49,131 nt of DNA from an uncultured Lachnospiraceae bacterium (lineage in GTDB: Bacteria > Bacillota > Clostridia > Lachnospirales > Lachnospiraceae), in contig CATLAK010000022.1 of assembly GCA_949878435.1 (NCBI GenBank), forward strand, positions 1 through 49,131. The letters are read 5' to 3'. A program made the translations under genes and the position numbers. How positions within the stretch are numbered: the first letter of the stretch is position 1; each line of letters starts with the position of its first letter. Below, one piece after another: positions 1 to 49,131 of the stretch. The notes beneath the pieces are model-generated. The model did not search any database. It had not been told where the DNA came from and worked only from the letters and a program-made list of their open reading frames with translations.

Positions 1-182
1 AGAGTAGCCAAGTCCGGAAGGGATAAACGCTGAAGGCATCTAAGCGTGAAGCCCCCCTCAAGATGAGATATCCGCATCAATAAGATGAAGGTCCCTTGCA
101 GACTACGAGGTAGATAGGTCCGGGGTGTAAGCACAGCGATGTGTTCAGCTGACGGATACTAATAGACCGGAAGCTTAACCAC
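1..182 (+). rRNA. rrl: 23S ribosomal RNA, 3' end (partial)
   Basis: The window opens inside the last domain of 23S rRNA. The stretch around 120-180, with the GGTGTAAGCACAGCGATG segment and the final ACTAATAGACCGG...GCTTAACC, matches the conserved 3' end of bacterial 23S rRNA. The 5' part is outside the window. The exact mature end is estimated from the conserved CTTAACC and could be off by a few bases. Confidence 0.95.
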
Positions 183-305
183 AGGTATAGTGAAGATGTA
201 AGATATGGAACCTGGTGTTCGGTTTTGAAGGCACGGCCTTCTTGGAAAAATGTTCCCAAGTTCGCCGCAGGCGAAACTGATTGTTCACCGAAGGTGAATC
301 AATTT
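183..305 (+). other. 23S-tRNA-Asn spacer with small hairpins, no 5S
   Basis: This spacer holds two short perfect hairpins, TTCGCC/GGCGAA (261-275) and TTCACC/GGTGAA (284-298). They are probably processing signals for the rRNA-tRNA precursor. I looked for a 5S rRNA and see none of its conserved stretches here, so in this operon the 5S gene is absent or lies elsewhere. Confidence 0.6.
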
Positions 306-377
306 TCCTCGATAGCTCAATGGTAGAGCACTCGGCTGTTAACCGAGTTGTTGTAGGTTCGAGCCCTACTCGGGGAG
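306..377 (+). tRNA. tRNA-Asn (GTT)
   Basis: A complete cloverleaf is visible. The acceptor stem TCCTCGA pairs with TCGGGGA using one G-T wobble. The D arm is GCTC/GAGC, the anticodon loop CTGTTAA gives GTT (Asn), and the T arm contains GGTTCGAGCC. The CCA end is not encoded. It follows the 23S gene directly and is probably cotranscribed with the rRNA operon. Confidence 0.97.
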
Positions 378-397
378 GTAAAAGGTAATTTTACAAG

Positions 398-426
398 ACC
401 TGTAAACGTGATGTTTACAGGTTTTT
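398..426 (+). terminator. Rho-independent terminator of rRNA/tRNA operon
   Basis: A perfect 10-bp stem (ACCTGTAAAC / GTTTACAGGT) with a 5-nt loop is followed by a run of T. It ends the rRNA-tRNA-Asn transcript. Confidence 0.9.
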
Positions 427-450
427 GTGTTGTGTGACAGACAAAAATAA

Positions 451-480
451 AAGGGGCTGTCGGAAAATAGGCAGCCCCTT
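451..480 (-). terminator. Rho-independent terminator of GH2 operon
   Basis: AAGGGGCTG and CAGCCCCTT form a 9-bp stem. Read on the minus strand it is followed by TTTTATTTTT. It lies just past the stop of the GH2 glycosidase gene and ends that leftward transcript. Confidence 0.85.
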
Positions 481-498
481 TGCGGCAGGATATTGGAA

Positions 499-2655
499 TT
501 AGGAAGAATACAGCCGTATGCCGAACTCGTGGCTCATCCTTGCGGGGTGTCCGGCAGGATGAGGCGGCATATGGTAGATATCTTCATAATGATTATGGGC
601 GATAATGTTGCTGCCTTTTTTTAGAAGAAGAAAAACATCTACATCGTCTCCAAACCGTTCGCCCAATTCGGCAATCAATACTTTCTCATCTTTTCCCAGA
701 TAGATTTCCGATTCTCCTCTGCCCAGCGTATTTCGGCAGGAATCAGTGATATGCCAGACGGCGGTGCAGAGCCCTACATCTTCCTGAAAATCATTGACAG
801 CATAGACAGCGTCGATTTGATTCCGATATTTGAGGAAAATGCCAATAGGCATATTGCTTTCCAACATGGCATTTAGCCCTTTCTTGGGGATTCCCCACCA
901 GTCATAGAGACCGTAATAGCTGGTGGGTCCGATATCGCTGAAAAGAAATTGCACGTAACCCGAGTTAGGAGTATATTTCTGCATCCGGTAATGCTCCGTG
1001 TAGTATTTCAGGAGCTGATACTGATAGTTCTGTATCTGAGGGATGTCAGGCATCATTTTCCGGAGGCGCTCATATACGGCAGGCGCTTTTATAAGGCTTT
1101 CACCATATGGCGGCGCATCAAACCCGTACTCCGTGTTCAGCTTTTCAAAGGTTCCGTATATATCACTGTAATGAGTTGCTTCCCCGCGCAGCGAGCCCAG
1201 ATAATTGTGGCTGTCACCGCTGTCGGGGTCGTCGGCGCAGAAGGAGCCTTTGATGACTGGTCTTGTGGGATCGTGCCTGCATACCGATTCATACAGGATT
1301 GGACCGGGGGTTACATCCATGGAGCGGCTGTGGCTCCTAGTGGCTGATGCTTCGGTGTCAAGAAGCCCCGGCTCATTCATGCAGATCCAGCATAAGAGGG
1401 AGGGATGATTTTTAAGCATATCCACCGTCTCAAGGTAGAGCTGGATAAAGCGTTGGGCGAACTCGTCAGTGAAAGGATGTGCCCAGTTGTATTCGGAATC
1501 ATGCATGATGCCAATGCCCATTTCTGTACACAGTTCATAAAATGCCGGCAGGTCTACATGTACGTGAACCCTGATTATATTGAACCCGCAGGACTTTATC
1601 GCCAGAATATCCCGCCGGTACCTGTTAAGACTCATGGCGGACAGATAATTATCCGCAAAGTATGCGGTTCCTCTTACATAGAATTGATGTTGATTCAAAA
1701 GAAAAGTAGTCTGGTTCTCATCGCGTATCATCTCAACCTTTCTAAAGCCGGTGATTTCCGTGTACTTATCAAGAACTCTTCCATCCCCGTCTTCCAGCCA
1801 CATGGCAATCTGATAGGTATAGGGCGTGCCCTGATCCCATGTGCTCCAGAGGTTCACATCTTTTAAAAGGTCTTCCGTTAGATAGGTATCCTTGCGGGAA
1901 ACGGGGCAGGCTGCTTTAAAGACCTTATCTTTCGTGTAATTGTCGATGCATTCCATGTGAAGAGTCACGCTGCTTGCCCCGCAGATCTCGACGGAGGCTT
2001 TAAAGGAGATGGCGGCGTCTTTCAGATGGTCTGACAAAGTATAGGAAAACTCCGGCTTTGCCAAAAACCATGCCTGCCGGAAACTTTTTAAAGTGACGCT
2101 GCCGTAGATGCCTACCGGATTTACGTCACGGGGAATGAAGGTGTCCGAATGTTCATAGGTTCCTTTGACCATATTCCGAAAGACATCGGTAGTCCTGCGC
2201 ATCTGATTGTCCTGGTCCACCTTTGCATCCCATGGCGACCAGACTTTTACAATCAGCCTGTTTTTGCATCCGGTCTTTACATGGGGGGTGACAGTATAGG
2301 AGAAGGGGGCAGAATACCCTTCGTGCGCTCCGATAAAGACGCCGTTCAGCCAGACTTTACAATAGTAGTCTACGTTGGTGAAGGTGATGATGTAACAGTC
2401 GGCAGTCGCATCATCGATGAAAAATTCATTTTTGTACCACCACGGCGCGTCATTAAAGTATCTGAGTTCCCTCCCCCAATAGGGGGTCTTTGAAAACAAT
2501 AGCTGAAGATGTTTCAGTTCCGGTATTGCTTCCCACTCTGACATTTGGGGACCTATCATGGTCAAAAAGTCGTCGTTGTTATACAGATGCAGCTGTTCGC
2601 CTGCATCGTGAATATCTTGTAAAACGAACCAATTTTTTTCTAAGCAAATTTCCAT
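499..2655 (-). CDS. Glycoside hydrolase family 2 protein (beta-galactosidase/glucuronidase-like)
   Basis: This is a 718-residue cytoplasmic GH2-type beta-glycosidase with no signal peptide. The order is an N-terminal jelly-roll sugar-binding domain (about 40-195, with WLNG and GAHEGYSAPF), an Ig-like domain (about 200-310) and a TIM barrel (from about 320). The barrel carries the general acid in CWICMNEPG (Glu about 428) and the likely nucleophile in NTEYG (Glu about 509). The start is the ATG at 2655, because AAAGGAGGT lies just upstream; a longer reading would translate that ribosome site. It is 27 bp downstream of the Gfo/Idh gene and diverges from the sugar ABC genes, so it probably hydrolyses the sugar they import. 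The exact substrate is unknown; the NxKG motif of true glucuronidases was not found. Confidence 0.9.
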   Translation of the reverse strand: MEICLEKNWFVLQDIHDAGEQLHLYNNDDFLTMIGPQMSEWEAIPELKHLQLLFSKTPYWGRELRYFNDAPWWYKNEFFIDDATADCYIITFTNVDYYCKVWLNGVFIGAHEGYSAPFSYTVTPHVKTGCKNRLIVKVWSPWDAKVDQDNQMRRTTDVFRNMVKGTYEHSDTFIPRDVNPVGIYGSVTLKSFRQAWFLAKPEFSYTLSDHLKDAAISFKASVEICGASSVTLHMECIDNYTKDKVFKAACPVSRKDTYLTEDLLKDVNLWSTWDQGTPYTYQIAMWLEDGDGRVLDKYTEITGFRKVEMIRDENQTTFLLNQHQFYVRGTAYFADNYLSAMSLNRYRRDILAIKSCGFNIIRVHVHVDLPAFYELCTEMGIGIMHDSEYNWAHPFTDEFAQRFIQLYLETVDMLKNHPSLLCWICMNEPGLLDTEASATRSHSRSMDVTPGPILYESVCRHDPTRPVIKGSFCADDPDSGDSHNYLGSLRGEATHYSDIYGTFEKLNTEYGFDAPPYGESLIKAPAVYERLRKMMPDIPQIQNYQYQLLKYYTEHYRMQKYTPNSGYVQFLFSDIGPTSYYGLYDWWGIPKKGLNAMLESNMPIGIFLKYRNQIDAVYAVNDFQEDVGLCTAVWHITDSCRNTLGRGESEIYLGKDEKVLIAELGERFGDDVDVFLLLKKGSNIIAHNHYEDIYHMPPHPAGHPARMSHEFGIRLYSS

Positions 2656-2682
2656 TTTGAGACCTCCTTTTATCAACTTAAA

Positions 2683-3855
2683 TTATTCAAAAGAAGGAAT
2701 CTGGATGACCTCGCCGCCATTCATGGCAGATTGGTGGGCGCAGATGCCGGTGGCTGTCCAATAAGCGCCTAGGCAGTCATCGATGGATGCCGGGCGTTTT
2801 TCAATGATGGAGCGCACGAACTCATGGACCAAATGAGGATGGGAGCCGCCGTGCCCGCCGCCCTGTGTAAATGACAGGTGGGTGTTTTCATTATTATAAA
2901 CGGTATTGGTGGTGAAAGATGCAATTTCCTCTGGAAGCAGGTGGGCATAGTCAGGTATTTCTACGCGTTCCGCTTTGATTTCTCCTCCCCGGATGGAGGG
3001 TTTATTTTCACCAGTCAGGATATTGCTCTCTTGCAGCGCACCTGTCCGGGTGTACAATACGGGGGCTTCTTTTTCCAGCTGCTGCCATTCAAAGCTTTTA
3101 TGCTCTCCATAAATACGGAAGCATTCAGAGTAGCTTCTTGCCACGCCATATAGGAAGCGCTCCAGTTCGATGGTAATATCGCTGTCCTTCAGGCTGATAA
3201 GTGCGGATTCAAATGCAAATGGGCATCCATATTGTTCTTCCAATTCCCGGCGTACTTTTCCTGAGCCGCGGGCATATACCTTGTCGGGCAAGTGTCCGGC
3301 TAACATCAGACAGGGTGCTACCGCGTGGGTAGGGTGCATTAGAGGTGGGAAACCTTTCCAGTAGCTGGGCCATCCTTCCATGTCCTGATAATGGGCGCAG
3401 GACATATACTGCAGCCTGCCCAGTTCGCCCCGTTCCTGTAACTCTTTCATATAAAGAAACTCCCGCTGGAAGACGGTGGTTTCCATGAACATATAATTCT
3501 TACCCGATTTCTTTCTTGCCTTTATGACATCCTGCAGTTCTTCGATGGTCAATCCCATAGGGATGGTGCAGCCACAGTGTTTGCCGGCTTCTAATACCCG
3601 TATGGAAAAGGGGGCGTGAGTTGCAGGCGGGGTGACTAAGTGCACCGCATCGATTTCTGGAAGGTCTAGTACCTTCTGCAGGTCCGTAAAAGACTGCTCT
3701 TTAGGAATGCTGTAGCGTTCCCGCGCAATGCTTAGCAGGTTCTCATCCTGATCGACAATATAGACCTTGTCGATATCGGGATGCCGGCAGTAAATCGCCA
3801 CGAATTCCAGACCAAAGCTTAGACCAACTAGTGCCACATTCAATTTTTTCTTCAT
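2683..3855 (-). CDS. Gfo/Idh/MocA-family oxidoreductase-like protein, atypical active site
   Basis: This 390-residue protein has an N-terminal Rossmann fold (VALVGLSFG, then acidic VYIVD) and the usual VTPPATHAPFSIRVLEAGKH segment of Gfo/Idh/MocA proteins. The C-terminal half matches the alpha/beta substrate domain and contains His-rich GGGHGGSHPHLV. Where the family normally has Glu-Lys-Pro with the catalytic Lys, this protein reads T97-I98-P99, so normal NAD(P)-dependent catalysis is doubtful. The start is the ATG at 3855, after AGAAAGGA. It is the first gene of a leftward pair with the GH2 glycosidase, which suggests a role on the same glycoside or its sugar acid. Confidence 0.85.
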   Translation of the reverse strand: MKKKLNVALVGLSFGLEFVAIYCRHPDIDKVYIVDQDENLLSIARERYSIPKEQSFTDLQKVLDLPEIDAVHLVTPPATHAPFSIRVLEAGKHCGCTIPMGLTIEELQDVIKARKKSGKNYMFMETTVFQREFLYMKELQERGELGRLQYMSCAHYQDMEGWPSYWKGFPPLMHPTHAVAPCLMLAGHLPDKVYARGSGKVRRELEEQYGCPFAFESALISLKDSDITIELERFLYGVARSYSECFRIYGEHKSFEWQQLEKEAPVLYTRTGALQESNILTGENKPSIRGGEIKAERVEIPDYAHLLPEEIASFTTNTVYNNENTHLSFTQGGGHGGSHPHLVHEFVRSIIEKRPASIDDCLGAYWTATGICAHQSAMNGGEVIQIPSFE

Positions 3856-4174
3856 AATTTTTTCCTTTCTATGCATTTATAAATGGTATTTGATAAAGAT
3901 GATTGTAAGACAGAAAAAAGGAAGTAGGAATAAAGAAAAGTTTGAAAAAATTTTCTTAAAACTTAAAATGTGTTCAGCTCATGCAGGTATGATGTATACC
4001 CAAAACGGTATGATGAAAATTATTTAAATACTTGTGAAAAAAATGAAATAATATCATTATTCAAAAATAAAAAGCGGTATGATTTAATATTTGTAGACGA
4101 TTCAGTTAACCGGTGAAATTGAAGTGTGTAAAGGAACATGAGAAAAATAACCAATTGAAAGGGAAGGGAATACT
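3856..4174. promoter_or_regulatory. Divergent control region with GGTATGAT repeats
   Basis: This 319-bp AT-rich region separates the leftward Gfo/Idh-GH2 pair from the rightward transporter operon. It contains three direct copies of GGTATGAT at 3986, 4007 and 4076. The first two are 21 bp apart, i.e. two helical turns on the same face. The first copy is also part of GGTAT-N5-ATACC. Paired direct repeats are what AraC-type regulators such as the product of the last gene of this operon usually bind; that link is inference. No clear -35/-10 pair could be chosen. Confidence 0.4.
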
Positions 4175-5530
4175 ATGAAAAAAAGAATCATGGCAATTGC
4201 GCTTGCAGTGACTGTTGTAATCAGTATGGCGGGGTGTGCTTCACAAAGCGGGGAAACGAAGACTAATGCCAATGAAAATAGCGGCGGGGAAGAGGGCAGC
4301 GGAGAAACAAGTGAAAATACGGATGTTGCTGGAGCGGATGCTGCAGGGGCAGTGCAGGAGGGCGGAGAGATCACGATGCTGGTGCTGAACGGGCTGGTCA
4401 GCGATGAGGAACAGGGGATTGCTTTTAAAAATGTAATCGACCAGTACGAAAAGAGTCACCCGGGCGTGAAAGTGACCCTGCAGGCAGCGTCGGCGGCAGA
4501 TATTAAGCAATCCTTTCAGACTGCGGCGCTGGCAGGCGTAGGAGCGGATATTGTAATGGCGGACAATTCAGGACATGCAATAGATATGGCGGCTATGGGA
4601 CTTTTGTATCCGCTTACAGAAATTACAACGGAGGAAGAGCTGCTTTCCCTTTATCAGCCGGGACCTCTAAACTCCGGTAAATTCAGGGGTGAATATTATT
4701 CTGTACCATGGTACATGGATTGCTGCGGATTTTATTACAACAAAACGCATCTGGAGGATGCAGGTCTGGAAGTGCCTACGAACTGGGAAGAGCTGAGCAA
4801 TGCGCTGACGGTTTTAAAGAGCAAAGGATATGGCGGGATTATCACATATGACAGCGCTTATGCCTTTTATCCTTTCTTTTATCAAAATGGATGCCAGGTA
4901 ATCGATACCAGCGGGGAGATTCCCAAAGTGGTCATCGATAATGAGGAAGGAAAAGAAGCATGGAACTATATCTGCAATATCATAGAAAATGGCGGTATGG
5001 TGGAATCCTTTAAAGAGGCGAATAACTGGAGCAAGGTTTATGAGAGCTTTGCCAACGGCGAGGCAACCTTTCTTTTAGGCGGCGACTGGTGTGCAGGCGC
5101 AATCGACAGTCTTGCACCGGATCTGGACTATGGCATAACCGTTATGGTGGAGGGAAAGGCACCGGCGACGGTTCTGGGCGGATTTACATGGAATATCAAT
5201 GCAAACTGTAAAAATCCGGAACTGGCTTTTGATCTGATTCAGTATATCAATTCTGCGGACGGGGATGAGGTACTGTTCGCGGAAGGAAAGAGTTCTGCGA
5301 GAAAAGACTTTGATTATGCAAAGACGCTGGAAGGAAAAGAGAAACTGGAAATACTCACCACTCAATTCCCATACACCATGCCGAGACCGGCAATCATCAA
5401 TGAGCAGGCAATCGATGAGCTTATTACCAATGCAATTATGACGGTGGTATACGGCGAGGCAACATCTGACGAGGCGCTTTCGTCCCTGGCGCAAAAGATC
5501 AATGAAAATATTCAGCAGAACTATCAGTAA
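4175..5530 (+). CDS. Sugar ABC transporter substrate-binding lipoprotein
   Basis: The 451-residue product starts with a lipoprotein signal peptide (MKKRIMAIALAVTVVISMAGC). The lipobox Cys is about residue 21, followed by a Gly/Glu/Ser-rich linker to about 65. The rest matches family 1 extracellular solute-binding proteins (CUT1 class): GADIVMADNSGHAIDMAAMG, YSVPWYMDCCGFYYNK and FLLGGDWCAGAID are typical. It is anchored outside the membrane and delivers an oligosaccharide or glycoside to the two permeases downstream. GGAAGGGAA precedes the ATG. The ligand cannot be read from the sequence. Confidence 0.95.
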   Translation: MKKRIMAIALAVTVVISMAGCASQSGETKTNANENSGGEEGSGETSENTDVAGADAAGAVQEGGEITMLVLNGLVSDEEQGIAFKNVIDQYEKSHPGVKVTLQAASAADIKQSFQTAALAGVGADIVMADNSGHAIDMAAMGLLYPLTEITTEEELLSLYQPGPLNSGKFRGEYYSVPWYMDCCGFYYNKTHLEDAGLEVPTNWEELSNALTVLKSKGYGGIITYDSAYAFYPFFYQNGCQVIDTSGEIPKVVIDNEEGKEAWNYICNIIENGGMVESFKEANNWSKVYESFANGEATFLLGGDWCAGAIDSLAPDLDYGITVMVEGKAPATVLGGFTWNINANCKNPELAFDLIQYINSADGDEVLFAEGKSSARKDFDYAKTLEGKEKLEILTTQFPYTMPRPAIINEQAIDELITNAIMTVVYGEATSDEALSSLAQKINENIQQNYQ

Positions 5531-5580
5531 AGCTGGCGGTACCAGAGAGATAAAGATGGCATAAAGAGAGCAAAAGGATG

Positions 5581-5658
5581 CCGCCGCATTTATGATCTGT
5601 ACAACATATGGATGTCTGTGAAAGGATGGTATCCGCTGTTTCATCATTTATGCGGCGG
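5581..5658 (+). other. Intercistronic stem-loop between binding protein and permease
   Basis: CCGCCGCATTTATGAT (5581-5596) pairs with ATCATTTATGCGGCGG (5643-5658), a 16-bp stem with two mismatches around a 46-nt loop and no T tract. Such hairpins after binding-protein genes commonly protect the upstream mRNA and reduce expression of the permease genes. Confidence 0.6.
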
Positions 5659-5681
5659 TCTGTTATATGTAGGAGACGGAT

Positions 5682-6587
5682 ATGGAAAGTAAGCTCATAT
5701 ATCATAAAAGAAATTTCAAAAAAAATCTGCCAGGTTACCTTCTATTGGCGCCGGCGACGATAGCGGTACTGGCATTGTCCATTTACCCAATGATTCGGGG
5801 TATCTTCCTCAGTTTTATGAATTATAATCTTGTCAGAGCGAGGGGGGATTCTTTTCAGACATTTGCGGGACTGGAAAATTATAAAAAGATCTTTGTAAAT
5901 GAAATATTTTTAAAATCCATCGGCAATACCATAAAGTGGACGCTGGTGAATCTGATTGTCCAGTTGGTGGTGGCGATGCTGCTGGCATTGGCGCTGAATC
6001 AGAAATTGAGAGGACGCGCGGCATTTCGGATTCTGACCCTGGTTCCATGGGCGGTGCCGCCTTATATAGCGGTTATGACCTTCACCTTTTTGTATAGCGC
6101 GCAGGTGGGAATTCTCAATATCCTGGCGGTCAGGCTGGGAGTTGTGGCAGAAGCCGTATCATGGCTTGGGAACAAAGGCTCCGCCTTCTGGTGTATTGTA
6201 GCCCTTTCTGTCTGGAAGGGGATGCCCTTTCAGATGGTTTTTATTCTGACTGCCCTGCAGGGAATACCGGGAGAGGTATACGAGAGCGCAAAGATAGACG
6301 GAGGCAGTGCATGGCAGATTTTTTGGAAGGTCACCCTGCCTATTATCAAAGAGCCTTTGATGCTCACTACCGTTTTGAATGTGATTGGAATTTTGTCTTC
6401 CTTTTATCCATGGATGATGACGGAAGGTGGACCGCTTTACAGCACGGAAACCATTTACACGTTTGCATACAGGCAGGCATTTGTCAATCATGATTTTGGG
6501 ACGGCTTCTGCGTCCGCTGTCTTGTTATTCATATTTACGACCATACTGACATGGATTTATCTTAGGATTATACGCGAAAAGAATTAG
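5682..6587 (+). CDS. Sugar ABC transporter permease (MalF/UgpA type)
   Basis: The 301-residue inner-membrane protein has about six hydrophobic segments. It carries the ATPase-contact EAA loop of CUT1 permeases (ESAKIDGGSAWQIFWKVTLP, about 205-224). TAGGAGACGG precedes the ATG. It forms a heteromeric channel with the product of the next gene, whose ATG follows 9 bp after this stop. No ATPase gene is present in the locus, so the complex probably borrows a shared MsmK/UgpC-type ATPase encoded elsewhere, as is usual in Firmicutes. Confidence 0.95.
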   Translation: MESKLIYHKRNFKKNLPGYLLLAPATIAVLALSIYPMIRGIFLSFMNYNLVRARGDSFQTFAGLENYKKIFVNEIFLKSIGNTIKWTLVNLIVQLVVAMLLALALNQKLRGRAAFRILTLVPWAVPPYIAVMTFTFLYSAQVGILNILAVRLGVVAEAVSWLGNKGSAFWCIVALSVWKGMPFQMVFILTALQGIPGEVYESAKIDGGSAWQIFWKVTLPIIKEPLMLTTVLNVIGILSSFYPWMMTEGGPLYSTETIYTFAYRQAFVNHDFGTASASAVLLFIFTTILTWIYLRIIREKN

Positions 6588-6596
6588 GGGGACGTT

Positions 6597-7436
6597 ATGA
6601 CAGGAAAACAAATAAAAAAGTCAATAGAAGTTTTGATTATCTATATCTTTCTGATCCTGATGGTCCTCATCAGCGTAGGACCTTTTGTTTATGTGGTGCT
6701 GACTGCTTTTAAAACGCAGGAACAGATTTATGATCCAAGCCAGATTATTCCTACCTATGTGAGTTTTGACAATTTTGTCAAGGTTCTCTTTCACTCTAAC
6801 TTTATAAGGTATTTTATCAACAGTTTTTTCGTTTCTGCGGTCACAACCGGAATCTGCGTGGTATTGTCCGTTATGGCTTCCTATGCGCTGAGCAGATACG
6901 AGATTATTGGGGCGGATAAGATAAAGATGAGCATTTTGATGACAAGGATGTTCCCGGGCGTCCTTTTGTGCATTCCCTTTTACATTATTATGAAGCAGCT
7001 TAATCTGATTGACACCCATTCCGGACTGATTCTGCTTTACTGCTCCTTTACGCTTCCGTTTGCTATCTGGAGAACCAATGCCCTCTTTAGCGGGATCCCA
7101 TGGGAATTGGAAGAATCTGCACGGATTGACGGGTGCAGCAGATTGGGCGCGTTCTTCCATGTGATTATTCCGGTGGCGAGACCGGGACTGTTCGTGAATA
7201 TGCTTTTCTGCTTTATGTCTGCCTGGGAGGAATATATGTATGCATCCATCTTTATCAATACGCCGCTTAAGAAGACAATCCAGGTAGGCATGAAAGATTT
7301 TGTGGGGCAATATACCATAGAGTGGGGACTTTTGATGACGGCGGTAACCTTAAGCCTGATTCCCGTCATCCTGTTTTTTGCGATGGTTCAGAATAATCTG
7401 GTAGGAGGATTGGCAGAAGGGTCGGTAAAAGGATGA
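6597..7436 (+). CDS. Sugar ABC transporter permease (MalG/UgpE type)
   Basis: The 279-residue protein has six membrane segments and the second EAA loop of the importer (ESARIDGCSRLGAFFHVIIP, about 180-199). It starts with an ATG after GGGGGACGTT and overlaps the kinase gene by 4 nt (ATGA), so the two are translationally coupled. It completes the CUT1 importer with the upstream permease and lipoprotein. The C-terminal GGLAEGSVKG is typical of this permease subclass. Confidence 0.95.
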   Translation: MTGKQIKKSIEVLIIYIFLILMVLISVGPFVYVVLTAFKTQEQIYDPSQIIPTYVSFDNFVKVLFHSNFIRYFINSFFVSAVTTGICVVLSVMASYALSRYEIIGADKIKMSILMTRMFPGVLLCIPFYIIMKQLNLIDTHSGLILLYCSFTLPFAIWRTNALFSGIPWELEESARIDGCSRLGAFFHVIIPVARPGLFVNMLFCFMSAWEEYMYASIFINTPLKKTIQVGMKDFVGQYTIEWGLLMTAVTLSLIPVILFFAMVQNNLVGGLAEGSVKG

Positions 7437-9238
7437 GAAGGAAACAGCGCTTTGAAGAAAAAAGCATTCGGACCCAGGCGATTTTCTATATGGTTCTTTT
7501 TGTGATACTGCCATTGGGAGTAGCGCTGGTCGTATTAAATATTTATCTGCAGAAAGTAGTCTGGGAAAATCGGGTCATGCATAACAGTGCAGCAATCCTC
7601 CAGATTCGGGATCATATCAATCAGACGATTGAGACAGCGAATTATTCCGTTGGTTCCCTGATGCTCAACAGGGAAATCATGTATGCGGTCAGACAGGTAA
7701 ATACCCAGAAGGACAATTATGAATCTTATCAGGCAAAAAACTTGATTTCAAAAAGAATATCAGAACTGGAGAACAGCGTGTTCAACCGGATGAGAGGCGA
7801 GACCGTCTTATTGACGGACAGTGGCTATTTTATCGGTTCTTCCCTTTTAGGGCAGGGAAGTTTGGACTGTCAGAACGAGAGCTGGTATGTGGAAATCATC
7901 GAGAATGGGCGCAATGTGACGTTCAGACCGGATCTTGCCTTGATGTTCAGACAGATACACCCTTCTTCCGATATAGAGGACTACCAGTATCTTTACTTCG
8001 GGCAGAATATACAGGATTATTCAGGGAAAAATATGGGGATTTTTGTGGTGAAGTTATCTGTGTCGCAGTTCTGGGATGCCTACGCAGAACCGCTGGAACT
8101 TAAGGACCAGGGTGTCATGTACATTTTGGATAAAGACAGAAAAGTTCTGATGGCGTATAATGAAAGCGGAAAGGTCAGTCAGGAGATTACGCAGGAAGCC
8201 GAAAATTGGTCGCTTGAACCGGATAGCATATCCAGTGGAATGACGAAAGACGGATGTTTCTATATGGCGGCGCTTTTGGGAAAAACGGGAAATATCCTAG
8301 TGTATACAATTCCGAGAAAGAATATCATGACGGAAGGGCAGAGAATCACAGCGGGAATTTTGTGCTCCATCTTGATTTTGGTCGTATTTACAACAGTGAC
8401 CATGTTCTTTTTTTCAAGGAAGCTGTCCAGACCGCTTATTTATGTGATTAATACGATTGAAAATTCCCCCAGCGGCATCACCAATATTGCGCAGCCCGCC
8501 TATTCCTTTAGGGAGGTCAATAAGCTGATTTCCAGCTATAATGAGGCGGGAAGGCGCATCGAAGAGTTGATTTGCCGGGTAAAGGAAGAAAGCCGGCTGA
8601 AGGAAAAAGCCCACTATGATATGTTGATGTCCCAGATATCGCCGCACTTTATGTTCAATACGGTAAACGCCATCCGAATCATGTCAAAAGAACATGGCGA
8701 TGAAAGAACGGAACGGGCATTGGAATCCTTAGGGGAAATTCTGCACGGTGTGTACAGAAATCACGATGGGATGACGACCATAGGACAGGAGGCAATGATT
8801 CTACAGGCTTATGTAGATATCATGAAGATGAGATTCGGCGATTTCTTTCAGTATTATAACGGTATACCAACAGATTTATATTTTTATGAAATACCTGCTT
8901 TTACGATACAGCCCCTGGTGGAGAACGCCATTCTTCATGGCGTAAAAGATATACAGGCGGGGCAGATCATTATTTCGGCAGTGGAATATGAACGGGATAT
9001 TGTGATTTCAGTCTTTGACAATGGACGTTCTGTGGACAAAGAATTGATGGAAAAACTGCTGCGTTGTTCTGAAAGGAACCGGCGCGGTTTTACGGGAATC
9101 GCTCTTTATAATGTGAATGAGAGACTGAAAATGCTTTACGGGGAATCTTACGGATTGATGTGTAATGACCAGACTAAAAACGGTTTTGAAATGTTGATCA
9201 GGATTCCTAAAAATATCTGTGCGCTGCAGGAGGACTAA
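7433..9238 (+). CDS. Sensor histidine kinase (YesM family)
   Basis: The 601-residue membrane kinase has a first membrane segment (about 15-38), a large extracellular cache-type sensor (about 40-295), a second segment (about 300-325) and a HAMP-like linker. The His_kinase box SQISPHFMFNTVNAIR places the phosphorylated His at 405. The ATPase domain follows, with the N box PLVENAILHG and DNG motif. This class senses extracellular sugars or binding-protein complexes. It overlaps the permease gene upstream and abuts the regulator downstream, so it probably controls this operon. Confidence 0.93.
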   Translation: MRRKQRFEEKSIRTQAIFYMVLFVILPLGVALVVLNIYLQKVVWENRVMHNSAAILQIRDHINQTIETANYSVGSLMLNREIMYAVRQVNTQKDNYESYQAKNLISKRISELENSVFNRMRGETVLLTDSGYFIGSSLLGQGSLDCQNESWYVEIIENGRNVTFRPDLALMFRQIHPSSDIEDYQYLYFGQNIQDYSGKNMGIFVVKLSVSQFWDAYAEPLELKDQGVMYILDKDRKVLMAYNESGKVSQEITQEAENWSLEPDSISSGMTKDGCFYMAALLGKTGNILVYTIPRKNIMTEGQRITAGILCSILILVVFTTVTMFFFSRKLSRPLIYVINTIENSPSGITNIAQPAYSFREVNKLISSYNEAGRRIEELICRVKEESRLKEKAHYDMLMSQISPHFMFNTVNAIRIMSKEHGDERTERALESLGEILHGVYRNHDGMTTIGQEAMILQAYVDIMKMRFGDFFQYYNGIPTDLYFYEIPAFTIQPLVENAILHGVKDIQAGQIIISAVEYERDIVISVFDNGRSVDKELMEKLLRCSERNRRGFTGIALYNVNERLKMLYGESYGLMCNDQTKNGFEMLIRIPKNICALQED

Positions 9239-10762
9239 GTGGAAAAGACAAATCGGACCTATAAAGTATTGATTGTAGAAGATGAGATTTTGGCAAGACT
9301 CGGGCTGCGCCAGCTGATTTGCTGGGAGGAGCATGATTTCCTCCTTCTGCCGGATGCAAAGGACGGAAAGGAAGCAATAAAAAGTATTTCGGAACAGCAG
9401 CCGGATATTCTGTTGCTGGATTTAAATATTCCCGATGTAGACGGTCTGCAGATTCTGGAATATATTAGGGAGCAGAACATTCAATTAAAGGTGATCGTAA
9501 TCAGCTGTATTGAAGAATTTGACGTGGTAAAAAAGGCAATGAAACTGGGCGCCTATAATTATCTTAGAAAATTTAATCTTTCCGAAGCAGAGCTGATGGA
9601 AGTTCTTGAATGCTGCAAACGGGAATTGGAGTCAGAGGCAGGACAGACCCTGCGGGCGGATGACCCGGCATTGGGGGAAATCCGTTACGAGGAGATCATC
9701 AGCCATAGCGGCAGGGACATTTTTCAAAAAGCAGGAGAATATCGTACGCTTATGTGTATTCTTGCGCAGAATCAGGAGAGAGCGGATTTCCTTTACCTGT
9801 TGGCGGACTGCGTATGTTGTTGGATGAAGGAAAGAAAATACTCCTGTCTGCGGATTCTGAAAGGAAGTCAATGCTGTTACTTTTTATCTTCCGCGTCATT
9901 TCCGGAATCTGATTTGGAGCAACTCTTGGAAAAGTTGCAGGAAAATTTCATCGGGAAAATTTACCTGGGCGTTTATGAGGAACGGATTGATGGTGTGGAA
10001 GCCTTGAATGAAGCGATGGTTAAAGCAGAGCAGGTTACAATCGTCAGTTATTATGACGAAGAAACGGGGATTTATCGCTTTCATGAAAAAATTCCGATGG
10101 CAGAGCACAGTCCAAGGGAAATTAAGCAGTTCCTGGCGGAATTAAAGCGTGCAGTGGATGCCTTTGAAGCGGAGGCGGCGGAGGACGTGGTGCGGAAGAT
10201 ATTTGCCCTCATCAGAAAGGAACCTTACATCCGGATTAATATCCTGCAGAGAATATTTATGGAAATGCTGGGCGTTTATTCTATGGCGGCACGGATGCTG
10301 AACAGGGCAATCGAGGAAGTTCTGGTCTTAGGCGATAACTGTCATTATCAGAAACTAATGATGATCAGCAGCCTCATCCGAATGGAGGCATGGTTTGTGG
10401 AATTTGGAGAGCTCTTTTTCCAGCGTTTCCTGATTGATTATAAAAGCAGCCAGTCCGATATTTTAAAGCAGGTCTTCGCCTATATCGATGCGCATATAGG
10501 CGGGCAGGTGCAGCTTTTTGAAGCCGCGAAGGATATCGGTGTGTCAGGAGCGTATTTAAGCACCGTTTTTAAGAAGGAAATGAAAATGAATTTTATTGAA
10601 TATGTGAACCGCAGGAAAGTGGACATGGCAAAGGTAATGTTGGAAGCAGGAGAGATGGTCTATGAAGTGTCGGAAAAACTTGGATATGAAAACAGTACTT
10701 ACTTCTCGAAGGTTTTTAAGCGGTATGAAGGGATTTCCCCGGATGCTTATCGAAAAAAATGA
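9239..10762 (+). CDS. AraC-type response regulator (YesN family)
   Basis: The 507-residue cytoplasmic regulator has a receiver domain (1-125) with acidic pair E14-D15 and phosphoacceptor D61 in LLLDLNIPDVDG. A long middle region follows, then two AraC helix-turn-helix motifs at the C terminus (GVSGAYLSTVFKKEMKMNF and YENSTYFSKVFKRYEGISP). The start is GTG at 9239, immediately after the kinase stop, with GCAGGAGGA 4-12 nt upstream; no ATG fits. It is the partner of the upstream YesM-type kinase and probably activates the divergent sugar operons. Confidence 0.93.
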   Translation: MEKTNRTYKVLIVEDEILARLGLRQLICWEEHDFLLLPDAKDGKEAIKSISEQQPDILLLDLNIPDVDGLQILEYIREQNIQLKVIVISCIEEFDVVKKAMKLGAYNYLRKFNLSEAELMEVLECCKRELESEAGQTLRADDPALGEIRYEEIISHSGRDIFQKAGEYRTLMCILAQNQERADFLYLLADCVCCWMKERKYSCLRILKGSQCCYFLSSASFPESDLEQLLEKLQENFIGKIYLGVYEERIDGVEALNEAMVKAEQVTIVSYYDEETGIYRFHEKIPMAEHSPREIKQFLAELKRAVDAFEAEAAEDVVRKIFALIRKEPYIRINILQRIFMEMLGVYSMAARMLNRAIEEVLVLGDNCHYQKLMMISSLIRMEAWFVEFGELFFQRFLIDYKSSQSDILKQVFAYIDAHIGGQVQLFEAAKDIGVSGAYLSTVFKKEMKMNFIEYVNRRKVDMAKVMLEAGEMVYEVSEKLGYENSTYFSKVFKRYEGISPDAYRKK

Positions 10763-10771
10763 AAAAATATC

Positions 10772-10800
10772 TTGTCAAATAGGTTCGAGTGTGATACTAT
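10772..10800 (+). promoter_or_regulatory. Sigma-A promoter of tRNA operon
   Basis: TTGTCA (10772-10777), a 17-bp spacer and TACTAT (10795-10800) form a near-consensus promoter about 70 bp before the first of five tRNA genes. Confidence 0.8.
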
Positions 10801-10872
10801 ATTGCTTGTTAAGTTACCAATTAGATGGGGCTGTAGGGATGGAAGTGAAAAACTGTTCCTGAGGGAAGATAA

Positions 10873-10944
10873 GGCTCCGTGGTCAAGCGGTTAAGACATC
10901 GCCCTTTCACGGCGGTAACACGGGTTCGATTCCCGTCGGAGTCA
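10873..10944 (+). tRNA. tRNA-Glu (TTC)
   Basis: The acceptor stem GGCTCCG pairs with CGGAGTC, the anticodon loop CTTTCAC gives TTC, and the T stem is ACGGG/CCCGT. CCA is not encoded. It is the first tRNA of the operon driven from 10772. Confidence 0.97.
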
Positions 10945-10955
10945 TTTATTTATGC

Positions 10956-11029
10956 GGACCTTTAGCTCAGTTGGTTAGAGCAACCGGCTCATAACCGGTC
11001 GGTCCTGGGTTCGAGTCCCCGAAGGTCCA
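10956..11029 (+). tRNA. tRNA-Met (CAT), elongator type
   Basis: The acceptor stem GGACCTT pairs fully with AAGGTCC, and the anticodon loop CTCATAA gives CAT. A fully paired first acceptor position argues against the initiator. The T stem CTGGG/CCCCG has one T-C mismatch at its second pair. An Ile tRNA with modified CAT is a less likely alternative. Confidence 0.92.
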
Positions 11030-11074
11030 TTCTTTCGGCTGGCATAGCCGCCGAACTATATATTTTCAAGCGTT

Positions 11075-11148
11075 GGCCCGGTGGCTCAGTTGGTTAGAGC
11101 GCCGCCCTGTCACGGCGGAGGTCGTGGGTTCGAGTCCCATCCGGGTCG
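11075..11148 (+). tRNA. tRNA-Asp (GTC)
   Basis: The acceptor stem GGCCCGG pairs with CCGGGTC, the anticodon stem is CCGCC/GGCGG with loop CTGTCAC (GTC), and the T stem is GTGGG/CCCAT. The discriminator base is G. Confidence 0.97.
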
Positions 11149-11165
11149 TGTAGAAATTTACTTTT

Positions 11166-11238
11166 GGGATCTTAGCTCAGCTGGGAGAGCATCTGCCTTA
11201 CAAGCAGAGGGTCATAGGTTCGAGCCCTATAGGTCCCA
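11166..11238 (+). tRNA. tRNA-Val (TAC)
   Basis: The acceptor stem GGGATCT pairs with AGGTCCC, the anticodon stem is TCTGC/GCAGA with loop CTTACAA (TAC), and the T stem is ATAGG/CCTAT. Confidence 0.97.
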
Positions 11239-11261
11239 CTAATCAATTTCATATTGATTAT

Positions 11262-11347
11262 GCCGGCGTGGCGGAACTGGCAGACGCACAGGACTTAAAA
11301 TCCTGCGGGACTAATCTCCCGTACCGGTTCGATTCCGGTCGCCGGCA
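11262..11347 (+). tRNA. tRNA-Leu (TAA)
   Basis: This 86-nt class II tRNA has acceptor GCCGGCG/CGCCGGC, anticodon loop ACTTAAAAT (TAA) and the long variable arm GGGACTAATCTCCC expected for Leu. Confidence 0.97.
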
Positions 11348-11355
11348 TTCCTTTG

Positions 11356-11384
11356 AAAGAGACCTAAGAACTAGGTTTCTTTTT
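11356..11384 (+). terminator. Terminator of tRNA operon
   Basis: AAAGAGACCTA pairs with TAGGTTTCTTT (11 bp, one G-T) around AGAAC and runs into a T tract. Confidence 0.8.
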
Positions 11385-11446
11385 ATGTTATACAGTAATT
11401 AGGAAGGGAAAAGCTATAGAGAAAAAGTTATATGGAGAATCAGAAT

Positions 11447-11659
11447 ATGACAATGGAACAAACCATTAAAAGAATCAATGAATTGTATCATAAATCTCAG
11501 GCGGAAGGGCTGACGGAGGAAGAGAAAGAAGAACAGCAGAGCCTTCGGCGCAGATACATTGACAGTGTAAAGGGAAACCTTAAGGGACAGTTGGAGAGCA
11601 TGTCCATCCAGAGACCAGACGGTACAATTGAAAAGGTAAAAAAAGGAGGATATAAATGA
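11447..11659 (+). CDS. DUF896 (YnzC-like) small protein
   Basis: The 70-residue protein matches the short DUF896/UPF0291 family of Firmicutes, related to B. subtilis YnzC, a small helical protein associated with the SOS response. Key segments are RINELYHKSQAEGLTEEEKEEQ and LRRRYIDSVKGNLK. The start at 11447 was chosen over an ATG 15 nt upstream because GGAG lies 9 nt before it and RINEL then falls at residue 9, as in YnzC. It overlaps the metY-like gene by ATGA, so the two are coupled. Its biochemical role is unknown. Confidence 0.8.
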   Translation: MTMEQTIKRINELYHKSQAEGLTEEEKEEQQSLRRRYIDSVKGNLKGQLESMSIQRPDGTIEKVKKGGYK

Positions 11660-12939
11660 AAGATTATAAGATGAGCACGAAATGTGTACAGGCAGGTTAT
11701 ACACCGGGAAATGGGCAGCCTCGCCAGATACCGATTATTCAGTCAACAACCTTCAAATATGATACCAGTGAGGATATGGGAAAGCTGTTCGATCTTGAGG
11801 CATCAGGATATTTTTATACCAGACTCCAAAATCCCACCAATGACTATGTTGCAGCTAAGATTGCGGAGTTGGAAGGGGGAAGTGCGGCTATGCTGACTTC
11901 TTCGGGACAGGCAGCCAATTTCTTTGCTCTTTTTAACATTTGCGAGTGCGGCAGTCATATTGTATCTTCTTCTTCCATTTATGGAGGAACCTTTAATCTG
12001 ATTTCTGTGACGATGGCAAAAATGGGGATTGAGGTTACTTTTGTTTCCCCGGATTGTACAGAAGAAGAACTTGATGCTGCTTTTAAAGAAAATACAAGGG
12101 CAGTGTTCGGCGAGTCCATTGCCAATCCGGCGCTTACCGTGCTGGATATAGAGAAGTTTGCGCGCGCAGCTCATGGGCATGGGGTTCCGCTGATTGTGGA
12201 CAACACTTTCCCCACGCCGGTAAACTGCCGTCCGATTGAATGGGGAGCGGACATCGTTACTCATTCTACAACAAAATATATGGATGGACATGGCGCGGCA
12301 GTGGGCGGTGCGATTGTGGATGCAGGAAAGTTTGACTGGATGGCACACGCCGACAAATTTCCCGGGCTTTGTACACCGGATGAGTCATATCACGGCATTA
12401 CCTATGCAGAGAAATTTGGCAGGGAGGGTGCTTTCATTACCAAGTGTACATCCCAGCTGATGCGGGACTTAGGATGTATTCAGTCTCCGCAGAATGCATA
12501 TATTTTGAATCTGGGGCTGGAATCTTTGCATGTAAGGATGCCCCGTCATGTTGAAAACGGACAGGCAGTGGCAGAGTTTTTAAGCCGTCAGCCGCAGGTA
12601 GCTTACGTGAATTATCCCGGGCTTGTAGGGGATAAATATTATGAGATTGCACAAAAGTATATGCCCAAGGGAGGGTGCGGCGTTGTCTCGTTTGAATTAA
12701 AAGGAGGACGGAAAGCGGCGGAGTCCTTTATGAAGCATTTGAAACTGGCTGCTATTGAGACCCACGTGGCGGATGCCAGAACCTGCTGTTTAAACCCGGC
12801 GACTTCCACTCACCGCCAGATGACGGAAGAACAGCTCACCGCGGCAGGTGTTCCGGCAGGGCTGGTTCGCATTTCCTGCGGTCTGGAGGACAAAGAAGAT
12901 TTGATTGCCGATTTGGCGCAGGCATTGGCGGCGATATAG
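11656..12939 (+). CDS. metY: O-acetylhomoserine sulfhydrylase-like PLP enzyme (Cys/Met metabolism)
   Basis: The 427-residue cytoplasmic enzyme belongs to the Cys/Met metabolism PLP family. Motifs are FYTRLQNPTND near residues 53-63, the cofactor-stacking SSGQAA region, the Asp of VDNTFPTP and the Schiff-base Lys at 207 in VTHSTTKYMDGHG. Length and layout fit O-acetylhomoserine aminocarboxypropyltransferase, which makes homocysteine from O-acetylhomoserine and sulfide. AAAGGAGG precedes the start. metF lies 1.7 kb downstream, consistent with methionine synthesis. Methionine gamma-lyase is a less likely alternative. Confidence 0.88.
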   Translation: MKDYKMSTKCVQAGYTPGNGQPRQIPIIQSTTFKYDTSEDMGKLFDLEASGYFYTRLQNPTNDYVAAKIAELEGGSAAMLTSSGQAANFFALFNICECGSHIVSSSSIYGGTFNLISVTMAKMGIEVTFVSPDCTEEELDAAFKENTRAVFGESIANPALTVLDIEKFARAAHGHGVPLIVDNTFPTPVNCRPIEWGADIVTHSTTKYMDGHGAAVGGAIVDAGKFDWMAHADKFPGLCTPDESYHGITYAEKFGREGAFITKCTSQLMRDLGCIQSPQNAYILNLGLESLHVRMPRHVENGQAVAEFLSRQPQVAYVNYPGLVGDKYYEIAQKYMPKGGCGVVSFELKGGRKAAESFMKHLKLAAIETHVADARTCCLNPATSTHRQMTEEQLTAAGVPAGLVRISCGLEDKEDLIADLAQALAAI

Positions 12940-12955
12940 ACTGGCGGGAGGAACC

Positions 12956-13387
12956 ATGAAAGAAATAATATGGAATTTATACAAAAAATATGAAGAGATT
13001 GTCAATTACCTGATTGTCGGAGGTATGACTACGCTGGTGAGCTGGGGGACTTATTTTGCCTGTGTGTGTACTTTCCTGGATGCAAAAAATCCAATCGAGC
13101 TGCAGATTGCCAATATTTTATCTTGGATCGCGGCTGTGGCATTTGCTTACGTAACGAATCGGAAATTTGTGTTTAAAAGTAAGGAAAAGAATATCTTTAA
13201 GGAGGCAATGCAGTTTTCGGCGTCCAGAGTATCGACGCTTGTGCTGGATATGGTGGTTATGTTCGTAATGGTGACACTGATGGGGATCCATGACGGAATC
13301 AGCAAGATTACATCGGCAGTCCTAGTTACTATTGCCAATTACATTATCAGCAAATTTTTTGTTTTTAAGAAGAAGGAAAAGGAATAA
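12956..13387 (+). CDS. GtrA family membrane protein
   Basis: The 143-residue protein has four membrane segments typical of GtrA: NYLIVGGMTTLVSWGTYF, ANILSWIAAVAFAYVTNRKFVF, a third around residues 85-105, and ITSAVLVTIANYIISKFFVF. GtrA proteins are thought to flip polyprenyl-linked sugars for cell-surface glycan modification. The start is the ATG at 12956, after GGGAGGAACC. It begins 16 bp after the metY-like gene, so it is probably cotranscribed although the functions seem unrelated. Confidence 0.88.
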   Translation: MKEIIWNLYKKYEEIVNYLIVGGMTTLVSWGTYFACVCTFLDAKNPIELQIANILSWIAAVAFAYVTNRKFVFKSKEKNIFKEAMQFSASRVSTLVLDMVVMFVMVTLMGIHDGISKITSAVLVTIANYIISKFFVFKKKEKE

Positions 13388-13426
13388 AAGTTCCTTTGCG
13401 TCCGCATACTATTTTTGGAGGTGTGG

Positions 13427-13654
13427 ATGCGAATGGATGGTAATTTTTCAGCCCTTCCTCTGGGACTTGGCATGGCACTTATGATGAACGAGCGTGCAAA
13501 GCAGGGCTATGAAAGTTTGACTGAGACAGAGAAAGAGCACATTATTTTAAGATGCAGGGATGCAAAATCCAAGGAGGAAATGGATAAGATCATTGATTCC
13601 ATGGCATCTGAGGATGGAATCAGAGATTTGTTCAAGGGACCAAGTATTGGTTAA
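13427..13654 (+). CDS. Small conserved-looking hypothetical protein
   Basis: This protein of about 75 residues is not recognised. It has a Met/Leu-rich start (FSALPLGLGMALMMNERA) followed by a charged helical region (SLTETEKEHIILRCRDAKSKEEMDKIID) and no membrane segment. The start at 13427 is chosen because GGAGGTG ends 3 nt before it; ATG 13433 is also possible. A strong terminator follows at 13700. The codon pattern and ribosome site suggest it is real. Confidence 0.65.
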   Translation: MRMDGNFSALPLGLGMALMMNERAKQGYESLTETEKEHIILRCRDAKSKEEMDKIIDSMASEDGIRDLFKGPSIG

Positions 13655-13699
13655 AACAAACAAATTTCTGGAAAAAATGAGAAGAATCAAGTATAATGA

Positions 13700-13726
13700 A
13701 GTACGAGCCTTGGGGCTCGTACTTTT
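13700..13726 (+). terminator. Rho-independent terminator
   Basis: AGTACGAGCC pairs perfectly with GGCTCGTACT (10 bp, 4-nt loop), followed by TTTT. It ends the DUF896-metY-gtrA-small protein transcript. Confidence 0.88.
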
Positions 13727-13769
13727 GCTAAAAGAAGTTTTTTGATGTAAGAAGGAGACGCTAAGTAAG

Positions 13770-14597
13770 ATGAGAATATTGGCGGCGGTAATGTCAGCGG
13801 TTATCATACTTTCCTCCGGGCAGTTAGGAACGCTGGGGAATCCAAGGAGCAGTTATGGTCTTGGAAGTGCCCAGTATTTGAGGGGGAGAAATCTGCTTTA
13901 TAGTCTGTATGTGGACACTACGGAGAGCAGCTGGAGCGGGGAAGAGAAGGAAGAGGTGCTTTCTAAATTGGAGATTGCCTCTGCTTACATAGAAGACAGC
14001 GCAAAGCGGTATCATGTGAAGACGGAGCTGGTCTGCAACTGGCAGGAAAATACAGATTTATCTGGGAGCGCCAAAGTAAAATTTCCCATCGATGACGAGG
14101 CTGATTTTGAAGACAGGTTAGATCAGGAGATTGCTTTGTGGGTGGAGAAAAAGGTGGATTATGATGCGCTTATGGAAGCGTATGACGCAGAGGGAATTGC
14201 ACTTTTGATTTTTGTCAACAATCAGGTTTCCTCGTATGCTATCGTATATGACGGTATCGATAATCCGAAGGAGAGCGTGATTTTGGCGGGAGAAGAAACA
14301 CCCGCCGCCTATGCCCATGAGATTCTGCACGTGTTTGGGGCGCATGATCTGTATAAGGGCGAGGAATACACGAAAGATGTCACAGATTATGTGAAAAAAG
14401 CCTATCCTATGGAAATCATGTACAGGGTAACGGACTTGGACGGCAAAAGATATGAGGATCGGGTGGTAAATGAGATATCACCCATTACCGCCTATCATTT
14501 GGGCTGGATTGCCTATACGGAAGAAATCGATATATTTCCTCAATTAAATAGAAAACAAAAGAGTGAAGGAAAAAATGAAAGCGAGAAAAGACAATGA
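13770..14597 (+). CDS. Secreted metzincin-like zinc metalloprotease
   Basis: The 275-residue protein starts with a hydrophobic signal or anchor (MRILAAVMSAVIILSSGQLG). Around residue 183 it carries HEILHVFGAHD, which fits the metzincin zinc motif HExxHxxGxxD with H183, E184, H187 and D193. A Met about 20 residues later (YPMEIMYR) could be the Met-turn. The C terminus is highly charged. AAGGAGAC precedes the ATG. It overlaps metF by 4 nt (ATGA), an unexpected partner. The substrate is unknown; the family assignment is by motif only. Confidence 0.75.
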   Translation: MRILAAVMSAVIILSSGQLGTLGNPRSSYGLGSAQYLRGRNLLYSLYVDTTESSWSGEEKEEVLSKLEIASAYIEDSAKRYHVKTELVCNWQENTDLSGSAKVKFPIDDEADFEDRLDQEIALWVEKKVDYDALMEAYDAEGIALLIFVNNQVSSYAIVYDGIDNPKESVILAGEETPAAYAHEILHVFGAHDLYKGEEYTKDVTDYVKKAYPMEIMYRVTDLDGKRYEDRVVNEISPITAYHLGWIAYTEEIDIFPQLNRKQKSEGKNESEKRQ

Positions 14598-15466
14598 AAG
14601 TAAGTAAGATTTTTGAAGCAAAGAAAAGCCAGGGGAAGCCGGTTCTGTCATTTGAGATTTTTCCTCCAAAGAAGGAAGAAGCGCTCAAGAACATTGACGC
14701 TACATTGGAAAGGCTGTGTGATCTTCATCCGGATTTCATCAGCGTGACTTTCGGCGCCGGGGGCAGCGCAGTGGACAACCAGACGGTGGAAATCGCGAAG
14801 AAGATCAAAAATAATTATGGCGTGGAGCCAATCGTGCATCTGACCTGCCTGCATTATGAAAGGGGAGAGATCAGTGCACTTTTAGGACAGCTGTCGGAAG
14901 CAGGAATTGAAAACGTGCTTGCCTTGAGGGGGGATGTGAATCCCAATGTTCCCATGAAGCATGATTTCAGGTATGCAAATGAACTGGTAGAATTTATCAA
15001 GAAACAGGGAGACTTTCACATCAGCGGGGCATGCTACCCGGAAACCCATTTAGAGGCGCCCGACGCAGTTACGGATATACGCAATCTAAAGAGAAAGGTG
15101 GATGCAGGCGCGTCTCATTTGGTGTCACAGCTGTTTTTTGACAATGAAGCATTTTACCGATTTTATGAAAAGACAAGAATTGCAGGAATCGATGTTCCCG
15201 TAGAGGCAGGCATTATGCCGGTCACCAACAAGGCGCAGATAGAGAGAATGGTCAACATCTGCGGTGCCACCCTTCCTAAGAAATTTGAAAAGATTCTTCA
15301 CAAGTATGAAGACAATAAGGAAGCGCTTTTTGACGCGGGAATGGCATATGCCATCAATCAGATTGTGGATCTGATTGCCAATGACGTGGATGGTATTCAT
15401 GTTTTTACCATGAACAATCCTAAAGTGGCGGGAAGAATCTGCGACGGAATACGAAACTTAATTTAG
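14594..15466 (+). CDS. metF: Methylenetetrahydrofolate reductase
   Basis: The 290-residue flavoenzyme reduces 5,10-methylene-THF to 5-methyl-THF, supplying methyl groups for methionine or feeding the acetyl-CoA pathway. The TIM-barrel signatures are clear: LSFEIFPPKKEEAL with the catalytic Glu near residue 21, ISVTFGAGGS, HLTCL, LALRGDVNP and HLVSQLFFDNEAFYRF. The start is coupled to the upstream protease gene. An SDR gene begins 12 bp downstream, so the genes from 13770 to 17143 read as one operon. Confidence 0.95.
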   Translation: MKVSKIFEAKKSQGKPVLSFEIFPPKKEEALKNIDATLERLCDLHPDFISVTFGAGGSAVDNQTVEIAKKIKNNYGVEPIVHLTCLHYERGEISALLGQLSEAGIENVLALRGDVNPNVPMKHDFRYANELVEFIKKQGDFHISGACYPETHLEAPDAVTDIRNLKRKVDAGASHLVSQLFFDNEAFYRFYEKTRIAGIDVPVEAGIMPVTNKAQIERMVNICGATLPKKFEKILHKYEDNKEALFDAGMAYAINQIVDLIANDVDGIHVFTMNNPKVAGRICDGIRNLI

Positions 15467-15478
15467 GGATATATATGT

Positions 15479-16198
15479 ATGAGGAAAAAAGTACTGATTA
15501 CAGGAGCTTCACGCGGAATTGGCGCCGAGACGGCACGCACGCTGGCAAAGGACGGATATGACTTGTTCCTGGTGTGCAGAAATTCACAAGAAGCACTTTT
15601 GCGCATCAAAAAAGAACTGGAAGGCAAATATCAGATTTCCTGTCAAACTGCACTCTGCGATGTATCGGATCCTGCACAGGTGGAAACAATGATGGAACAG
15701 GCGGGGCAGATTCATATCCTGATCAACAATGCGGCGATTTCCTATGTGGGACTTTTGACAGATATGACATTAGAACAGTGGCATCAAGTGATGAATACGA
15801 ATCTGAATGCTTTATTTTATATAAGCCGGTTTGTGATACCGCAGATGGTGCGCCGCAGAGAGGGAAAGATCATAAATGTATCTTCCGTATGGGGAAACAC
15901 AGGCGCCTCTATGGAAGTCGCTTACAGTGCGTCTAAAGGCGGTGTGAACAGTTTTACCAGGGCACTTGCCAAGGAACTGGCGCCTAGCGGCATTCAGGTG
16001 AATGCAGCAGCCTTCGGGGTAATCGATACGGATATGAATGCCTGCTTTTCCAAAGAGGAGATGGAGACGCTTAAGGAAGAAATTCCGGCAGACCGTATAG
16101 GAAGCACAAAAGAGGCGGCGGAAATGATACGTCAGATCATTAAATCCCCATCCTATCTGACGGGACAGATCATCACCATGGACGGGGGATGGAATTAG
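15479..16198 (+). CDS. SDR-family oxidoreductase (FabG-like)
   Basis: The 239-residue NAD(P)-dependent short-chain dehydrogenase has the cofactor loop TGASRGIG (8-15), NNAAISYVG, the catalytic Ser in VSSVWG and the YSASK motif (Y149, K153). It resembles 3-oxoacyl-ACP reductases, but no other fatty-acid synthesis genes are nearby, so the substrate is uncertain. It lies between metF and the thioredoxin reductase gene in one orientation with short gaps. Confidence 0.9.
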   Translation: MRKKVLITGASRGIGAETARTLAKDGYDLFLVCRNSQEALLRIKKELEGKYQISCQTALCDVSDPAQVETMMEQAGQIHILINNAAISYVGLLTDMTLEQWHQVMNTNLNALFYISRFVIPQMVRRREGKIINVSSVWGNTGASMEVAYSASKGGVNSFTRALAKELAPSGIQVNAAAFGVIDTDMNACFSKEEMETLKEEIPADRIGSTKEAAEMIRQIIKSPSYLTGQIITMDGGWN

Positions 16199-16222
16199 TT
16201 AAAGGAAAAGAATGGAGGGATT

Positions 16223-17143
16223 ATGATGTATGATGTTGTGATAATTGGATCCGGTCCTGCCGGTCTTTCTGCTTCTATTTACGCAAAGCGGGCAGGTCTT
16301 AAGGCAGTTACCTTGGAACAGAATCCTATGAGTGGCGGGCAGGTTCTGAATACTTATGAAGTGGATAATTACCCCGGGCTTTCCGGTATCGGCGGATTTG
16401 ATTTAGGGATTAAATTCAGAGAGCATGCAGATAAGCTTGCATGTGAATTTAAAGAAGCTGTTGTCCGCACCGTAAAGAAGGAGCCAGAAGGCTTTACGGT
16501 GGTTACCGAACAGGAGGAGATCAAAACGAGGACGGTGATTGCTGCCATGGGGGCGACCCACGCTAAGCTTAACATACCGGGAGAAGAAGAATTTGCAGGT
16601 ATGGGCGTATCTTACTGCGCCACCTGTGACGGTGCCTTTTTCAGAGGCAAGGTGACGGCTGTCATAGGCGGCGGGGATGTGGCTGTGGAAGACGCAGTCT
16701 TTTTATCAAGAACTTGTGAAAAGGTATATCTGATCCATAGGCGGAATGAACTGCGGGCGGCAGCCGTCTTGCAAAAGGAAGTGATGGAACTGCCTAATGT
16801 AGAAATATTATGGGATATGGTAGCGGAGCGTATTGAAGGCGACGGACAGGTGAAGGCGCTTGCTCTCAAAAATGTAAAGACGGGAGAAAAGAAGAGTCTG
16901 GCAGTAGATGGCGTTTTTGTGGCGGTAGGGATTATTCCCGCCAGCGATATCCTTAAGGATGTGACGGAGTGCGACGCAAAGGGGTATCTGGAGGCAGGGG
17001 AGGACTGTGCCCTTGATACACCGGGATTGTTTGCGGCAGGAGACGTGCGGAAGAAGAAACTGCGGCAGATTGTCACGGCGGTGGCAGACGGAGCCAATGC
17101 AGTCACTTCCATCTTGGAATACCTGCAGGGTCAGACAATGTGA
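16223..17143 (+). CDS. trxB: Thioredoxin reductase
   Basis: The 306-residue FAD enzyme has the N-terminal FAD-binding IIGSGPAGLSASIYAKRAG, the redox-active CATC (C132, C135), the NAD(P)-binding VIGGGDVAVEDAVFLS and the C-terminal FAD motif GLFAAGDVR. It passes electrons from NADPH to thioredoxin. GGAGGGATT precedes the ATG. It is last in the run from 13770, with a weak terminator about 80 bp downstream. No thioredoxin gene is adjacent. Confidence 0.93.
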   Translation: MMYDVVIIGSGPAGLSASIYAKRAGLKAVTLEQNPMSGGQVLNTYEVDNYPGLSGIGGFDLGIKFREHADKLACEFKEAVVRTVKKEPEGFTVVTEQEEIKTRTVIAAMGATHAKLNIPGEEEFAGMGVSYCATCDGAFFRGKVTAVIGGGDVAVEDAVFLSRTCEKVYLIHRRNELRAAAVLQKEVMELPNVEILWDMVAERIEGDGQVKALALKNVKTGEKKSLAVDGVFVAVGIIPASDILKDVTECDAKGYLEAGEDCALDTPGLFAAGDVRKKKLRQIVTAVADGANAVTSILEYLQGQTM

Positions 17144-17220
17144 TAATTACAAAATTGTAAAATTTGTTCCAAAAATAATTAAATAATTTTTTGTTCTGCG
17201 GAGAAGAGTCTGAAGAAGGG

Positions 17221-17246
17221 AAAAGCCTTTTTTTAGGCTCTTTTTT
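17221..17246 (+). terminator. Putative terminator after trxB
   Basis: AGCCT and AGGCT flank a T-rich loop and are followed by CTTTTTT. The stem is short but the T tract is strong. Confidence 0.6.
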
Positions 17247-17291
17247 GAATGATTCTACTAGATATAGTAATCTGGAAACTATTTCCTGCGG

Positions 17292-17320
17292 TTGACAGAT
17301 GGAGGTGCAAGTGATATATT
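17292..17320 (+). promoter_or_regulatory. Sigma-A promoter of NlpC/P60 gene
   Basis: TTGACA, a 17-bp spacer and TATATT give a near-perfect promoter 85 bp before the ATG at 17405. Confidence 0.85.
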
Positions 17321-17404
17321 TATTAACAGATGTAACAAATTTGTAATAATTCATAAGATTGATAAAAGAATTACCATAGATAAAGTGATTCAGCGGAGGT
17401 TATC

Positions 17405-18751
17405 ATGCAGAAAAGAAATGTGAAAAGAGCAGGACGCGCTGCCGCATGTGCGGTATCAGCTGCAATTATGTTTTCCAGCATGCATTTAGAGTTATTGGCA
17501 AAGGAAGCAAATGGACTTCCTTCAGCAGGCATAGACTTTTTCTTATCAGCCGATGCAACCAGTGTTAAGAGCCTTAAAGATGAAGAGACAGAGAACGCAT
17601 CGGCAGATGAAAAGACGGGTGAGGATGCAGAGGAAATGGCATTCCCGACAGCGACAGCTGCTGCAACGGCATCGCCGACAGCAACACCGATGAAGGAGCA
17701 GGACGAGGAAAAGGAAGAAAAGGTCATTGAAGAGACCATGAAGGCTTCCACCACAAAGACGGTCAACCAGAAAGAAAGAGAACTTGAAGCAAGGAGAGAA
17801 GAAGAAGGATTTAAGTCGCTGGTCATTGCAAAAGTAAATGATTATGTAAATGTAAGAAGCATTCCCAGTGAAGAGGGCGAGATCCTTGGAAAGCTGTATG
17901 ATAAATCGGTAGGAGAGTTTATCTCCGAAGAGAACGGATGGTACAAGATTACTTCCGGCAGTGTTACCGGATATGTAAAAGCAGAGTATTGTGTGACAGG
18001 CGATGATGCAGTAGCACTTGCAAAAGCCGTAGGTACCAGAATTGCGACAGTTACCACCACGACGCTGAAGGTAAGAGAAGATCCCGGTCTTGACACGACG
18101 GTGCTGGGACTGGTACCGATTGAAGATCAGCTTTTGGTAACAGAAGAGCTGGACGGCTGGGTCAAGGTGAACATAGAGGAAGGGGACGGATATGTATCAA
18201 TGGATTATGTCACCCTTTCCACAGAATTTGTAAAGGCAGAATCTAAGGAAGAAGAAGAGGCAAGACTTGCCAAGGAAGCAGCAGAGAGAAAGGCAGCGCA
18301 GGAGGCGGCAGCCAGGGCAGCAAGAGAAAGACAGGCACAGAGAAACAGTTCTTCTTCGCAGGAAACGGAAGTGATTGCACCGGTCATCACTTCAGGAAGT
18401 GGCAGCGAGTTGGGAAAATCGGTAGCAGATTTTGCCTGCCAGTTCGTAGGCAACCCTTATGTATGGGGCGGCACCAGTCTTACAAACGGTGCAGACTGTT
18501 CCGGTTTCGTAATGAGTGTCTACGGTAATTTCGGCGTCAGCCTGCCGCATTCATCCTCCGCAGACAGAAGCGTGGGGACAGCCGTAAGCGGACTTGAAAA
18601 TGCACAGCCGGGCGATATCATATGTTACTCTGGTCATGTAGGAATTTATGTAGGAAACGGACAGATTGTCCATGCTTCTACAGCAAAAACAGGTATCATC
18701 GTTTCCAGTGCAACGTATCGTTCCATCCTTTCTATCAGAAGAATCTTCTAA
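17405..18751 (+). CDS. Secreted SH3-domain NlpC/P60 cell-wall endopeptidase
   Basis: The 448-residue exported peptidoglycan hydrolase has a signal peptide (to about 33), an acidic Thr/Ala-rich linker, two bacterial SH3 domains (about 140-200 and 208-275), an Ala/Glu/Arg coiled-coil stretch (about 280-320) and a C-terminal NlpC/P60 domain. The triad is visible: C365 in DCSGF, H411 in SGHVGIY and H423 in IVHAS. It cleaves peptide stems in the wall. It is monocistronic, with its own promoter (17292) and terminator (18781). Confidence 0.94.
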   Translation: MQKRNVKRAGRAAACAVSAAIMFSSMHLELLAKEANGLPSAGIDFFLSADATSVKSLKDEETENASADEKTGEDAEEMAFPTATAAATASPTATPMKEQDEEKEEKVIEETMKASTTKTVNQKERELEARREEEGFKSLVIAKVNDYVNVRSIPSEEGEILGKLYDKSVGEFISEENGWYKITSGSVTGYVKAEYCVTGDDAVALAKAVGTRIATVTTTTLKVREDPGLDTTVLGLVPIEDQLLVTEELDGWVKVNIEEGDGYVSMDYVTLSTEFVKAESKEEEEARLAKEAAERKAAQEAAARAARERQAQRNSSSSQETEVIAPVITSGSGSELGKSVADFACQFVGNPYVWGGTSLTNGADCSGFVMSVYGNFGVSLPHSSSADRSVGTAVSGLENAQPGDIICYSGHVGIYVGNGQIVHASTAKTGIIVSSATYRSILSIRRIF

Positions 18752-18780
18752 GGAAATGATAAAGACACATAGATTAAAGA

Positions 18781-18813
18781 GGACACTTTCACTCCGGTGA
18801 AAATGTCCTTTTT
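18781..18813 (+). terminator. Terminator of NlpC/P60 gene
   Basis: GGACACTTTCAC pairs with GTGAAAATGTCC (12 bp, one mismatch) around TCCG, followed by TTTTT. Confidence 0.88.
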
Positions 18814-18944
18814 AAATGTCACAAAATATCTGAAATTATTTTTACTCCTAAAACACCTTGACAAAAGCAGACTTGTACAAGTTATACAAATATGAATTTG
18901 ACATGTTCAAAAAAAGAATTACGGGAAGAAAAATCCTAAAAAAG

Positions 18945-19014
18945 ATATCCACATATAAAAGGCAGTAAACAAAGGGGTTTCGAGTTATACACGGAGTTAT
19001 CCACATTATCCACC
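18945..19014 (+). other. Cluster of DnaA-box-like 9-mers
   Basis: Four same-strand sequences resemble the DnaA box TTATCCACA: ATATCCACA (18945), TTATACACG (18985), TTATCCACA (18997, exact) and TTATCCACC (19006). The last three lie 12 and 9 bp apart, and the last two are directly adjacent. They sit in a 490-bp gene-free stretch (18752-19239) whose other visible content is a terminator, an AT-rich tract and the hpf promoter. dnaA itself is not in the window. Confidence 0.55.
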
Positions 19015-19175
19015 AACGAAATGACGAAATCCATCGTTCTTTTGATTTGCCAATAAGAACGGGCGTTTTGTGAATTATGATAGAAAGACAAAAAAAGCAG
19101 AGGAAATATGGAAGACACAGGTAAGATAGAATTGTCCGAAAATTATTGTGGCGCTAAAACCAGAAATAGGAATTG

Positions 19176-19205
19176 TTGCATAACAGGTACAAGATGTGGT
19201 ATAAT
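19176..19205 (+). promoter_or_regulatory. Promoter of hpf
   Basis: TTGCAT (19176-19181), an 18-bp spacer and a consensus TATAAT (19200-19205) lie 34 bp before the hpf start codon. Confidence 0.75.
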
Positions 19206-19239
19206 GTTCACACAATAATCCAAGGAAAGGATGATGAAT

Positions 19240-19767
19240 ATGAATTTTATTATTGCTGGCAAAAATATCGAGGTTACACCGGGGTTACGCAGTGCAGTCG
19301 AGGATAAGATCGGAAAACTGGAGAAATATTTTACTCCGGAAACCGAGATTCATGTAACACTGAGCGTTGAAAAGGACAGACAAAAAATTGAAGTTACCAT
19401 TCCTGTAAAGGGAAGTATCATCCGTTCTGAACAGGTGAGCAATGATATGTATGTCTCCATCGACCTGGTGGAGGAAATCATAGAAAGGCAGCTGAAAAAG
19501 TACAAGCATAAGCTGACGGACCACAAGCAGTCGGAAAATTACTTTAAGAAGGAATTTCTTGAGAAGGAGTACATGGAGGAGGAAGAGATCAAGATCATCC
19601 GCACCAAGAAGTTTGACATCAAGCCCATGTATCCGGAGGACGCCTGCATCCAGATGGAATTGCTCGGACACAATTTCTTCGTATTTTTCAATGCAGAGAC
19701 AGAGCAGGTGAATGTGGTTTACAAACGCAAAGGAAACACCTACGGATTGATCGAACCCGAATATTAA
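19240..19767 (+). CDS. hpf: Ribosome hibernation promoting factor, long form
   Basis: The 175-residue protein binds the 30S subunit and dimerises 70S ribosomes into inactive 100S particles in starvation. The N-terminal domain (NFIIAGKNIEVTPGLRSAVEDK to about 100) and C-terminal dimerisation domain (about 118-175, KFDIKPMYPEDACIQMELLGHNFFVFFN) show the long type. The start at 19240 gives the usual MNxxIxGKNIEVTP beginning and leaves AAAGGA 8 nt upstream; earlier in-frame ATGs overlap the ribosome site. It is monocistronic with its own promoter and terminator. Confidence 0.95.
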   Translation: MNFIIAGKNIEVTPGLRSAVEDKIGKLEKYFTPETEIHVTLSVEKDRQKIEVTIPVKGSIIRSEQVSNDMYVSIDLVEEIIERQLKKYKHKLTDHKQSENYFKKEFLEKEYMEEEEIKIIRTKKFDIKPMYPEDACIQMELLGHNFFVFFNAETEQVNVVYKRKGNTYGLIEPEY

Positions 19768-19797
19768 AAGGATTTTATAACAAAATAGGAATAAAAG

Positions 19798-19828
19798 AAA
19801 AGATGTGTGGCGTGCTGCACATCTTTTT
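19798..19828 (+). terminator. Terminator of hpf
   Basis: AAAAGATGTG pairs with CACATCTTTT around a 10-nt loop, followed by T residues. Confidence 0.88.
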
Positions 19829-19863
19829 GTTATAATTTAACATGTTGGAAGGAAATTGGTGGC

Positions 19864-21738
19864 ATGTTTGTAATTCATATTATTGCTTTTTGCTGTTTGA
19901 TATTATTTATTTCGTGGAAGTTTAAGATACAGCTGGTGGAGTCAGTTCCAGTGGGAAGCTGCCTGCTGGTGCTTCTTCTTTATGTGCTTTCTTTTTTCAG
20001 AATCCTTTCTTTTTCTGATTACATTGCTATGGCGGGGGTTCTGGCGTCTGTGGTTTATGTGCTGCAACAGAGCAGGGGGCAGCGTAAGGAAGTGATGGCA
20101 TTTGCCCGAAGGGAGCTTTTAAGCCCGGCGGCACTTACTGCGTTTGGGATGACGGCGGTGATGGTCCTGTGTGTAAGCGGCAAAGCGGTGAGCTGGTGGG
20201 ATGATTACAATTTCTGGGCGGCGGATGTAAAGTCTTTGTTTTATTTGGACGGATTTGCACCGAAATATGCCAATGTGGCGGCGGAGTTCGGAGATTATCC
20301 GCCCGGTACTCAAATGATGAAATGGTGGTTTTTGCATTTCTCGCCTGCTGAATTTAAGGAAGGAATGATGTTTGCCGGATATTATTTTATGAATCTGGCG
20401 TTTCTTTTCCCGCTGCTTAAGTGCCTGAAAAGGAGAAATATTTTGCAGATGGCGGCTGGAGCAGCAACGCTTTGGCTGTTTCCGGCGGTGACGGAGGTGT
20501 TCTGGTGCGACGGCTGCTGTGCAGATTTGACTATGGCGGTGGTATATGGCGCCTTTCTGGCGGCGGTGGCGGATAGAGAGGGGCATGGGCGATTTTTTTA
20601 TTTTGGACGTCAGGCGCTGTTTCTTATGGTGCTGGTAATGTGTAAAAATACGGGCTTTATCTGGGCGGCATTCGGGCTTTTGTTTGATTATGCGTATCAA
20701 TTTATGATGCATAAAAAGCAAGGAGCTGACCGGCAGGAAAGAAGCAGGGACAGGCGAGGGCTGATTTGCGTTACGCTGCTTCCGGTTTTGACAGAAGGTT
20801 CATGGCTGGCATTCTGCGTGCTGAACAGGAGAGTGGCGAAGCTGACTGGAACTGCAATTCAAATGGCGACAGGGGGAATGCATATTCCGGCTTATCAGGA
20901 AGAGATGGTAAAGGCGTTTGCGGAAGCATTTCTTAAATGGCCCCTGCACAGATGGAAGACGATTGCGGTTGACTTAAGCCCTCTTGCGCTCTATCTTCTG
21001 CTTCTTGTATTTCTTTTTTTACTATACAAGTTTCAAGGTCTGGATGGAAAGAAGGCAAAGTTTGCGGGCATTTTTTTTGCCGCCACGGGGATTATATTTT
21101 ATGGGATGAATCTGCTCAGCCATCTGACGATTTTTGCAGTGGAGACCCAGTATCTGGAGCCTTTTGGAATGGTCTCATCCATTGAGCGCTATGGGGCGCC
21201 TTTTACCATAGGAGGGTTGTATCTCGTGGCATTTTTTGCTTTGAATGGGAAAAAGCCCAAAGCAGGCGCTGTCGCATGTATAATCTTCGTACTTTTGACT
21301 ACAGACTATACCAGTGCTTATCGGGCGCTAATCGATTACAGGGACACGGTGGGAGAAATTTTGGCGCAGCGCAGCGAAATTGTGGATGAGAAGGCGGAAG
21401 CCTTTTTAGAGATAACAGGTTCTGCCAAAAAAGGAAGCATCGGACGGGTATTATATTTAAGGGATATATCAGACGTGAGCTGGGTGAGGAATACCTATGT
21501 GGGATTCGAGGCATCTCCGGTATCGGTCCTGTACGGAAATGTGGACGCTTCTTCCATGGGAAGCCAGGATATCGAGAATGCGCTTTTGGATGCCCATGCA
21601 GGCTTTTTGTATGTGGATGAGCTTGCAGGAGACGGTGAATCGCTTTTTGCTCCTTTGCTGGAAGATTCGGAATTTGCGTATGGATGTTTGTACGAAGTGA
21701 CAGAAGAGGCAGGGAAGATACGTCTTGCGAAATTTTAG
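19864..21738 (+). CDS. Large integral membrane protein, probable GT-C-type glycosyltransferase
   Basis: The 624-residue protein has about ten or more hydrophobic segments. After the third it has a polar loop WWDDYNFW (D113, D114) followed by FGDYPPG (143-148). Acidic residues in the first extracellular loop and a PPG segment are typical of polyprenyl-phosphate-dependent GT-C enzymes. The C-terminal ~150 residues look extracellular and soluble. The start is the ATG at 19864, after GGAAGGA. The next gene, a GT2-GtrA fusion 17 bp downstream, would supply a polyprenyl-linked sugar. The class is inferred from topology and context, not a confident family match. Confidence 0.65.
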   Translation: MFVIHIIAFCCLILFISWKFKIQLVESVPVGSCLLVLLLYVLSFFRILSFSDYIAMAGVLASVVYVLQQSRGQRKEVMAFARRELLSPAALTAFGMTAVMVLCVSGKAVSWWDDYNFWAADVKSLFYLDGFAPKYANVAAEFGDYPPGTQMMKWWFLHFSPAEFKEGMMFAGYYFMNLAFLFPLLKCLKRRNILQMAAGAATLWLFPAVTEVFWCDGCCADLTMAVVYGAFLAAVADREGHGRFFYFGRQALFLMVLVMCKNTGFIWAAFGLLFDYAYQFMMHKKQGADRQERSRDRRGLICVTLLPVLTEGSWLAFCVLNRRVAKLTGTAIQMATGGMHIPAYQEEMVKAFAEAFLKWPLHRWKTIAVDLSPLALYLLLLVFLFLLYKFQGLDGKKAKFAGIFFAATGIIFYGMNLLSHLTIFAVETQYLEPFGMVSSIERYGAPFTIGGLYLVAFFALNGKKPKAGAVACIIFVLLTTDYTSAYRALIDYRDTVGEILAQRSEIVDEKAEAFLEITGSAKKGSIGRVLYLRDISDVSWVRNTYVGFEASPVSVLYGNVDASSMGSQDIENALLDAHAGFLYVDELAGDGESLFAPLLEDSEFAYGCLYEVTEEAGKIRLAKF

Positions 21739-21755
21739 AAGGGTTATTGAATCAC

Positions 21756-22853
21756 ATGAAAAATGAGGAACAAAGATGGGAAGTGCCGATTGTCATCCCT
21801 TCCTATGAGCCGGATGATAAGCTGCCCGGACTGCTTTATAAATTAAAGGAAACGGGCTTTCGCAACATTGTGCTGGTGGATGACGGAAGCGGGGAAGCGT
21901 ACGCGCATTTTTTCGAGGAGGCGGAAGAAAAATATGGGTGTGTTGTTTTGCACCATGCGGTGAACCAGGGGAAGGGAAGGGCGCTAAAAACGGCGTTTCA
22001 CTATTGCCTTCGGGCATACAAGGAAATGCCCGGCGTGATTACAGCGGACTCTGACGGACAGCATTCTCCTGAATGCATTCTTTCCTGCGTGGATGCAATG
22101 CTTATAAATACAGATGCGCTTATTTTAGGGTGTCGGTGCTTTGAGGGCGAAGATGTGCCTGCCCGCTCAGAGTTCGGCAACAAATGTACCAGAGTAGTGA
22201 TGAAATATCTGACAGGCATTACCATCAGCGACACCCAGACGGGACTTAGAGGGATTCCCACCGCGTTTATGGAACAGCTTCTTTCGGTAAAGGGAGAGCG
22301 GTTTGAGTTCGAGACGAATATGCTGCTGGAAACCAAAAGCAAAAAGATCAGAATCGTGGAGGTGCCCATCCGCACAATCTATATAGAAGAAAATAAGACC
22401 AGCCATTTTCATCCCATAAAGGATTCCATGAAGATCTACATGATTTTTGGAAAGTTCCTTTTTTCCTCTGTCTCGTCCAGCGTGGTCGATCTGGCTTTGT
22501 TTTCTCTGTTCTGCTTTCTGATGAAGGACAGGCAGTGGGGAAGTATCACTTATATTACGGCATCTACCGTCCTTGCAAGGATCCTCTCAGCGCTTTACAA
22601 TTATACCTTAAATCTCAAGGTGGTGTTCCAGAGCGAGAAAGCGGTAAAGACCACCCTGCCCCGCTATGCCCTGCTTGCGGTGGTACAGATGGCGCTTAGC
22701 GCATTCTTGGTAAACCGCCTTTACCCTTTGTTCGGAGGGGCGGAGGTAGCGGTAAAGATACCGGTGGACGTATTTTTGTTTTTTGTCAGTTTTGTGATTC
22801 AGAGGGAGTTTGTGTATGCAGATTCAAAGTCCACAAAACGGCAATCTGACTAA
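21756..22853 (+). CDS. GT2 glycosyltransferase fused to GtrA-like membrane domain
   Basis: The 365-residue fusion has an N-terminal GT-A family 2 domain (about 8-220) with IVIPSYEPDDKLPGLL, VDDGSG, the metal-binding D98-S-D100 in ADSDGQH and DTQTGLRG. The C-terminal ~130 residues are four membrane segments of the GtrA type. It resembles polyprenyl-phosphate sugar synthases (DPM1/GtrB), so one protein probably both makes the lipid-linked sugar and flips it. The ATG at 21756 starts the homology; the ribosome site is weak (GAAGGG about 12 nt upstream), suggesting coupling to the upstream membrane gene. Confidence 0.88.
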   Translation: MKNEEQRWEVPIVIPSYEPDDKLPGLLYKLKETGFRNIVLVDDGSGEAYAHFFEEAEEKYGCVVLHHAVNQGKGRALKTAFHYCLRAYKEMPGVITADSDGQHSPECILSCVDAMLINTDALILGCRCFEGEDVPARSEFGNKCTRVVMKYLTGITISDTQTGLRGIPTAFMEQLLSVKGERFEFETNMLLETKSKKIRIVEVPIRTIYIEENKTSHFHPIKDSMKIYMIFGKFLFSSVSSSVVDLALFSLFCFLMKDRQWGSITYITASTVLARILSALYNYTLNLKVVFQSEKAVKTTLPRYALLAVVQMALSAFLVNRLYPLFGGAEVAVKIPVDVFLFFVSFVIQREFVYADSKSTKRQSD

Positions 22854-22873
22854 AGAAGGATGTGGATATGTGA

Positions 22874-22902
22874 TTGATTATGCTTGCAGTTAGGCATATA
22901 AT
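22874..22902 (+). promoter_or_regulatory. Promoter of antitoxin gene
   Basis: TTGATT (22874-22879), a 17-bp spacer and TATAAT (22897-22902) lie 25 bp before the antitoxin ATG. Confidence 0.75.
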
Positions 22903-22927
22903 GAATATGAAAGGAGTGAGATTATAT

Positions 22928-23209
22928 ATGGCTACTACGAATATTAGTGTACGTGTGGATTCCGCATTAAAACAGGAAGCAGAAGAACTGTTCGGTGATT
23001 TGGGCTTAAGTATGTCTTCTGCAATTAATATGTTTTTACGTTCAGCCATTAATCATAATGGCATTCCCTTTGAAGTAAAGCGTCCGGAACCAAATGCAGA
23101 AACAAGGGCAGCACTAAGTGAATATGAAGAAATGAGAAAAAATTCAGGCAGTTATAAGCGCTATGGATCTTTTGATGAAATTATAGATGAGGTGCTTGCC
23201 GATGCTTGA
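22928..23209 (+). CDS. RelB/DinJ-family antitoxin
   Basis: The 93-residue protein has the N-terminal ribbon-helix-helix of RelB/DinJ antitoxins (TNISVRVDSALKQEAEELFGDLGLSMSSAINMFLR). The C-terminal tail (DEIIDEVLADA) would normally wrap the toxin. AAAGGAGTGAG precedes the ATG at 22928; an in-frame upstream ATG overlaps the promoter. It overlaps the start of the toxin remnant by 8 nt, the normal arrangement. With the toxin truncated, it is probably an orphan antitoxin and autorepressor. Confidence 0.9.
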   Translation: MATTNISVRVDSALKQEAEELFGDLGLSMSSAINMFLRSAINHNGIPFEVKRPEPNAETRAALSEYEEMRKNSGSYKRYGSFDEIIDEVLADA

Positions 23210-23285
23210 GATAGTACCTTCTAATCAGTTTAAAAAGGATGTACTATTCTTGTTTAGGACGGGAACTCATTCTGATTTATTTTGA
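23202..23285 (+). pseudogene. Truncated YafQ/RelE-family toxin remnant
   Basis: Starting at ATG 23202 inside the antitoxin stop region, the reading frame begins MLEIVPSNQFKKDV, which matches the N terminus of YafQ-type mRNA interferases (normally about 90 residues). It then changes to unrelated sequence and stops after 27 codons. All catalytic residues of the family lie beyond this point, so no active toxin can be made. A terminator follows at 23296. Confidence 0.75.
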
Positions 23286-23295
23286 TCAAATATTG

Positions 23296-23333
23296 CAGAG
23301 CGCAAAGAAGTCTGTCTATGCGCTCTGTTTTTC
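23296..23333 (+). terminator. Terminator of antitoxin transcript
   Basis: CAGAGCGCA (23296-23304) pairs perfectly with TGCGCTCTG (23319-23327), followed by TTTTTCT. Confidence 0.85.
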
Positions 23334-23367
23334 TATTCATGGAGGCTTGGTAGAAGTAAGTAGAGAG

Positions 23368-24444
23368 TTATGCGTCAGGGGTTGCTTTAGGCAAACTGTC
23401 TTTTGTGTATTCCAGGACCGCAGGGTCTTTCATTTGGAAATGGCGGAACCATTCTTTGGTTTCCTGATTCTTTTCGGTAAGGGAACGGTTTTTATAAAGA
23501 AAACGGGTCAGGGCATAACAATCGACCCAGATTTCATTATTTCCTTCTTTCTGTGACTCATCGAAGATGAGCTGCAGACCCCAATGGAGGTGGACGGTAT
23601 CGATGTTATTCGTGTTTTCTTTGGTGCTGTAGCCGGTGTGTCCCATGTAGCCGATGACGTCTCCGGCAGTGACCACGCTTCCTTCTTTAAGATCAAGGGC
23701 ATAAGGGAAGTTCTGGCGCAGGTGGGCATAGTAATAGTAGCGCTTGCCGTCAAAGCTGCGGATGCCGATGCGCCATCCGCCATATTGATTCCAGCCAAGG
23801 GCTTCCACATAGCCTGATTCAATTGCAATTACAGGCGTACCGATTTGGCCCATCATGTCGTGTCCCAAATGCTGCCTCTTATACCCATAGCTGCGGGAAG
23901 ACCCAAAATCATCATAATCACTATATTCAAACCCCTTGGCAATGGGAGAAAAGGCTTTCAGCCCATACACCTTTTTCCAGATTTTTGTGCCGCTTTCATC
24001 TTCCTGTTCTATCTCATATTCCCCCACCATACCTCCCAGAATCGCTTCATATGCCTCGTAATAATAATCATAATATTTCATATCTTTCGTCAGTTCCTTC
24101 AAAGTCGTCTTCCCTTCCGAAAGCTCCGACGCAAGTTTTTTGATCAAAGAGACACTGTCTTTCCCAAATGTCCCCCCGTTTTTTGCACCGGCATAGGCAA
24201 GCAGTTCAATCCAGTTAAGATGCACAGGAGCATCATAACTCTGAACATCCAGCTCATAAGCAGCGCAGAGCGCTTCATAAGAAACATTGAAATCCACCCA
24301 TTTGATATAATCGCCGTTGGTTCCGGCAGCAACTTCAATAGTGGAGTATTCCCTTGTAGTTATGCGATTTTCTATAAAAAGACAGACTGCCGCAAGCAAA
24401 AGACAAACGACAAATGTAGTAAGATAACGACGGATTTTTTTCAT
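23368..24444 (-). CDS. M23 (LytM-type) peptidase, membrane-anchored
   Basis: The protein of about 358 residues has an N-terminal signal or anchor (KKIRRYLTTFVVCLLLAAVCLFI), a helical region (about 45-150) and a C-terminal M23 domain. The zinc ligands are visible as HLGHD (H192 and D196) and HLH (H285, H287), with H241 in YYAHLR. It should cleave peptidoglycan cross-bridges or act in spore or wall remodelling. The start at 24444 fits the signal peptide, although the ribosome site is poor. It stands alone on the minus strand; giant hairpin element A begins about 120 bp upstream. Confidence 0.87.
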   Translation of the reverse strand: MKKIRRYLTTFVVCLLLAAVCLFIENRITTREYSTIEVAAGTNGDYIKWVDFNVSYEALCAAYELDVQSYDAPVHLNWIELLAYAGAKNGGTFGKDSVSLIKKLASELSEGKTTLKELTKDMKYYDYYYEAYEAILGGMVGEYEIEQEDESGTKIWKKVYGLKAFSPIAKGFEYSDYDDFGSSRSYGYKRQHLGHDMMGQIGTPVIAIESGYVEALGWNQYGGWRIGIRSFDGKRYYYYAHLRQNFPYALDLKEGSVVTAGDVIGYMGHTGYSTKENTNNIDTVHLHWGLQLIFDESQKEGNNEIWVDCYALTRFLYKNRSLTEKNQETKEWFRHFQMKDPAVLEYTKDSLPKATPDA

Positions 24445-24562
24445 ACGACACCGATTAAAAAGCAGGTTACATAAACATATGTAATTAAAAGTAAATTTAT
24501 GCGCAGCAAAAGTTTCGTGACTTGGAAATTCCTTACAAAGGTAGTTAGTTACGTTCATTACT

Positions 24563-24904
24563 TCCGCGCGCAAGGTAAGGGCAGCGGCATGGACAGTGAA
24601 GGGGCTTGGCATAGAACGGCACTGGCGGCGCACCATCTCTTTCCCAGTCTTTGCGCAAAATCGGCAATTTCACTTACAGAATGTTGGATTCCTTAGGGCA
24701 AAATCGCCATGAATGGCGATTTTAGGAGCCAAGCGGCATGGATGCCGCCCTGGCTCCGACCCGACCGTTTTGAAACACCTATACACATTCTGTTAGTGAA
24801 ATCCGATTTTAAGAAGAGACTGGGAAAGAGATGGTGCGCCGCCAGTGCCGTTCTATGCCGAGCCCCTTCACTGTCCATGCCGCTGCCCTTACCTTGCGCG
24901 CGGA
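24563..24904. repeat. Giant hairpin element, copy A
   Basis: This 342-bp imperfect palindrome has outer arms at 24563-24650 and 24817-24904 (88 nt each, one difference, which leaves a G-U pair). Between them is a 166-nt core (24651-24816). Inside the core, an AAAATCGG...ATTTCACT...ACAGAATGT stem encloses two hairpins: AAAATCGCCAT/ATGGCGATTTT with a 2-nt loop, and GGAGCCA...GCGGCA/TGCCGC...TGGCTCC. Copy B at 47033-47428 has the same core inverted. No coding potential is convincing; reading frames here are products of the palindrome. It fills most of the gap between the M23 gene and the butyrate promoter. Confidence 0.9.
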
Positions 24905-24942
24905 ATACACACAAATTTTTTGTGAATTGCTCATGGAATTGA

Positions 24943-24971
24943 TTGCAAAAACAAGCCCTCTATGATATAAT
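24943..24971 (+). promoter_or_regulatory. Promoter of butyrate operon
   Basis: TTGCAA, a 17-bp spacer and a consensus TATAAT (24966-24971) lie 84 bp upstream of thl. The -35 box is 38 bp from the end of giant hairpin element A. Confidence 0.88.
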
Positions 24972-24984
24972 AAATCTGTTCGCA

Positions 24985-25002
24985 ATGATAAAAAATTAAC
25001 AA
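24985..25002. promoter_or_regulatory. Candidate Rex (NADH/NAD) operator
   Basis: ATGATAA-N4-TTAACAA matches the known clostridial Rex consensus TTGTTAANNNNTTAACAA at 12 of 14 fixed positions, with a perfect right half. It sits at about +6 to +24 of the predicted butyrate transcript, where a repressor would block transcription. It overlaps an 8-bp inverted repeat GCAATGAT/ATCATTGC (24982-25009). Rex control of these genes is known in clostridia; its presence here is inferred. Confidence 0.5.
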
Positions 25003-25054
25003 TCATTGCAGCAGAAAAATAGAATAAGTTATTTATAAAACGGAGGAAAGAATA

Positions 25055-26239
25055 ATGGCAAAAAAAGTAGTTTTAGCCGGCGCATGCCGTACTGCTATCG
25101 GTACAATGGGCGGTTCCTTAAGCACAGTACCTGCCGCAGAGCTTGGAGCAATCGTAATCAAAGAAGCTTTAAACAGAGCAGGGGTAGCACCTGAAGCTGT
25201 AGATCAGGTTTATATGGGATGTGTTATCCAGGCAGGACAGGGACAGAACGTAGCCCGTCAGGCTTCTATCAAAGCAGGTTTACCGATTGAAGTACCTGCA
25301 GTTACCATGAATGTTGTATGCGGTTCAGGTCTTAACTGCGTGAACCAGGCTGCACAGATGATTATGGCAGGAGATGCAGACATCGTTGTTGCCGGCGGTA
25401 TGGAAAATATGTCCATGGCTCCTTATGCAATTCCTCAGGCACGTTATGGATATAGAATGAACAATGGCACACTGGTGGATACCATGATCAAGGATGCGCT
25501 CTGGGATGCATTCAACGACTATCATATGATCAAGACAGCAGACAATATCTGTGAGGAATGGGGACTTACCAGAGAAGAATTGGATGCATTTGCATTAAAG
25601 AGCCAGCAGAAGACAGAAGCTGCCCAGAAGTCAGGCGCATTCGATGCAGAAATCGTACCTGTTATGGTGAAAAAGAAAAAAGAAATGATCGAGTTCAAGG
25701 TAGACGAGGGACCTCGTGCCGGTTCTACCATGGAAGGACTTGCAAAACTTCGTCCTATCAATCCCAACGGATTTGTGACAGCAGGCAATGCATCCGGTAT
25801 CAATGACGGTGCAGCAGCAATCGTTGTCATGAGCGAAGAGAAAGCAAAAGAATTAGGCGTTAAGCCCATGGCTACTTTCGTAGCCGGCGCCCTTGCAGGC
25901 GTAAGACCTGAAGTGATGGGCATCGGTCCTGTGGCAGCAACCAAGAAGGTTATGGCTAAGACAGGCATGAAGATCGAAGACTTTGATATCATTGAAGCAA
26001 ATGAAGCATTTGCAGCACAGTCTGTTGCAGTAGGAAAGGAATTAGGAATCGACGTTGACAAACAGCTCAATCCTAACGGAGGCGCTATTGCACTTGGACA
26101 TCCTGTAGGAGCTTCAGGCTGCCGTATCCTTGTTACACTGCTCTATGAGATGCAGGCTAGAGGTGCTAAGACAGGTCTTGCAACGCTTTGTATCGGCGGC
26201 GGCATGGGATGCTCAACCATCGTAAAAATGGAAGATTAG
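25055..26239 (+). CDS. thl: Acetyl-CoA C-acetyltransferase (thiolase)
   Basis: The 394-residue cytoplasmic enzyme condenses two acetyl-CoA to acetoacetyl-CoA, the first step to butyrate. The catalytic residues are visible: nucleophile C89 in [10 protein letters not shown]349 in [14 protein letters not shown], and C379 in [18 protein letters not shown] precedes the ATG. It is the first gene of thl-crt-hbd-bcd-etfB-etfA and has the operon promoter at 24943. A 220-bp gap with hairpins separates it from crt. Codon use is strongly biased, as expected for a highly expressed enzyme. Confidence 0.97.
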
Positions 26240-26247
26240 ATTAACGG

Positions 26248-26353
26248 ACATGAAAACATGGACGGAGCTTCTAAGGCGGAATATACCGCCTTGGAAGTGT
26301 CATGTTTCATGTAAGAATCATGTGGGAAGAATGGCTCTGCGGGGTCATTCTTC
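26248..26353 (+). other. Two stem-loops between thl and crt
   Basis: A long hairpin (26248-26312) pairs ACATGAAAACATG with CATGTTTCATGT and encloses CTAAGGCGG/CCGCCTTGG. A second one (26326-26353) is GAAGAATG/CATTCTTC. Neither has a T tract, so they look like processing or mRNA-stability elements, or partial attenuators, rather than full terminators. Confidence 0.55.
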
Positions 26354-26460
26354 ATTGCGCGTTTATGAAGGATGTGCGTTTTGAAGCTTTAAGGCGGAAC
26401 TGAGAAAGCAGGACCTGAAAAGACAGACGCATAAATATAAAAAGAAAAGGAGTCGTGAAA

Positions 26461-27246
26461 ATGGAATTTATCGTATACGAACAAAAGGGCGCATATGGCG
26501 TAATCACCATCAGCCGTGAAAAGGCGCTCAACGCACTCAATTCGGCAGTGCTGGAAGAACTGGACCAGACCCTGGATGCAGTCAATCTTGACGAAGTGAG
26601 ATGCCTGATCCTCACAGGTGCAGGACAGAAGTCCTTTGTGGCAGGAGCAGATATCGGAGAGATGAGCACTCTTACCAAGGCAGAGGGAGAAGCCTTCGGA
26701 AAGAAAGGAAATGATGTGTTCCGCAAGCTGGAGACCTTCCCCATTCCTGTAATCGCCGCTGTCAACGGCTTTGCATTAGGCGGCGGATGTGAGATTTCCA
26801 TGAGCTGTGATATCAGAATCTGTTCTGACAATGCAGTGTTCGGACAGCCTGAGGTTGGACTTGGAATCACCCCCGGTTTTGGCGGCACACAGCGTCTGGC
26901 ACGTCTGGTAGGCGCAGGCATGGCAAAGCAGATGATTTATACGGCAAGGAATATCAAAGCAGACGAAGCATTAAGAATCGGTCTTGTAAATGCGGTCTAT
27001 ACACAGGAAGAGCTGATGCCCGCAGCAGAAAAGATGGCAGCAGGCATTGCCAAGAATGCACCTATCGCAGTGCGCAACTGCAAGAAGGCAATCAATGAAG
27101 GCTTGGACGTAGATATGGATCAGGCAATCGTGATTGAAGAGAAATTATTTGGCGACTGTTTTGAGACGGAAGACCAGAAATACGGCATGGCATTTTTCCT
27201 TGACAAGAACAAAGAAAAAGTGAAAGAGCCGTTTAAGAACTGCTAA
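26461..27246 (+). CDS. crt: 3-hydroxybutyryl-CoA dehydratase (crotonase)
   Basis: The 261-residue enoyl-CoA hydratase-family enzyme dehydrates 3-hydroxybutyryl-CoA to crotonyl-CoA. The oxyanion-hole segments FVAGADIGEM and NGFALGGGCE and both catalytic Glu (E111 and E131 in QPEVGLGITPGFGGTQRL) are present. The ATG at 26461 is preferred over GTG 6 nt earlier because AAAGGAG then sits 8 nt upstream and the protein starts with the usual MEFIVYEQKG. It is the second gene of the butyrate operon. Confidence 0.97.
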   Translation: MEFIVYEQKGAYGVITISREKALNALNSAVLEELDQTLDAVNLDEVRCLILTGAGQKSFVAGADIGEMSTLTKAEGEAFGKKGNDVFRKLETFPIPVIAAVNGFALGGGCEISMSCDIRICSDNAVFGQPEVGLGITPGFGGTQRLARLVGAGMAKQMIYTARNIKADEALRIGLVNAVYTQEELMPAAEKMAAGIAKNAPIAVRNCKKAINEGLDVDMDQAIVIEEKLFGDCFETEDQKYGMAFFLDKNKEKVKEPFKNC

Positions 27247-27313
27247 AAAGAGTTTAACACTGCCCTAAGGCGGTGATAAATACAAAACCAACATAGTATA
27301 GGAGGATTTGAAA

Positions 27314-28153
27314 ATGAAAGTAGGTATTATTGGTGCAGGTACCATGGGTGCCGGAATTGCACAGGCATTTGCAATGACAGACGGATATGAAGTATGTCTT
27401 TGCGATATCAAAATGGAGTTCGCTGAAGGCGGCAAGGCAAGAATCCAGAAAAACATGAATTTCCTGGTAAACAAAGAGAAAATCACACAGGAAAAAGCTG
27501 ATGCCATCATGGCTAAGATTACCTGCGGTTTAAAAGATATTTGTACAGACTGCGATCTGATCGTAGAGGTTGCGCCTGAAAATATGAAGATTAAGAAAGA
27601 TACCTTCAAGGAATTGATGGAAATCGTTAAGCCGGACTGCATGTTCGCATCCAACACTTCTTCTTTATCCATCACAGAAATCGGCGCAGGTCTGGACAGA
27701 CCTATGATCGGTATGCATTTCTTCAATCCTGCAGACAGAATGAAGCTGGTAGAAGTCATTGCCGGTGAAAACACACCTGACGAGATGGTAGAAAAGATCA
27801 AAGCAATCGCTGTAGAAATCGGCAAGACACCGGTACAGGTGAAGGAAGCCCCCGGCTTTGTGGTAAACAGAATCCTGATCCCTATGATCAACGAAGCAAT
27901 CGGCATCTATGCTGACGGAACAGCAAGCGTTGCCGACATCGACGAAGCTATGAAGCTTGGTGCGAACCATCCTATGGGACCTCTTGCACTGGGCGATCTG
28001 GTTGGTCTTGATATCGTGCTTGCCATCATGGAAGTACTGCTGAACGAGACAGGCGATCCTAAATACCGTCCTCATCCACTTCTTCGCAAGATGGTACGTG
28101 CAGGAAAGCTTGGAAAGAAAACCGGAAAAGGTTTCTATGATTATTCTAAGTAA
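27314..28153 (+). CDS. hbd: 3-hydroxybutyryl-CoA dehydrogenase
   Basis: The 279-residue enzyme reduces acetoacetyl-CoA to 3-hydroxybutyryl-CoA with NADH. The N-terminal cofactor loop GAGTMG (7-12) and the catalytic pair H135/E147 in [15 protein letters not shown] are present, as is the C-terminal dimer domain (about 185-279, [13 protein letters not shown]). Length is normal for the family. The ATG at 27314 follows AGGAGGATTTG. It lies 67 bp after crt and 35 bp before bcd. Confidence 0.97.
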
Positions 28154-28188
28154 TACAATATTAAACACTTTATGGAGGAATCAATATC

Positions 28189-29343
28189 ATGGATTTTATG
28201 TTAACAAAACAACATGAAATGGCAAGAACTCTTTTCAAAGAGTTTGCAGAAAAAGAAGTTAAGCCTTTGGCGCAGGAAGTTGACGAGACAGAAGTCTTCC
28301 CCAGAGGAACCGTTGAAAAGATGGCAAAAGCAGGTTTCCTTGGCATTCCTGTACCGAAGGAGTACGGCGGACAGGGCTGCGATCCCCTTACTTATGCTAT
28401 GTGTGTGGAAGAGCTTTCCAAAGTCTGCGGCACCACAGGCGTTATCGTATCTGCCCATACCTCTCTTTGCTGTGATCCGATCATGACTTACGGAACAGAA
28501 GAGCAGAAGCAGAAATACTTAGTTCCCCTTGCCAAGGGCGAGAAGTTAGGTGCATTCGGTCTGACAGAGCCCGGTGCAGGAACGGACGCACAGGGACAGC
28601 AGACAAAGGCTGTTTTAGACGGCGACGAGTGGGTGTTAAACGGCTCCAAGATCTTTATCACAAACGGTAAGGAAGCCGATATCTATGTTATCTTTGCAGT
28701 GACAGATGTTGTCACAGATGCAAAAGGCAGAAGCAAAAAAATGATTTCTGCATTTATCGTGGAAAAGGGAATGCCTGGCTTTACCTTTGGTACAAAGGAA
28801 AAGAAGATGGGTATCCGCGGATCATCCACTTATGAATTGATCTTCACAGACTGCCGTGTTCCCAAAGAGAATCTTTTAGGTCAGGCAGGAAAGGGATTCG
28901 GTATTGCCATGCATACACTGGACGGCGGACGTATCGGTATTGCTGCACAGGCTCTTGGTCTTGCAGAGGGCGCTCTTGACCGCACCATTGAATATGTAAA
29001 AGAAAGAAAACAGTTCGGAAGAGCCATCGGCGCATTCCAGAATACACAGTTCCAGCTTGCTGATATGGCTACCAAGGTACAGGCTGCACAGCTTCTCGTT
29101 TATAAGGCAGCTATGGCAAAGGCAACACAGAAGGTTTACTCTGTAGAAGCAGCTCAGGCTAAATTATATGCGGCAGAAGTTGCAATGGAAGTGACCACCA
29201 AGGCAGTTCAGCTTCACGGCGGATACGGCTACATCAGAGAATACGATGTTGAGCGCATGATGCGTGATGCAAAGATTACCGAAATCTACGAGGGAACAAG
29301 CGAAGTGCAGAGAATGGTTATCTCAAGTGCGCTGCTTAAGTAA
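28189..29343 (+). CDS. bcd: Butyryl-CoA dehydrogenase
   Basis: The 384-residue acyl-CoA dehydrogenase-family flavoprotein reduces crotonyl-CoA to butyryl-CoA. With EtfAB it forms the electron-bifurcating complex that also reduces ferredoxin. FGLTEPGAGTDA and FITNGKEADIYVIFA are the FAD/substrate signatures, and the catalytic base is E368 in EIYEGTSEVQR. TGGAGGAATC precedes the ATG. The gene sits directly upstream of etfB and etfA, as in most butyrate producers. Confidence 0.97.
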   Translation: MDFMLTKQHEMARTLFKEFAEKEVKPLAQEVDETEVFPRGTVEKMAKAGFLGIPVPKEYGGQGCDPLTYAMCVEELSKVCGTTGVIVSAHTSLCCDPIMTYGTEEQKQKYLVPLAKGEKLGAFGLTEPGAGTDAQGQQTKAVLDGDEWVLNGSKIFITNGKEADIYVIFAVTDVVTDAKGRSKKMISAFIVEKGMPGFTFGTKEKKMGIRGSSTYELIFTDCRVPKENLLGQAGKGFGIAMHTLDGGRIGIAAQALGLAEGALDRTIEYVKERKQFGRAIGAFQNTQFQLADMATKVQAAQLLVYKAAMAKATQKVYSVEAAQAKLYAAEVAMEVTTKAVQLHGGYGYIREYDVERMMRDAKITEIYEGTSEVQRMVISSALLK

Positions 29344-29387
29344 ACCGGAACATAGAAAAAGATTAATTTATAAGGAGAGATAATACA

Positions 29388-30170
29388 ATGAAAATTGTTG
29401 TTTGTGTTAAACAGGTACCTGATACCAAGGGCGGCGTTAAGTTTAATCCCGACGGTACTCTTGACAGAGGCGCAATGCTTACCATTATGAATCCCGACGA
29501 TAAGGCAGGATTGGAAGCAGCGCTTAGATTAAAAGATCAGTACGGTGCAGAGGTAACGGTAGTTACCATGGGTCTTCCCAAGGCAGAAGAAGTGCTCCGC
29601 GAGGCAATGGCTATGGGTGCAGACAAGGGAATCCTTGTAACAGACAGAGTGCTCGGCGGCGCAGATACATGGGCAACCTCCCAGACACTTGCCGGTGCAA
29701 TCCGCAATCTGGAATATGACCTGATCATCACAGGACGTCAGGCAATCGACGGCGACACCGCACAGGTTGGTCCCCAGATTTCTGAGCATCTTGGAATCCC
29801 CGTTATTTCTTATGCACAGAAGATTCAGATCGAAGGCGACAGCGTAATCGTTGAGCGTCAGTATGATGACAGATATCACGTATTAAAGGCAAAAATGCCC
29901 TGCCTGATCACAGCCCTTGCTGAATTAAATGAGCCCCGTTATATGACTCCCGGCGGAATCTTTGACGCATACAATGCAGAGATTACCGTATGGGGAAGAG
30001 CAAATTTAGTTGATGTTGAGGATTCCAACTTAGGACTTAAGGGATCACCCACCCAGATTGCCAAAGCTTCCGACAAGGTAAGAAAGGGAGCAGGCGAGAA
30101 GGTAAATCTTGATCCTACAGAATCCGTGGAATATATTATCGATAAATTAAAAGTAAAACATGTAATCTAA
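29388..30170 (+). CDS. etfB: Electron transfer flavoprotein, beta subunit
   Basis: The 260-residue small subunit of Etf starts MKIVVCVKQVPDTKGG and contains NPDDKAGLEAALRLKD and the signature around GRQAIDGDTAQVGPQISEHLG. In the bifurcating Bcd-Etf complex this subunit takes part in binding NADH and the beta-FAD. AAGGAGAGA precedes the ATG. It lies 44 bp after bcd and 21 bp before etfA. Confidence 0.97.
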   Translation: MKIVVCVKQVPDTKGGVKFNPDGTLDRGAMLTIMNPDDKAGLEAALRLKDQYGAEVTVVTMGLPKAEEVLREAMAMGADKGILVTDRVLGGADTWATSQTLAGAIRNLEYDLIITGRQAIDGDTAQVGPQISEHLGIPVISYAQKIQIEGDSVIVERQYDDRYHVLKAKMPCLITALAELNEPRYMTPGGIFDAYNAEITVWGRANLVDVEDSNLGLKGSPTQIAKASDKVRKGAGEKVNLDPTESVEYIIDKLKVKHVI

Positions 30171-30191
30171 TTACTATGATGGAGGTTCAAA

Positions 30192-31235
30192 ATGAATATT
30201 CAAGATTATAAAGGAGTATTTGTCTTTGCACAGCAGGTAGACAATGTACTCAGCGGAATTGCTTTAGAATTAGTTGGCAAGGGAAAAGACCTTGCGAAAG
30301 ATTTAGGCACAGAAGTAACGGCAGTTTTGGTCGGCAGCGACGTGAAGGGACTTGCAGATGAGCTTGCTGAATATGGTGCAGATAAAGTTATCGTTGTGGA
30401 TGATCCCGAATTGAAAGAATACAGGACAGAGCCTTACGCACATGCCCTGGCATCTGTGATTAATGAGTTCAAGCCTGAAATTTTCTTAGTTGGCGCTACC
30501 GCAATTGGACGTGATTTAGGTCCCAGAGTGTCTGCAAGAATCCACACAGGTCTTACAGCAGACTGTACACAGCTTGATATCGGTGATTTCCCGATCAACC
30601 CCATTCCGGGCAAAGAACAGCTTCACAATCAGCTGCTCATGACACGTCCTGCATTCGGCGGAAACACAATTGCAACCATTGCATGTCCTGATTTCCGTCC
30701 CCAGATGGCGACCGTCCGTCCCGGCGTTATGCAGAAAGCGTCCAGAGAAGCTGGCAGGAAGGCAGTTGTGGTAGAGTTCAATCCTGGATTTACACCCAAC
30801 GATAAGTATGTAGAAATCTTAGAAGTTGTAAAGGCAGTTTCAGACGTAGCCGATATCATGGATGCAAAGATCTTAGTATCCGGCGGACGCGGCGTTGGAA
30901 GCCCTGAGAACTTCAAGATTCTGGAAGACCTTGCAGAAGTAATCGGCGGCACAGTAAGCTGCTCACGTGCAGTCGTAGATGCAGGCTGGAAGCCCAAAGA
31001 TTTACAGGTTGGACAGACAGGAAAGACCGTTCGTCCCAACGTATACTTTGCAATCGGTATTTCCGGTGCAATCCAGCATGTAGCAGGCATGGAAGAGGCA
31101 GACATCATCATTGCAATCAACAAGGATGACACAGCGCCTATCTTCGACGTAGCCGACTATGGTATCGTAGGTGATTTGAACAAGATCGTTCCTGCGCTCA
31201 CCGAAAGATTGAAAGCAGAACTTGCTGCAAAATAA
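30192..31235 (+). CDS. etfA: Electron transfer flavoprotein, alpha subunit
   Basis: The 347-residue large Etf subunit has the N-terminal AANH-like domain (FVFAQQVDNVLSGIALELVGKG) and the C-terminal FAD domain with SGGRGVGSPENF, GQTGKTVRPNVYFAIGISGAIQH and INKDDTAPIFDVADYGIVGD. It shuttles electrons from NADH to Bcd and ferredoxin. ATGGAGGTTC precedes the ATG. It is the last gene of the butyrate operon, followed by a strong terminator. No rubredoxin domain is fused to it. Confidence 0.97.
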   Translation: MNIQDYKGVFVFAQQVDNVLSGIALELVGKGKDLAKDLGTEVTAVLVGSDVKGLADELAEYGADKVIVVDDPELKEYRTEPYAHALASVINEFKPEIFLVGATAIGRDLGPRVSARIHTGLTADCTQLDIGDFPINPIPGKEQLHNQLLMTRPAFGGNTIATIACPDFRPQMATVRPGVMQKASREAGRKAVVVEFNPGFTPNDKYVEILEVVKAVSDVADIMDAKILVSGGRGVGSPENFKILEDLAEVIGGTVSCSRAVVDAGWKPKDLQVGQTGKTVRPNVYFAIGISGAIQHVAGMEEADIIIAINKDDTAPIFDVADYGIVGDLNKIVPALTERLKAELAAK

Positions 31236-31246
31236 GATATAGGAAG

Positions 31247-31278
31247 CTGGCAGGAATGAACTTTCCTGCCAGTTTTTT
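31247..31278 (+). terminator. Terminator of butyrate operon
   Basis: CTGGCAGGAA pairs perfectly with TTCCTGCCAG, followed by TTTTTT. Confidence 0.93.
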
Positions 31279-31395
31279 ATGCGTAGGTTCGCAGATGAAA
31301 GTTTGCTGCTGGTGCAGCATGCGGACTGCGCGGCGGGCAGGGAGAAAAACTTCCCCTGCTCGATTGGCATATAAAAAATCAGAGGAAGAGGCAAA

Positions 31396-32076
31396 ATGAA
31401 AAGAATTTTAGTCGTGGAGGATGACAGAGGACTCCGTGAAGGAATAGAGCTGGCGCTTAGAAGGGATGATTTGACCTTTACCTTATGTGAAAGCATTGCA
31501 AAGGCAAGGGAGGCGCTGGCAGGCAGCGCGGTGTTCGATCTGATACTGCTGGATTTGAATCTGCCCGACGGAAGCGGCTATGACCTGCTAAAGGAGGTAA
31601 AGGCAGGCAGGGACATCCCCATCATCATCATAACTGCAAATGACATGGAGATCGACGAGGTGCGAGGCTTGGAACTGGGGGCGGAGGATTACATTACCAA
31701 ACCGTTCAGCCTTATGGTACTCCGCGCCAGGATCGACAAGGCGTTAAAGAATGCCGGGAAGCAGAAAAAAGAGGTCTGGCGTTTTGGAGAGTTGTCCTTT
31801 TGCTTTGAAGAGATGAAGATTATGCGCGGAGAGGAAGAGATTGTCCTAAGTAAAACGGAACTTAAGCTGCTGCAGATTCTCGTTGAAAATCAAAATATTG
31901 TCATGGGAAGGGAAAAGCTGATCGATAAAATATGGACTGACGGGGCAGAATTTGTGGATGAGAATGCTTTGTCGGTGGCGGTCGGGAGGCTTAGGAGCAA
32001 ATTGAAGGAGGACGGAGAAGGACATCTGCAGACGGTCTATGGAATCGGCTATGTGTGGAAAGGAGAAATTAGATGA
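31396..32076 (+). CDS. OmpR-family response regulator
   Basis: The 226-residue regulator has a receiver domain with acidic pocket E8-D9-D10 and phosphoacceptor D53 (LILLDLNLPDGSGYDLL). The C-terminal winged helix (about 130-226) contains LSKTELKLLQILVENQN and YGIGYVWKGE. GAGGAAGAGG precedes the ATG. It overlaps the kinase gene by 4 nt and is followed by an ABC transporter. This is the arrangement of antimicrobial-peptide sensing modules of the BceRS type, so it probably activates the transporter genes. Confidence 0.92.
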   Translation: MKRILVVEDDRGLREGIELALRRDDLTFTLCESIAKAREALAGSAVFDLILLDLNLPDGSGYDLLKEVKAGRDIPIIIITANDMEIDEVRGLELGAEDYITKPFSLMVLRARIDKALKNAGKQKKEVWRFGELSFCFEEMKIMRGEEEIVLSKTELKLLQILVENQNIVMGREKLIDKIWTDGAEFVDENALSVAVGRLRSKLKEDGEGHLQTVYGIGYVWKGEIR

Positions 32077-32909
32077 AATTCCCGCGATTTGGCGTGATGA
32101 GGCGGCTTGAGGAGATGCTTGAGGACGCCATCAATGATACCTTTGAAGAACGCGCTTATGATGAGAGCAGGCTTTCCAGGCTTGAGGTGAAGTGGAAAAA
32201 ATTCCTATCTTCTTCTGTAAGTTCTAAACACCGGCTGCTTGAAGAACAGAAGAAGATCAAGATGCTGATCTCCGATATCTCCCACCAGACGAAGACACCT
32301 CTTGCCAATATCCTTCTATATGCCCAGCTTCTGCAGGAAAAGGAGACAGATCCGGAACTTGTGCCTATCGTAACAAATATCAAAGAGCAGTCGGAGAAGC
32401 TGGATTTTTTGATACGGTCACTGGTGAAAGTCTCCCGGCTGGAAAGCGAAGTGCTTGTGCTTAAGCCGAAACGGGAAGCAATCATGCCGTGTATCAGGGC
32501 AGCAGCCGCAGGGGCGGAGGAAGCGGCGGCTTTAAAAGGAATCCGGCTTAGCATAGAGGAGACGGATGTAAAGGCGAATTATGACCGGAAGTGGACGGAG
32601 GAAGCGCTTGGAAATCTGCTGGACAATGCTATCAAATACAGCCCTGCAGGCAGCGAAGTGAAGGTACAGGTAAGAGACTATGAAATGTTTGCCGTCGTTT
32701 CCGTGACGGATGCAGGGATTGGAATCAGGGAAGAGGAGCAGGCGCAAATTTTTGAGCGTTTTTACAGAAGCGCGGAAGCAGCGCAGGAAAAAGGCGTGGG
32801 AATCGGTCTTTATCTGGTGCGGGAGATCGCGGCAAAGCAGGGAGGCTATGTGCGGGTGAAGTCAAGGCATGGCGAGGGAAGTACCTTTTCCTTTTATATG
32901 GCAAAATAA
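32073..32909 (+). CDS. Sensor histidine kinase without membrane segments
   Basis: The 278-residue kinase has a charged N-terminal helix (1-60), the phospho-accepting H71 in SDISHQTKTPLANIL and the ATPase domain with N box (LGNLLDNAIKYSPAG), DAGIGI and GVGIGLYLVREI. No hydrophobic stretch long enough to cross the membrane is present, unlike BceS kinases, which have two. It presumably gets its signal from a partner, perhaps the FtsX-type permease downstream. It is coupled to the regulator gene by ATGA. Confidence 0.9.
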   Translation: MKFPRFGVMRRLEEMLEDAINDTFEERAYDESRLSRLEVKWKKFLSSSVSSKHRLLEEQKKIKMLISDISHQTKTPLANILLYAQLLQEKETDPELVPIVTNIKEQSEKLDFLIRSLVKVSRLESEVLVLKPKREAIMPCIRAAAAGAEEAAALKGIRLSIEETDVKANYDRKWTEEALGNLLDNAIKYSPAGSEVKVQVRDYEMFAVVSVTDAGIGIREEEQAQIFERFYRSAEAAQEKGVGIGLYLVREIAAKQGGYVRVKSRHGEGSTFSFYMAK

Positions 32910-32999
32910 AGATTCTTTCAAAACTGTTAGATTTGAGACAGAGGAAAGAAAGGTTTTCCTGTTATAGTTTAAAAAAGAAAACTTACAGGAGGCAGTCTT

Positions 33000-33680
33000 A
33001 TGGTCATTTTGGAAACAAATGGATTGAAAAAATATTACGGAGAAGGAGAAAGCCAGGTAAAGGCGCTGGACGGAGTAGATTTGAAGGTAGCTCAGGGAGA
33101 GTTCGTCTCTATCGTGGGAACCAGCGGAAGTGGCAAATCCACACTGCTGCATATGCTGGGCGGTCTGGATTATCCCACGGAAGGGAAGGTGCTGGTGGAC
33201 GGCAAAGACATCTCTTCCCTGAAAGAGGATGCACTTGCGATTTTCCGGCGAAGGAAAATCGGCTTTGTATTTCAAAGCTACAACTTAGTGCCGGTATTGA
33301 ATGTATATGAGAATATTGTGTTCCCGGTTCAGTTAGACGGAAACCAGATCGACAAAAGCTATGTGGATAAGATCATAAAGACGCTGGGCTTGGAAGCGAA
33401 GATCAACAGCCTCCCATCCCAGCTCTCAGGAGGACAGCAGCAGAGGGTAGCCATTGCCCGCGCCCTTGCGGCGAAGCCGGCGATTATCCTGGCAGATGAG
33501 CCTACGGGAAATCTGGATTCCGGCACCAGTCAGGATGTGCTGGGGCTTTTGAAGGTGACGGCGAGGAAATTCGAGCAGACCATCGTCATGATTACCCACA
33601 ATGAAGAGATTGCCCAGCTGGCAGACCGGATGGTACGGATTGAAGACGGAAAAATCGTGACAGGAGGCGGTAAGGCATGA
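33000..33680 (+). CDS. ABC transporter ATP-binding protein (MacB/LolD-type)
   Basis: The 226-residue ATPase has Walker [10 protein letters not shown] (40-48), Q-loop [17 protein letters not shown], signature LSGGQQQR and Walker [12 protein letters not shown], all typical of the MacB/LolD/FtsE group that drives FtsX-like permeases. AGGAGGCAGTCTT precedes the ATG. In the leader, CCTGT (32958) and ACAGG (32985) could pair close to the ribosome site. It overlaps the permease gene by ATGA. Confidence 0.95.
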
Positions 33681-36229
33681 AGAGAGTTGCAAACAAGAAG
33701 ATCATCCGCACCCTGTCCTACAGAACCATGCGGGAAAAGAAATGGAAGAACATCATAGCAATCCTGGCGATTGCCCTCACCACCTTGCTGTTTACGGCGT
33801 TATTTACGGTGGGCACTTCCATGATGGAGTCCATGCAGGAGGGAATCTTCCGTCAGATCGGCACCAGCGCCCACGGCGGTTACAAATACCTTTCAGAGGA
33901 AGAGTATGAGAGAATCAAAGCGGCAGGCGGTTACAAAGATATTGCTTATGATATTGTAGCCGGATTTGCCCAGAACCCGGAACTGAATATGCTGCAGACG
34001 GAAGTGCGCTACGCAGAAGATAAGATGGCAAAGTGGAGCTATTGCTATCCCGAAAAGGGCGGAATGCCAAAGGAGATGAAGGAGTGTGCCGCCAGCAGCA
34101 AAGTGCTTGAGGCGCTGGGTGTCCCTCTTGAACTGGGCGCGAAGGTGCCGCTCACCATCGTGACCCATGATAAGGATGGCAGGGAAAAGACGTTTAATGA
34201 GGAGTTTATCTTAAGCGGATTCTGGTATTCCAATGACGCCTCCCATGCGCAGGAATTTTGGATTTCAAGGCAGTGGCTGGATGCGCATGTAGATTTGCTG
34301 GAAGAAAACTATTATAAACGTGAAGAGGAAAGAGGGCTTTTTCATCCAGAGGGAACACTTTCGGCAAGTGTATGGTTTGATTCCTCCTATGACATAGAGT
34401 CCCAGGTCAGCGACCTGACTAAGAGAGCCGGCTTTGCCGAAGACGAATTGAGGGAATCGGTCAATTGGGGATATGCCACCGCCACCATGGACGGAATGAC
34501 GATTGTGCTGGGAGTCGGGTTGCTAGGCATTATCATTTTGTCAGGATACCTGATTATCTATAATATCTTTTATATCAATGTGAGCAGTGATATCCGGTAC
34601 TATGGACTTTTAAAGACCATTGGCACCACAGGAAAGCAGTTAAGAAGGATGGTACGCGCCCAGGCGCTTTTGCTCTCCGCAGTGGGGATTCCCATAGGGC
34701 TTTTTGCCGGATGGTTCGTGGGGAAAATGCTTTTGCCCTTTATCTACAGCGCGGTCAGCGTTTCTGTAGAAAATATCTCTCTTAATCCATGGATATTTGC
34801 TGGTTCGGCGGTATTTGCTCTATTCGTGGTCTATCTAAGCTGCATCAAGCCCTGCCGGCTGGCGGCGAAGGTATCTCCCATAGAAGCGGTGCGCTATGTG
34901 GAGAACAAACAATATAAAAAGAAAGAAAAGAAATCCGGCAGGATTTCCGCCGCCCGTCTGGCAGCTGCCAATATGGGAAGGAACAAACGCAAGGCAGCGG
35001 TAGTGGTGGCATCTTTATCCTTGAGCCTCGTTCTGCTAAATGGAACCTACTGCCTGATCAAAGGATTCAGTTTTGACCAGTATGTGAAAACATATCTTTT
35101 GGCGGATATGCAGGTCAGCCATTACAGTGCGGTCAATATGACAGCGCCGGAGACAGATTATGAAGCGGTCACCAAAGAGGCGGTATCAGAGATACAGAAA
35201 ATGGACGGGGTAGAGAAGGTCAGTTCGCTGCAGTGCAGGGGTGGTCTTCTGACTTACTCACCGGAAATGCTGGAGAAATTTTCAGCCTATTGGAGCCCGG
35301 AGAAAATAAGCGAGAAGGGGCGGTTCATGGAGCAAATTGTGGCACAGATCATGGAAAGCGGAACGACTAACGGACGCTGTTATTGCCTTCCCGACGACCT
35401 GTTTTCGGAGCTTTCTTTGCTGGAAGGAGAATTGGATCTTGAGAAGTTTAAGCAGGGCGGATATGCACTGTGGACGCAAAGAGACGATGAAAACTTGATT
35501 TCCGTAGGTGATAAGGTTACGCTGGGAAGCGGCGACGAATCGCTGCCTTCAAAAGAACTGGAAATCATGGCAATCGTGGATTACCCTTATGCCATCAGTA
35601 CCAAAAGCTGGGTGGTAGGCGGCGAAGAGTTTGTACTTAGTGAAAAGGACTTCGAGGAACTATATGACACGAGAGGAGCCATTCACGCCTGCATCGATGT
35701 GGCAGAAGGGACAGATAAGCAGGTGGCAGCAGAAATCACCTCGCTGCTGGAAGAGAAGTACCCAGATTTAGTATTGATTACCAAGGATTCCCTGCGGGAC
35801 GAATTTGCCAAGGAGACACGGATGTTTTCTGTGATTGGCAGCCTGCTTGCATTTATCTTAGGGGTGATTGGCGTCTTAAATCTGATCAACGCCATGATTA
35901 CCAGCATTCTTGCAAGAAAACAGGAATTTGCCATGATGCAGGCGGTGGGCATGACGGGAAAACAGCTGGAAAAAATGCTCACCATGGAGGGCATCTGGTA
36001 TGGCGCATTTACCCTTTTGATTTCACTGACTTTAGGAAATGTGGTCAGCTGCGGATTGATTTACATGCTTGGGAAAAATATGGCTTACTTTGAATGGAGC
36101 TTCAGCATCCTCCCCATGGTGGTCAGCATTCCCGTAATCCTTCTCATGTCCGTCATCCTGCCGGTGATCTGCTACCACAGCATGTGTAAAAAGAGCATCA
36201 TTGAACGCCTCCGGCTGGCAGAGATGTAA
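33677..36229 (+). CDS. FtsX-family ABC transporter permease
   Basis: The 850-residue membrane protein has two repeated halves. Each has one membrane segment, a large extracellular domain and three further segments: about 25-45, 45-265 and 275-385, then about 430-450, 455-715 and 720-835. The FtsX/MacB-type helices are in both halves (IIYNIFYINVSSDIRYYG LL... and LINAMITSILARKQEFAMMQ). The eight-segment layout resembles lipoprotein or peptide exporters more than ten-segment BceB. It works with the ATPase at 33000, probably exporting or detecting a peptide antibiotic or membrane stress signal. Confidence 0.92.
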   Translation: MKRVANKKIIRTLSYRTMREKKWKNIIAILAIALTTLLFTALFTVGTSMMESMQEGIFRQIGTSAHGGYKYLSEEEYERIKAAGGYKDIAYDIVAGFAQNPELNMLQTEVRYAEDKMAKWSYCYPEKGGMPKEMKECAASSKVLEALGVPLELGAKVPLTIVTHDKDGREKTFNEEFILSGFWYSNDASHAQEFWISRQWLDAHVDLLEENYYKREEERGLFHPEGTLSASVWFDSSYDIESQVSDLTKRAGFAEDELRESVNWGYATATMDGMTIVLGVGLLGIIILSGYLIIYNIFYINVSSDIRYYGLLKTIGTTGKQLRRMVRAQALLLSAVGIPIGLFAGWFVGKMLLPFIYSAVSVSVENISLNPWIFAGSAVFALFVVYLSCIKPCRLAAKVSPIEAVRYVENKQYKKKEKKSGRISAARLAAANMGRNKRKAAVVVASLSLSLVLLNGTYCLIKGFSFDQYVKTYLLADMQVSHYSAVNMTAPETDYEAVTKEAVSEIQKMDGVEKVSSLQCRGGLLTYSPEMLEKFSAYWSPEKISEKGRFMEQIVAQIMESGTTNGRCYCLPDDLFSELSLLEGELDLEKFKQGGYALWTQRDDENLISVGDKVTLGSGDESLPSKELEIMAIVDYPYAISTKSWVVGGEEFVLSEKDFEELYDTRGAIHACIDVAEGTDKQVAAEITSLLEEKYPDLVLITKDSLRDEFAKETRMFSVIGSLLAFILGVIGVLNLINAMITSILARKQEFAMMQAVGMTGKQLEKMLTMEGIWYGAFTLLISLTLGNVVSCGLIYMLGKNMAYFEWSFSILPMVVSIPVILLMSVILPVICYHSMCKKSIIERLRLAEM

Positions 36230-36234
36230 TCAGA

Positions 36235-36507
36235 TTATTGGTCGGTGCGGTGGGTACAATTGGGGTTCGTAAGGTCAAGCCCTGTTCCCTGCTCCATGGG
36301 GGAGCTTTCCTTCTGAACTGTTTTGGGAGGGGAAAACGGAAAACCACAGTCGAACTGTTTGCCGAACTCTAAGTTAGCCTGAATCAGATTATATTGCAGT
36401 AAAAGTTTTAGTGTGCTGGAGAGACACTCGGAGGTGTTGCAGTTTACTTCACACACATCTTTAAGGGAATGGGACAGATTGAGGATATCTAGTGAGGTTA
36501 TTGCCAT
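36235..36507 (-). CDS. Hypothetical Cys-containing small protein
   Basis: This 90-residue protein is not recognised. GGAG lies 5 nt before the ATG on the minus strand. The N-terminal half is amphipathic with three Cys (VCEVNCNTSEC), a helix follows (STLKLLLQYNLIQANLEFG), and the C terminus is polar with one further Cys. It faces the ABC operon tail-to-tail, leaving only 5 bp between stops. It could be a regulatory peptide or a chance frame. Confidence 0.45.
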   Translation of the reverse strand: MAITSLDILNLSHSLKDVCEVNCNTSECLSSTLKLLLQYNLIQANLEFGKQFDCGFPFSPPKTVQKESSPMEQGTGLDLTNPNCTHRTDQ

Positions 36508-36536
36508 AGGGACTCCATAGGATACGATTAGATATA

Positions 36537-36565
36537 AGAGTGGCTTGTGTTTTGCCGCTCTTTTT
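36537..36565 (+). terminator. Putative terminator
   Basis: AGAGTGGC pairs with GCCGCTCT (one T-G) around a 9-nt loop, followed by TTTTT. It would stop rightward transcription coming through from the ABC operon. Confidence 0.6.
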
Positions 36566-36793
36566 CTATAGTATATGTGCAGAAAAGGGGTTATGTGCAG
36601 GAAGCCGCATCCATCCGTTTAAGTACTGCCTGCCGCTCCATAGCCCTGCCTGTTCCGCTGCCGCCTGTCGCTATGCGCCGCCCGTAAATCCATCCCTCAA
36701 TTGTCATGCTCATTTCCAAACTCATTTGGTAAAATGATATTCATCTTTACAGTCAGTTTGAGCGATTGCTATGCCTTAATACAATTTTCATAA
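36566..36793. other. Gene-free stretch before AT-rich insert
   Basis: No convincing gene is visible. The right part (36738-36778) holds a short repeat related to one at 38215-38276, described separately. The middle is GC-rich with many Cys/Pro/Arg codons in all frames, suggesting decayed sequence. Confidence 0.4.
36738..36778. repeat. Left flanking repeat of AT-rich insert
   Basis: The segment contains ATCTTTACAGTCAG followed directly by TTTGAGCG and TATGCCTTA. The copy at 38215 has ATCTTAACAGTCAG, 14 extra bases, then TTTGAGCG and TATTGCCTTTTA. The two copies are in the same orientation and bracket the two-gene insert. Confidence 0.5.
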
Positions 36794-37309
36794 TTATTTG
36801 TTTTTTGCCATTGCAATTATTGCCAAAATAGCATTTATTAAACACCATGCTGCCCAGATATTTAAATCTACAAAACTTCCTGCTGAGCCAAATCCTATTA
36901 AAGATGCAAGAAGAAATAGGATAATCAGAGCAATGTTTCCGCCATTACGTTCGCTTTTTCTTGTGGCAACGGATACTATTCCACCAGATAGCATAAGTAT
37001 TGATAAAATAATTCCGCCGCTTCCGCTTGATTCTCCATTATTTGTGATTGCGTTTCCAAGTCCGGCGGCACACGACTGGAAAGAAACTAAAAGGAATAGC
37101 ACCATTGATAATATTCCAGAAACTAATTTCCAAGTCGCCAGAGGTGCTCCTGCTGACTTCTTTTTGCTGGCTGATGCGGCTGCATTAGCTGATGCATTTG
37201 ATGATAATGAAAGCTTCATCGAATGACCACATTTAGGGCATTTGATTGTCTGACCTGCCGACACTCCGGATATTAAGTTTCCACACTTTGCACATTTTAC
37301 ATTTGCCAT
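36794..37309 (-). CDS. Zinc-ribbon membrane protein, hypothetical
   Basis: The 171-residue protein has an N-terminal zinc ribbon with two CxxC pairs (CAKC at 5-8 and CPKC about 24-27), an Ala/Ser/Lys linker and about four hydrophobic segments (about 62-82, 100-115, 125-142, 150-168). The function is unknown; such proteins often accompany DUF5067-type genes in gut Firmicutes. AAAGGAGAAAG precedes the ATG. It follows the DUF5067 gene with a 21-bp gap on the same strand. Base composition is clearly more AT-rich than the flanking genes, suggesting recent acquisition. Confidence 0.78.
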   Translation of the reverse strand: MANVKCAKCGNLISGVSAGQTIKCPKCGHSMKLSLSSNASANAAASASKKKSAGAPLATWKLVSGILSMVLFLLVSFQSCAAGLGNAITNNGESSGSGGIILSILMLSGGIVSVATRKSERNGGNIALIILFLLASLIGFGSAGSFVDLNIWAAWCLINAILAIIAMAKNK

Positions 37310-37330
37310 TTGAACTTTCTCCTTTATATT

Positions 37331-38110
37331 TTATTGACTTAACTTGAGAGTCATTTTGTCCGATTTGTCATTAAACGAAAATGATTCTTTTACTATGACA
37401 TCCACATCGCTCATATCTGATATAGAGTAAGCACTACCGACTCTTATTGTTGTACCTTTTTGTACATCTTTTGATTCATTACTTGTATATTCGTTATCGT
37501 GTATATACGCTAGATCGCACTCTATTCCATTTTGGAACACTTGTGAATATACTGCCAGCAAAGCGCTTTGTGGTTCATCATCATTATTGGTAAAATCATA
37601 ATAAATGATAACACAGGGATTTCCATCATAATCAGCAGATACTTCATGACTCACATATTTTAAATGGAAAGTATCAAAATCCATATCAATAATTTGAGGA
37701 TTACTTTCATTCTCCCTTACCGTAATATTACTATTTTCAACCGAGTTCGATTGATTATCGTTATTTTCAGAGTCATTATTTTCAATAACAAGTTCTTTGC
37801 TGTAATTGCTTTCATCATACTTTGTTTGATCAGAAGCCGTAAAATTTTCCACAATATCAGTTGGCGTTGCAACATTCGCTTGCTCATATCCATTTGTTTG
37901 GGAAACCACAACGGCAAACATGACAAAACCTACTGCTGAACAGATAATTCCACAAATTGAAGGCCATCTGGCATATAGGTCGTTTCTTAATGCAATTATT
38001 GCTAAAATAAGAGAAATGGCGCATGGGATAACGCCAATGACGATACACGAAAGGCACATTCCCACAACGCCAAATATCAATGATAATAAACTGATTAAAC
38101 CTAATTCCAT
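37331..38110 (-). CDS. DUF5067-like protein with N-terminal membrane segments
   Basis: The 259-residue protein has two hydrophobic segments (about 3-38 and 50-72), an Asn/Ser/Glu-rich linker (to about 130) and a C-terminal extracellular Ig-like domain (about 140-255). The domain's FDTFHLKYVSHEVSADYDGNP and YYDFTNNDDEPQSA segments match the DUF5067 family as I know it. Its role is unknown. The start at 38110 follows AAAGGGGGATA; an upstream in-frame ATG would include the ribosome site. It is the first gene of the AT-rich pair with the zinc-ribbon gene. Confidence 0.8.
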   Translation of the reverse strand: MELGLISLLSLIFGVVGMCLSCIVIGVIPCAISLILAIIALRNDLYARWPSICGIICSAVGFVMFAVVVSQTNGYEQANVATPTDIVENFTASDQTKYDESNYSKELVIENNDSENNDNQSNSVENSNITVRENESNPQIIDMDFDTFHLKYVSHEVSADYDGNPCVIIYYDFTNNDDEPQSALLAVYSQVFQNGIECDLAYIHDNEYTSNESKDVQKGTTIRVGSAYSISDMSDVDVIVKESFSFNDKSDKMTLKLSQ

Positions 38111-38214
38111 AACATTATCCCCCTTTGTAATATGGAAAAGTATATCATAATTCAGGGGGGGCAATAAATATTTCCATTATCCTGCATTTTTTTCAAGCCT
38201 ATCCGCTAAAGGAA

Positions 38215-38276
38215 TATTTATCTTAACAGTCAGCCGGTATACGCCTGTTTGAGCGTCCGCCGTATTGCCTTTTAGT
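38215..38276. repeat. Right flanking repeat of AT-rich insert
   Basis: This is the longer copy of the repeat at 36738-36778, with 14 additional bases (CCGGTATACGCCTG) between its two conserved blocks. Read on the minus strand it encodes an open tail that ends in a stop near 38177, so it may be the 3' end of a lost gene. Confidence 0.5.
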
Positions 38277-38339
38277 TGGTTTGTTGATAGAATGAAGAAG
38301 GCAAAACAAATTATAGTGTGACTGGGAGAGTCGATAGAT

Positions 38340-38561
38340 ATGACACAGGCGATTTTAAGCGATGGAAAACGGAAGAAAGAGGAAAAGAGAAGGATAAAGG
38401 AGCGCAGGAAAAGAAGGGAGCGTATCAACTCGAGAATCGAGCGGGCGGTATCTTTTCTGGCAATCCTTTTATGTGTTGTTTTTTCTGTGTTAGATGTATT
38501 GGAGAAAAAGAGGATAGCGGGCGAAAGAGGAAGAAAGGAAGAGGCAGCAGGCGATGAGTGA
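38340..38561 (+). CDS. Small basic membrane protein, hypothetical
   Basis: The 73-residue protein is strongly basic at the N terminus (Lys/Arg/Glu-rich coiled region, 10-35) and has one hydrophobic segment ([19 protein letters not shown], about 36-54) followed by a charged tail. GGGAGAG lies 10-16 nt upstream of the ATG. It overlaps mtnA by 8 nt, so mtnA translation is probably coupled to it. No function is known. Confidence 0.6.
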
Positions 38562-39624
38562 GAATATTATGACATACGAAACAGTGGATTTAAGCGATGA
38601 TGACGAAAGTGTCATTATTATTGACCAGACCAGATTACCGGGAAAGGTAGAGATGATTCGTTTAAGGACGGCGCAGGAAATCTGGGATGCGATTTATCTT
38701 TTGAAGGTCAGGGGAGCGCCGGCAATCGGGGTGGCAGCAGCATTCGGGATTTATGTGCTGGCAAGGCAGATTGCAGAGGAAGAGACGGAGTTTGAGGGAT
38801 TTTATAAAAGGTTCAAGGAGCAGAAGGAGTATCTGGACGCGGCGCGTCCTACGGCGGTCAATCTGGCGTGGGCGCTGAATCGGATGGACAGGGTGTGCCA
38901 GAAAGCACATGAGGATGGAAATGATGTGCCAAAGATCGTGGAGATTCTTGGCAGAGAGGCTGGGGAAATCAAAGAAGAGGACATCAGGGTGTGTAGAGCC
39001 ATCGGGGAATACGGTTTAAGTCTTGTAAAGCCGGGGGACGGGATTCTGACCCATTGTAATGCGGGACAGCTTGCGACCTGTAAGTATGGGACGGCGACGG
39101 CACCGATTTACTTAGGGCAGGAGAGAGGCTATCAGTTCCGGGTATTTGCAGATGAGACGAGACCGCTTTTGCAGGGAGCAAGGCTGACGGCATATGAACT
39201 GCACAGCGCCGGGGTGGATGTGACCCTTATCTGTGATAATATGTCAGGTATGGTCATGAAAAACGGATGGGTCAACGCCGTGTTCGTGGGATGTGACAGG
39301 GTGGCAGCCAACGGGGATGTGGCAAATAAGATCGGAACCAGTGTGGTGGCGGCAGTGGCAAAGCAGTATGGGATACCGTTTTATGTGTGTGCGCCTACTT
39401 CCACCATCGATTTGGACACGCCTACAGGGGCGGAGATTACGATTGAACAGCGTCCGGCAGAGGAAGTGACGGAAATGTGGTATAAAGAGCGGATGGCGCC
39501 GGAAGGGGTGAAGGTCTTTAATCCGGCGTTTGATGTGACGGATCATGAACTGATTACGGCAATTGTGACAGAACATGGTATCGCAAGGGCGCCGTTTACG
39601 GAATCTCTGAAAAAGTATAAATGA
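38554..39624 (+). CDS. mtnA: S-methyl-5-thioribose-1-phosphate isomerase
   Basis: The 356-residue enzyme converts 5-methylthioribose 1-phosphate to methylthioribulose 1-phosphate in methionine salvage. The family motifs are [17 protein letters not shown], the catalytic Cys in [11 protein letters not shown] (C168), GARLTAYEL and the catalytic Asp in [19 protein letters not shown] (D248). Start ATG 38554 lies inside the end of the upstream small gene. No other salvage genes are adjacent. An aldose-phosphate isomerase of the related eIF2B group is unlikely, given both catalytic residues. Confidence 0.93.
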
Positions 39625-39640
39625 CTGCCTGCGGAAATAA

Positions 39641-39684
39641 AAAGGTATCCTCCCACAGGAAAACCGTTGGAGGATACCTTTTTT
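39641..39684 (+). terminator. Terminator of mtnA
   Basis: AAAGGTATCCTCC pairs perfectly with GGAGGATACCTTT (13 bp), followed by further T residues. With A residues on the left side it may act in both directions. Confidence 0.93.
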
Positions 39685-39804
39685 ATAAGCTCTGATGTTT
39701 CTATCACCCGTATAACCAAAATTCATACATGATAGAGTAAAATATGTATGTCGTGTGTCGTCTGCAGCGCATTGTATATAAGTTATTGGACAGAAAAAAT
39801 TCTT

Positions 39805-41493
39805 CTAAGCTTTTAACTTGAATTGTCCGACTAATCCTTCCAGATTGTCAGACTGTGCGGACAGTTCTTCACTAGTAGCGGAAGTTTCCTGCGCTGCTGC
39901 TGAATTATTCTGAATGACTTCAGAAATTTGTTCCACGCCCATTTCAAGCTGTTTCATGGCATCGGCCTGCTCGTCGGATAATTCGCTGATTTCCTTTGTG
40001 GATGAGGCAAGCATTTTGATACCTTCGATGACAGCTTCAATGGCGGCTGTGGTTTTGGCTGTGATTTCATTTCCATGTTCGATTTCTACAATGGAGTTTT
40101 CAATCAGTTTCTTTGTATTAATTGCGGAATTGGCGCTGTCTGATGCCAGCTTGCCAATCTGATCTGCCACGACGGCAAATCCTTTTCCGGCTTCTCCTGC
40201 TCTTGCGGCTTCGATGGAAGCGTTGAGAGATAGAAGATTTGTCTGGGAAGCGATGTCTTCGATTTCAGCGATGATGTTTGCAATCTGCTTAGAAGTATCG
40301 TTGATCCGTCCCATTGCGGTGTTGAGAAGCTTGATATCTTCATTGCTCTTTTCGGCGGCTTTTTCAAATCCTTCTGCGTCTTTATAAGAACGTTTTGCCT
40401 TTTCGGAACTGTGTACGACTGCCTCTGTGATATTTTGAATGGTCGCAGTCAGTTCTTCCACGGAACCTGCCTGATCGGTAGCGCCTTCTGCCAATGCCTG
40501 CGCGCTTTCAGCCATCTGACCGGCGCCTAATGCAACCTGCTCGGCAGCTTCATTGATATTTTTGAGTGTGCCGTTTAAAGAAGATATAATTGTTTCAAGG
40601 GCATCCGACAGGGCTTTAAAATCACCCTTAAATTCTATGTCGGAAGTGATAGTGAAATTGCCTGTGGCAGCTTCATTAAGGCATCTGCTCAATTCATTGA
40701 TATACAGTTTCAGGCTGTCAGTAGCTTCCCTGAAAGAGTCGGTCATCTCGCCGATTTCATCAGGATACATTTTTTCAATTTCAATATCCAGATTCCCCTG
40801 TGCAAGTTTAGCGGATGCTTCCTTGACATGCGTGATAGGCTCTGAAAACAATTTTGCCACAAATTTGGAGAACTTTGTAGCGACTAAAACGGCAAGCAAA
40901 GCAACAAGAACGATTACGGCTAAAATAATATAAGTTTGAATCCCTAAAGAACTGGACACTTCATTTCCCATTTTCACATTTAAATCGATCAATCCTTCTA
41001 CTGCATTGGTCAACTGCTTCAGGGCAGGTTTGCCTTGGGAAATCAACATGTCGCGGGCTTCATCATTTTTGTTTTGCATTGCCAGTTCCTGCACTTCGGC
41101 AAATATGCTGCGGTATTCAGGCAAAGTTTCTTCAATGATTTTAACGTATTCCTTTTCTTCGGCTGTGTTGCAATGCTGCACCATCGTAACGACGGCAGCA
41201 TTTGTAATTTCCTGTGTCTGCGCTAATTCGTCTGCAGATTCCTGCAAATCTGCCTCATCTTCTAAAAGAATCATTTCTCTTATAATTGCAGGTTCCTTAT
41301 TCAGATAGGTGCTGAAGATACCAATTTCACCTTGGGAAAATCCATTGGAGACCAAAGCGTTACTGTATTGGATATCGTGGAGCAGCAAAAAAATAAGACC
41401 TAAAATACCAGAGATGCTGGCGATGGCAACAACCAGTGCAAAACAATACCTCAGCTTCTTCTCGACCTTCATATTTTTAATCTTGTTTAACAT
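39805..41493 (-). CDS. Methyl-accepting chemotaxis protein
   Basis: The 562-residue receptor has a first membrane segment (about 15-37), a periplasmic-type four-helix bundle (about 40-185, Glu/Ala/Gln-rich), a second segment (about 190-207), a HAMP domain (about 210-262) and a long coiled-coil signalling domain. The hairpin tip [27 protein letters not shown] is characteristic. It ends in the C-terminal [25 protein letters not shown] lies 12 nt before the ATG. It signals to CheA/CheW, which are not in the window. The ligand is unknown. Confidence 0.95.
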
Positions 41494-41563
41494 AAAATTC
41501 TCTTATCCTCCCTTTGGGAACAAATTATGTCTGATTCCCACATTTTTACTGCGATTCAGCCTT

Positions 41564-41575
41564 TGCACCGGTGCA
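41564..41575. promoter_or_regulatory. Perfect palindrome upstream of chemoreceptor gene
   Basis: TGCACCGGTGCA is a perfect 12-bp palindrome 71 bp upstream of the chemoreceptor start. It may be a regulator site. No clear promoter could be assigned in the 267-bp gap 41494-41760. Confidence 0.3.
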
Positions 41576-41741
41576 TGAAAATACGGGCATAAGTCTGAAA
41601 GGGTAAGGTAATTTTATCTGTGAACAGCTTAGATACAATACTTTATTATGATGTCAAGGTTCGGGTTCTGAAATAATATATCAGTTAATAGATATATTGC
41701 ATAATTAGAATATGTTTCATTATACCATTTTTGGGAAAAAT

Positions 41742-41770
41742 TACAATAAAATGGGCAAAATCAAAAGCCC
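41742..41770 (-). terminator. Weak terminator of hydrolase gene
   Basis: On the minus strand, GGGC-N10-GCCC spans the stop codon of the hydrolase and is followed by ATTTTATT. The stem is short. Confidence 0.4.
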
Positions 41771-43128
41771 AAATTTTTCAGTTCAGATACGATCCGTATA
41801 TAGGCTTCAATGACATCGAACCCTTTATAGTCTTCCCGTTTCAAATCGATCATATCTCCGTGGGAGATTCCCCGCCTGCCGCTGCTGGCAAAAACTGTCT
41901 TGAAGTGTCCCCATTTGGCTGACTCGATGCTTACGAGTCCGTCGTTTTTGGGGGCGCCGGTGAAGAACATAATGAGGTTGGGGATGCTCAAAAGATGGTC
42001 CCCGAGGGTGTGCTTTACATAAGAAGCATAACTTTGATAATAGACGCATGGGGCGTCCTTATAGGTTTCATTGAATGTTTTGCAAAACTCACTGGAAAGC
42101 TGCTTGCTGGCATGGTAACAGTCCGGCGCCGGATCGCCCAGCCTCTTATAGGTGGAGTCGAAAAGGGAGGCAACCAGACGGTAAACAGAATCCGGCAGTT
42201 TATTTAAAACATTTAAGAGTTCCGATCCTCTGTGGGGAGTGGATATGGTGGTCAGGGACGCTACCTGATTTTCCATATGTAAGCCTGAGATTAAATAGCG
42301 GGCGTCAAGACCTCCCTTGGAGTGGGCGATAATATTGACTTTGTCACAGTGGTTCTCTGCAAGAATCTTCTCTATTGTATCCCTAATAATCAGCGCATTG
42401 TCCTCGATCGTTCCCCATGCCTGCTGGTGACCGTAATAGACAGTGGCACCGTTTCTCACCAATTCCGCTGGAATGCGCCCCCAGTAATTGAAATACTGCA
42501 GATCCCGAAATCCAATCCCGTGGAGCAGGACGATGGGATATTTGGTAGCGCAGACTTCAGAATCCGCCCGAATCTGTCTGTTTTCAAACCGATAGACCTC
42601 CGCATCATATTCAATTTTTGCCCGCCGGCTCAGATACCGGGCAAGAAACAGATGAATGAGCGGTATCCACAAAAAGAAGACAAACACCACCCTTTTCCAG
42701 ACGCCAAGGCTGCGGCAGGTACACAGAATTCGTATGCATCCGTTCAAAATAAGAAAATAAAAGAAGAAAAAAGCAGCCACCGCGTCAAACAAGACGACAG
42801 ACATTCCGCTGCCGGAAAACAGAACAAGCGCAGGGGTATATAGTTTAAAGAAATAAAGGAAAGGCTGTGCAAGAATCCCCCAGAAACACAACCGGAAGAT
42901 TTTCGTTGCCCCTTTCATGATCTTAAGCCGGAGAGAGACCGGATTCTTGTCCTTGTAAGGCATAAGATGCAGGTAACATAGGACAGCGGCATATATAAAA
43001 ATCAGCAATACAGAAAAAACGGTATACAGCAGGTATTCTCCATGTTTATACTCCCAGTCGTAACATATGTCATAGGCAATTACGCGCAGTAACTGCAGCA
43101 GTAAAATAATATGCGGTAAAAAAATCAT
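41761..43128 (-). CDS. Membrane-anchored alpha/beta hydrolase (lipase-like)
   Basis: The 455-residue protein has about four or five hydrophobic segments in the first 165 residues, then an alpha/beta hydrolase domain. Lipase motifs are PIVLLHGIG (oxyanion hole), nucleophile S270 in IIAHSKGGLDARY, a probable Asp in KNDGLVSIESAKWG and His in GISHGDMID. The layout resembles triacylglycerol lipases or acyltransferases attached to the membrane. The active domain probably faces outward, which is inference. AAAGAGGGATGG precedes the ATG. It is monocistronic. Confidence 0.85.
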   Translation of the reverse strand: MIFLPHIILLLQLLRVIAYDICYDWEYKHGEYLLYTVFSVLLIFIYAAVLCYLHLMPYKDKNPVSLRLKIMKGATKIFRLCFWGILAQPFLYFFKLYTPALVLFSGSGMSVVLFDAVAAFFFFYFLILNGCIRILCTCRSLGVWKRVVFVFFLWIPLIHLFLARYLSRRAKIEYDAEVYRFENRQIRADSEVCATKYPIVLLHGIGFRDLQYFNYWGRIPAELVRNGATVYYGHQQAWGTIEDNALIIRDTIEKILAENHCDKVNIIAHSKGGLDARYLISGLHMENQVASLTTISTPHRGSELLNVLNKLPDSVYRLVASLFDSTYKRLGDPAPDCYHASKQLSSEFCKTFNETYKDAPCVYYQSYASYVKHTLGDHLLSIPNLIMFFTGAPKNDGLVSIESAKWGHFKTVFASSGRRGISHGDMIDLKREDYKGFDVIEAYIRIVSELKNLGF

Positions 43129-43292
43129 TTTCCATCCCTCTTTTGAATAAATCAGTTGTTGGTTCTATCAATGATTTCATTTTACCATAATTTGCACGTG
43201 AGAACAAATCTGCCACATTTCTTTTCTCGGGGATGAACAAAAATCGTCAAATATTAACAGGAATGGCAATACCGCAAGAAACCTTAAGAAGC

Positions 43293-43298
43293 TATAAT
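43293..43298 (+). promoter_or_regulatory. Probable -10 box of GH94 operon
   Basis: A consensus TATAAT lies 28 bp before the GH94 start, but no good -35 is found at 16-19 bp. The promoter may need an activator. Confidence 0.4.
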
Positions 43299-43326
43299 AA
43301 AATCATAAGGAAGGGAGGAGTCTGCT

Positions 43327-45525
43327 ATGCAATACGGGCATTTTGACGATAAGAACAGAGAGTATGTGATCGACAGGATTGACCTGCCGGCTTCATGGAC
43401 CAATTACTTAGGCGTGGAGGATACCTGTGTGGTGGTCAATCACACGGCAGGGGGGTACATGTTCCATAAGACACCGGAATATCACAGGGTAACCAGGTTT
43501 CGGGGAAACAGCGTTCCTATGGACCGCCCGGGTCATTATGTATATCTTCGGGATGAGGAAAGCGGGGACTACTGGAGCATTTCCTGGCAGCCTGTGGGAA
43601 AGCCGCTTAAAGAAGCGGATTACAGATGCCGCCATGGACTGTCTTACACCACCTATGAATGCAGCTACAGTAAAATCAGGGCAAGCCAGACCCTCTGCGT
43701 ACCGATTGGGGATGCGCTGGAGCTGTGGGATGTAAGGATAAAAAATGAGGATCAGGTGCCGCGGAGCCTTAAGGTATTTTCCTATTGCGAATTTTCTTTT
43801 CACCACATTATGATAGATAACCAGAATTTCCAAATGAGCCTGTACTGTGCGGGGAGCAGTTACGAGGACGGTATCATCGAGCACGACTTGTTTTACGAGG
43901 AATATGGCTATCAATATTTTACCATGAACGAGACGCCGGACGGATTTGACTGTCTGAGAGATAAGTTCTTAGGGCTGTATCACACGGAGGATAACCCTAA
44001 GGCGGTAATCGATGGCAAATGCGGAGGATCTTTTGAAAAAGGAAATAATCACTGCGGCAGCCTTCAAAAGGATATCCTGCTTGCCCCCGGAGAGGAGAAG
44101 AGGATTCTCTTTATCTTAGGGGAAGGAAATAGGGAGGCAGGAAGGCGTGCAAGGGAAAAATACCAGGATTTCAAAGCGGCGGATCAGGCATACGAAAATC
44201 TGCGTCTTTACTGGAAGAAGAAACTTGATAAGCTGCAGATTCATACCCCCAATCAGGGGATGAATACACTAATCAATACATGGACTTTGTATCAGGCGGA
44301 AATCAACGTTATGTTCTCCAGGTTTGCCTCCTTTATCGAAGTGGGAGGAAGAACCGGTCTGGGGTATCGGGACACGGCGCAGGATGCAATGACGATTCCC
44401 CACTCCAATACGGAAAAGTGCAGGCAGAGAATTGTAGAGCTGCTTAAGGGACTGGTGTCGGCAGGGTATGGCTTACATTTGTTCCAGCCGGAATGGTTTG
44501 AAAAGGACAAGAAAGAAAAGCCTTTCAAGTCCCCCACGGTGATACCGGATTTTAACAAGAAGAATATGGTCCACGGCATAGAAGATGCCTGCTCGGATGA
44601 CGCCCTATGGCTGATTGCCGCAATCACAGAGTATGTAAAAGAGACGGGAGATGTGACGTTTGTAGATAGAATCGTTACCTATGCAGACGGCGGCGAAGGC
44701 AGCGTTTATGAGCATATGACAAAGATTCTGGATTTTTCTGCCAGTCAGGTGGGGCAGCAAGGCGTCTGCAAAGGACTTCGGGCGGACTGGAACGACTGCC
44801 TTAACTTGGGCGGCGGCGAAAGCGCCATGGTATCCTTTCTCCACTACTGGGCAATTGAGAATTTCCTCCAACTTGCAGAATATCTGGGGAAGAAAGAGGA
44901 TGTAAAGAAATATACTGCCATGGCAGAGAAGGTAAAAAAAGTCTGCGACGAACAGCTTTGGGATGAGGAATGGTTCATCAGGGGAATCACGAAAAACGGA
45001 AAGAAGATTGGAACCAAGGAGGATAAGGAAGGAAGAGTCCACTTAGAGTCCAATGCATGGGCAGTCCTCTCCGGCGCTGTTGATGAGGAAAAGGGAAGGA
45101 AGGCAATGGAATACTATGACGCGCTGTGTCCCTATTATCAGAATGACAAGATTGAAGTGCGGGAGTCGGAGCCTTATTCTTATTGCCAGTTCGTGATGGG
45201 CAGGGACCACACCGGCTTTGGAAGGGCAAGGCATCCCTTTATGACGGGCACGGGGGGATGGGCATATTTCAGCGCCACGCGGTATATCTTAGGCATCAGA
45301 CCTCAGCTGGATTATTTGGAGATAGATCCTTGTATTCCTGCCTATTGGGAAGGATTTTCAGCGGACAGGGTCTGGAGGGGCGCTTTGATTCACATACAGG
45401 TGGAAAACCCGAATCATAAGATGAAGGGCGTAAAGGAAATCTGGCTGGATGGTCAGAAGGTGGAAAAGATTCCTGTGATGGAAGAAGGCTCAGAGCATCA
45501 GGTGAGAGTCGTGATTGGAAAATGA
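43327..45525 (+). CDS. GH94 glycoside phosphorylase (chitobiose phosphorylase-like)
   Basis: The 732-residue cytoplasmic phosphorylase has an N-terminal beta-sandwich (about 1-265), a helical linker, an (alpha/alpha)6 barrel (from about 310) and a small C-terminal beta domain. GGRTGLGYRDTAQDAM, HSNTEKCRQRIVELLKGL and GYGLHLFQPEWFE match GH94 enzymes of the N,N'-diacetylchitobiose phosphorylase branch more than cellobiose phosphorylases. The acid-bearing DWND motif is at 487-490. It splits a beta-disaccharide with phosphate into a sugar 1-phosphate and a free sugar. It is shorter than characterised members (about 800 residues). AAGGGAGGAG precedes the ATG, and a mutase follows. Confidence 0.88.
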   Translation: MQYGHFDDKNREYVIDRIDLPASWTNYLGVEDTCVVVNHTAGGYMFHKTPEYHRVTRFRGNSVPMDRPGHYVYLRDEESGDYWSISWQPVGKPLKEADYRCRHGLSYTTYECSYSKIRASQTLCVPIGDALELWDVRIKNEDQVPRSLKVFSYCEFSFHHIMIDNQNFQMSLYCAGSSYEDGIIEHDLFYEEYGYQYFTMNETPDGFDCLRDKFLGLYHTEDNPKAVIDGKCGGSFEKGNNHCGSLQKDILLAPGEEKRILFILGEGNREAGRRAREKYQDFKAADQAYENLRLYWKKKLDKLQIHTPNQGMNTLINTWTLYQAEINVMFSRFASFIEVGGRTGLGYRDTAQDAMTIPHSNTEKCRQRIVELLKGLVSAGYGLHLFQPEWFEKDKKEKPFKSPTVIPDFNKKNMVHGIEDACSDDALWLIAAITEYVKETGDVTFVDRIVTYADGGEGSVYEHMTKILDFSASQVGQQGVCKGLRADWNDCLNLGGGESAMVSFLHYWAIENFLQLAEYLGKKEDVKKYTAMAEKVKKVCDEQLWDEEWFIRGITKNGKKIGTKEDKEGRVHLESNAWAVLSGAVDEEKGRKAMEYYDALCPYYQNDKIEVRESEPYSYCQFVMGRDHTGFGRARHPFMTGTGGWAYFSATRYILGIRPQLDYLEIDPCIPAYWEGFSADRVWRGALIHIQVENPNHKMKGVKEIWLDGQKVEKIPVMEEGSEHQVRVVIGK

Positions 45526-45607
45526 AAGGGTAACGGCAGACCGGCGGCGCATTTCATGCGCAGCTGGCAGGCAGTCATGTGAAGCAGAAGGAACGGAGGG
45601 AAAGCGG

Positions 45608-47023
45608 ATGATTAAATTTGGTACCGGCGGCTGGCGGGCAGTGATAGGGGATGGATTTACAAAGGAGAATATTCAGATTCTTGCAAGGGCAGTGGCAGAC
45701 AAGATGCGCGCCGAAGGGGTGGAAGAGAAGGGAATCGTAATCGGTTACGACCGCAGATTCCTTTCCAAGGAAGCCATGCAGTGGGCAGGAGAGGTGTTCG
45801 CAAAGGAAGGGATTACGGCGTACCTGATCAACAAATCAGCGCCTACGCCTCTTGTCATGTTTTATGTGATGAAGCATGAGTTCCCCTATGGAATGATGGT
45901 GACGGCAAGCCACAATCCGGCAATTTACAATGGCATCAAGGTCTTCACCAAGGGAGGACGGGATGCAGATGAGGTTCAGACGGCGGAACTGGAAAGCTAC
46001 ATCAAAGATTTGACCGATATTCCGCCGGAGGAGATGGAGTATGACGAGGCGGTGGAAAAAGGGCTGATTAAAGAAATCTATCCCTTAAATGAATACCTGG
46101 ACAACATCATAGCGACAGTGGATATGGATAAGATCAGAAATGCCGGACTTAAGGTCGCCTTAGATCCCATGTACGGGGTAAGCGAGACTTCCTTAAAGAC
46201 CATTCTGCTCACCGCAAGATGCGATGTGGAGACCATTCATGAAAGGCATGATACCTTGTTTGGCGGCAAACTCCCTGCCCCCACAGCGACGACGCTGCGC
46301 GCCCTGCAGAATTACGTGATAGACAAAAAATGTGATATCGGCGTTGCAACCGATGGGGACGCAGACAGAATCGGCGTCATCGATGATACGGGAAGATTCC
46401 TGCATCCAAATGATATTCTGGTGCTGCTCTATTACTATCTGGTCAAATATAAAGGATGGAAGGGACCTGTGGTCCGCAACATTTGTACCACCCACATGCT
46501 GGATAAGGTGGCGGAAAAATTCGGGGAGAAATGTTATGAAGTTCCCGTTGGGTTCAAGCATATTTCAGCTAAGATGTATGCCACAGACGCAGTCATAGGC
46601 GGGGAGTCCTCAGGAGGTCTTACCGTGCGAGGGCATATCAAGGGGAAAGATGGAATCTATGCGGCGGCGCTGCTGGTGGAGATGATCGCAGTTACAGGGA
46701 AAAAGCTGTCGGAGATCGTAAAGGATATTGAGGCAGAATGCGGTTCCATATCGATGGAGGAACGGGATTACAAGTTCAACCAGGAAAAGAAGGACAGAAT
46801 ACGCAAGGTATTGCTGGAAGAGAAAAGATTGCCGGAACTGCCTTTTGAAATCAGAGATGTTTCTTATTTGGATGGAAGTAAGGTGTACTTTGAGAATGGA
46901 GGGTGGGTGACGGCAAGGTTTTCGGGGACGGAACCGTTGCTTCGGATTTTTTGTGAGATGCCGCTTAAGGAGGATGCTGCAAAGGTGTGTGGGATATATG
47001 AGGAGTTTTTTGGGTTGAAGTAA
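45608..47023 (+). CDS. Phosphohexomutase (phosphoglucomutase/phosphomannomutase family)
   Basis: The 471-residue enzyme interconverts hexose 1- and 6-phosphates. The four-domain family layout is visible: the phosphoserine loop TASHNPAIYNG (S101), metal-binding DGDADR (249-254), sugar-binding GGESSGG and C-terminal phosphate-binding RFSGTEP. The start at 45608 gives the standard MIKFGTGGWRAVIGDGF and follows GGAGGGAAAGCGG. It lies 82 bp after the GH94 gene, so it probably converts the phosphorylase product to the 6-phosphate. Giant hairpin element B starts only 9 bp after its stop codon. Confidence 0.93.
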   Translation: MIKFGTGGWRAVIGDGFTKENIQILARAVADKMRAEGVEEKGIVIGYDRRFLSKEAMQWAGEVFAKEGITAYLINKSAPTPLVMFYVMKHEFPYGMMVTASHNPAIYNGIKVFTKGGRDADEVQTAELESYIKDLTDIPPEEMEYDEAVEKGLIKEIYPLNEYLDNIIATVDMDKIRNAGLKVALDPMYGVSETSLKTILLTARCDVETIHERHDTLFGGKLPAPTATTLRALQNYVIDKKCDIGVATDGDADRIGVIDDTGRFLHPNDILVLLYYYLVKYKGWKGPVVRNICTTHMLDKVAEKFGEKCYEVPVGFKHISAKMYATDAVIGGESSGGLTVRGHIKGKDGIYAAALLVEMIAVTGKKLSEIVKDIEAECGSISMEERDYKFNQEKKDRIRKVLLEEKRLPELPFEIRDVSYLDGSKVYFENGGWVTARFSGTEPLLRIFCEMPLKEDAAKVCGIYEEFFGLK

Positions 47024-47032
47024 GGTTGTGGC

Positions 47033-47428
47033 AGGCATCAGCTCCGGCAGCTTGGCGTGTGCGGCATGGCGCTGGGAGGGGCGGCTGGCTTCTATGACGG
47101 AGAAAGGACCACGGACAGGCGGCGGTACATAGTATGGTTTCAAGTCTCTTCTCAAAATCGGATTTCACTAACAGAATGTGTGTAGGTGTTTCAAGGCGGT
47201 CGGGTCGGAGCCAAGACGGCATCCGTGCCGTTTGGCTCCTAAAATCGCCATCCATGGCGATTTTGCCCTAGGTTTTTCTACATTCTGTAAGTGAAATTGC
47301 CGATTTTTCGCAAAGACTTGAAACCATACTATGTACCGCCGCCTGCCCGTGGTCTTTTCTCCGTCATAGAAGCCAGCCGCCCCTCCCAGCACCATGCCGC
47401 ACACGCCAAGCTGTCGGAGCTGATGCCT
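47033..47428. repeat. Giant hairpin element, copy B
   Basis: This 396-bp imperfect palindrome has outer arms at 47033-47147 and 47314-47428 (115 nt each, four differences, all transitions). They enclose a 166-nt core (47148-47313) that is the reverse complement of the core of copy A with about 16 differences. The arms differ in sequence and length from those of copy A but share scattered blocks (for example GCGGCATGG and GGCGGCG). In the second internal hairpin GCGGCA/TGCCGC of copy A becomes ACGGCA/TGCCGT, a compensated change. No transposase is adjacent. It may also serve as the transcription end of the phosphohexomutase gene. Confidence 0.9.
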
Positions 47429-47522
47429 CTTATACGGTATTGAAATGATATGGAAATGAAGATGAATGATATGTGGCAGCGGGCGGGATTGCGGAAGGGA
47501 AAAAGTTGTAGGGGAGGATGGG

Positions 47523-48395
47523 ATGAAGAGGAGAAGGCAGCTTAAGTGGAGTATGGTTGCGATGTTGACGGTGGGGTGGTTTATTCCGCTGTTTCTTTTG
47601 TCGGTGATGGTGTTTTTTTTCGTGGACCGGCAGATTAATGACCAGTTGGAAAAGACGATTATTACGTCTACGGATAAGGCGGTGGAGATTTGTCAGATGA
47701 GGATCGATGATGTGGTGGCGGCGTCGAAAACGGCATCTTATCTTCCTACAATCCGGGCGTCTTACGGGCGTTATCTGAAGAATCAGGACGGTAATGCGCT
47801 GAATCAGGAGGTAACGCTGTTTCTGACGCAGCAGTATAATTATAATACGAGTATCAATATGACGGTGCTTTATTTTACAGATCAGCCGGAAGTGCTTTAT
47901 CATTGTTATGCGAATAACAATAGGGGGTCTTTTGCGGCGGTGCAGGCGTTTAAGGAAAATGCGATGGAGACTATCCAGCAGTTTGCGCCTAAGATCGATA
48001 CGGATATTGCGTTCCTGAATATCGGGGGCAGGGTCTATCTGGTGAGGAATATTATGGACAGCAGTTTTCATGCGTATGGGGTGATCGTGATGGAACTGAA
48101 CATGGATAATATCCTGATGGGACTTGACGGTGTCTGGGGGTATAAAGAGGGAGATTTGTTTGTGGACGGGATCTCGGTCCTAAATGAGGATGGTGTGGAT
48201 CCGTGCAGGGATGATTTCCCACAGAGAAGAATGAGGAGCAGCTATTTTGAGAGGAGTTTCGGGAAGACATATGAAAAAAAGAATATTATCACTCATTTTA
48301 GCAACAGCTATGGTATGCGCGCTGGCAGGCTGCGGAAGCAAGCAGACCGGCAACACGGTGGCAGACACTTCCGCTACTTCCGACGTGACCTTTAA
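47523..48395 (+). pseudogene. Truncated YesM-type sensor kinase, N-terminal part
   Basis: The frame opens after GGGGAGGATGGG at ATG 47523. It encodes a membrane segment (about 12-36) and an extracellular cache-type sensor (about 40-240) with Gln/Asn-rich LTQQYNYNTSINMTVLYF. From about 48235-48270 it stops resembling a kinase and reads out of frame through the signal peptide of the next gene, ending at 48395. HAMP, H-box and ATPase domains (about 300 residues) are missing, so it cannot signal. The partner regulator is also absent. Confidence 0.75.
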
Positions 48396-48675
48396 GACCC
48401 GTGTCATCACAGACTTTGAAACAGGTTCAGAGCCGGATGTACTGTTCTTCTTCAACGGAGCAGACGCAAACAGCTTCATCGAAGCGGGCAAGGTGGTTTC
48501 CATTGACGAGATCAGAAAAGAGTATCCCGACTATGCAGGCAATATGAATGACGACCTGATCACCGCTTCATTGGTTGACGGAAAGAAATACGCAGTGCCC
48601 GTAAACGGATTCTGGGAAGCAATGTTCGTGAATACAGAAGTACTGGACGCAGCAGGAGTATCCATGCCGGGGGCA
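48271..48675 (+). pseudogene. Sugar-binding lipoprotein remnant, internally rearranged
   Basis: ATG 48271 opens a lipoprotein signal peptide (MKKRILSLILATAMVCALAGC). The frame then gives EPDVLFFFNGADANSF, YPDYAGNMNDDLI and YAVPVNGFWEAMFVNTEVLDAAG, clear family 1 sugar-binding protein sequence. Only about 45 residues separate the start from EPDV, roughly half the normal distance, so an internal deletion is likely. After PGANYTWE (about 48690) the similarity stops. The frame stays open to the window edge but reads unrelated sequence. Confidence 0.7.
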
Positions 48676-48689
48676 AACTATACATGGGA

Positions 48690-48770
48690 GCGCGCAGCTG
48701 TGATTACAGGGGCAGAACCGGTAAAGAATTGGGAGGCTTGCGAAGGCAATGTGTGGAAGGCGAGAATCCC
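48690..48770 (+). pseudogene. Fragment resembling a beta-helix glycosidase
   Basis: In the same frame as the preceding remnant, VITGAEPVKNWEACEGNVWKARIPN resembles the start of right-handed beta-helix glycoside hydrolases. It is only about 27 codons long, joined directly to the binding-protein fragment and followed by unrelated sequence. The family call is tentative. Confidence 0.35.
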
Positions 48771-48876
48771 TAATAAAATGCTCATGTACGGTAAAGAAGC
48801 AAGTAACCGAAAACAAGAGATAGACCGCCAGCACCACACTATTCCGAACCAAAGACCAAAAGACAAGCACCGTGGA

Positions 48877-49006
48877 AATGTGTATAACTTGCTATTCCAT
48901 CATGGAAAAGTCCGTTCACAGAACATGGAAAAGCTAAAGTGCAGCTTTCCCACATTCTGCAAACAGACTTTCCCACAACTCCATAAGATAGCAAGTTATG
49001 CACATT
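48877..49006. repeat. 19-bp inverted repeat bounding DnaA-box-like sites
   Basis: AATGTGTATAACTTGCTAT (48877-48895) and ATAGCAAGTTATGCACATT (48988-49006) are reverse complements at 18 of 19 positions. Each contains a 9-mer fitting the DnaA consensus TTWTNCACA (TTATACACA on the minus strand at 48879-48887, TTATGCACA at 48996-49004). Between them, CTTTCCCACA and CATGGAAAAG each occur twice. I see no gene here. Confidence 0.55.
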
Positions 49007-49028
49007 CCCACAAATCCAAACTTAGGAG

Positions 49029-49092
49029 AAATCCAAACTTTTCCGCAAATCACTTGAAAATAAAGGATTCTTCCAGAGAAAAGTTTGGATTT
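49029..49092. repeat. 15-bp perfect inverted repeat at window edge
   Basis: AAATCCAAACTTTTC (49029-49043) and GAAAAGTTTGGATTT (49078-49092) form a perfect stem with a 34-nt loop. AAATCCAAACTT also occurs as a direct copy at 49012. It may be part of a mobile element or origin whose remainder is outside the window. Confidence 0.5.
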
Positions 49093-49131
49093 CGTTTTAA
49101 TGATTTCAGCGTTTCAAGCCACAGAAACCAG

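Follow-up and report, generated by a model that had tools for sequence, protein, structure and literature searches.

The REP/RAYT system combines a short tagged palindrome with a linked Y1-type transposase. REP elements are high-copy intergenic palindromes (PMC3733652), a description that also fits the hairpins analysed here; REPs, however, measure 20–40 bp and share a tag at one end (PMC3733652), whereas the present elements are roughly 230–560 bp long and consist of a fixed core between variable arms. Inverted repeats whose arms are homogenised by template switching are known from yeast, where inversion of the spacer and homogenisation of the arms are the reported marks of the process (PMC8604942), and quasipalindrome mutations have been described in E. 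coli (PMC7202029). Paired changes in the two arms, multi-base patches and possibly spacer inversion are shared with our elements (PMC8604942, PMC7202029), but the yeast arms are short (about 10–16 bp in the inversion examples) and belong to single sites (PMC8604942), while ours reach at least 30 nt in nearly every copy examined and form part of a mobile family. In mitochondrial genes of Nematomorpha (hairworms) there are also concerted inverted repeats, for which template switching and parasitic behaviour were considered by the authors (PMC6649704); these are likewise long perfect hairpins with arms that evolve together, although they are nonbacterial and, as described, carry neither a common core nor transposon ends (PMC6649704).

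The core itself is the TwoAYGGAY motif, which is entered as 'y' for RNA and 'n' in the other two columns of the Weinberg 2010 table, with a range comprising the human gut, gamma-Proteobacteria and Clostridiales (PMC2864571). Two covarying pairs were added to the family, RF01731, in Rfam 15 (PMC11701678), and binding of CsrA has been proposed (PMC4333381). The elements share with this motif a core of 166 nt with two apical AYGGAY-loop hairpins on an outer stem; unlike the motif as published, they continue into long arms that begin where the family model ends, and the published description mentions neither a dispersal reaching 78 matches in one genome nor copy-specific arms, target duplications or transposon ends (PMC2864571). 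From comparison of the sequences, we propose that they form a high-copy TwoAYGGAY hairpin family, likely to be mobilised in trans, whose arms most likely remain complementary through repeated DNA-level rewriting of one arm from its partner.

Two hairpins with a TwoAYGGAY core

The window, that is, the whole stretch of 49,131 nucleotides that was analysed, contains two copies of the element, with the following features.

23368..24444, minus strand: M23-family peptidase gene, neighbour of copy 1, pointing away from it (PF01551, E 7.9e-16)
24562..24650, plus strand: copy 1, 5' arm, 89 nt, 88/89 complementary to 24817–24905
24651..24816, plus strand: copy 1, TwoAYGGAY core, 166 nt (RF01731, 78.4 bits, cut-off 43, model 1–168)
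24709..24714, plus strand: copy 1, first AYGGAY loop, degenerate, ATGAAT (sequence and alignment to the RF01731 model)
24738..24743, plus strand: copy 1, second AYGGAY loop, ATGGAT (sequence and alignment to the RF01731 model)
24817..24905, plus strand: copy 1, 3' arm, 89 nt, partner of 24562–24650
25055..26239, plus strand: thiolase gene, neighbour of copy 1, pointing away from it (PF00108, PF02803)
45515..47023, plus strand: phosphoglucomutase/phosphomannomutase gene, ending 9 bp before copy 2 (PF02878, PF02879, PF02880, PF00408)
47033..47147, minus strand: copy 2, 3' arm relative to the core, 115 nt, partner of 47314–47428
47148..47313, minus strand: copy 2, TwoAYGGAY core, 166 nt (RF01731, 86.3 bits, cut-off 43)
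47221..47226, minus strand: copy 2, second AYGGAY loop, minus-strand sequence ACGGAT
47250..47255, minus strand: copy 2, first AYGGAY loop, minus-strand sequence ATGGAT
47314..47428, minus strand: copy 2, 5' arm relative to the core, 115 nt, 111/115 complementary to 47033–47147

A preliminary description of this DNA had reported two near-perfect palindromes, each with a 166-nt core and in opposite orientations, and this architecture was recovered at 24562–24905 (core 24651–24816) and 47033–47428 (core 47148–47313), with inverted repeats detected at 24562–24664/24803–24905 and 47033–47161/47300–47428, respectively. The core identity of about 90%, then estimated by eye, agrees with the 92% measured when 20 nt on either side of the core are included; in opposite orientation, 24624–24843 matches 47121–47340 at 84%. 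The pairing of 111/115 given for the arms of copy 2 was exact, while that of copy 1 was corrected from 87/88 over 88 nt to 88/89 over 89 nt, and the paired change from G–C to A–T in an internal stem was located in alignment columns 103 and 118. Both elements are far more stable than their shuffled counterparts (folding energies 29 and 37 SD below shuffles, 100 shuffles each), which excludes a chance origin of the window hairpins.

The same description had recognised no named family, wrongly, since the covariance-model scores of the core exceed the curated cut-off of RF01731. The suggested search for further core copies yielded 78 RF01731 matches in the same genome, 77 of which lie above the cut-off of 43, with scores of 54–120 bits for 77 of the 78 and well conserved AYGGAY loops; both loops are intact in copy 2 and one of the two in copy 1. 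No other Rfam family exceeded its cut-off at the elements (one lower-scoring, overlapping window match from the same clan was set aside), nor did any appear at copy 1 down to an E of 0.1, and a self-splicing intron or other catalogued RNA element was rejected on these grounds. A search for the core on plasmids or phages returned no match.

Copy-specific arms

The genome of the window is denoted G000, and other G numbers denote related genomes. Arms of at least 30 nt were found in 75 of the 78 own copies (arm lengths 33–193 nt), in 84 of 86 matches examined in G019 and G035 (2 partial matches of 88 being left out) and in 31 of 33 copies in G013 and G008, amounting to 190/197 copies from five genomes. 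Leaving aside the 25 nt adjoining the core, the arms of 159 copies are 97.48% complementary (9598 columns); all of these genomes are drafts, in which small differences between arms can be smoothed during assembly. Not every copy has near-perfect arms: in single copies from G015, G030, G018 and G001 they are only 76–84% complementary.

Despite their close cores, own copies have arms that are mostly unrelated to each other: where the cores are 93–96% alike, the median arm similarity is 0.54 (95 pairs), against 0.51 for a shuffled arm. The fixed core, the copy-specific arms and the structured nature of the family, as first proposed, are thus borne out across the own copies, and the notion that the element reverses the organisation of a normal MITE applies to most of them, a minority sharing arms and ends in MITE-like fashion.

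The 5' arms are purine-rich in all 73 own arms of at least 45 nt and in 63 of 78 in G019 and G035. As a palindrome reads identically on both strands, this bias was dropped as evidence of an RNA strand.

Transposon ends and target duplications

The MITE-like hairpins have common arms and end either in CAATGTCATTAAGTT, with 10-bp target duplications, or in GTAACAGTTCAG, with 8-bp ones. The former sequence also bounds insertion sequences of 1.57–1.73 kb in six sister genomes; the two transposases tested from these (G032 and G022) match PF01609, and that of G032, the one compared with NCBIfam, belongs to the IS4 family (NF033592, 176 bits, cut-off 115). Ten identical bases flank both sides of the insertion sequence in four of the six genomes (G028, G019, G015 and G022) and are absent in G021 and G032. 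No IS4-family insertion sequence of this type was found in the own genome.

Scanning of 159 copies (up to three mismatches in the end) identified 13 with IS4-type ends on both sides. Three own hairpins with CAATGTCATTAAGTT ends display 10-bp duplications (0, 1 and 2 mismatches), and 10 of the 13 show none within two mismatches. At GTAACAGTTCAG ends, 8-bp duplications with at most one mismatch were observed in three of four copies (two own, one from G019). IS66 elements are a candidate source of these GTAAC-type ends, an exact end of this type occurring at one of 15 IS66 loci (L239, a fragment in G035).

The shared ends, the 8- and 10-bp duplications and the matching IS4-family insertion sequence indicate that a few copies have probably been mobilised in trans by transposases. 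Mobilisation in trans, previously suggested for the window elements, probably holds for these few; neither window copy (24562–24905 or 47033–47428) has IS4-type ends or a readable target duplication, and both belong to the family by their core, not by their ends. The few short copies with target duplications and with ends in common with a full insertion sequence of a sister species resemble IS4-family MITEs. In contrast to such MITEs, the hairpin arms make up nearly the whole inverted-repeat length and are most likely rewritten jointly. In most copies, moreover, the interior is preserved but the ends are missing, and the same core is found with two types of ends.

Evolution of the arms at orthologous sites

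From 31 ortholog pairs considered, one without arms and seven with arm identity below 0.6 were left out, and 23 were used. Over their 1379 columns, 151 symmetric substitutions were counted against 15.3 expected under independent arms, with one-sided or unmatched differences in 66 columns; indel columns were symmetric in 131 cases and one-sided in nine. The pairs G000:C42:3421/G013 and G000:C14:51741/G019 are illustrative, with 11 symmetric and no one-sided substitutions in the first and 24 symmetric and two one-sided in the second. Only one-sided differences were found in G000:C5:41213/G008 (nine columns) and G000:C13:19143/G008 (16 columns), and G019:C16:43874 runs against the trend with seven one-sided substitutions and one symmetric. 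In the copy at G019:C51:8432, the tip of the left arm is similar to a neighbouring G035 copy and the right arm fits that tip, while the right-arm sequence of G035 persists further out. The core was reversed in six of 26 flank-matched pairs, at five separate loci, a count to be read with the caveat that drafts may misorient a core lying between near-perfect arms.

Symmetric change could also arise if the entire hairpin were a transcribed structured RNA, its arms being preserved by compensatory mutation under selection for RNA pairing. We consider this unlikely, even though covarying pairs are known in the Rfam family of the core (PMC11701678) and its stems in the own genome display G–U against A–C mismatches of 129:19 (inner) and 104:32 (outer) in 66 of 74 cores. 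Furthermore, of 20 cases of neighbouring copies no more than 700 bp apart, 19 have a minus–plus arrangement, a regularity that hints at a role for core orientation. The arms themselves, however, have no G–U excess (109 G–U against 95 A–C, p 0.36), and 70 of the 151 symmetric changes are transversions, for which there is no route through G–U; in G019 and G035 even the core stems lack a significant excess (82:59 outer, 26:40 inner; 58/83 cores). Because of this lack of G–U excess, the many transversions (just under half of the symmetric changes) and the predominance of symmetric over one-sided indels, DNA copying accounts for the arms better than RNA-pairing selection does, and selection for pairing, as originally put forward, finds no support as the force that preserves the arms.

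Promoter-like sites also argue against a transcribed hairpin, being more often directed outwards than inwards, both in the own genome (77 against 44; up to three mismatches, both flanks, 75 copies) and in the relatives (87 against 73; 110 copies), and promoters feeding the element were rejected accordingly. A cis-regulatory role fixed by orientation was likewise discarded, since the flanking genes are read in all four combinations with no clear rule: the genes to the left and right of the 75 own copies are minus–minus in 26 cases, minus–plus in 21, plus–plus in 20 and plus–minus in eight (10 copies counted reversed).

Discussion

The core might alternatively be an sRNA that titrates the RNA-binding protein CsrA as a sponge, in which case transposition would have spread it owing to the advantage of a high copy number for the host. 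The conserved AYGGAY loops and the presence of CsrA in 33 of 37 genomes of the genus are in line with such a role, which is nevertheless quite improbable, as searches for CsrA found none in the own genome, which has 78 matches and an assembly that is 86% complete, or in G034 (24 matches; 25 candidates scored). The sponge is silent on the arms and was therefore rejected as a full explanation; it does not exclude arm copying, with which it is compatible.

It is very improbable that fold-back synthesis of a hairpin intermediate gave the arms perfect complementarity a single time, upon insertion, and that they have only decayed since. Perfect arms do occur in the arm-sharing group (C5:53317, 88/88; C3:238209, 86/86), but they are also present in copies without recognised transposon ends (C14:8449, 71/71; C3:44039, 81/81), and arms at orthologous sites changed symmetrically after the species split.

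Consensus merging of hairpin arms can mask differences of a few percent. An assembly artefact, in which both arms of an imperfect hairpin are collapsed into one consensus, is highly improbable, for although the genomes are drafts, G013 being a metagenome assembly and G008 being tied to a single-cell genomics paper (PMC6977353), and several contigs terminate within hairpins, the same arm differs by 15–37% between related species in the clearest pairs, which is beyond the reach of merging, and the assemblies still contain leftover mismatches, one-sided indels and fixed asymmetries close to the core.

Repeated DNA-level copying between the arms, the reading that we favour, could proceed as follows. 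The whole unit of arm, core and arm would insert with transposon ends at its tips, and the hairpin would be extruded during replication, whereupon a polymerase may copy from the opposite arm, or repair may act on a mismatch within the folded hairpin. Either event would place identical new sequence in both arms, which would thus drift fast as a matched pair. Ageing copies would shed their transposon ends, and the slower-changing core would finally be the sole feature common to all of them. Such copying would also flip the core between the arms and may extend the arms into flanking DNA.

More speculatively, TwoAYGGAY may be the heart of a new type of mobile palindrome that renews its own ends: copying would preserve the near-perfect hairpin while erasing old ends and, by transferring flanking DNA from one side to the other, capture new ones on both sides at once, so that the core passes between transposase families; this possibility, which we regard as doubtful, is prompted by IS4-type ends nested inside GTAAC-type ends at G019:C8:11042 and G019:C32:18467. 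Arm homogenisation as such is already known from yeast and hairworm mitochondria, and what appears to be new is its occurrence in a bacterial high-copy mobile family; our literature search found no high-copy bacterial mobile element that lives on arm homogenisation and combines a single core with two types of ends.

The TwoAYGGAY RNA family would thereby gain a home and a life cycle. The elements also carry a warning, as symmetric change of hairpin arms, usually read as selected RNA structure, may arise by DNA copying alone; G–U against A–C mismatches, transversions and symmetric indels provide a test that separates the two. With about 75 marked copies in one genome, the family offers a natural system for studying palindrome correction and core inversion in an SbcD-bearing bacterium. 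Absence of SbcCD was rejected as the cause of palindrome survival, as SbcD scored above cut-off in G000, G008, G009, G013, G019, G034 and G035.

Two TwoAYGGAY hairpins and their distribution

The two near-perfect hairpins recognized in the preliminary description are present as it described them:

24562-24905, + strand, copy 1 hairpin, near-perfect inverted repeat
47033-47428, core on the - strand, copy 2 hairpin, near-perfect inverted repeat

Each is predicted to fold into one extended stem topped by two small hairpins, with folding energies of -276.6 kcal/mol for copy 1 and -325.9 kcal/mol for copy 2, which lie 29 and 37 standard deviations, respectively, below those of shuffled sequences. 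No named family had been assigned to them at that stage; both cores are in fact full-model matches to TwoAYGGAY (Rfam RF01731), scoring 78.4 bits in copy 1 and 86.3 bits in copy 2 against a cut-off of 43.

The source genome, a 3.40-Mb draft in 51 contigs that is 86% complete, contains 78 RF01731 matches, 77 of them above the cut-off. At least one match was found in 22 of the 98 genomes searched, including the source genome, spread over six of 58 genera, and none in 14 control genomes or in plasmids and phages. Five further genomes of the same genus, whose members include Lachnospiraceae bacterium IMSAGC_005 (G008) and the MAG SC0320_S5_9 (G013), each contain at least 22-25 matches among the 25 candidates scored per genome, and full scoring of two comparison genomes gave 39 (G019) and 49 (G035). 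The accessible text of one report suggests CsrA as a partner of AYGGAY loops (PMC4333381); CsrA was found in G008, G009, G013, G019 and G035, and was not found in the source draft (86% complete) or in G034. An FMN riboswitch lies about 175 bp from one TwoAYGGAY copy of G013 (contig C36, locus L338).

Copy 1 is flanked by two genes that read away from each other and encode an M23 peptidase and a thiolase, and copy 2 follows a phosphoglucomutase/phosphomannomutase gene after 9 bp. Both G008 and G013 lack copy 1, the matching flanks lying 30 and 85 nt apart, respectively, with junctions too diverged for a target duplication to be read. At the site of copy 2 the element is at least partly there in G008, whose contig stops within it. 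Positions 45600-47107 (1508 bp), which extend into one of the arms of copy 2, show 100% identity to IMSAGC_005 (contig C172, locus L144), against only 93% identity at the thiolase locus; this may reflect either a recent transfer or a contaminant contig.

Arms and element ends

Arms of at least 30 nt accompany 75 of the 78 matches in the source genome (33-193 nt long) and 84 of 86 in G019 and G035 together (two partial matches of 88 being excluded). For G013 and G008 the figure is 31 of 33. Excluding the 25 nt adjoining the core, the arms of 159 copies from the source genome, G019 and G035 are 97.48% complementary over 9598 paired columns, and 49 of these copies have perfect arms beyond that distance. 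Single copies read in further sister genomes can have weaker arms (51/67 complementary in G015, 55/69 in G030, 69/83 in G018 and 59/70 in G001). When source-genome copies whose cores are 93-96% alike are compared, their arms have an identity of 0.54, close to the 0.51 of a shuffled arm (95 pairs). In all 73 source-genome copies with arms of at least 45 nt the 5' arm is purine-rich (mean 0.69, G 45%), on both strands alike.

A minority of source-genome copies have arms in common, up to 95% alike. One such group ends in CAATGTCATTAAGTT, with 10-bp duplications carrying zero, one and two mismatches at C6:32286, C38:10255 and C2:29819 (contig:position), respectively; among the 13 copies with ends of this type on both sides, ten have three or more mismatches in the duplication. 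Insertion sequences 1.57-1.73 kb long that are bounded by these ends occur in G028, G021, G032, G019, G015 and G022, four of the six with ten identical bases outside both ends. The two proteins scanned, from G032 and G022, match PF01609, and NCBIfam assigns that of G032 to the IS4-family transposases (NF033592, 176 bits, cut-off 115). The other group ends in GTAACAGTTCAG, with 8-bp duplications in three of four copies. An exact copy of this end occurs at a single IS66 locus out of 15, in the form of a fragment in G035; this does not suffice to link the ends firmly to IS66. No full insertion sequence with ends of the first kind was found in the draft source genome. In two G019 copies the second kind of end lies outside a three-mismatch form of the first, on both sides.

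Two further observations concern these arms and ends. A 172-bp hairpin of the source genome (L112, C5:84423-84594) consists of arms of the first group only, the core being absent. In G030, GTAACAGTTCAG ends occur as inverted pairs with a spacing of 171 bp (C1:150064, C14:36605, C14:76046 and C45:61760), which suggests a separate small MITE family.

Joint change of the arms

Orthologous sites were compared between G019 and G035, which share 95.6% identity at the single locus aligned, and between the source genome and G013, G008, G019 and G035. In 15 G019/G035 pairs, symmetric substitutions, which alter both arms so that they remain complementary, outnumber one-sided substitutions by 88 to 60, and symmetric indel columns outnumber one-sided columns by 47 to 19. 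For a larger count, 31 pairs were considered, one lacking arms and seven with arm identity below 0.6 were dropped, and the 20 columns adjoining the core were excluded because these carry fixed asymmetries. The 23 pairs used contain 151 symmetric substitutions, against 15.3 expected under independence of the arms, besides 66 other differing columns; indel columns are symmetric in 131 cases and one-sided in nine. Transversions make up 70 of the 151 symmetric changes, compared with 12 of 59 clear one-sided changes. Against this trend, two pairs between the source genome and G008 differ solely one-sidedly, and the differences at G019:C16:43874 are mostly one-sided.

At G019:C51:8432 the tip of the left arm is similar to a neighbouring G035 copy, the right arm fits this tip and the right-arm sequence of G035 is located further out; we infer that the left arm served as the template for rewriting the right. 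Separately, the flanks of a hairpin common to the source genome (C13:19143) and G008 (L224) differ in their identity, which is 89.8% to one side but 99.6% to the other, a pattern that a recombination tract ending at the hairpin would give.

Origin of the matching

The preliminary description suggested selection for pairing, in a structured RNA or a DNA fold-back element. Were the arms maintained as paired RNA, G-U should exceed A-C among their mismatches, but 109 mismatches are G-U and 95 are A-C (p = 0.36). The core stems of the source genome do display such an excess (129 versus 19 and 104 versus 32, counts of non-independent events), and the method is therefore able to detect an RNA-like pattern; those of G019/G035 give 26 versus 40 and 82 versus 59. 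Furthermore, neither transversions nor symmetric indels can proceed via G-U pairs. Selection for RNA pairing of the arms is accordingly not supported, and the lack of a G-U excess, together with the symmetric transversions and indels, points to copying at the DNA level as the process that probably keeps the arms matched.

Such copying could occur by template switching, or by mismatch repair within the folded hairpin. The accessible texts provide precedents in yeast, with arm homogenization and spacer inversion (PMC8604942), and in the concerted palindromes of hairworm mitochondria (PMC6649704). Core orientation is reversed in six of 26 flank-matched pairs, at five loci, which is what spacer inversion would produce, although a draft assembly may place a core the wrong way round when its arms are near-perfect. 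Each component has been described before, namely the RNA family, this type of insertion sequence and the process of copying; their combination is, as far as we have seen, new: in the accessible text of the openly licensed literature we found no mention of mobility or long arms of TwoAYGGAY, nor of a bacterial mobile family of hairpins with homogenized arms.

Orientation of neighbouring copies

In 19 of 20 cases from the source genome, G019 and G035, copies less than 700 bp apart are arranged minus-plus, with the 5' sides of the two cores turned toward one another; some of these pairs are orthologous, and three more such places occur in G013 (L229, L232 and L332). Since the element ends are symmetric, transposition should be indifferent to core orientation, and the core is therefore likely to have some orientation-dependent effect. 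Promoter-like sites (at most three mismatches) are clearly more often directed outward than inward in the 180-bp flanks of the source-genome copies (77 versus 44), as if insertions separating a promoter from its gene had been purged there, and weakly so in relatives (87 versus 73).
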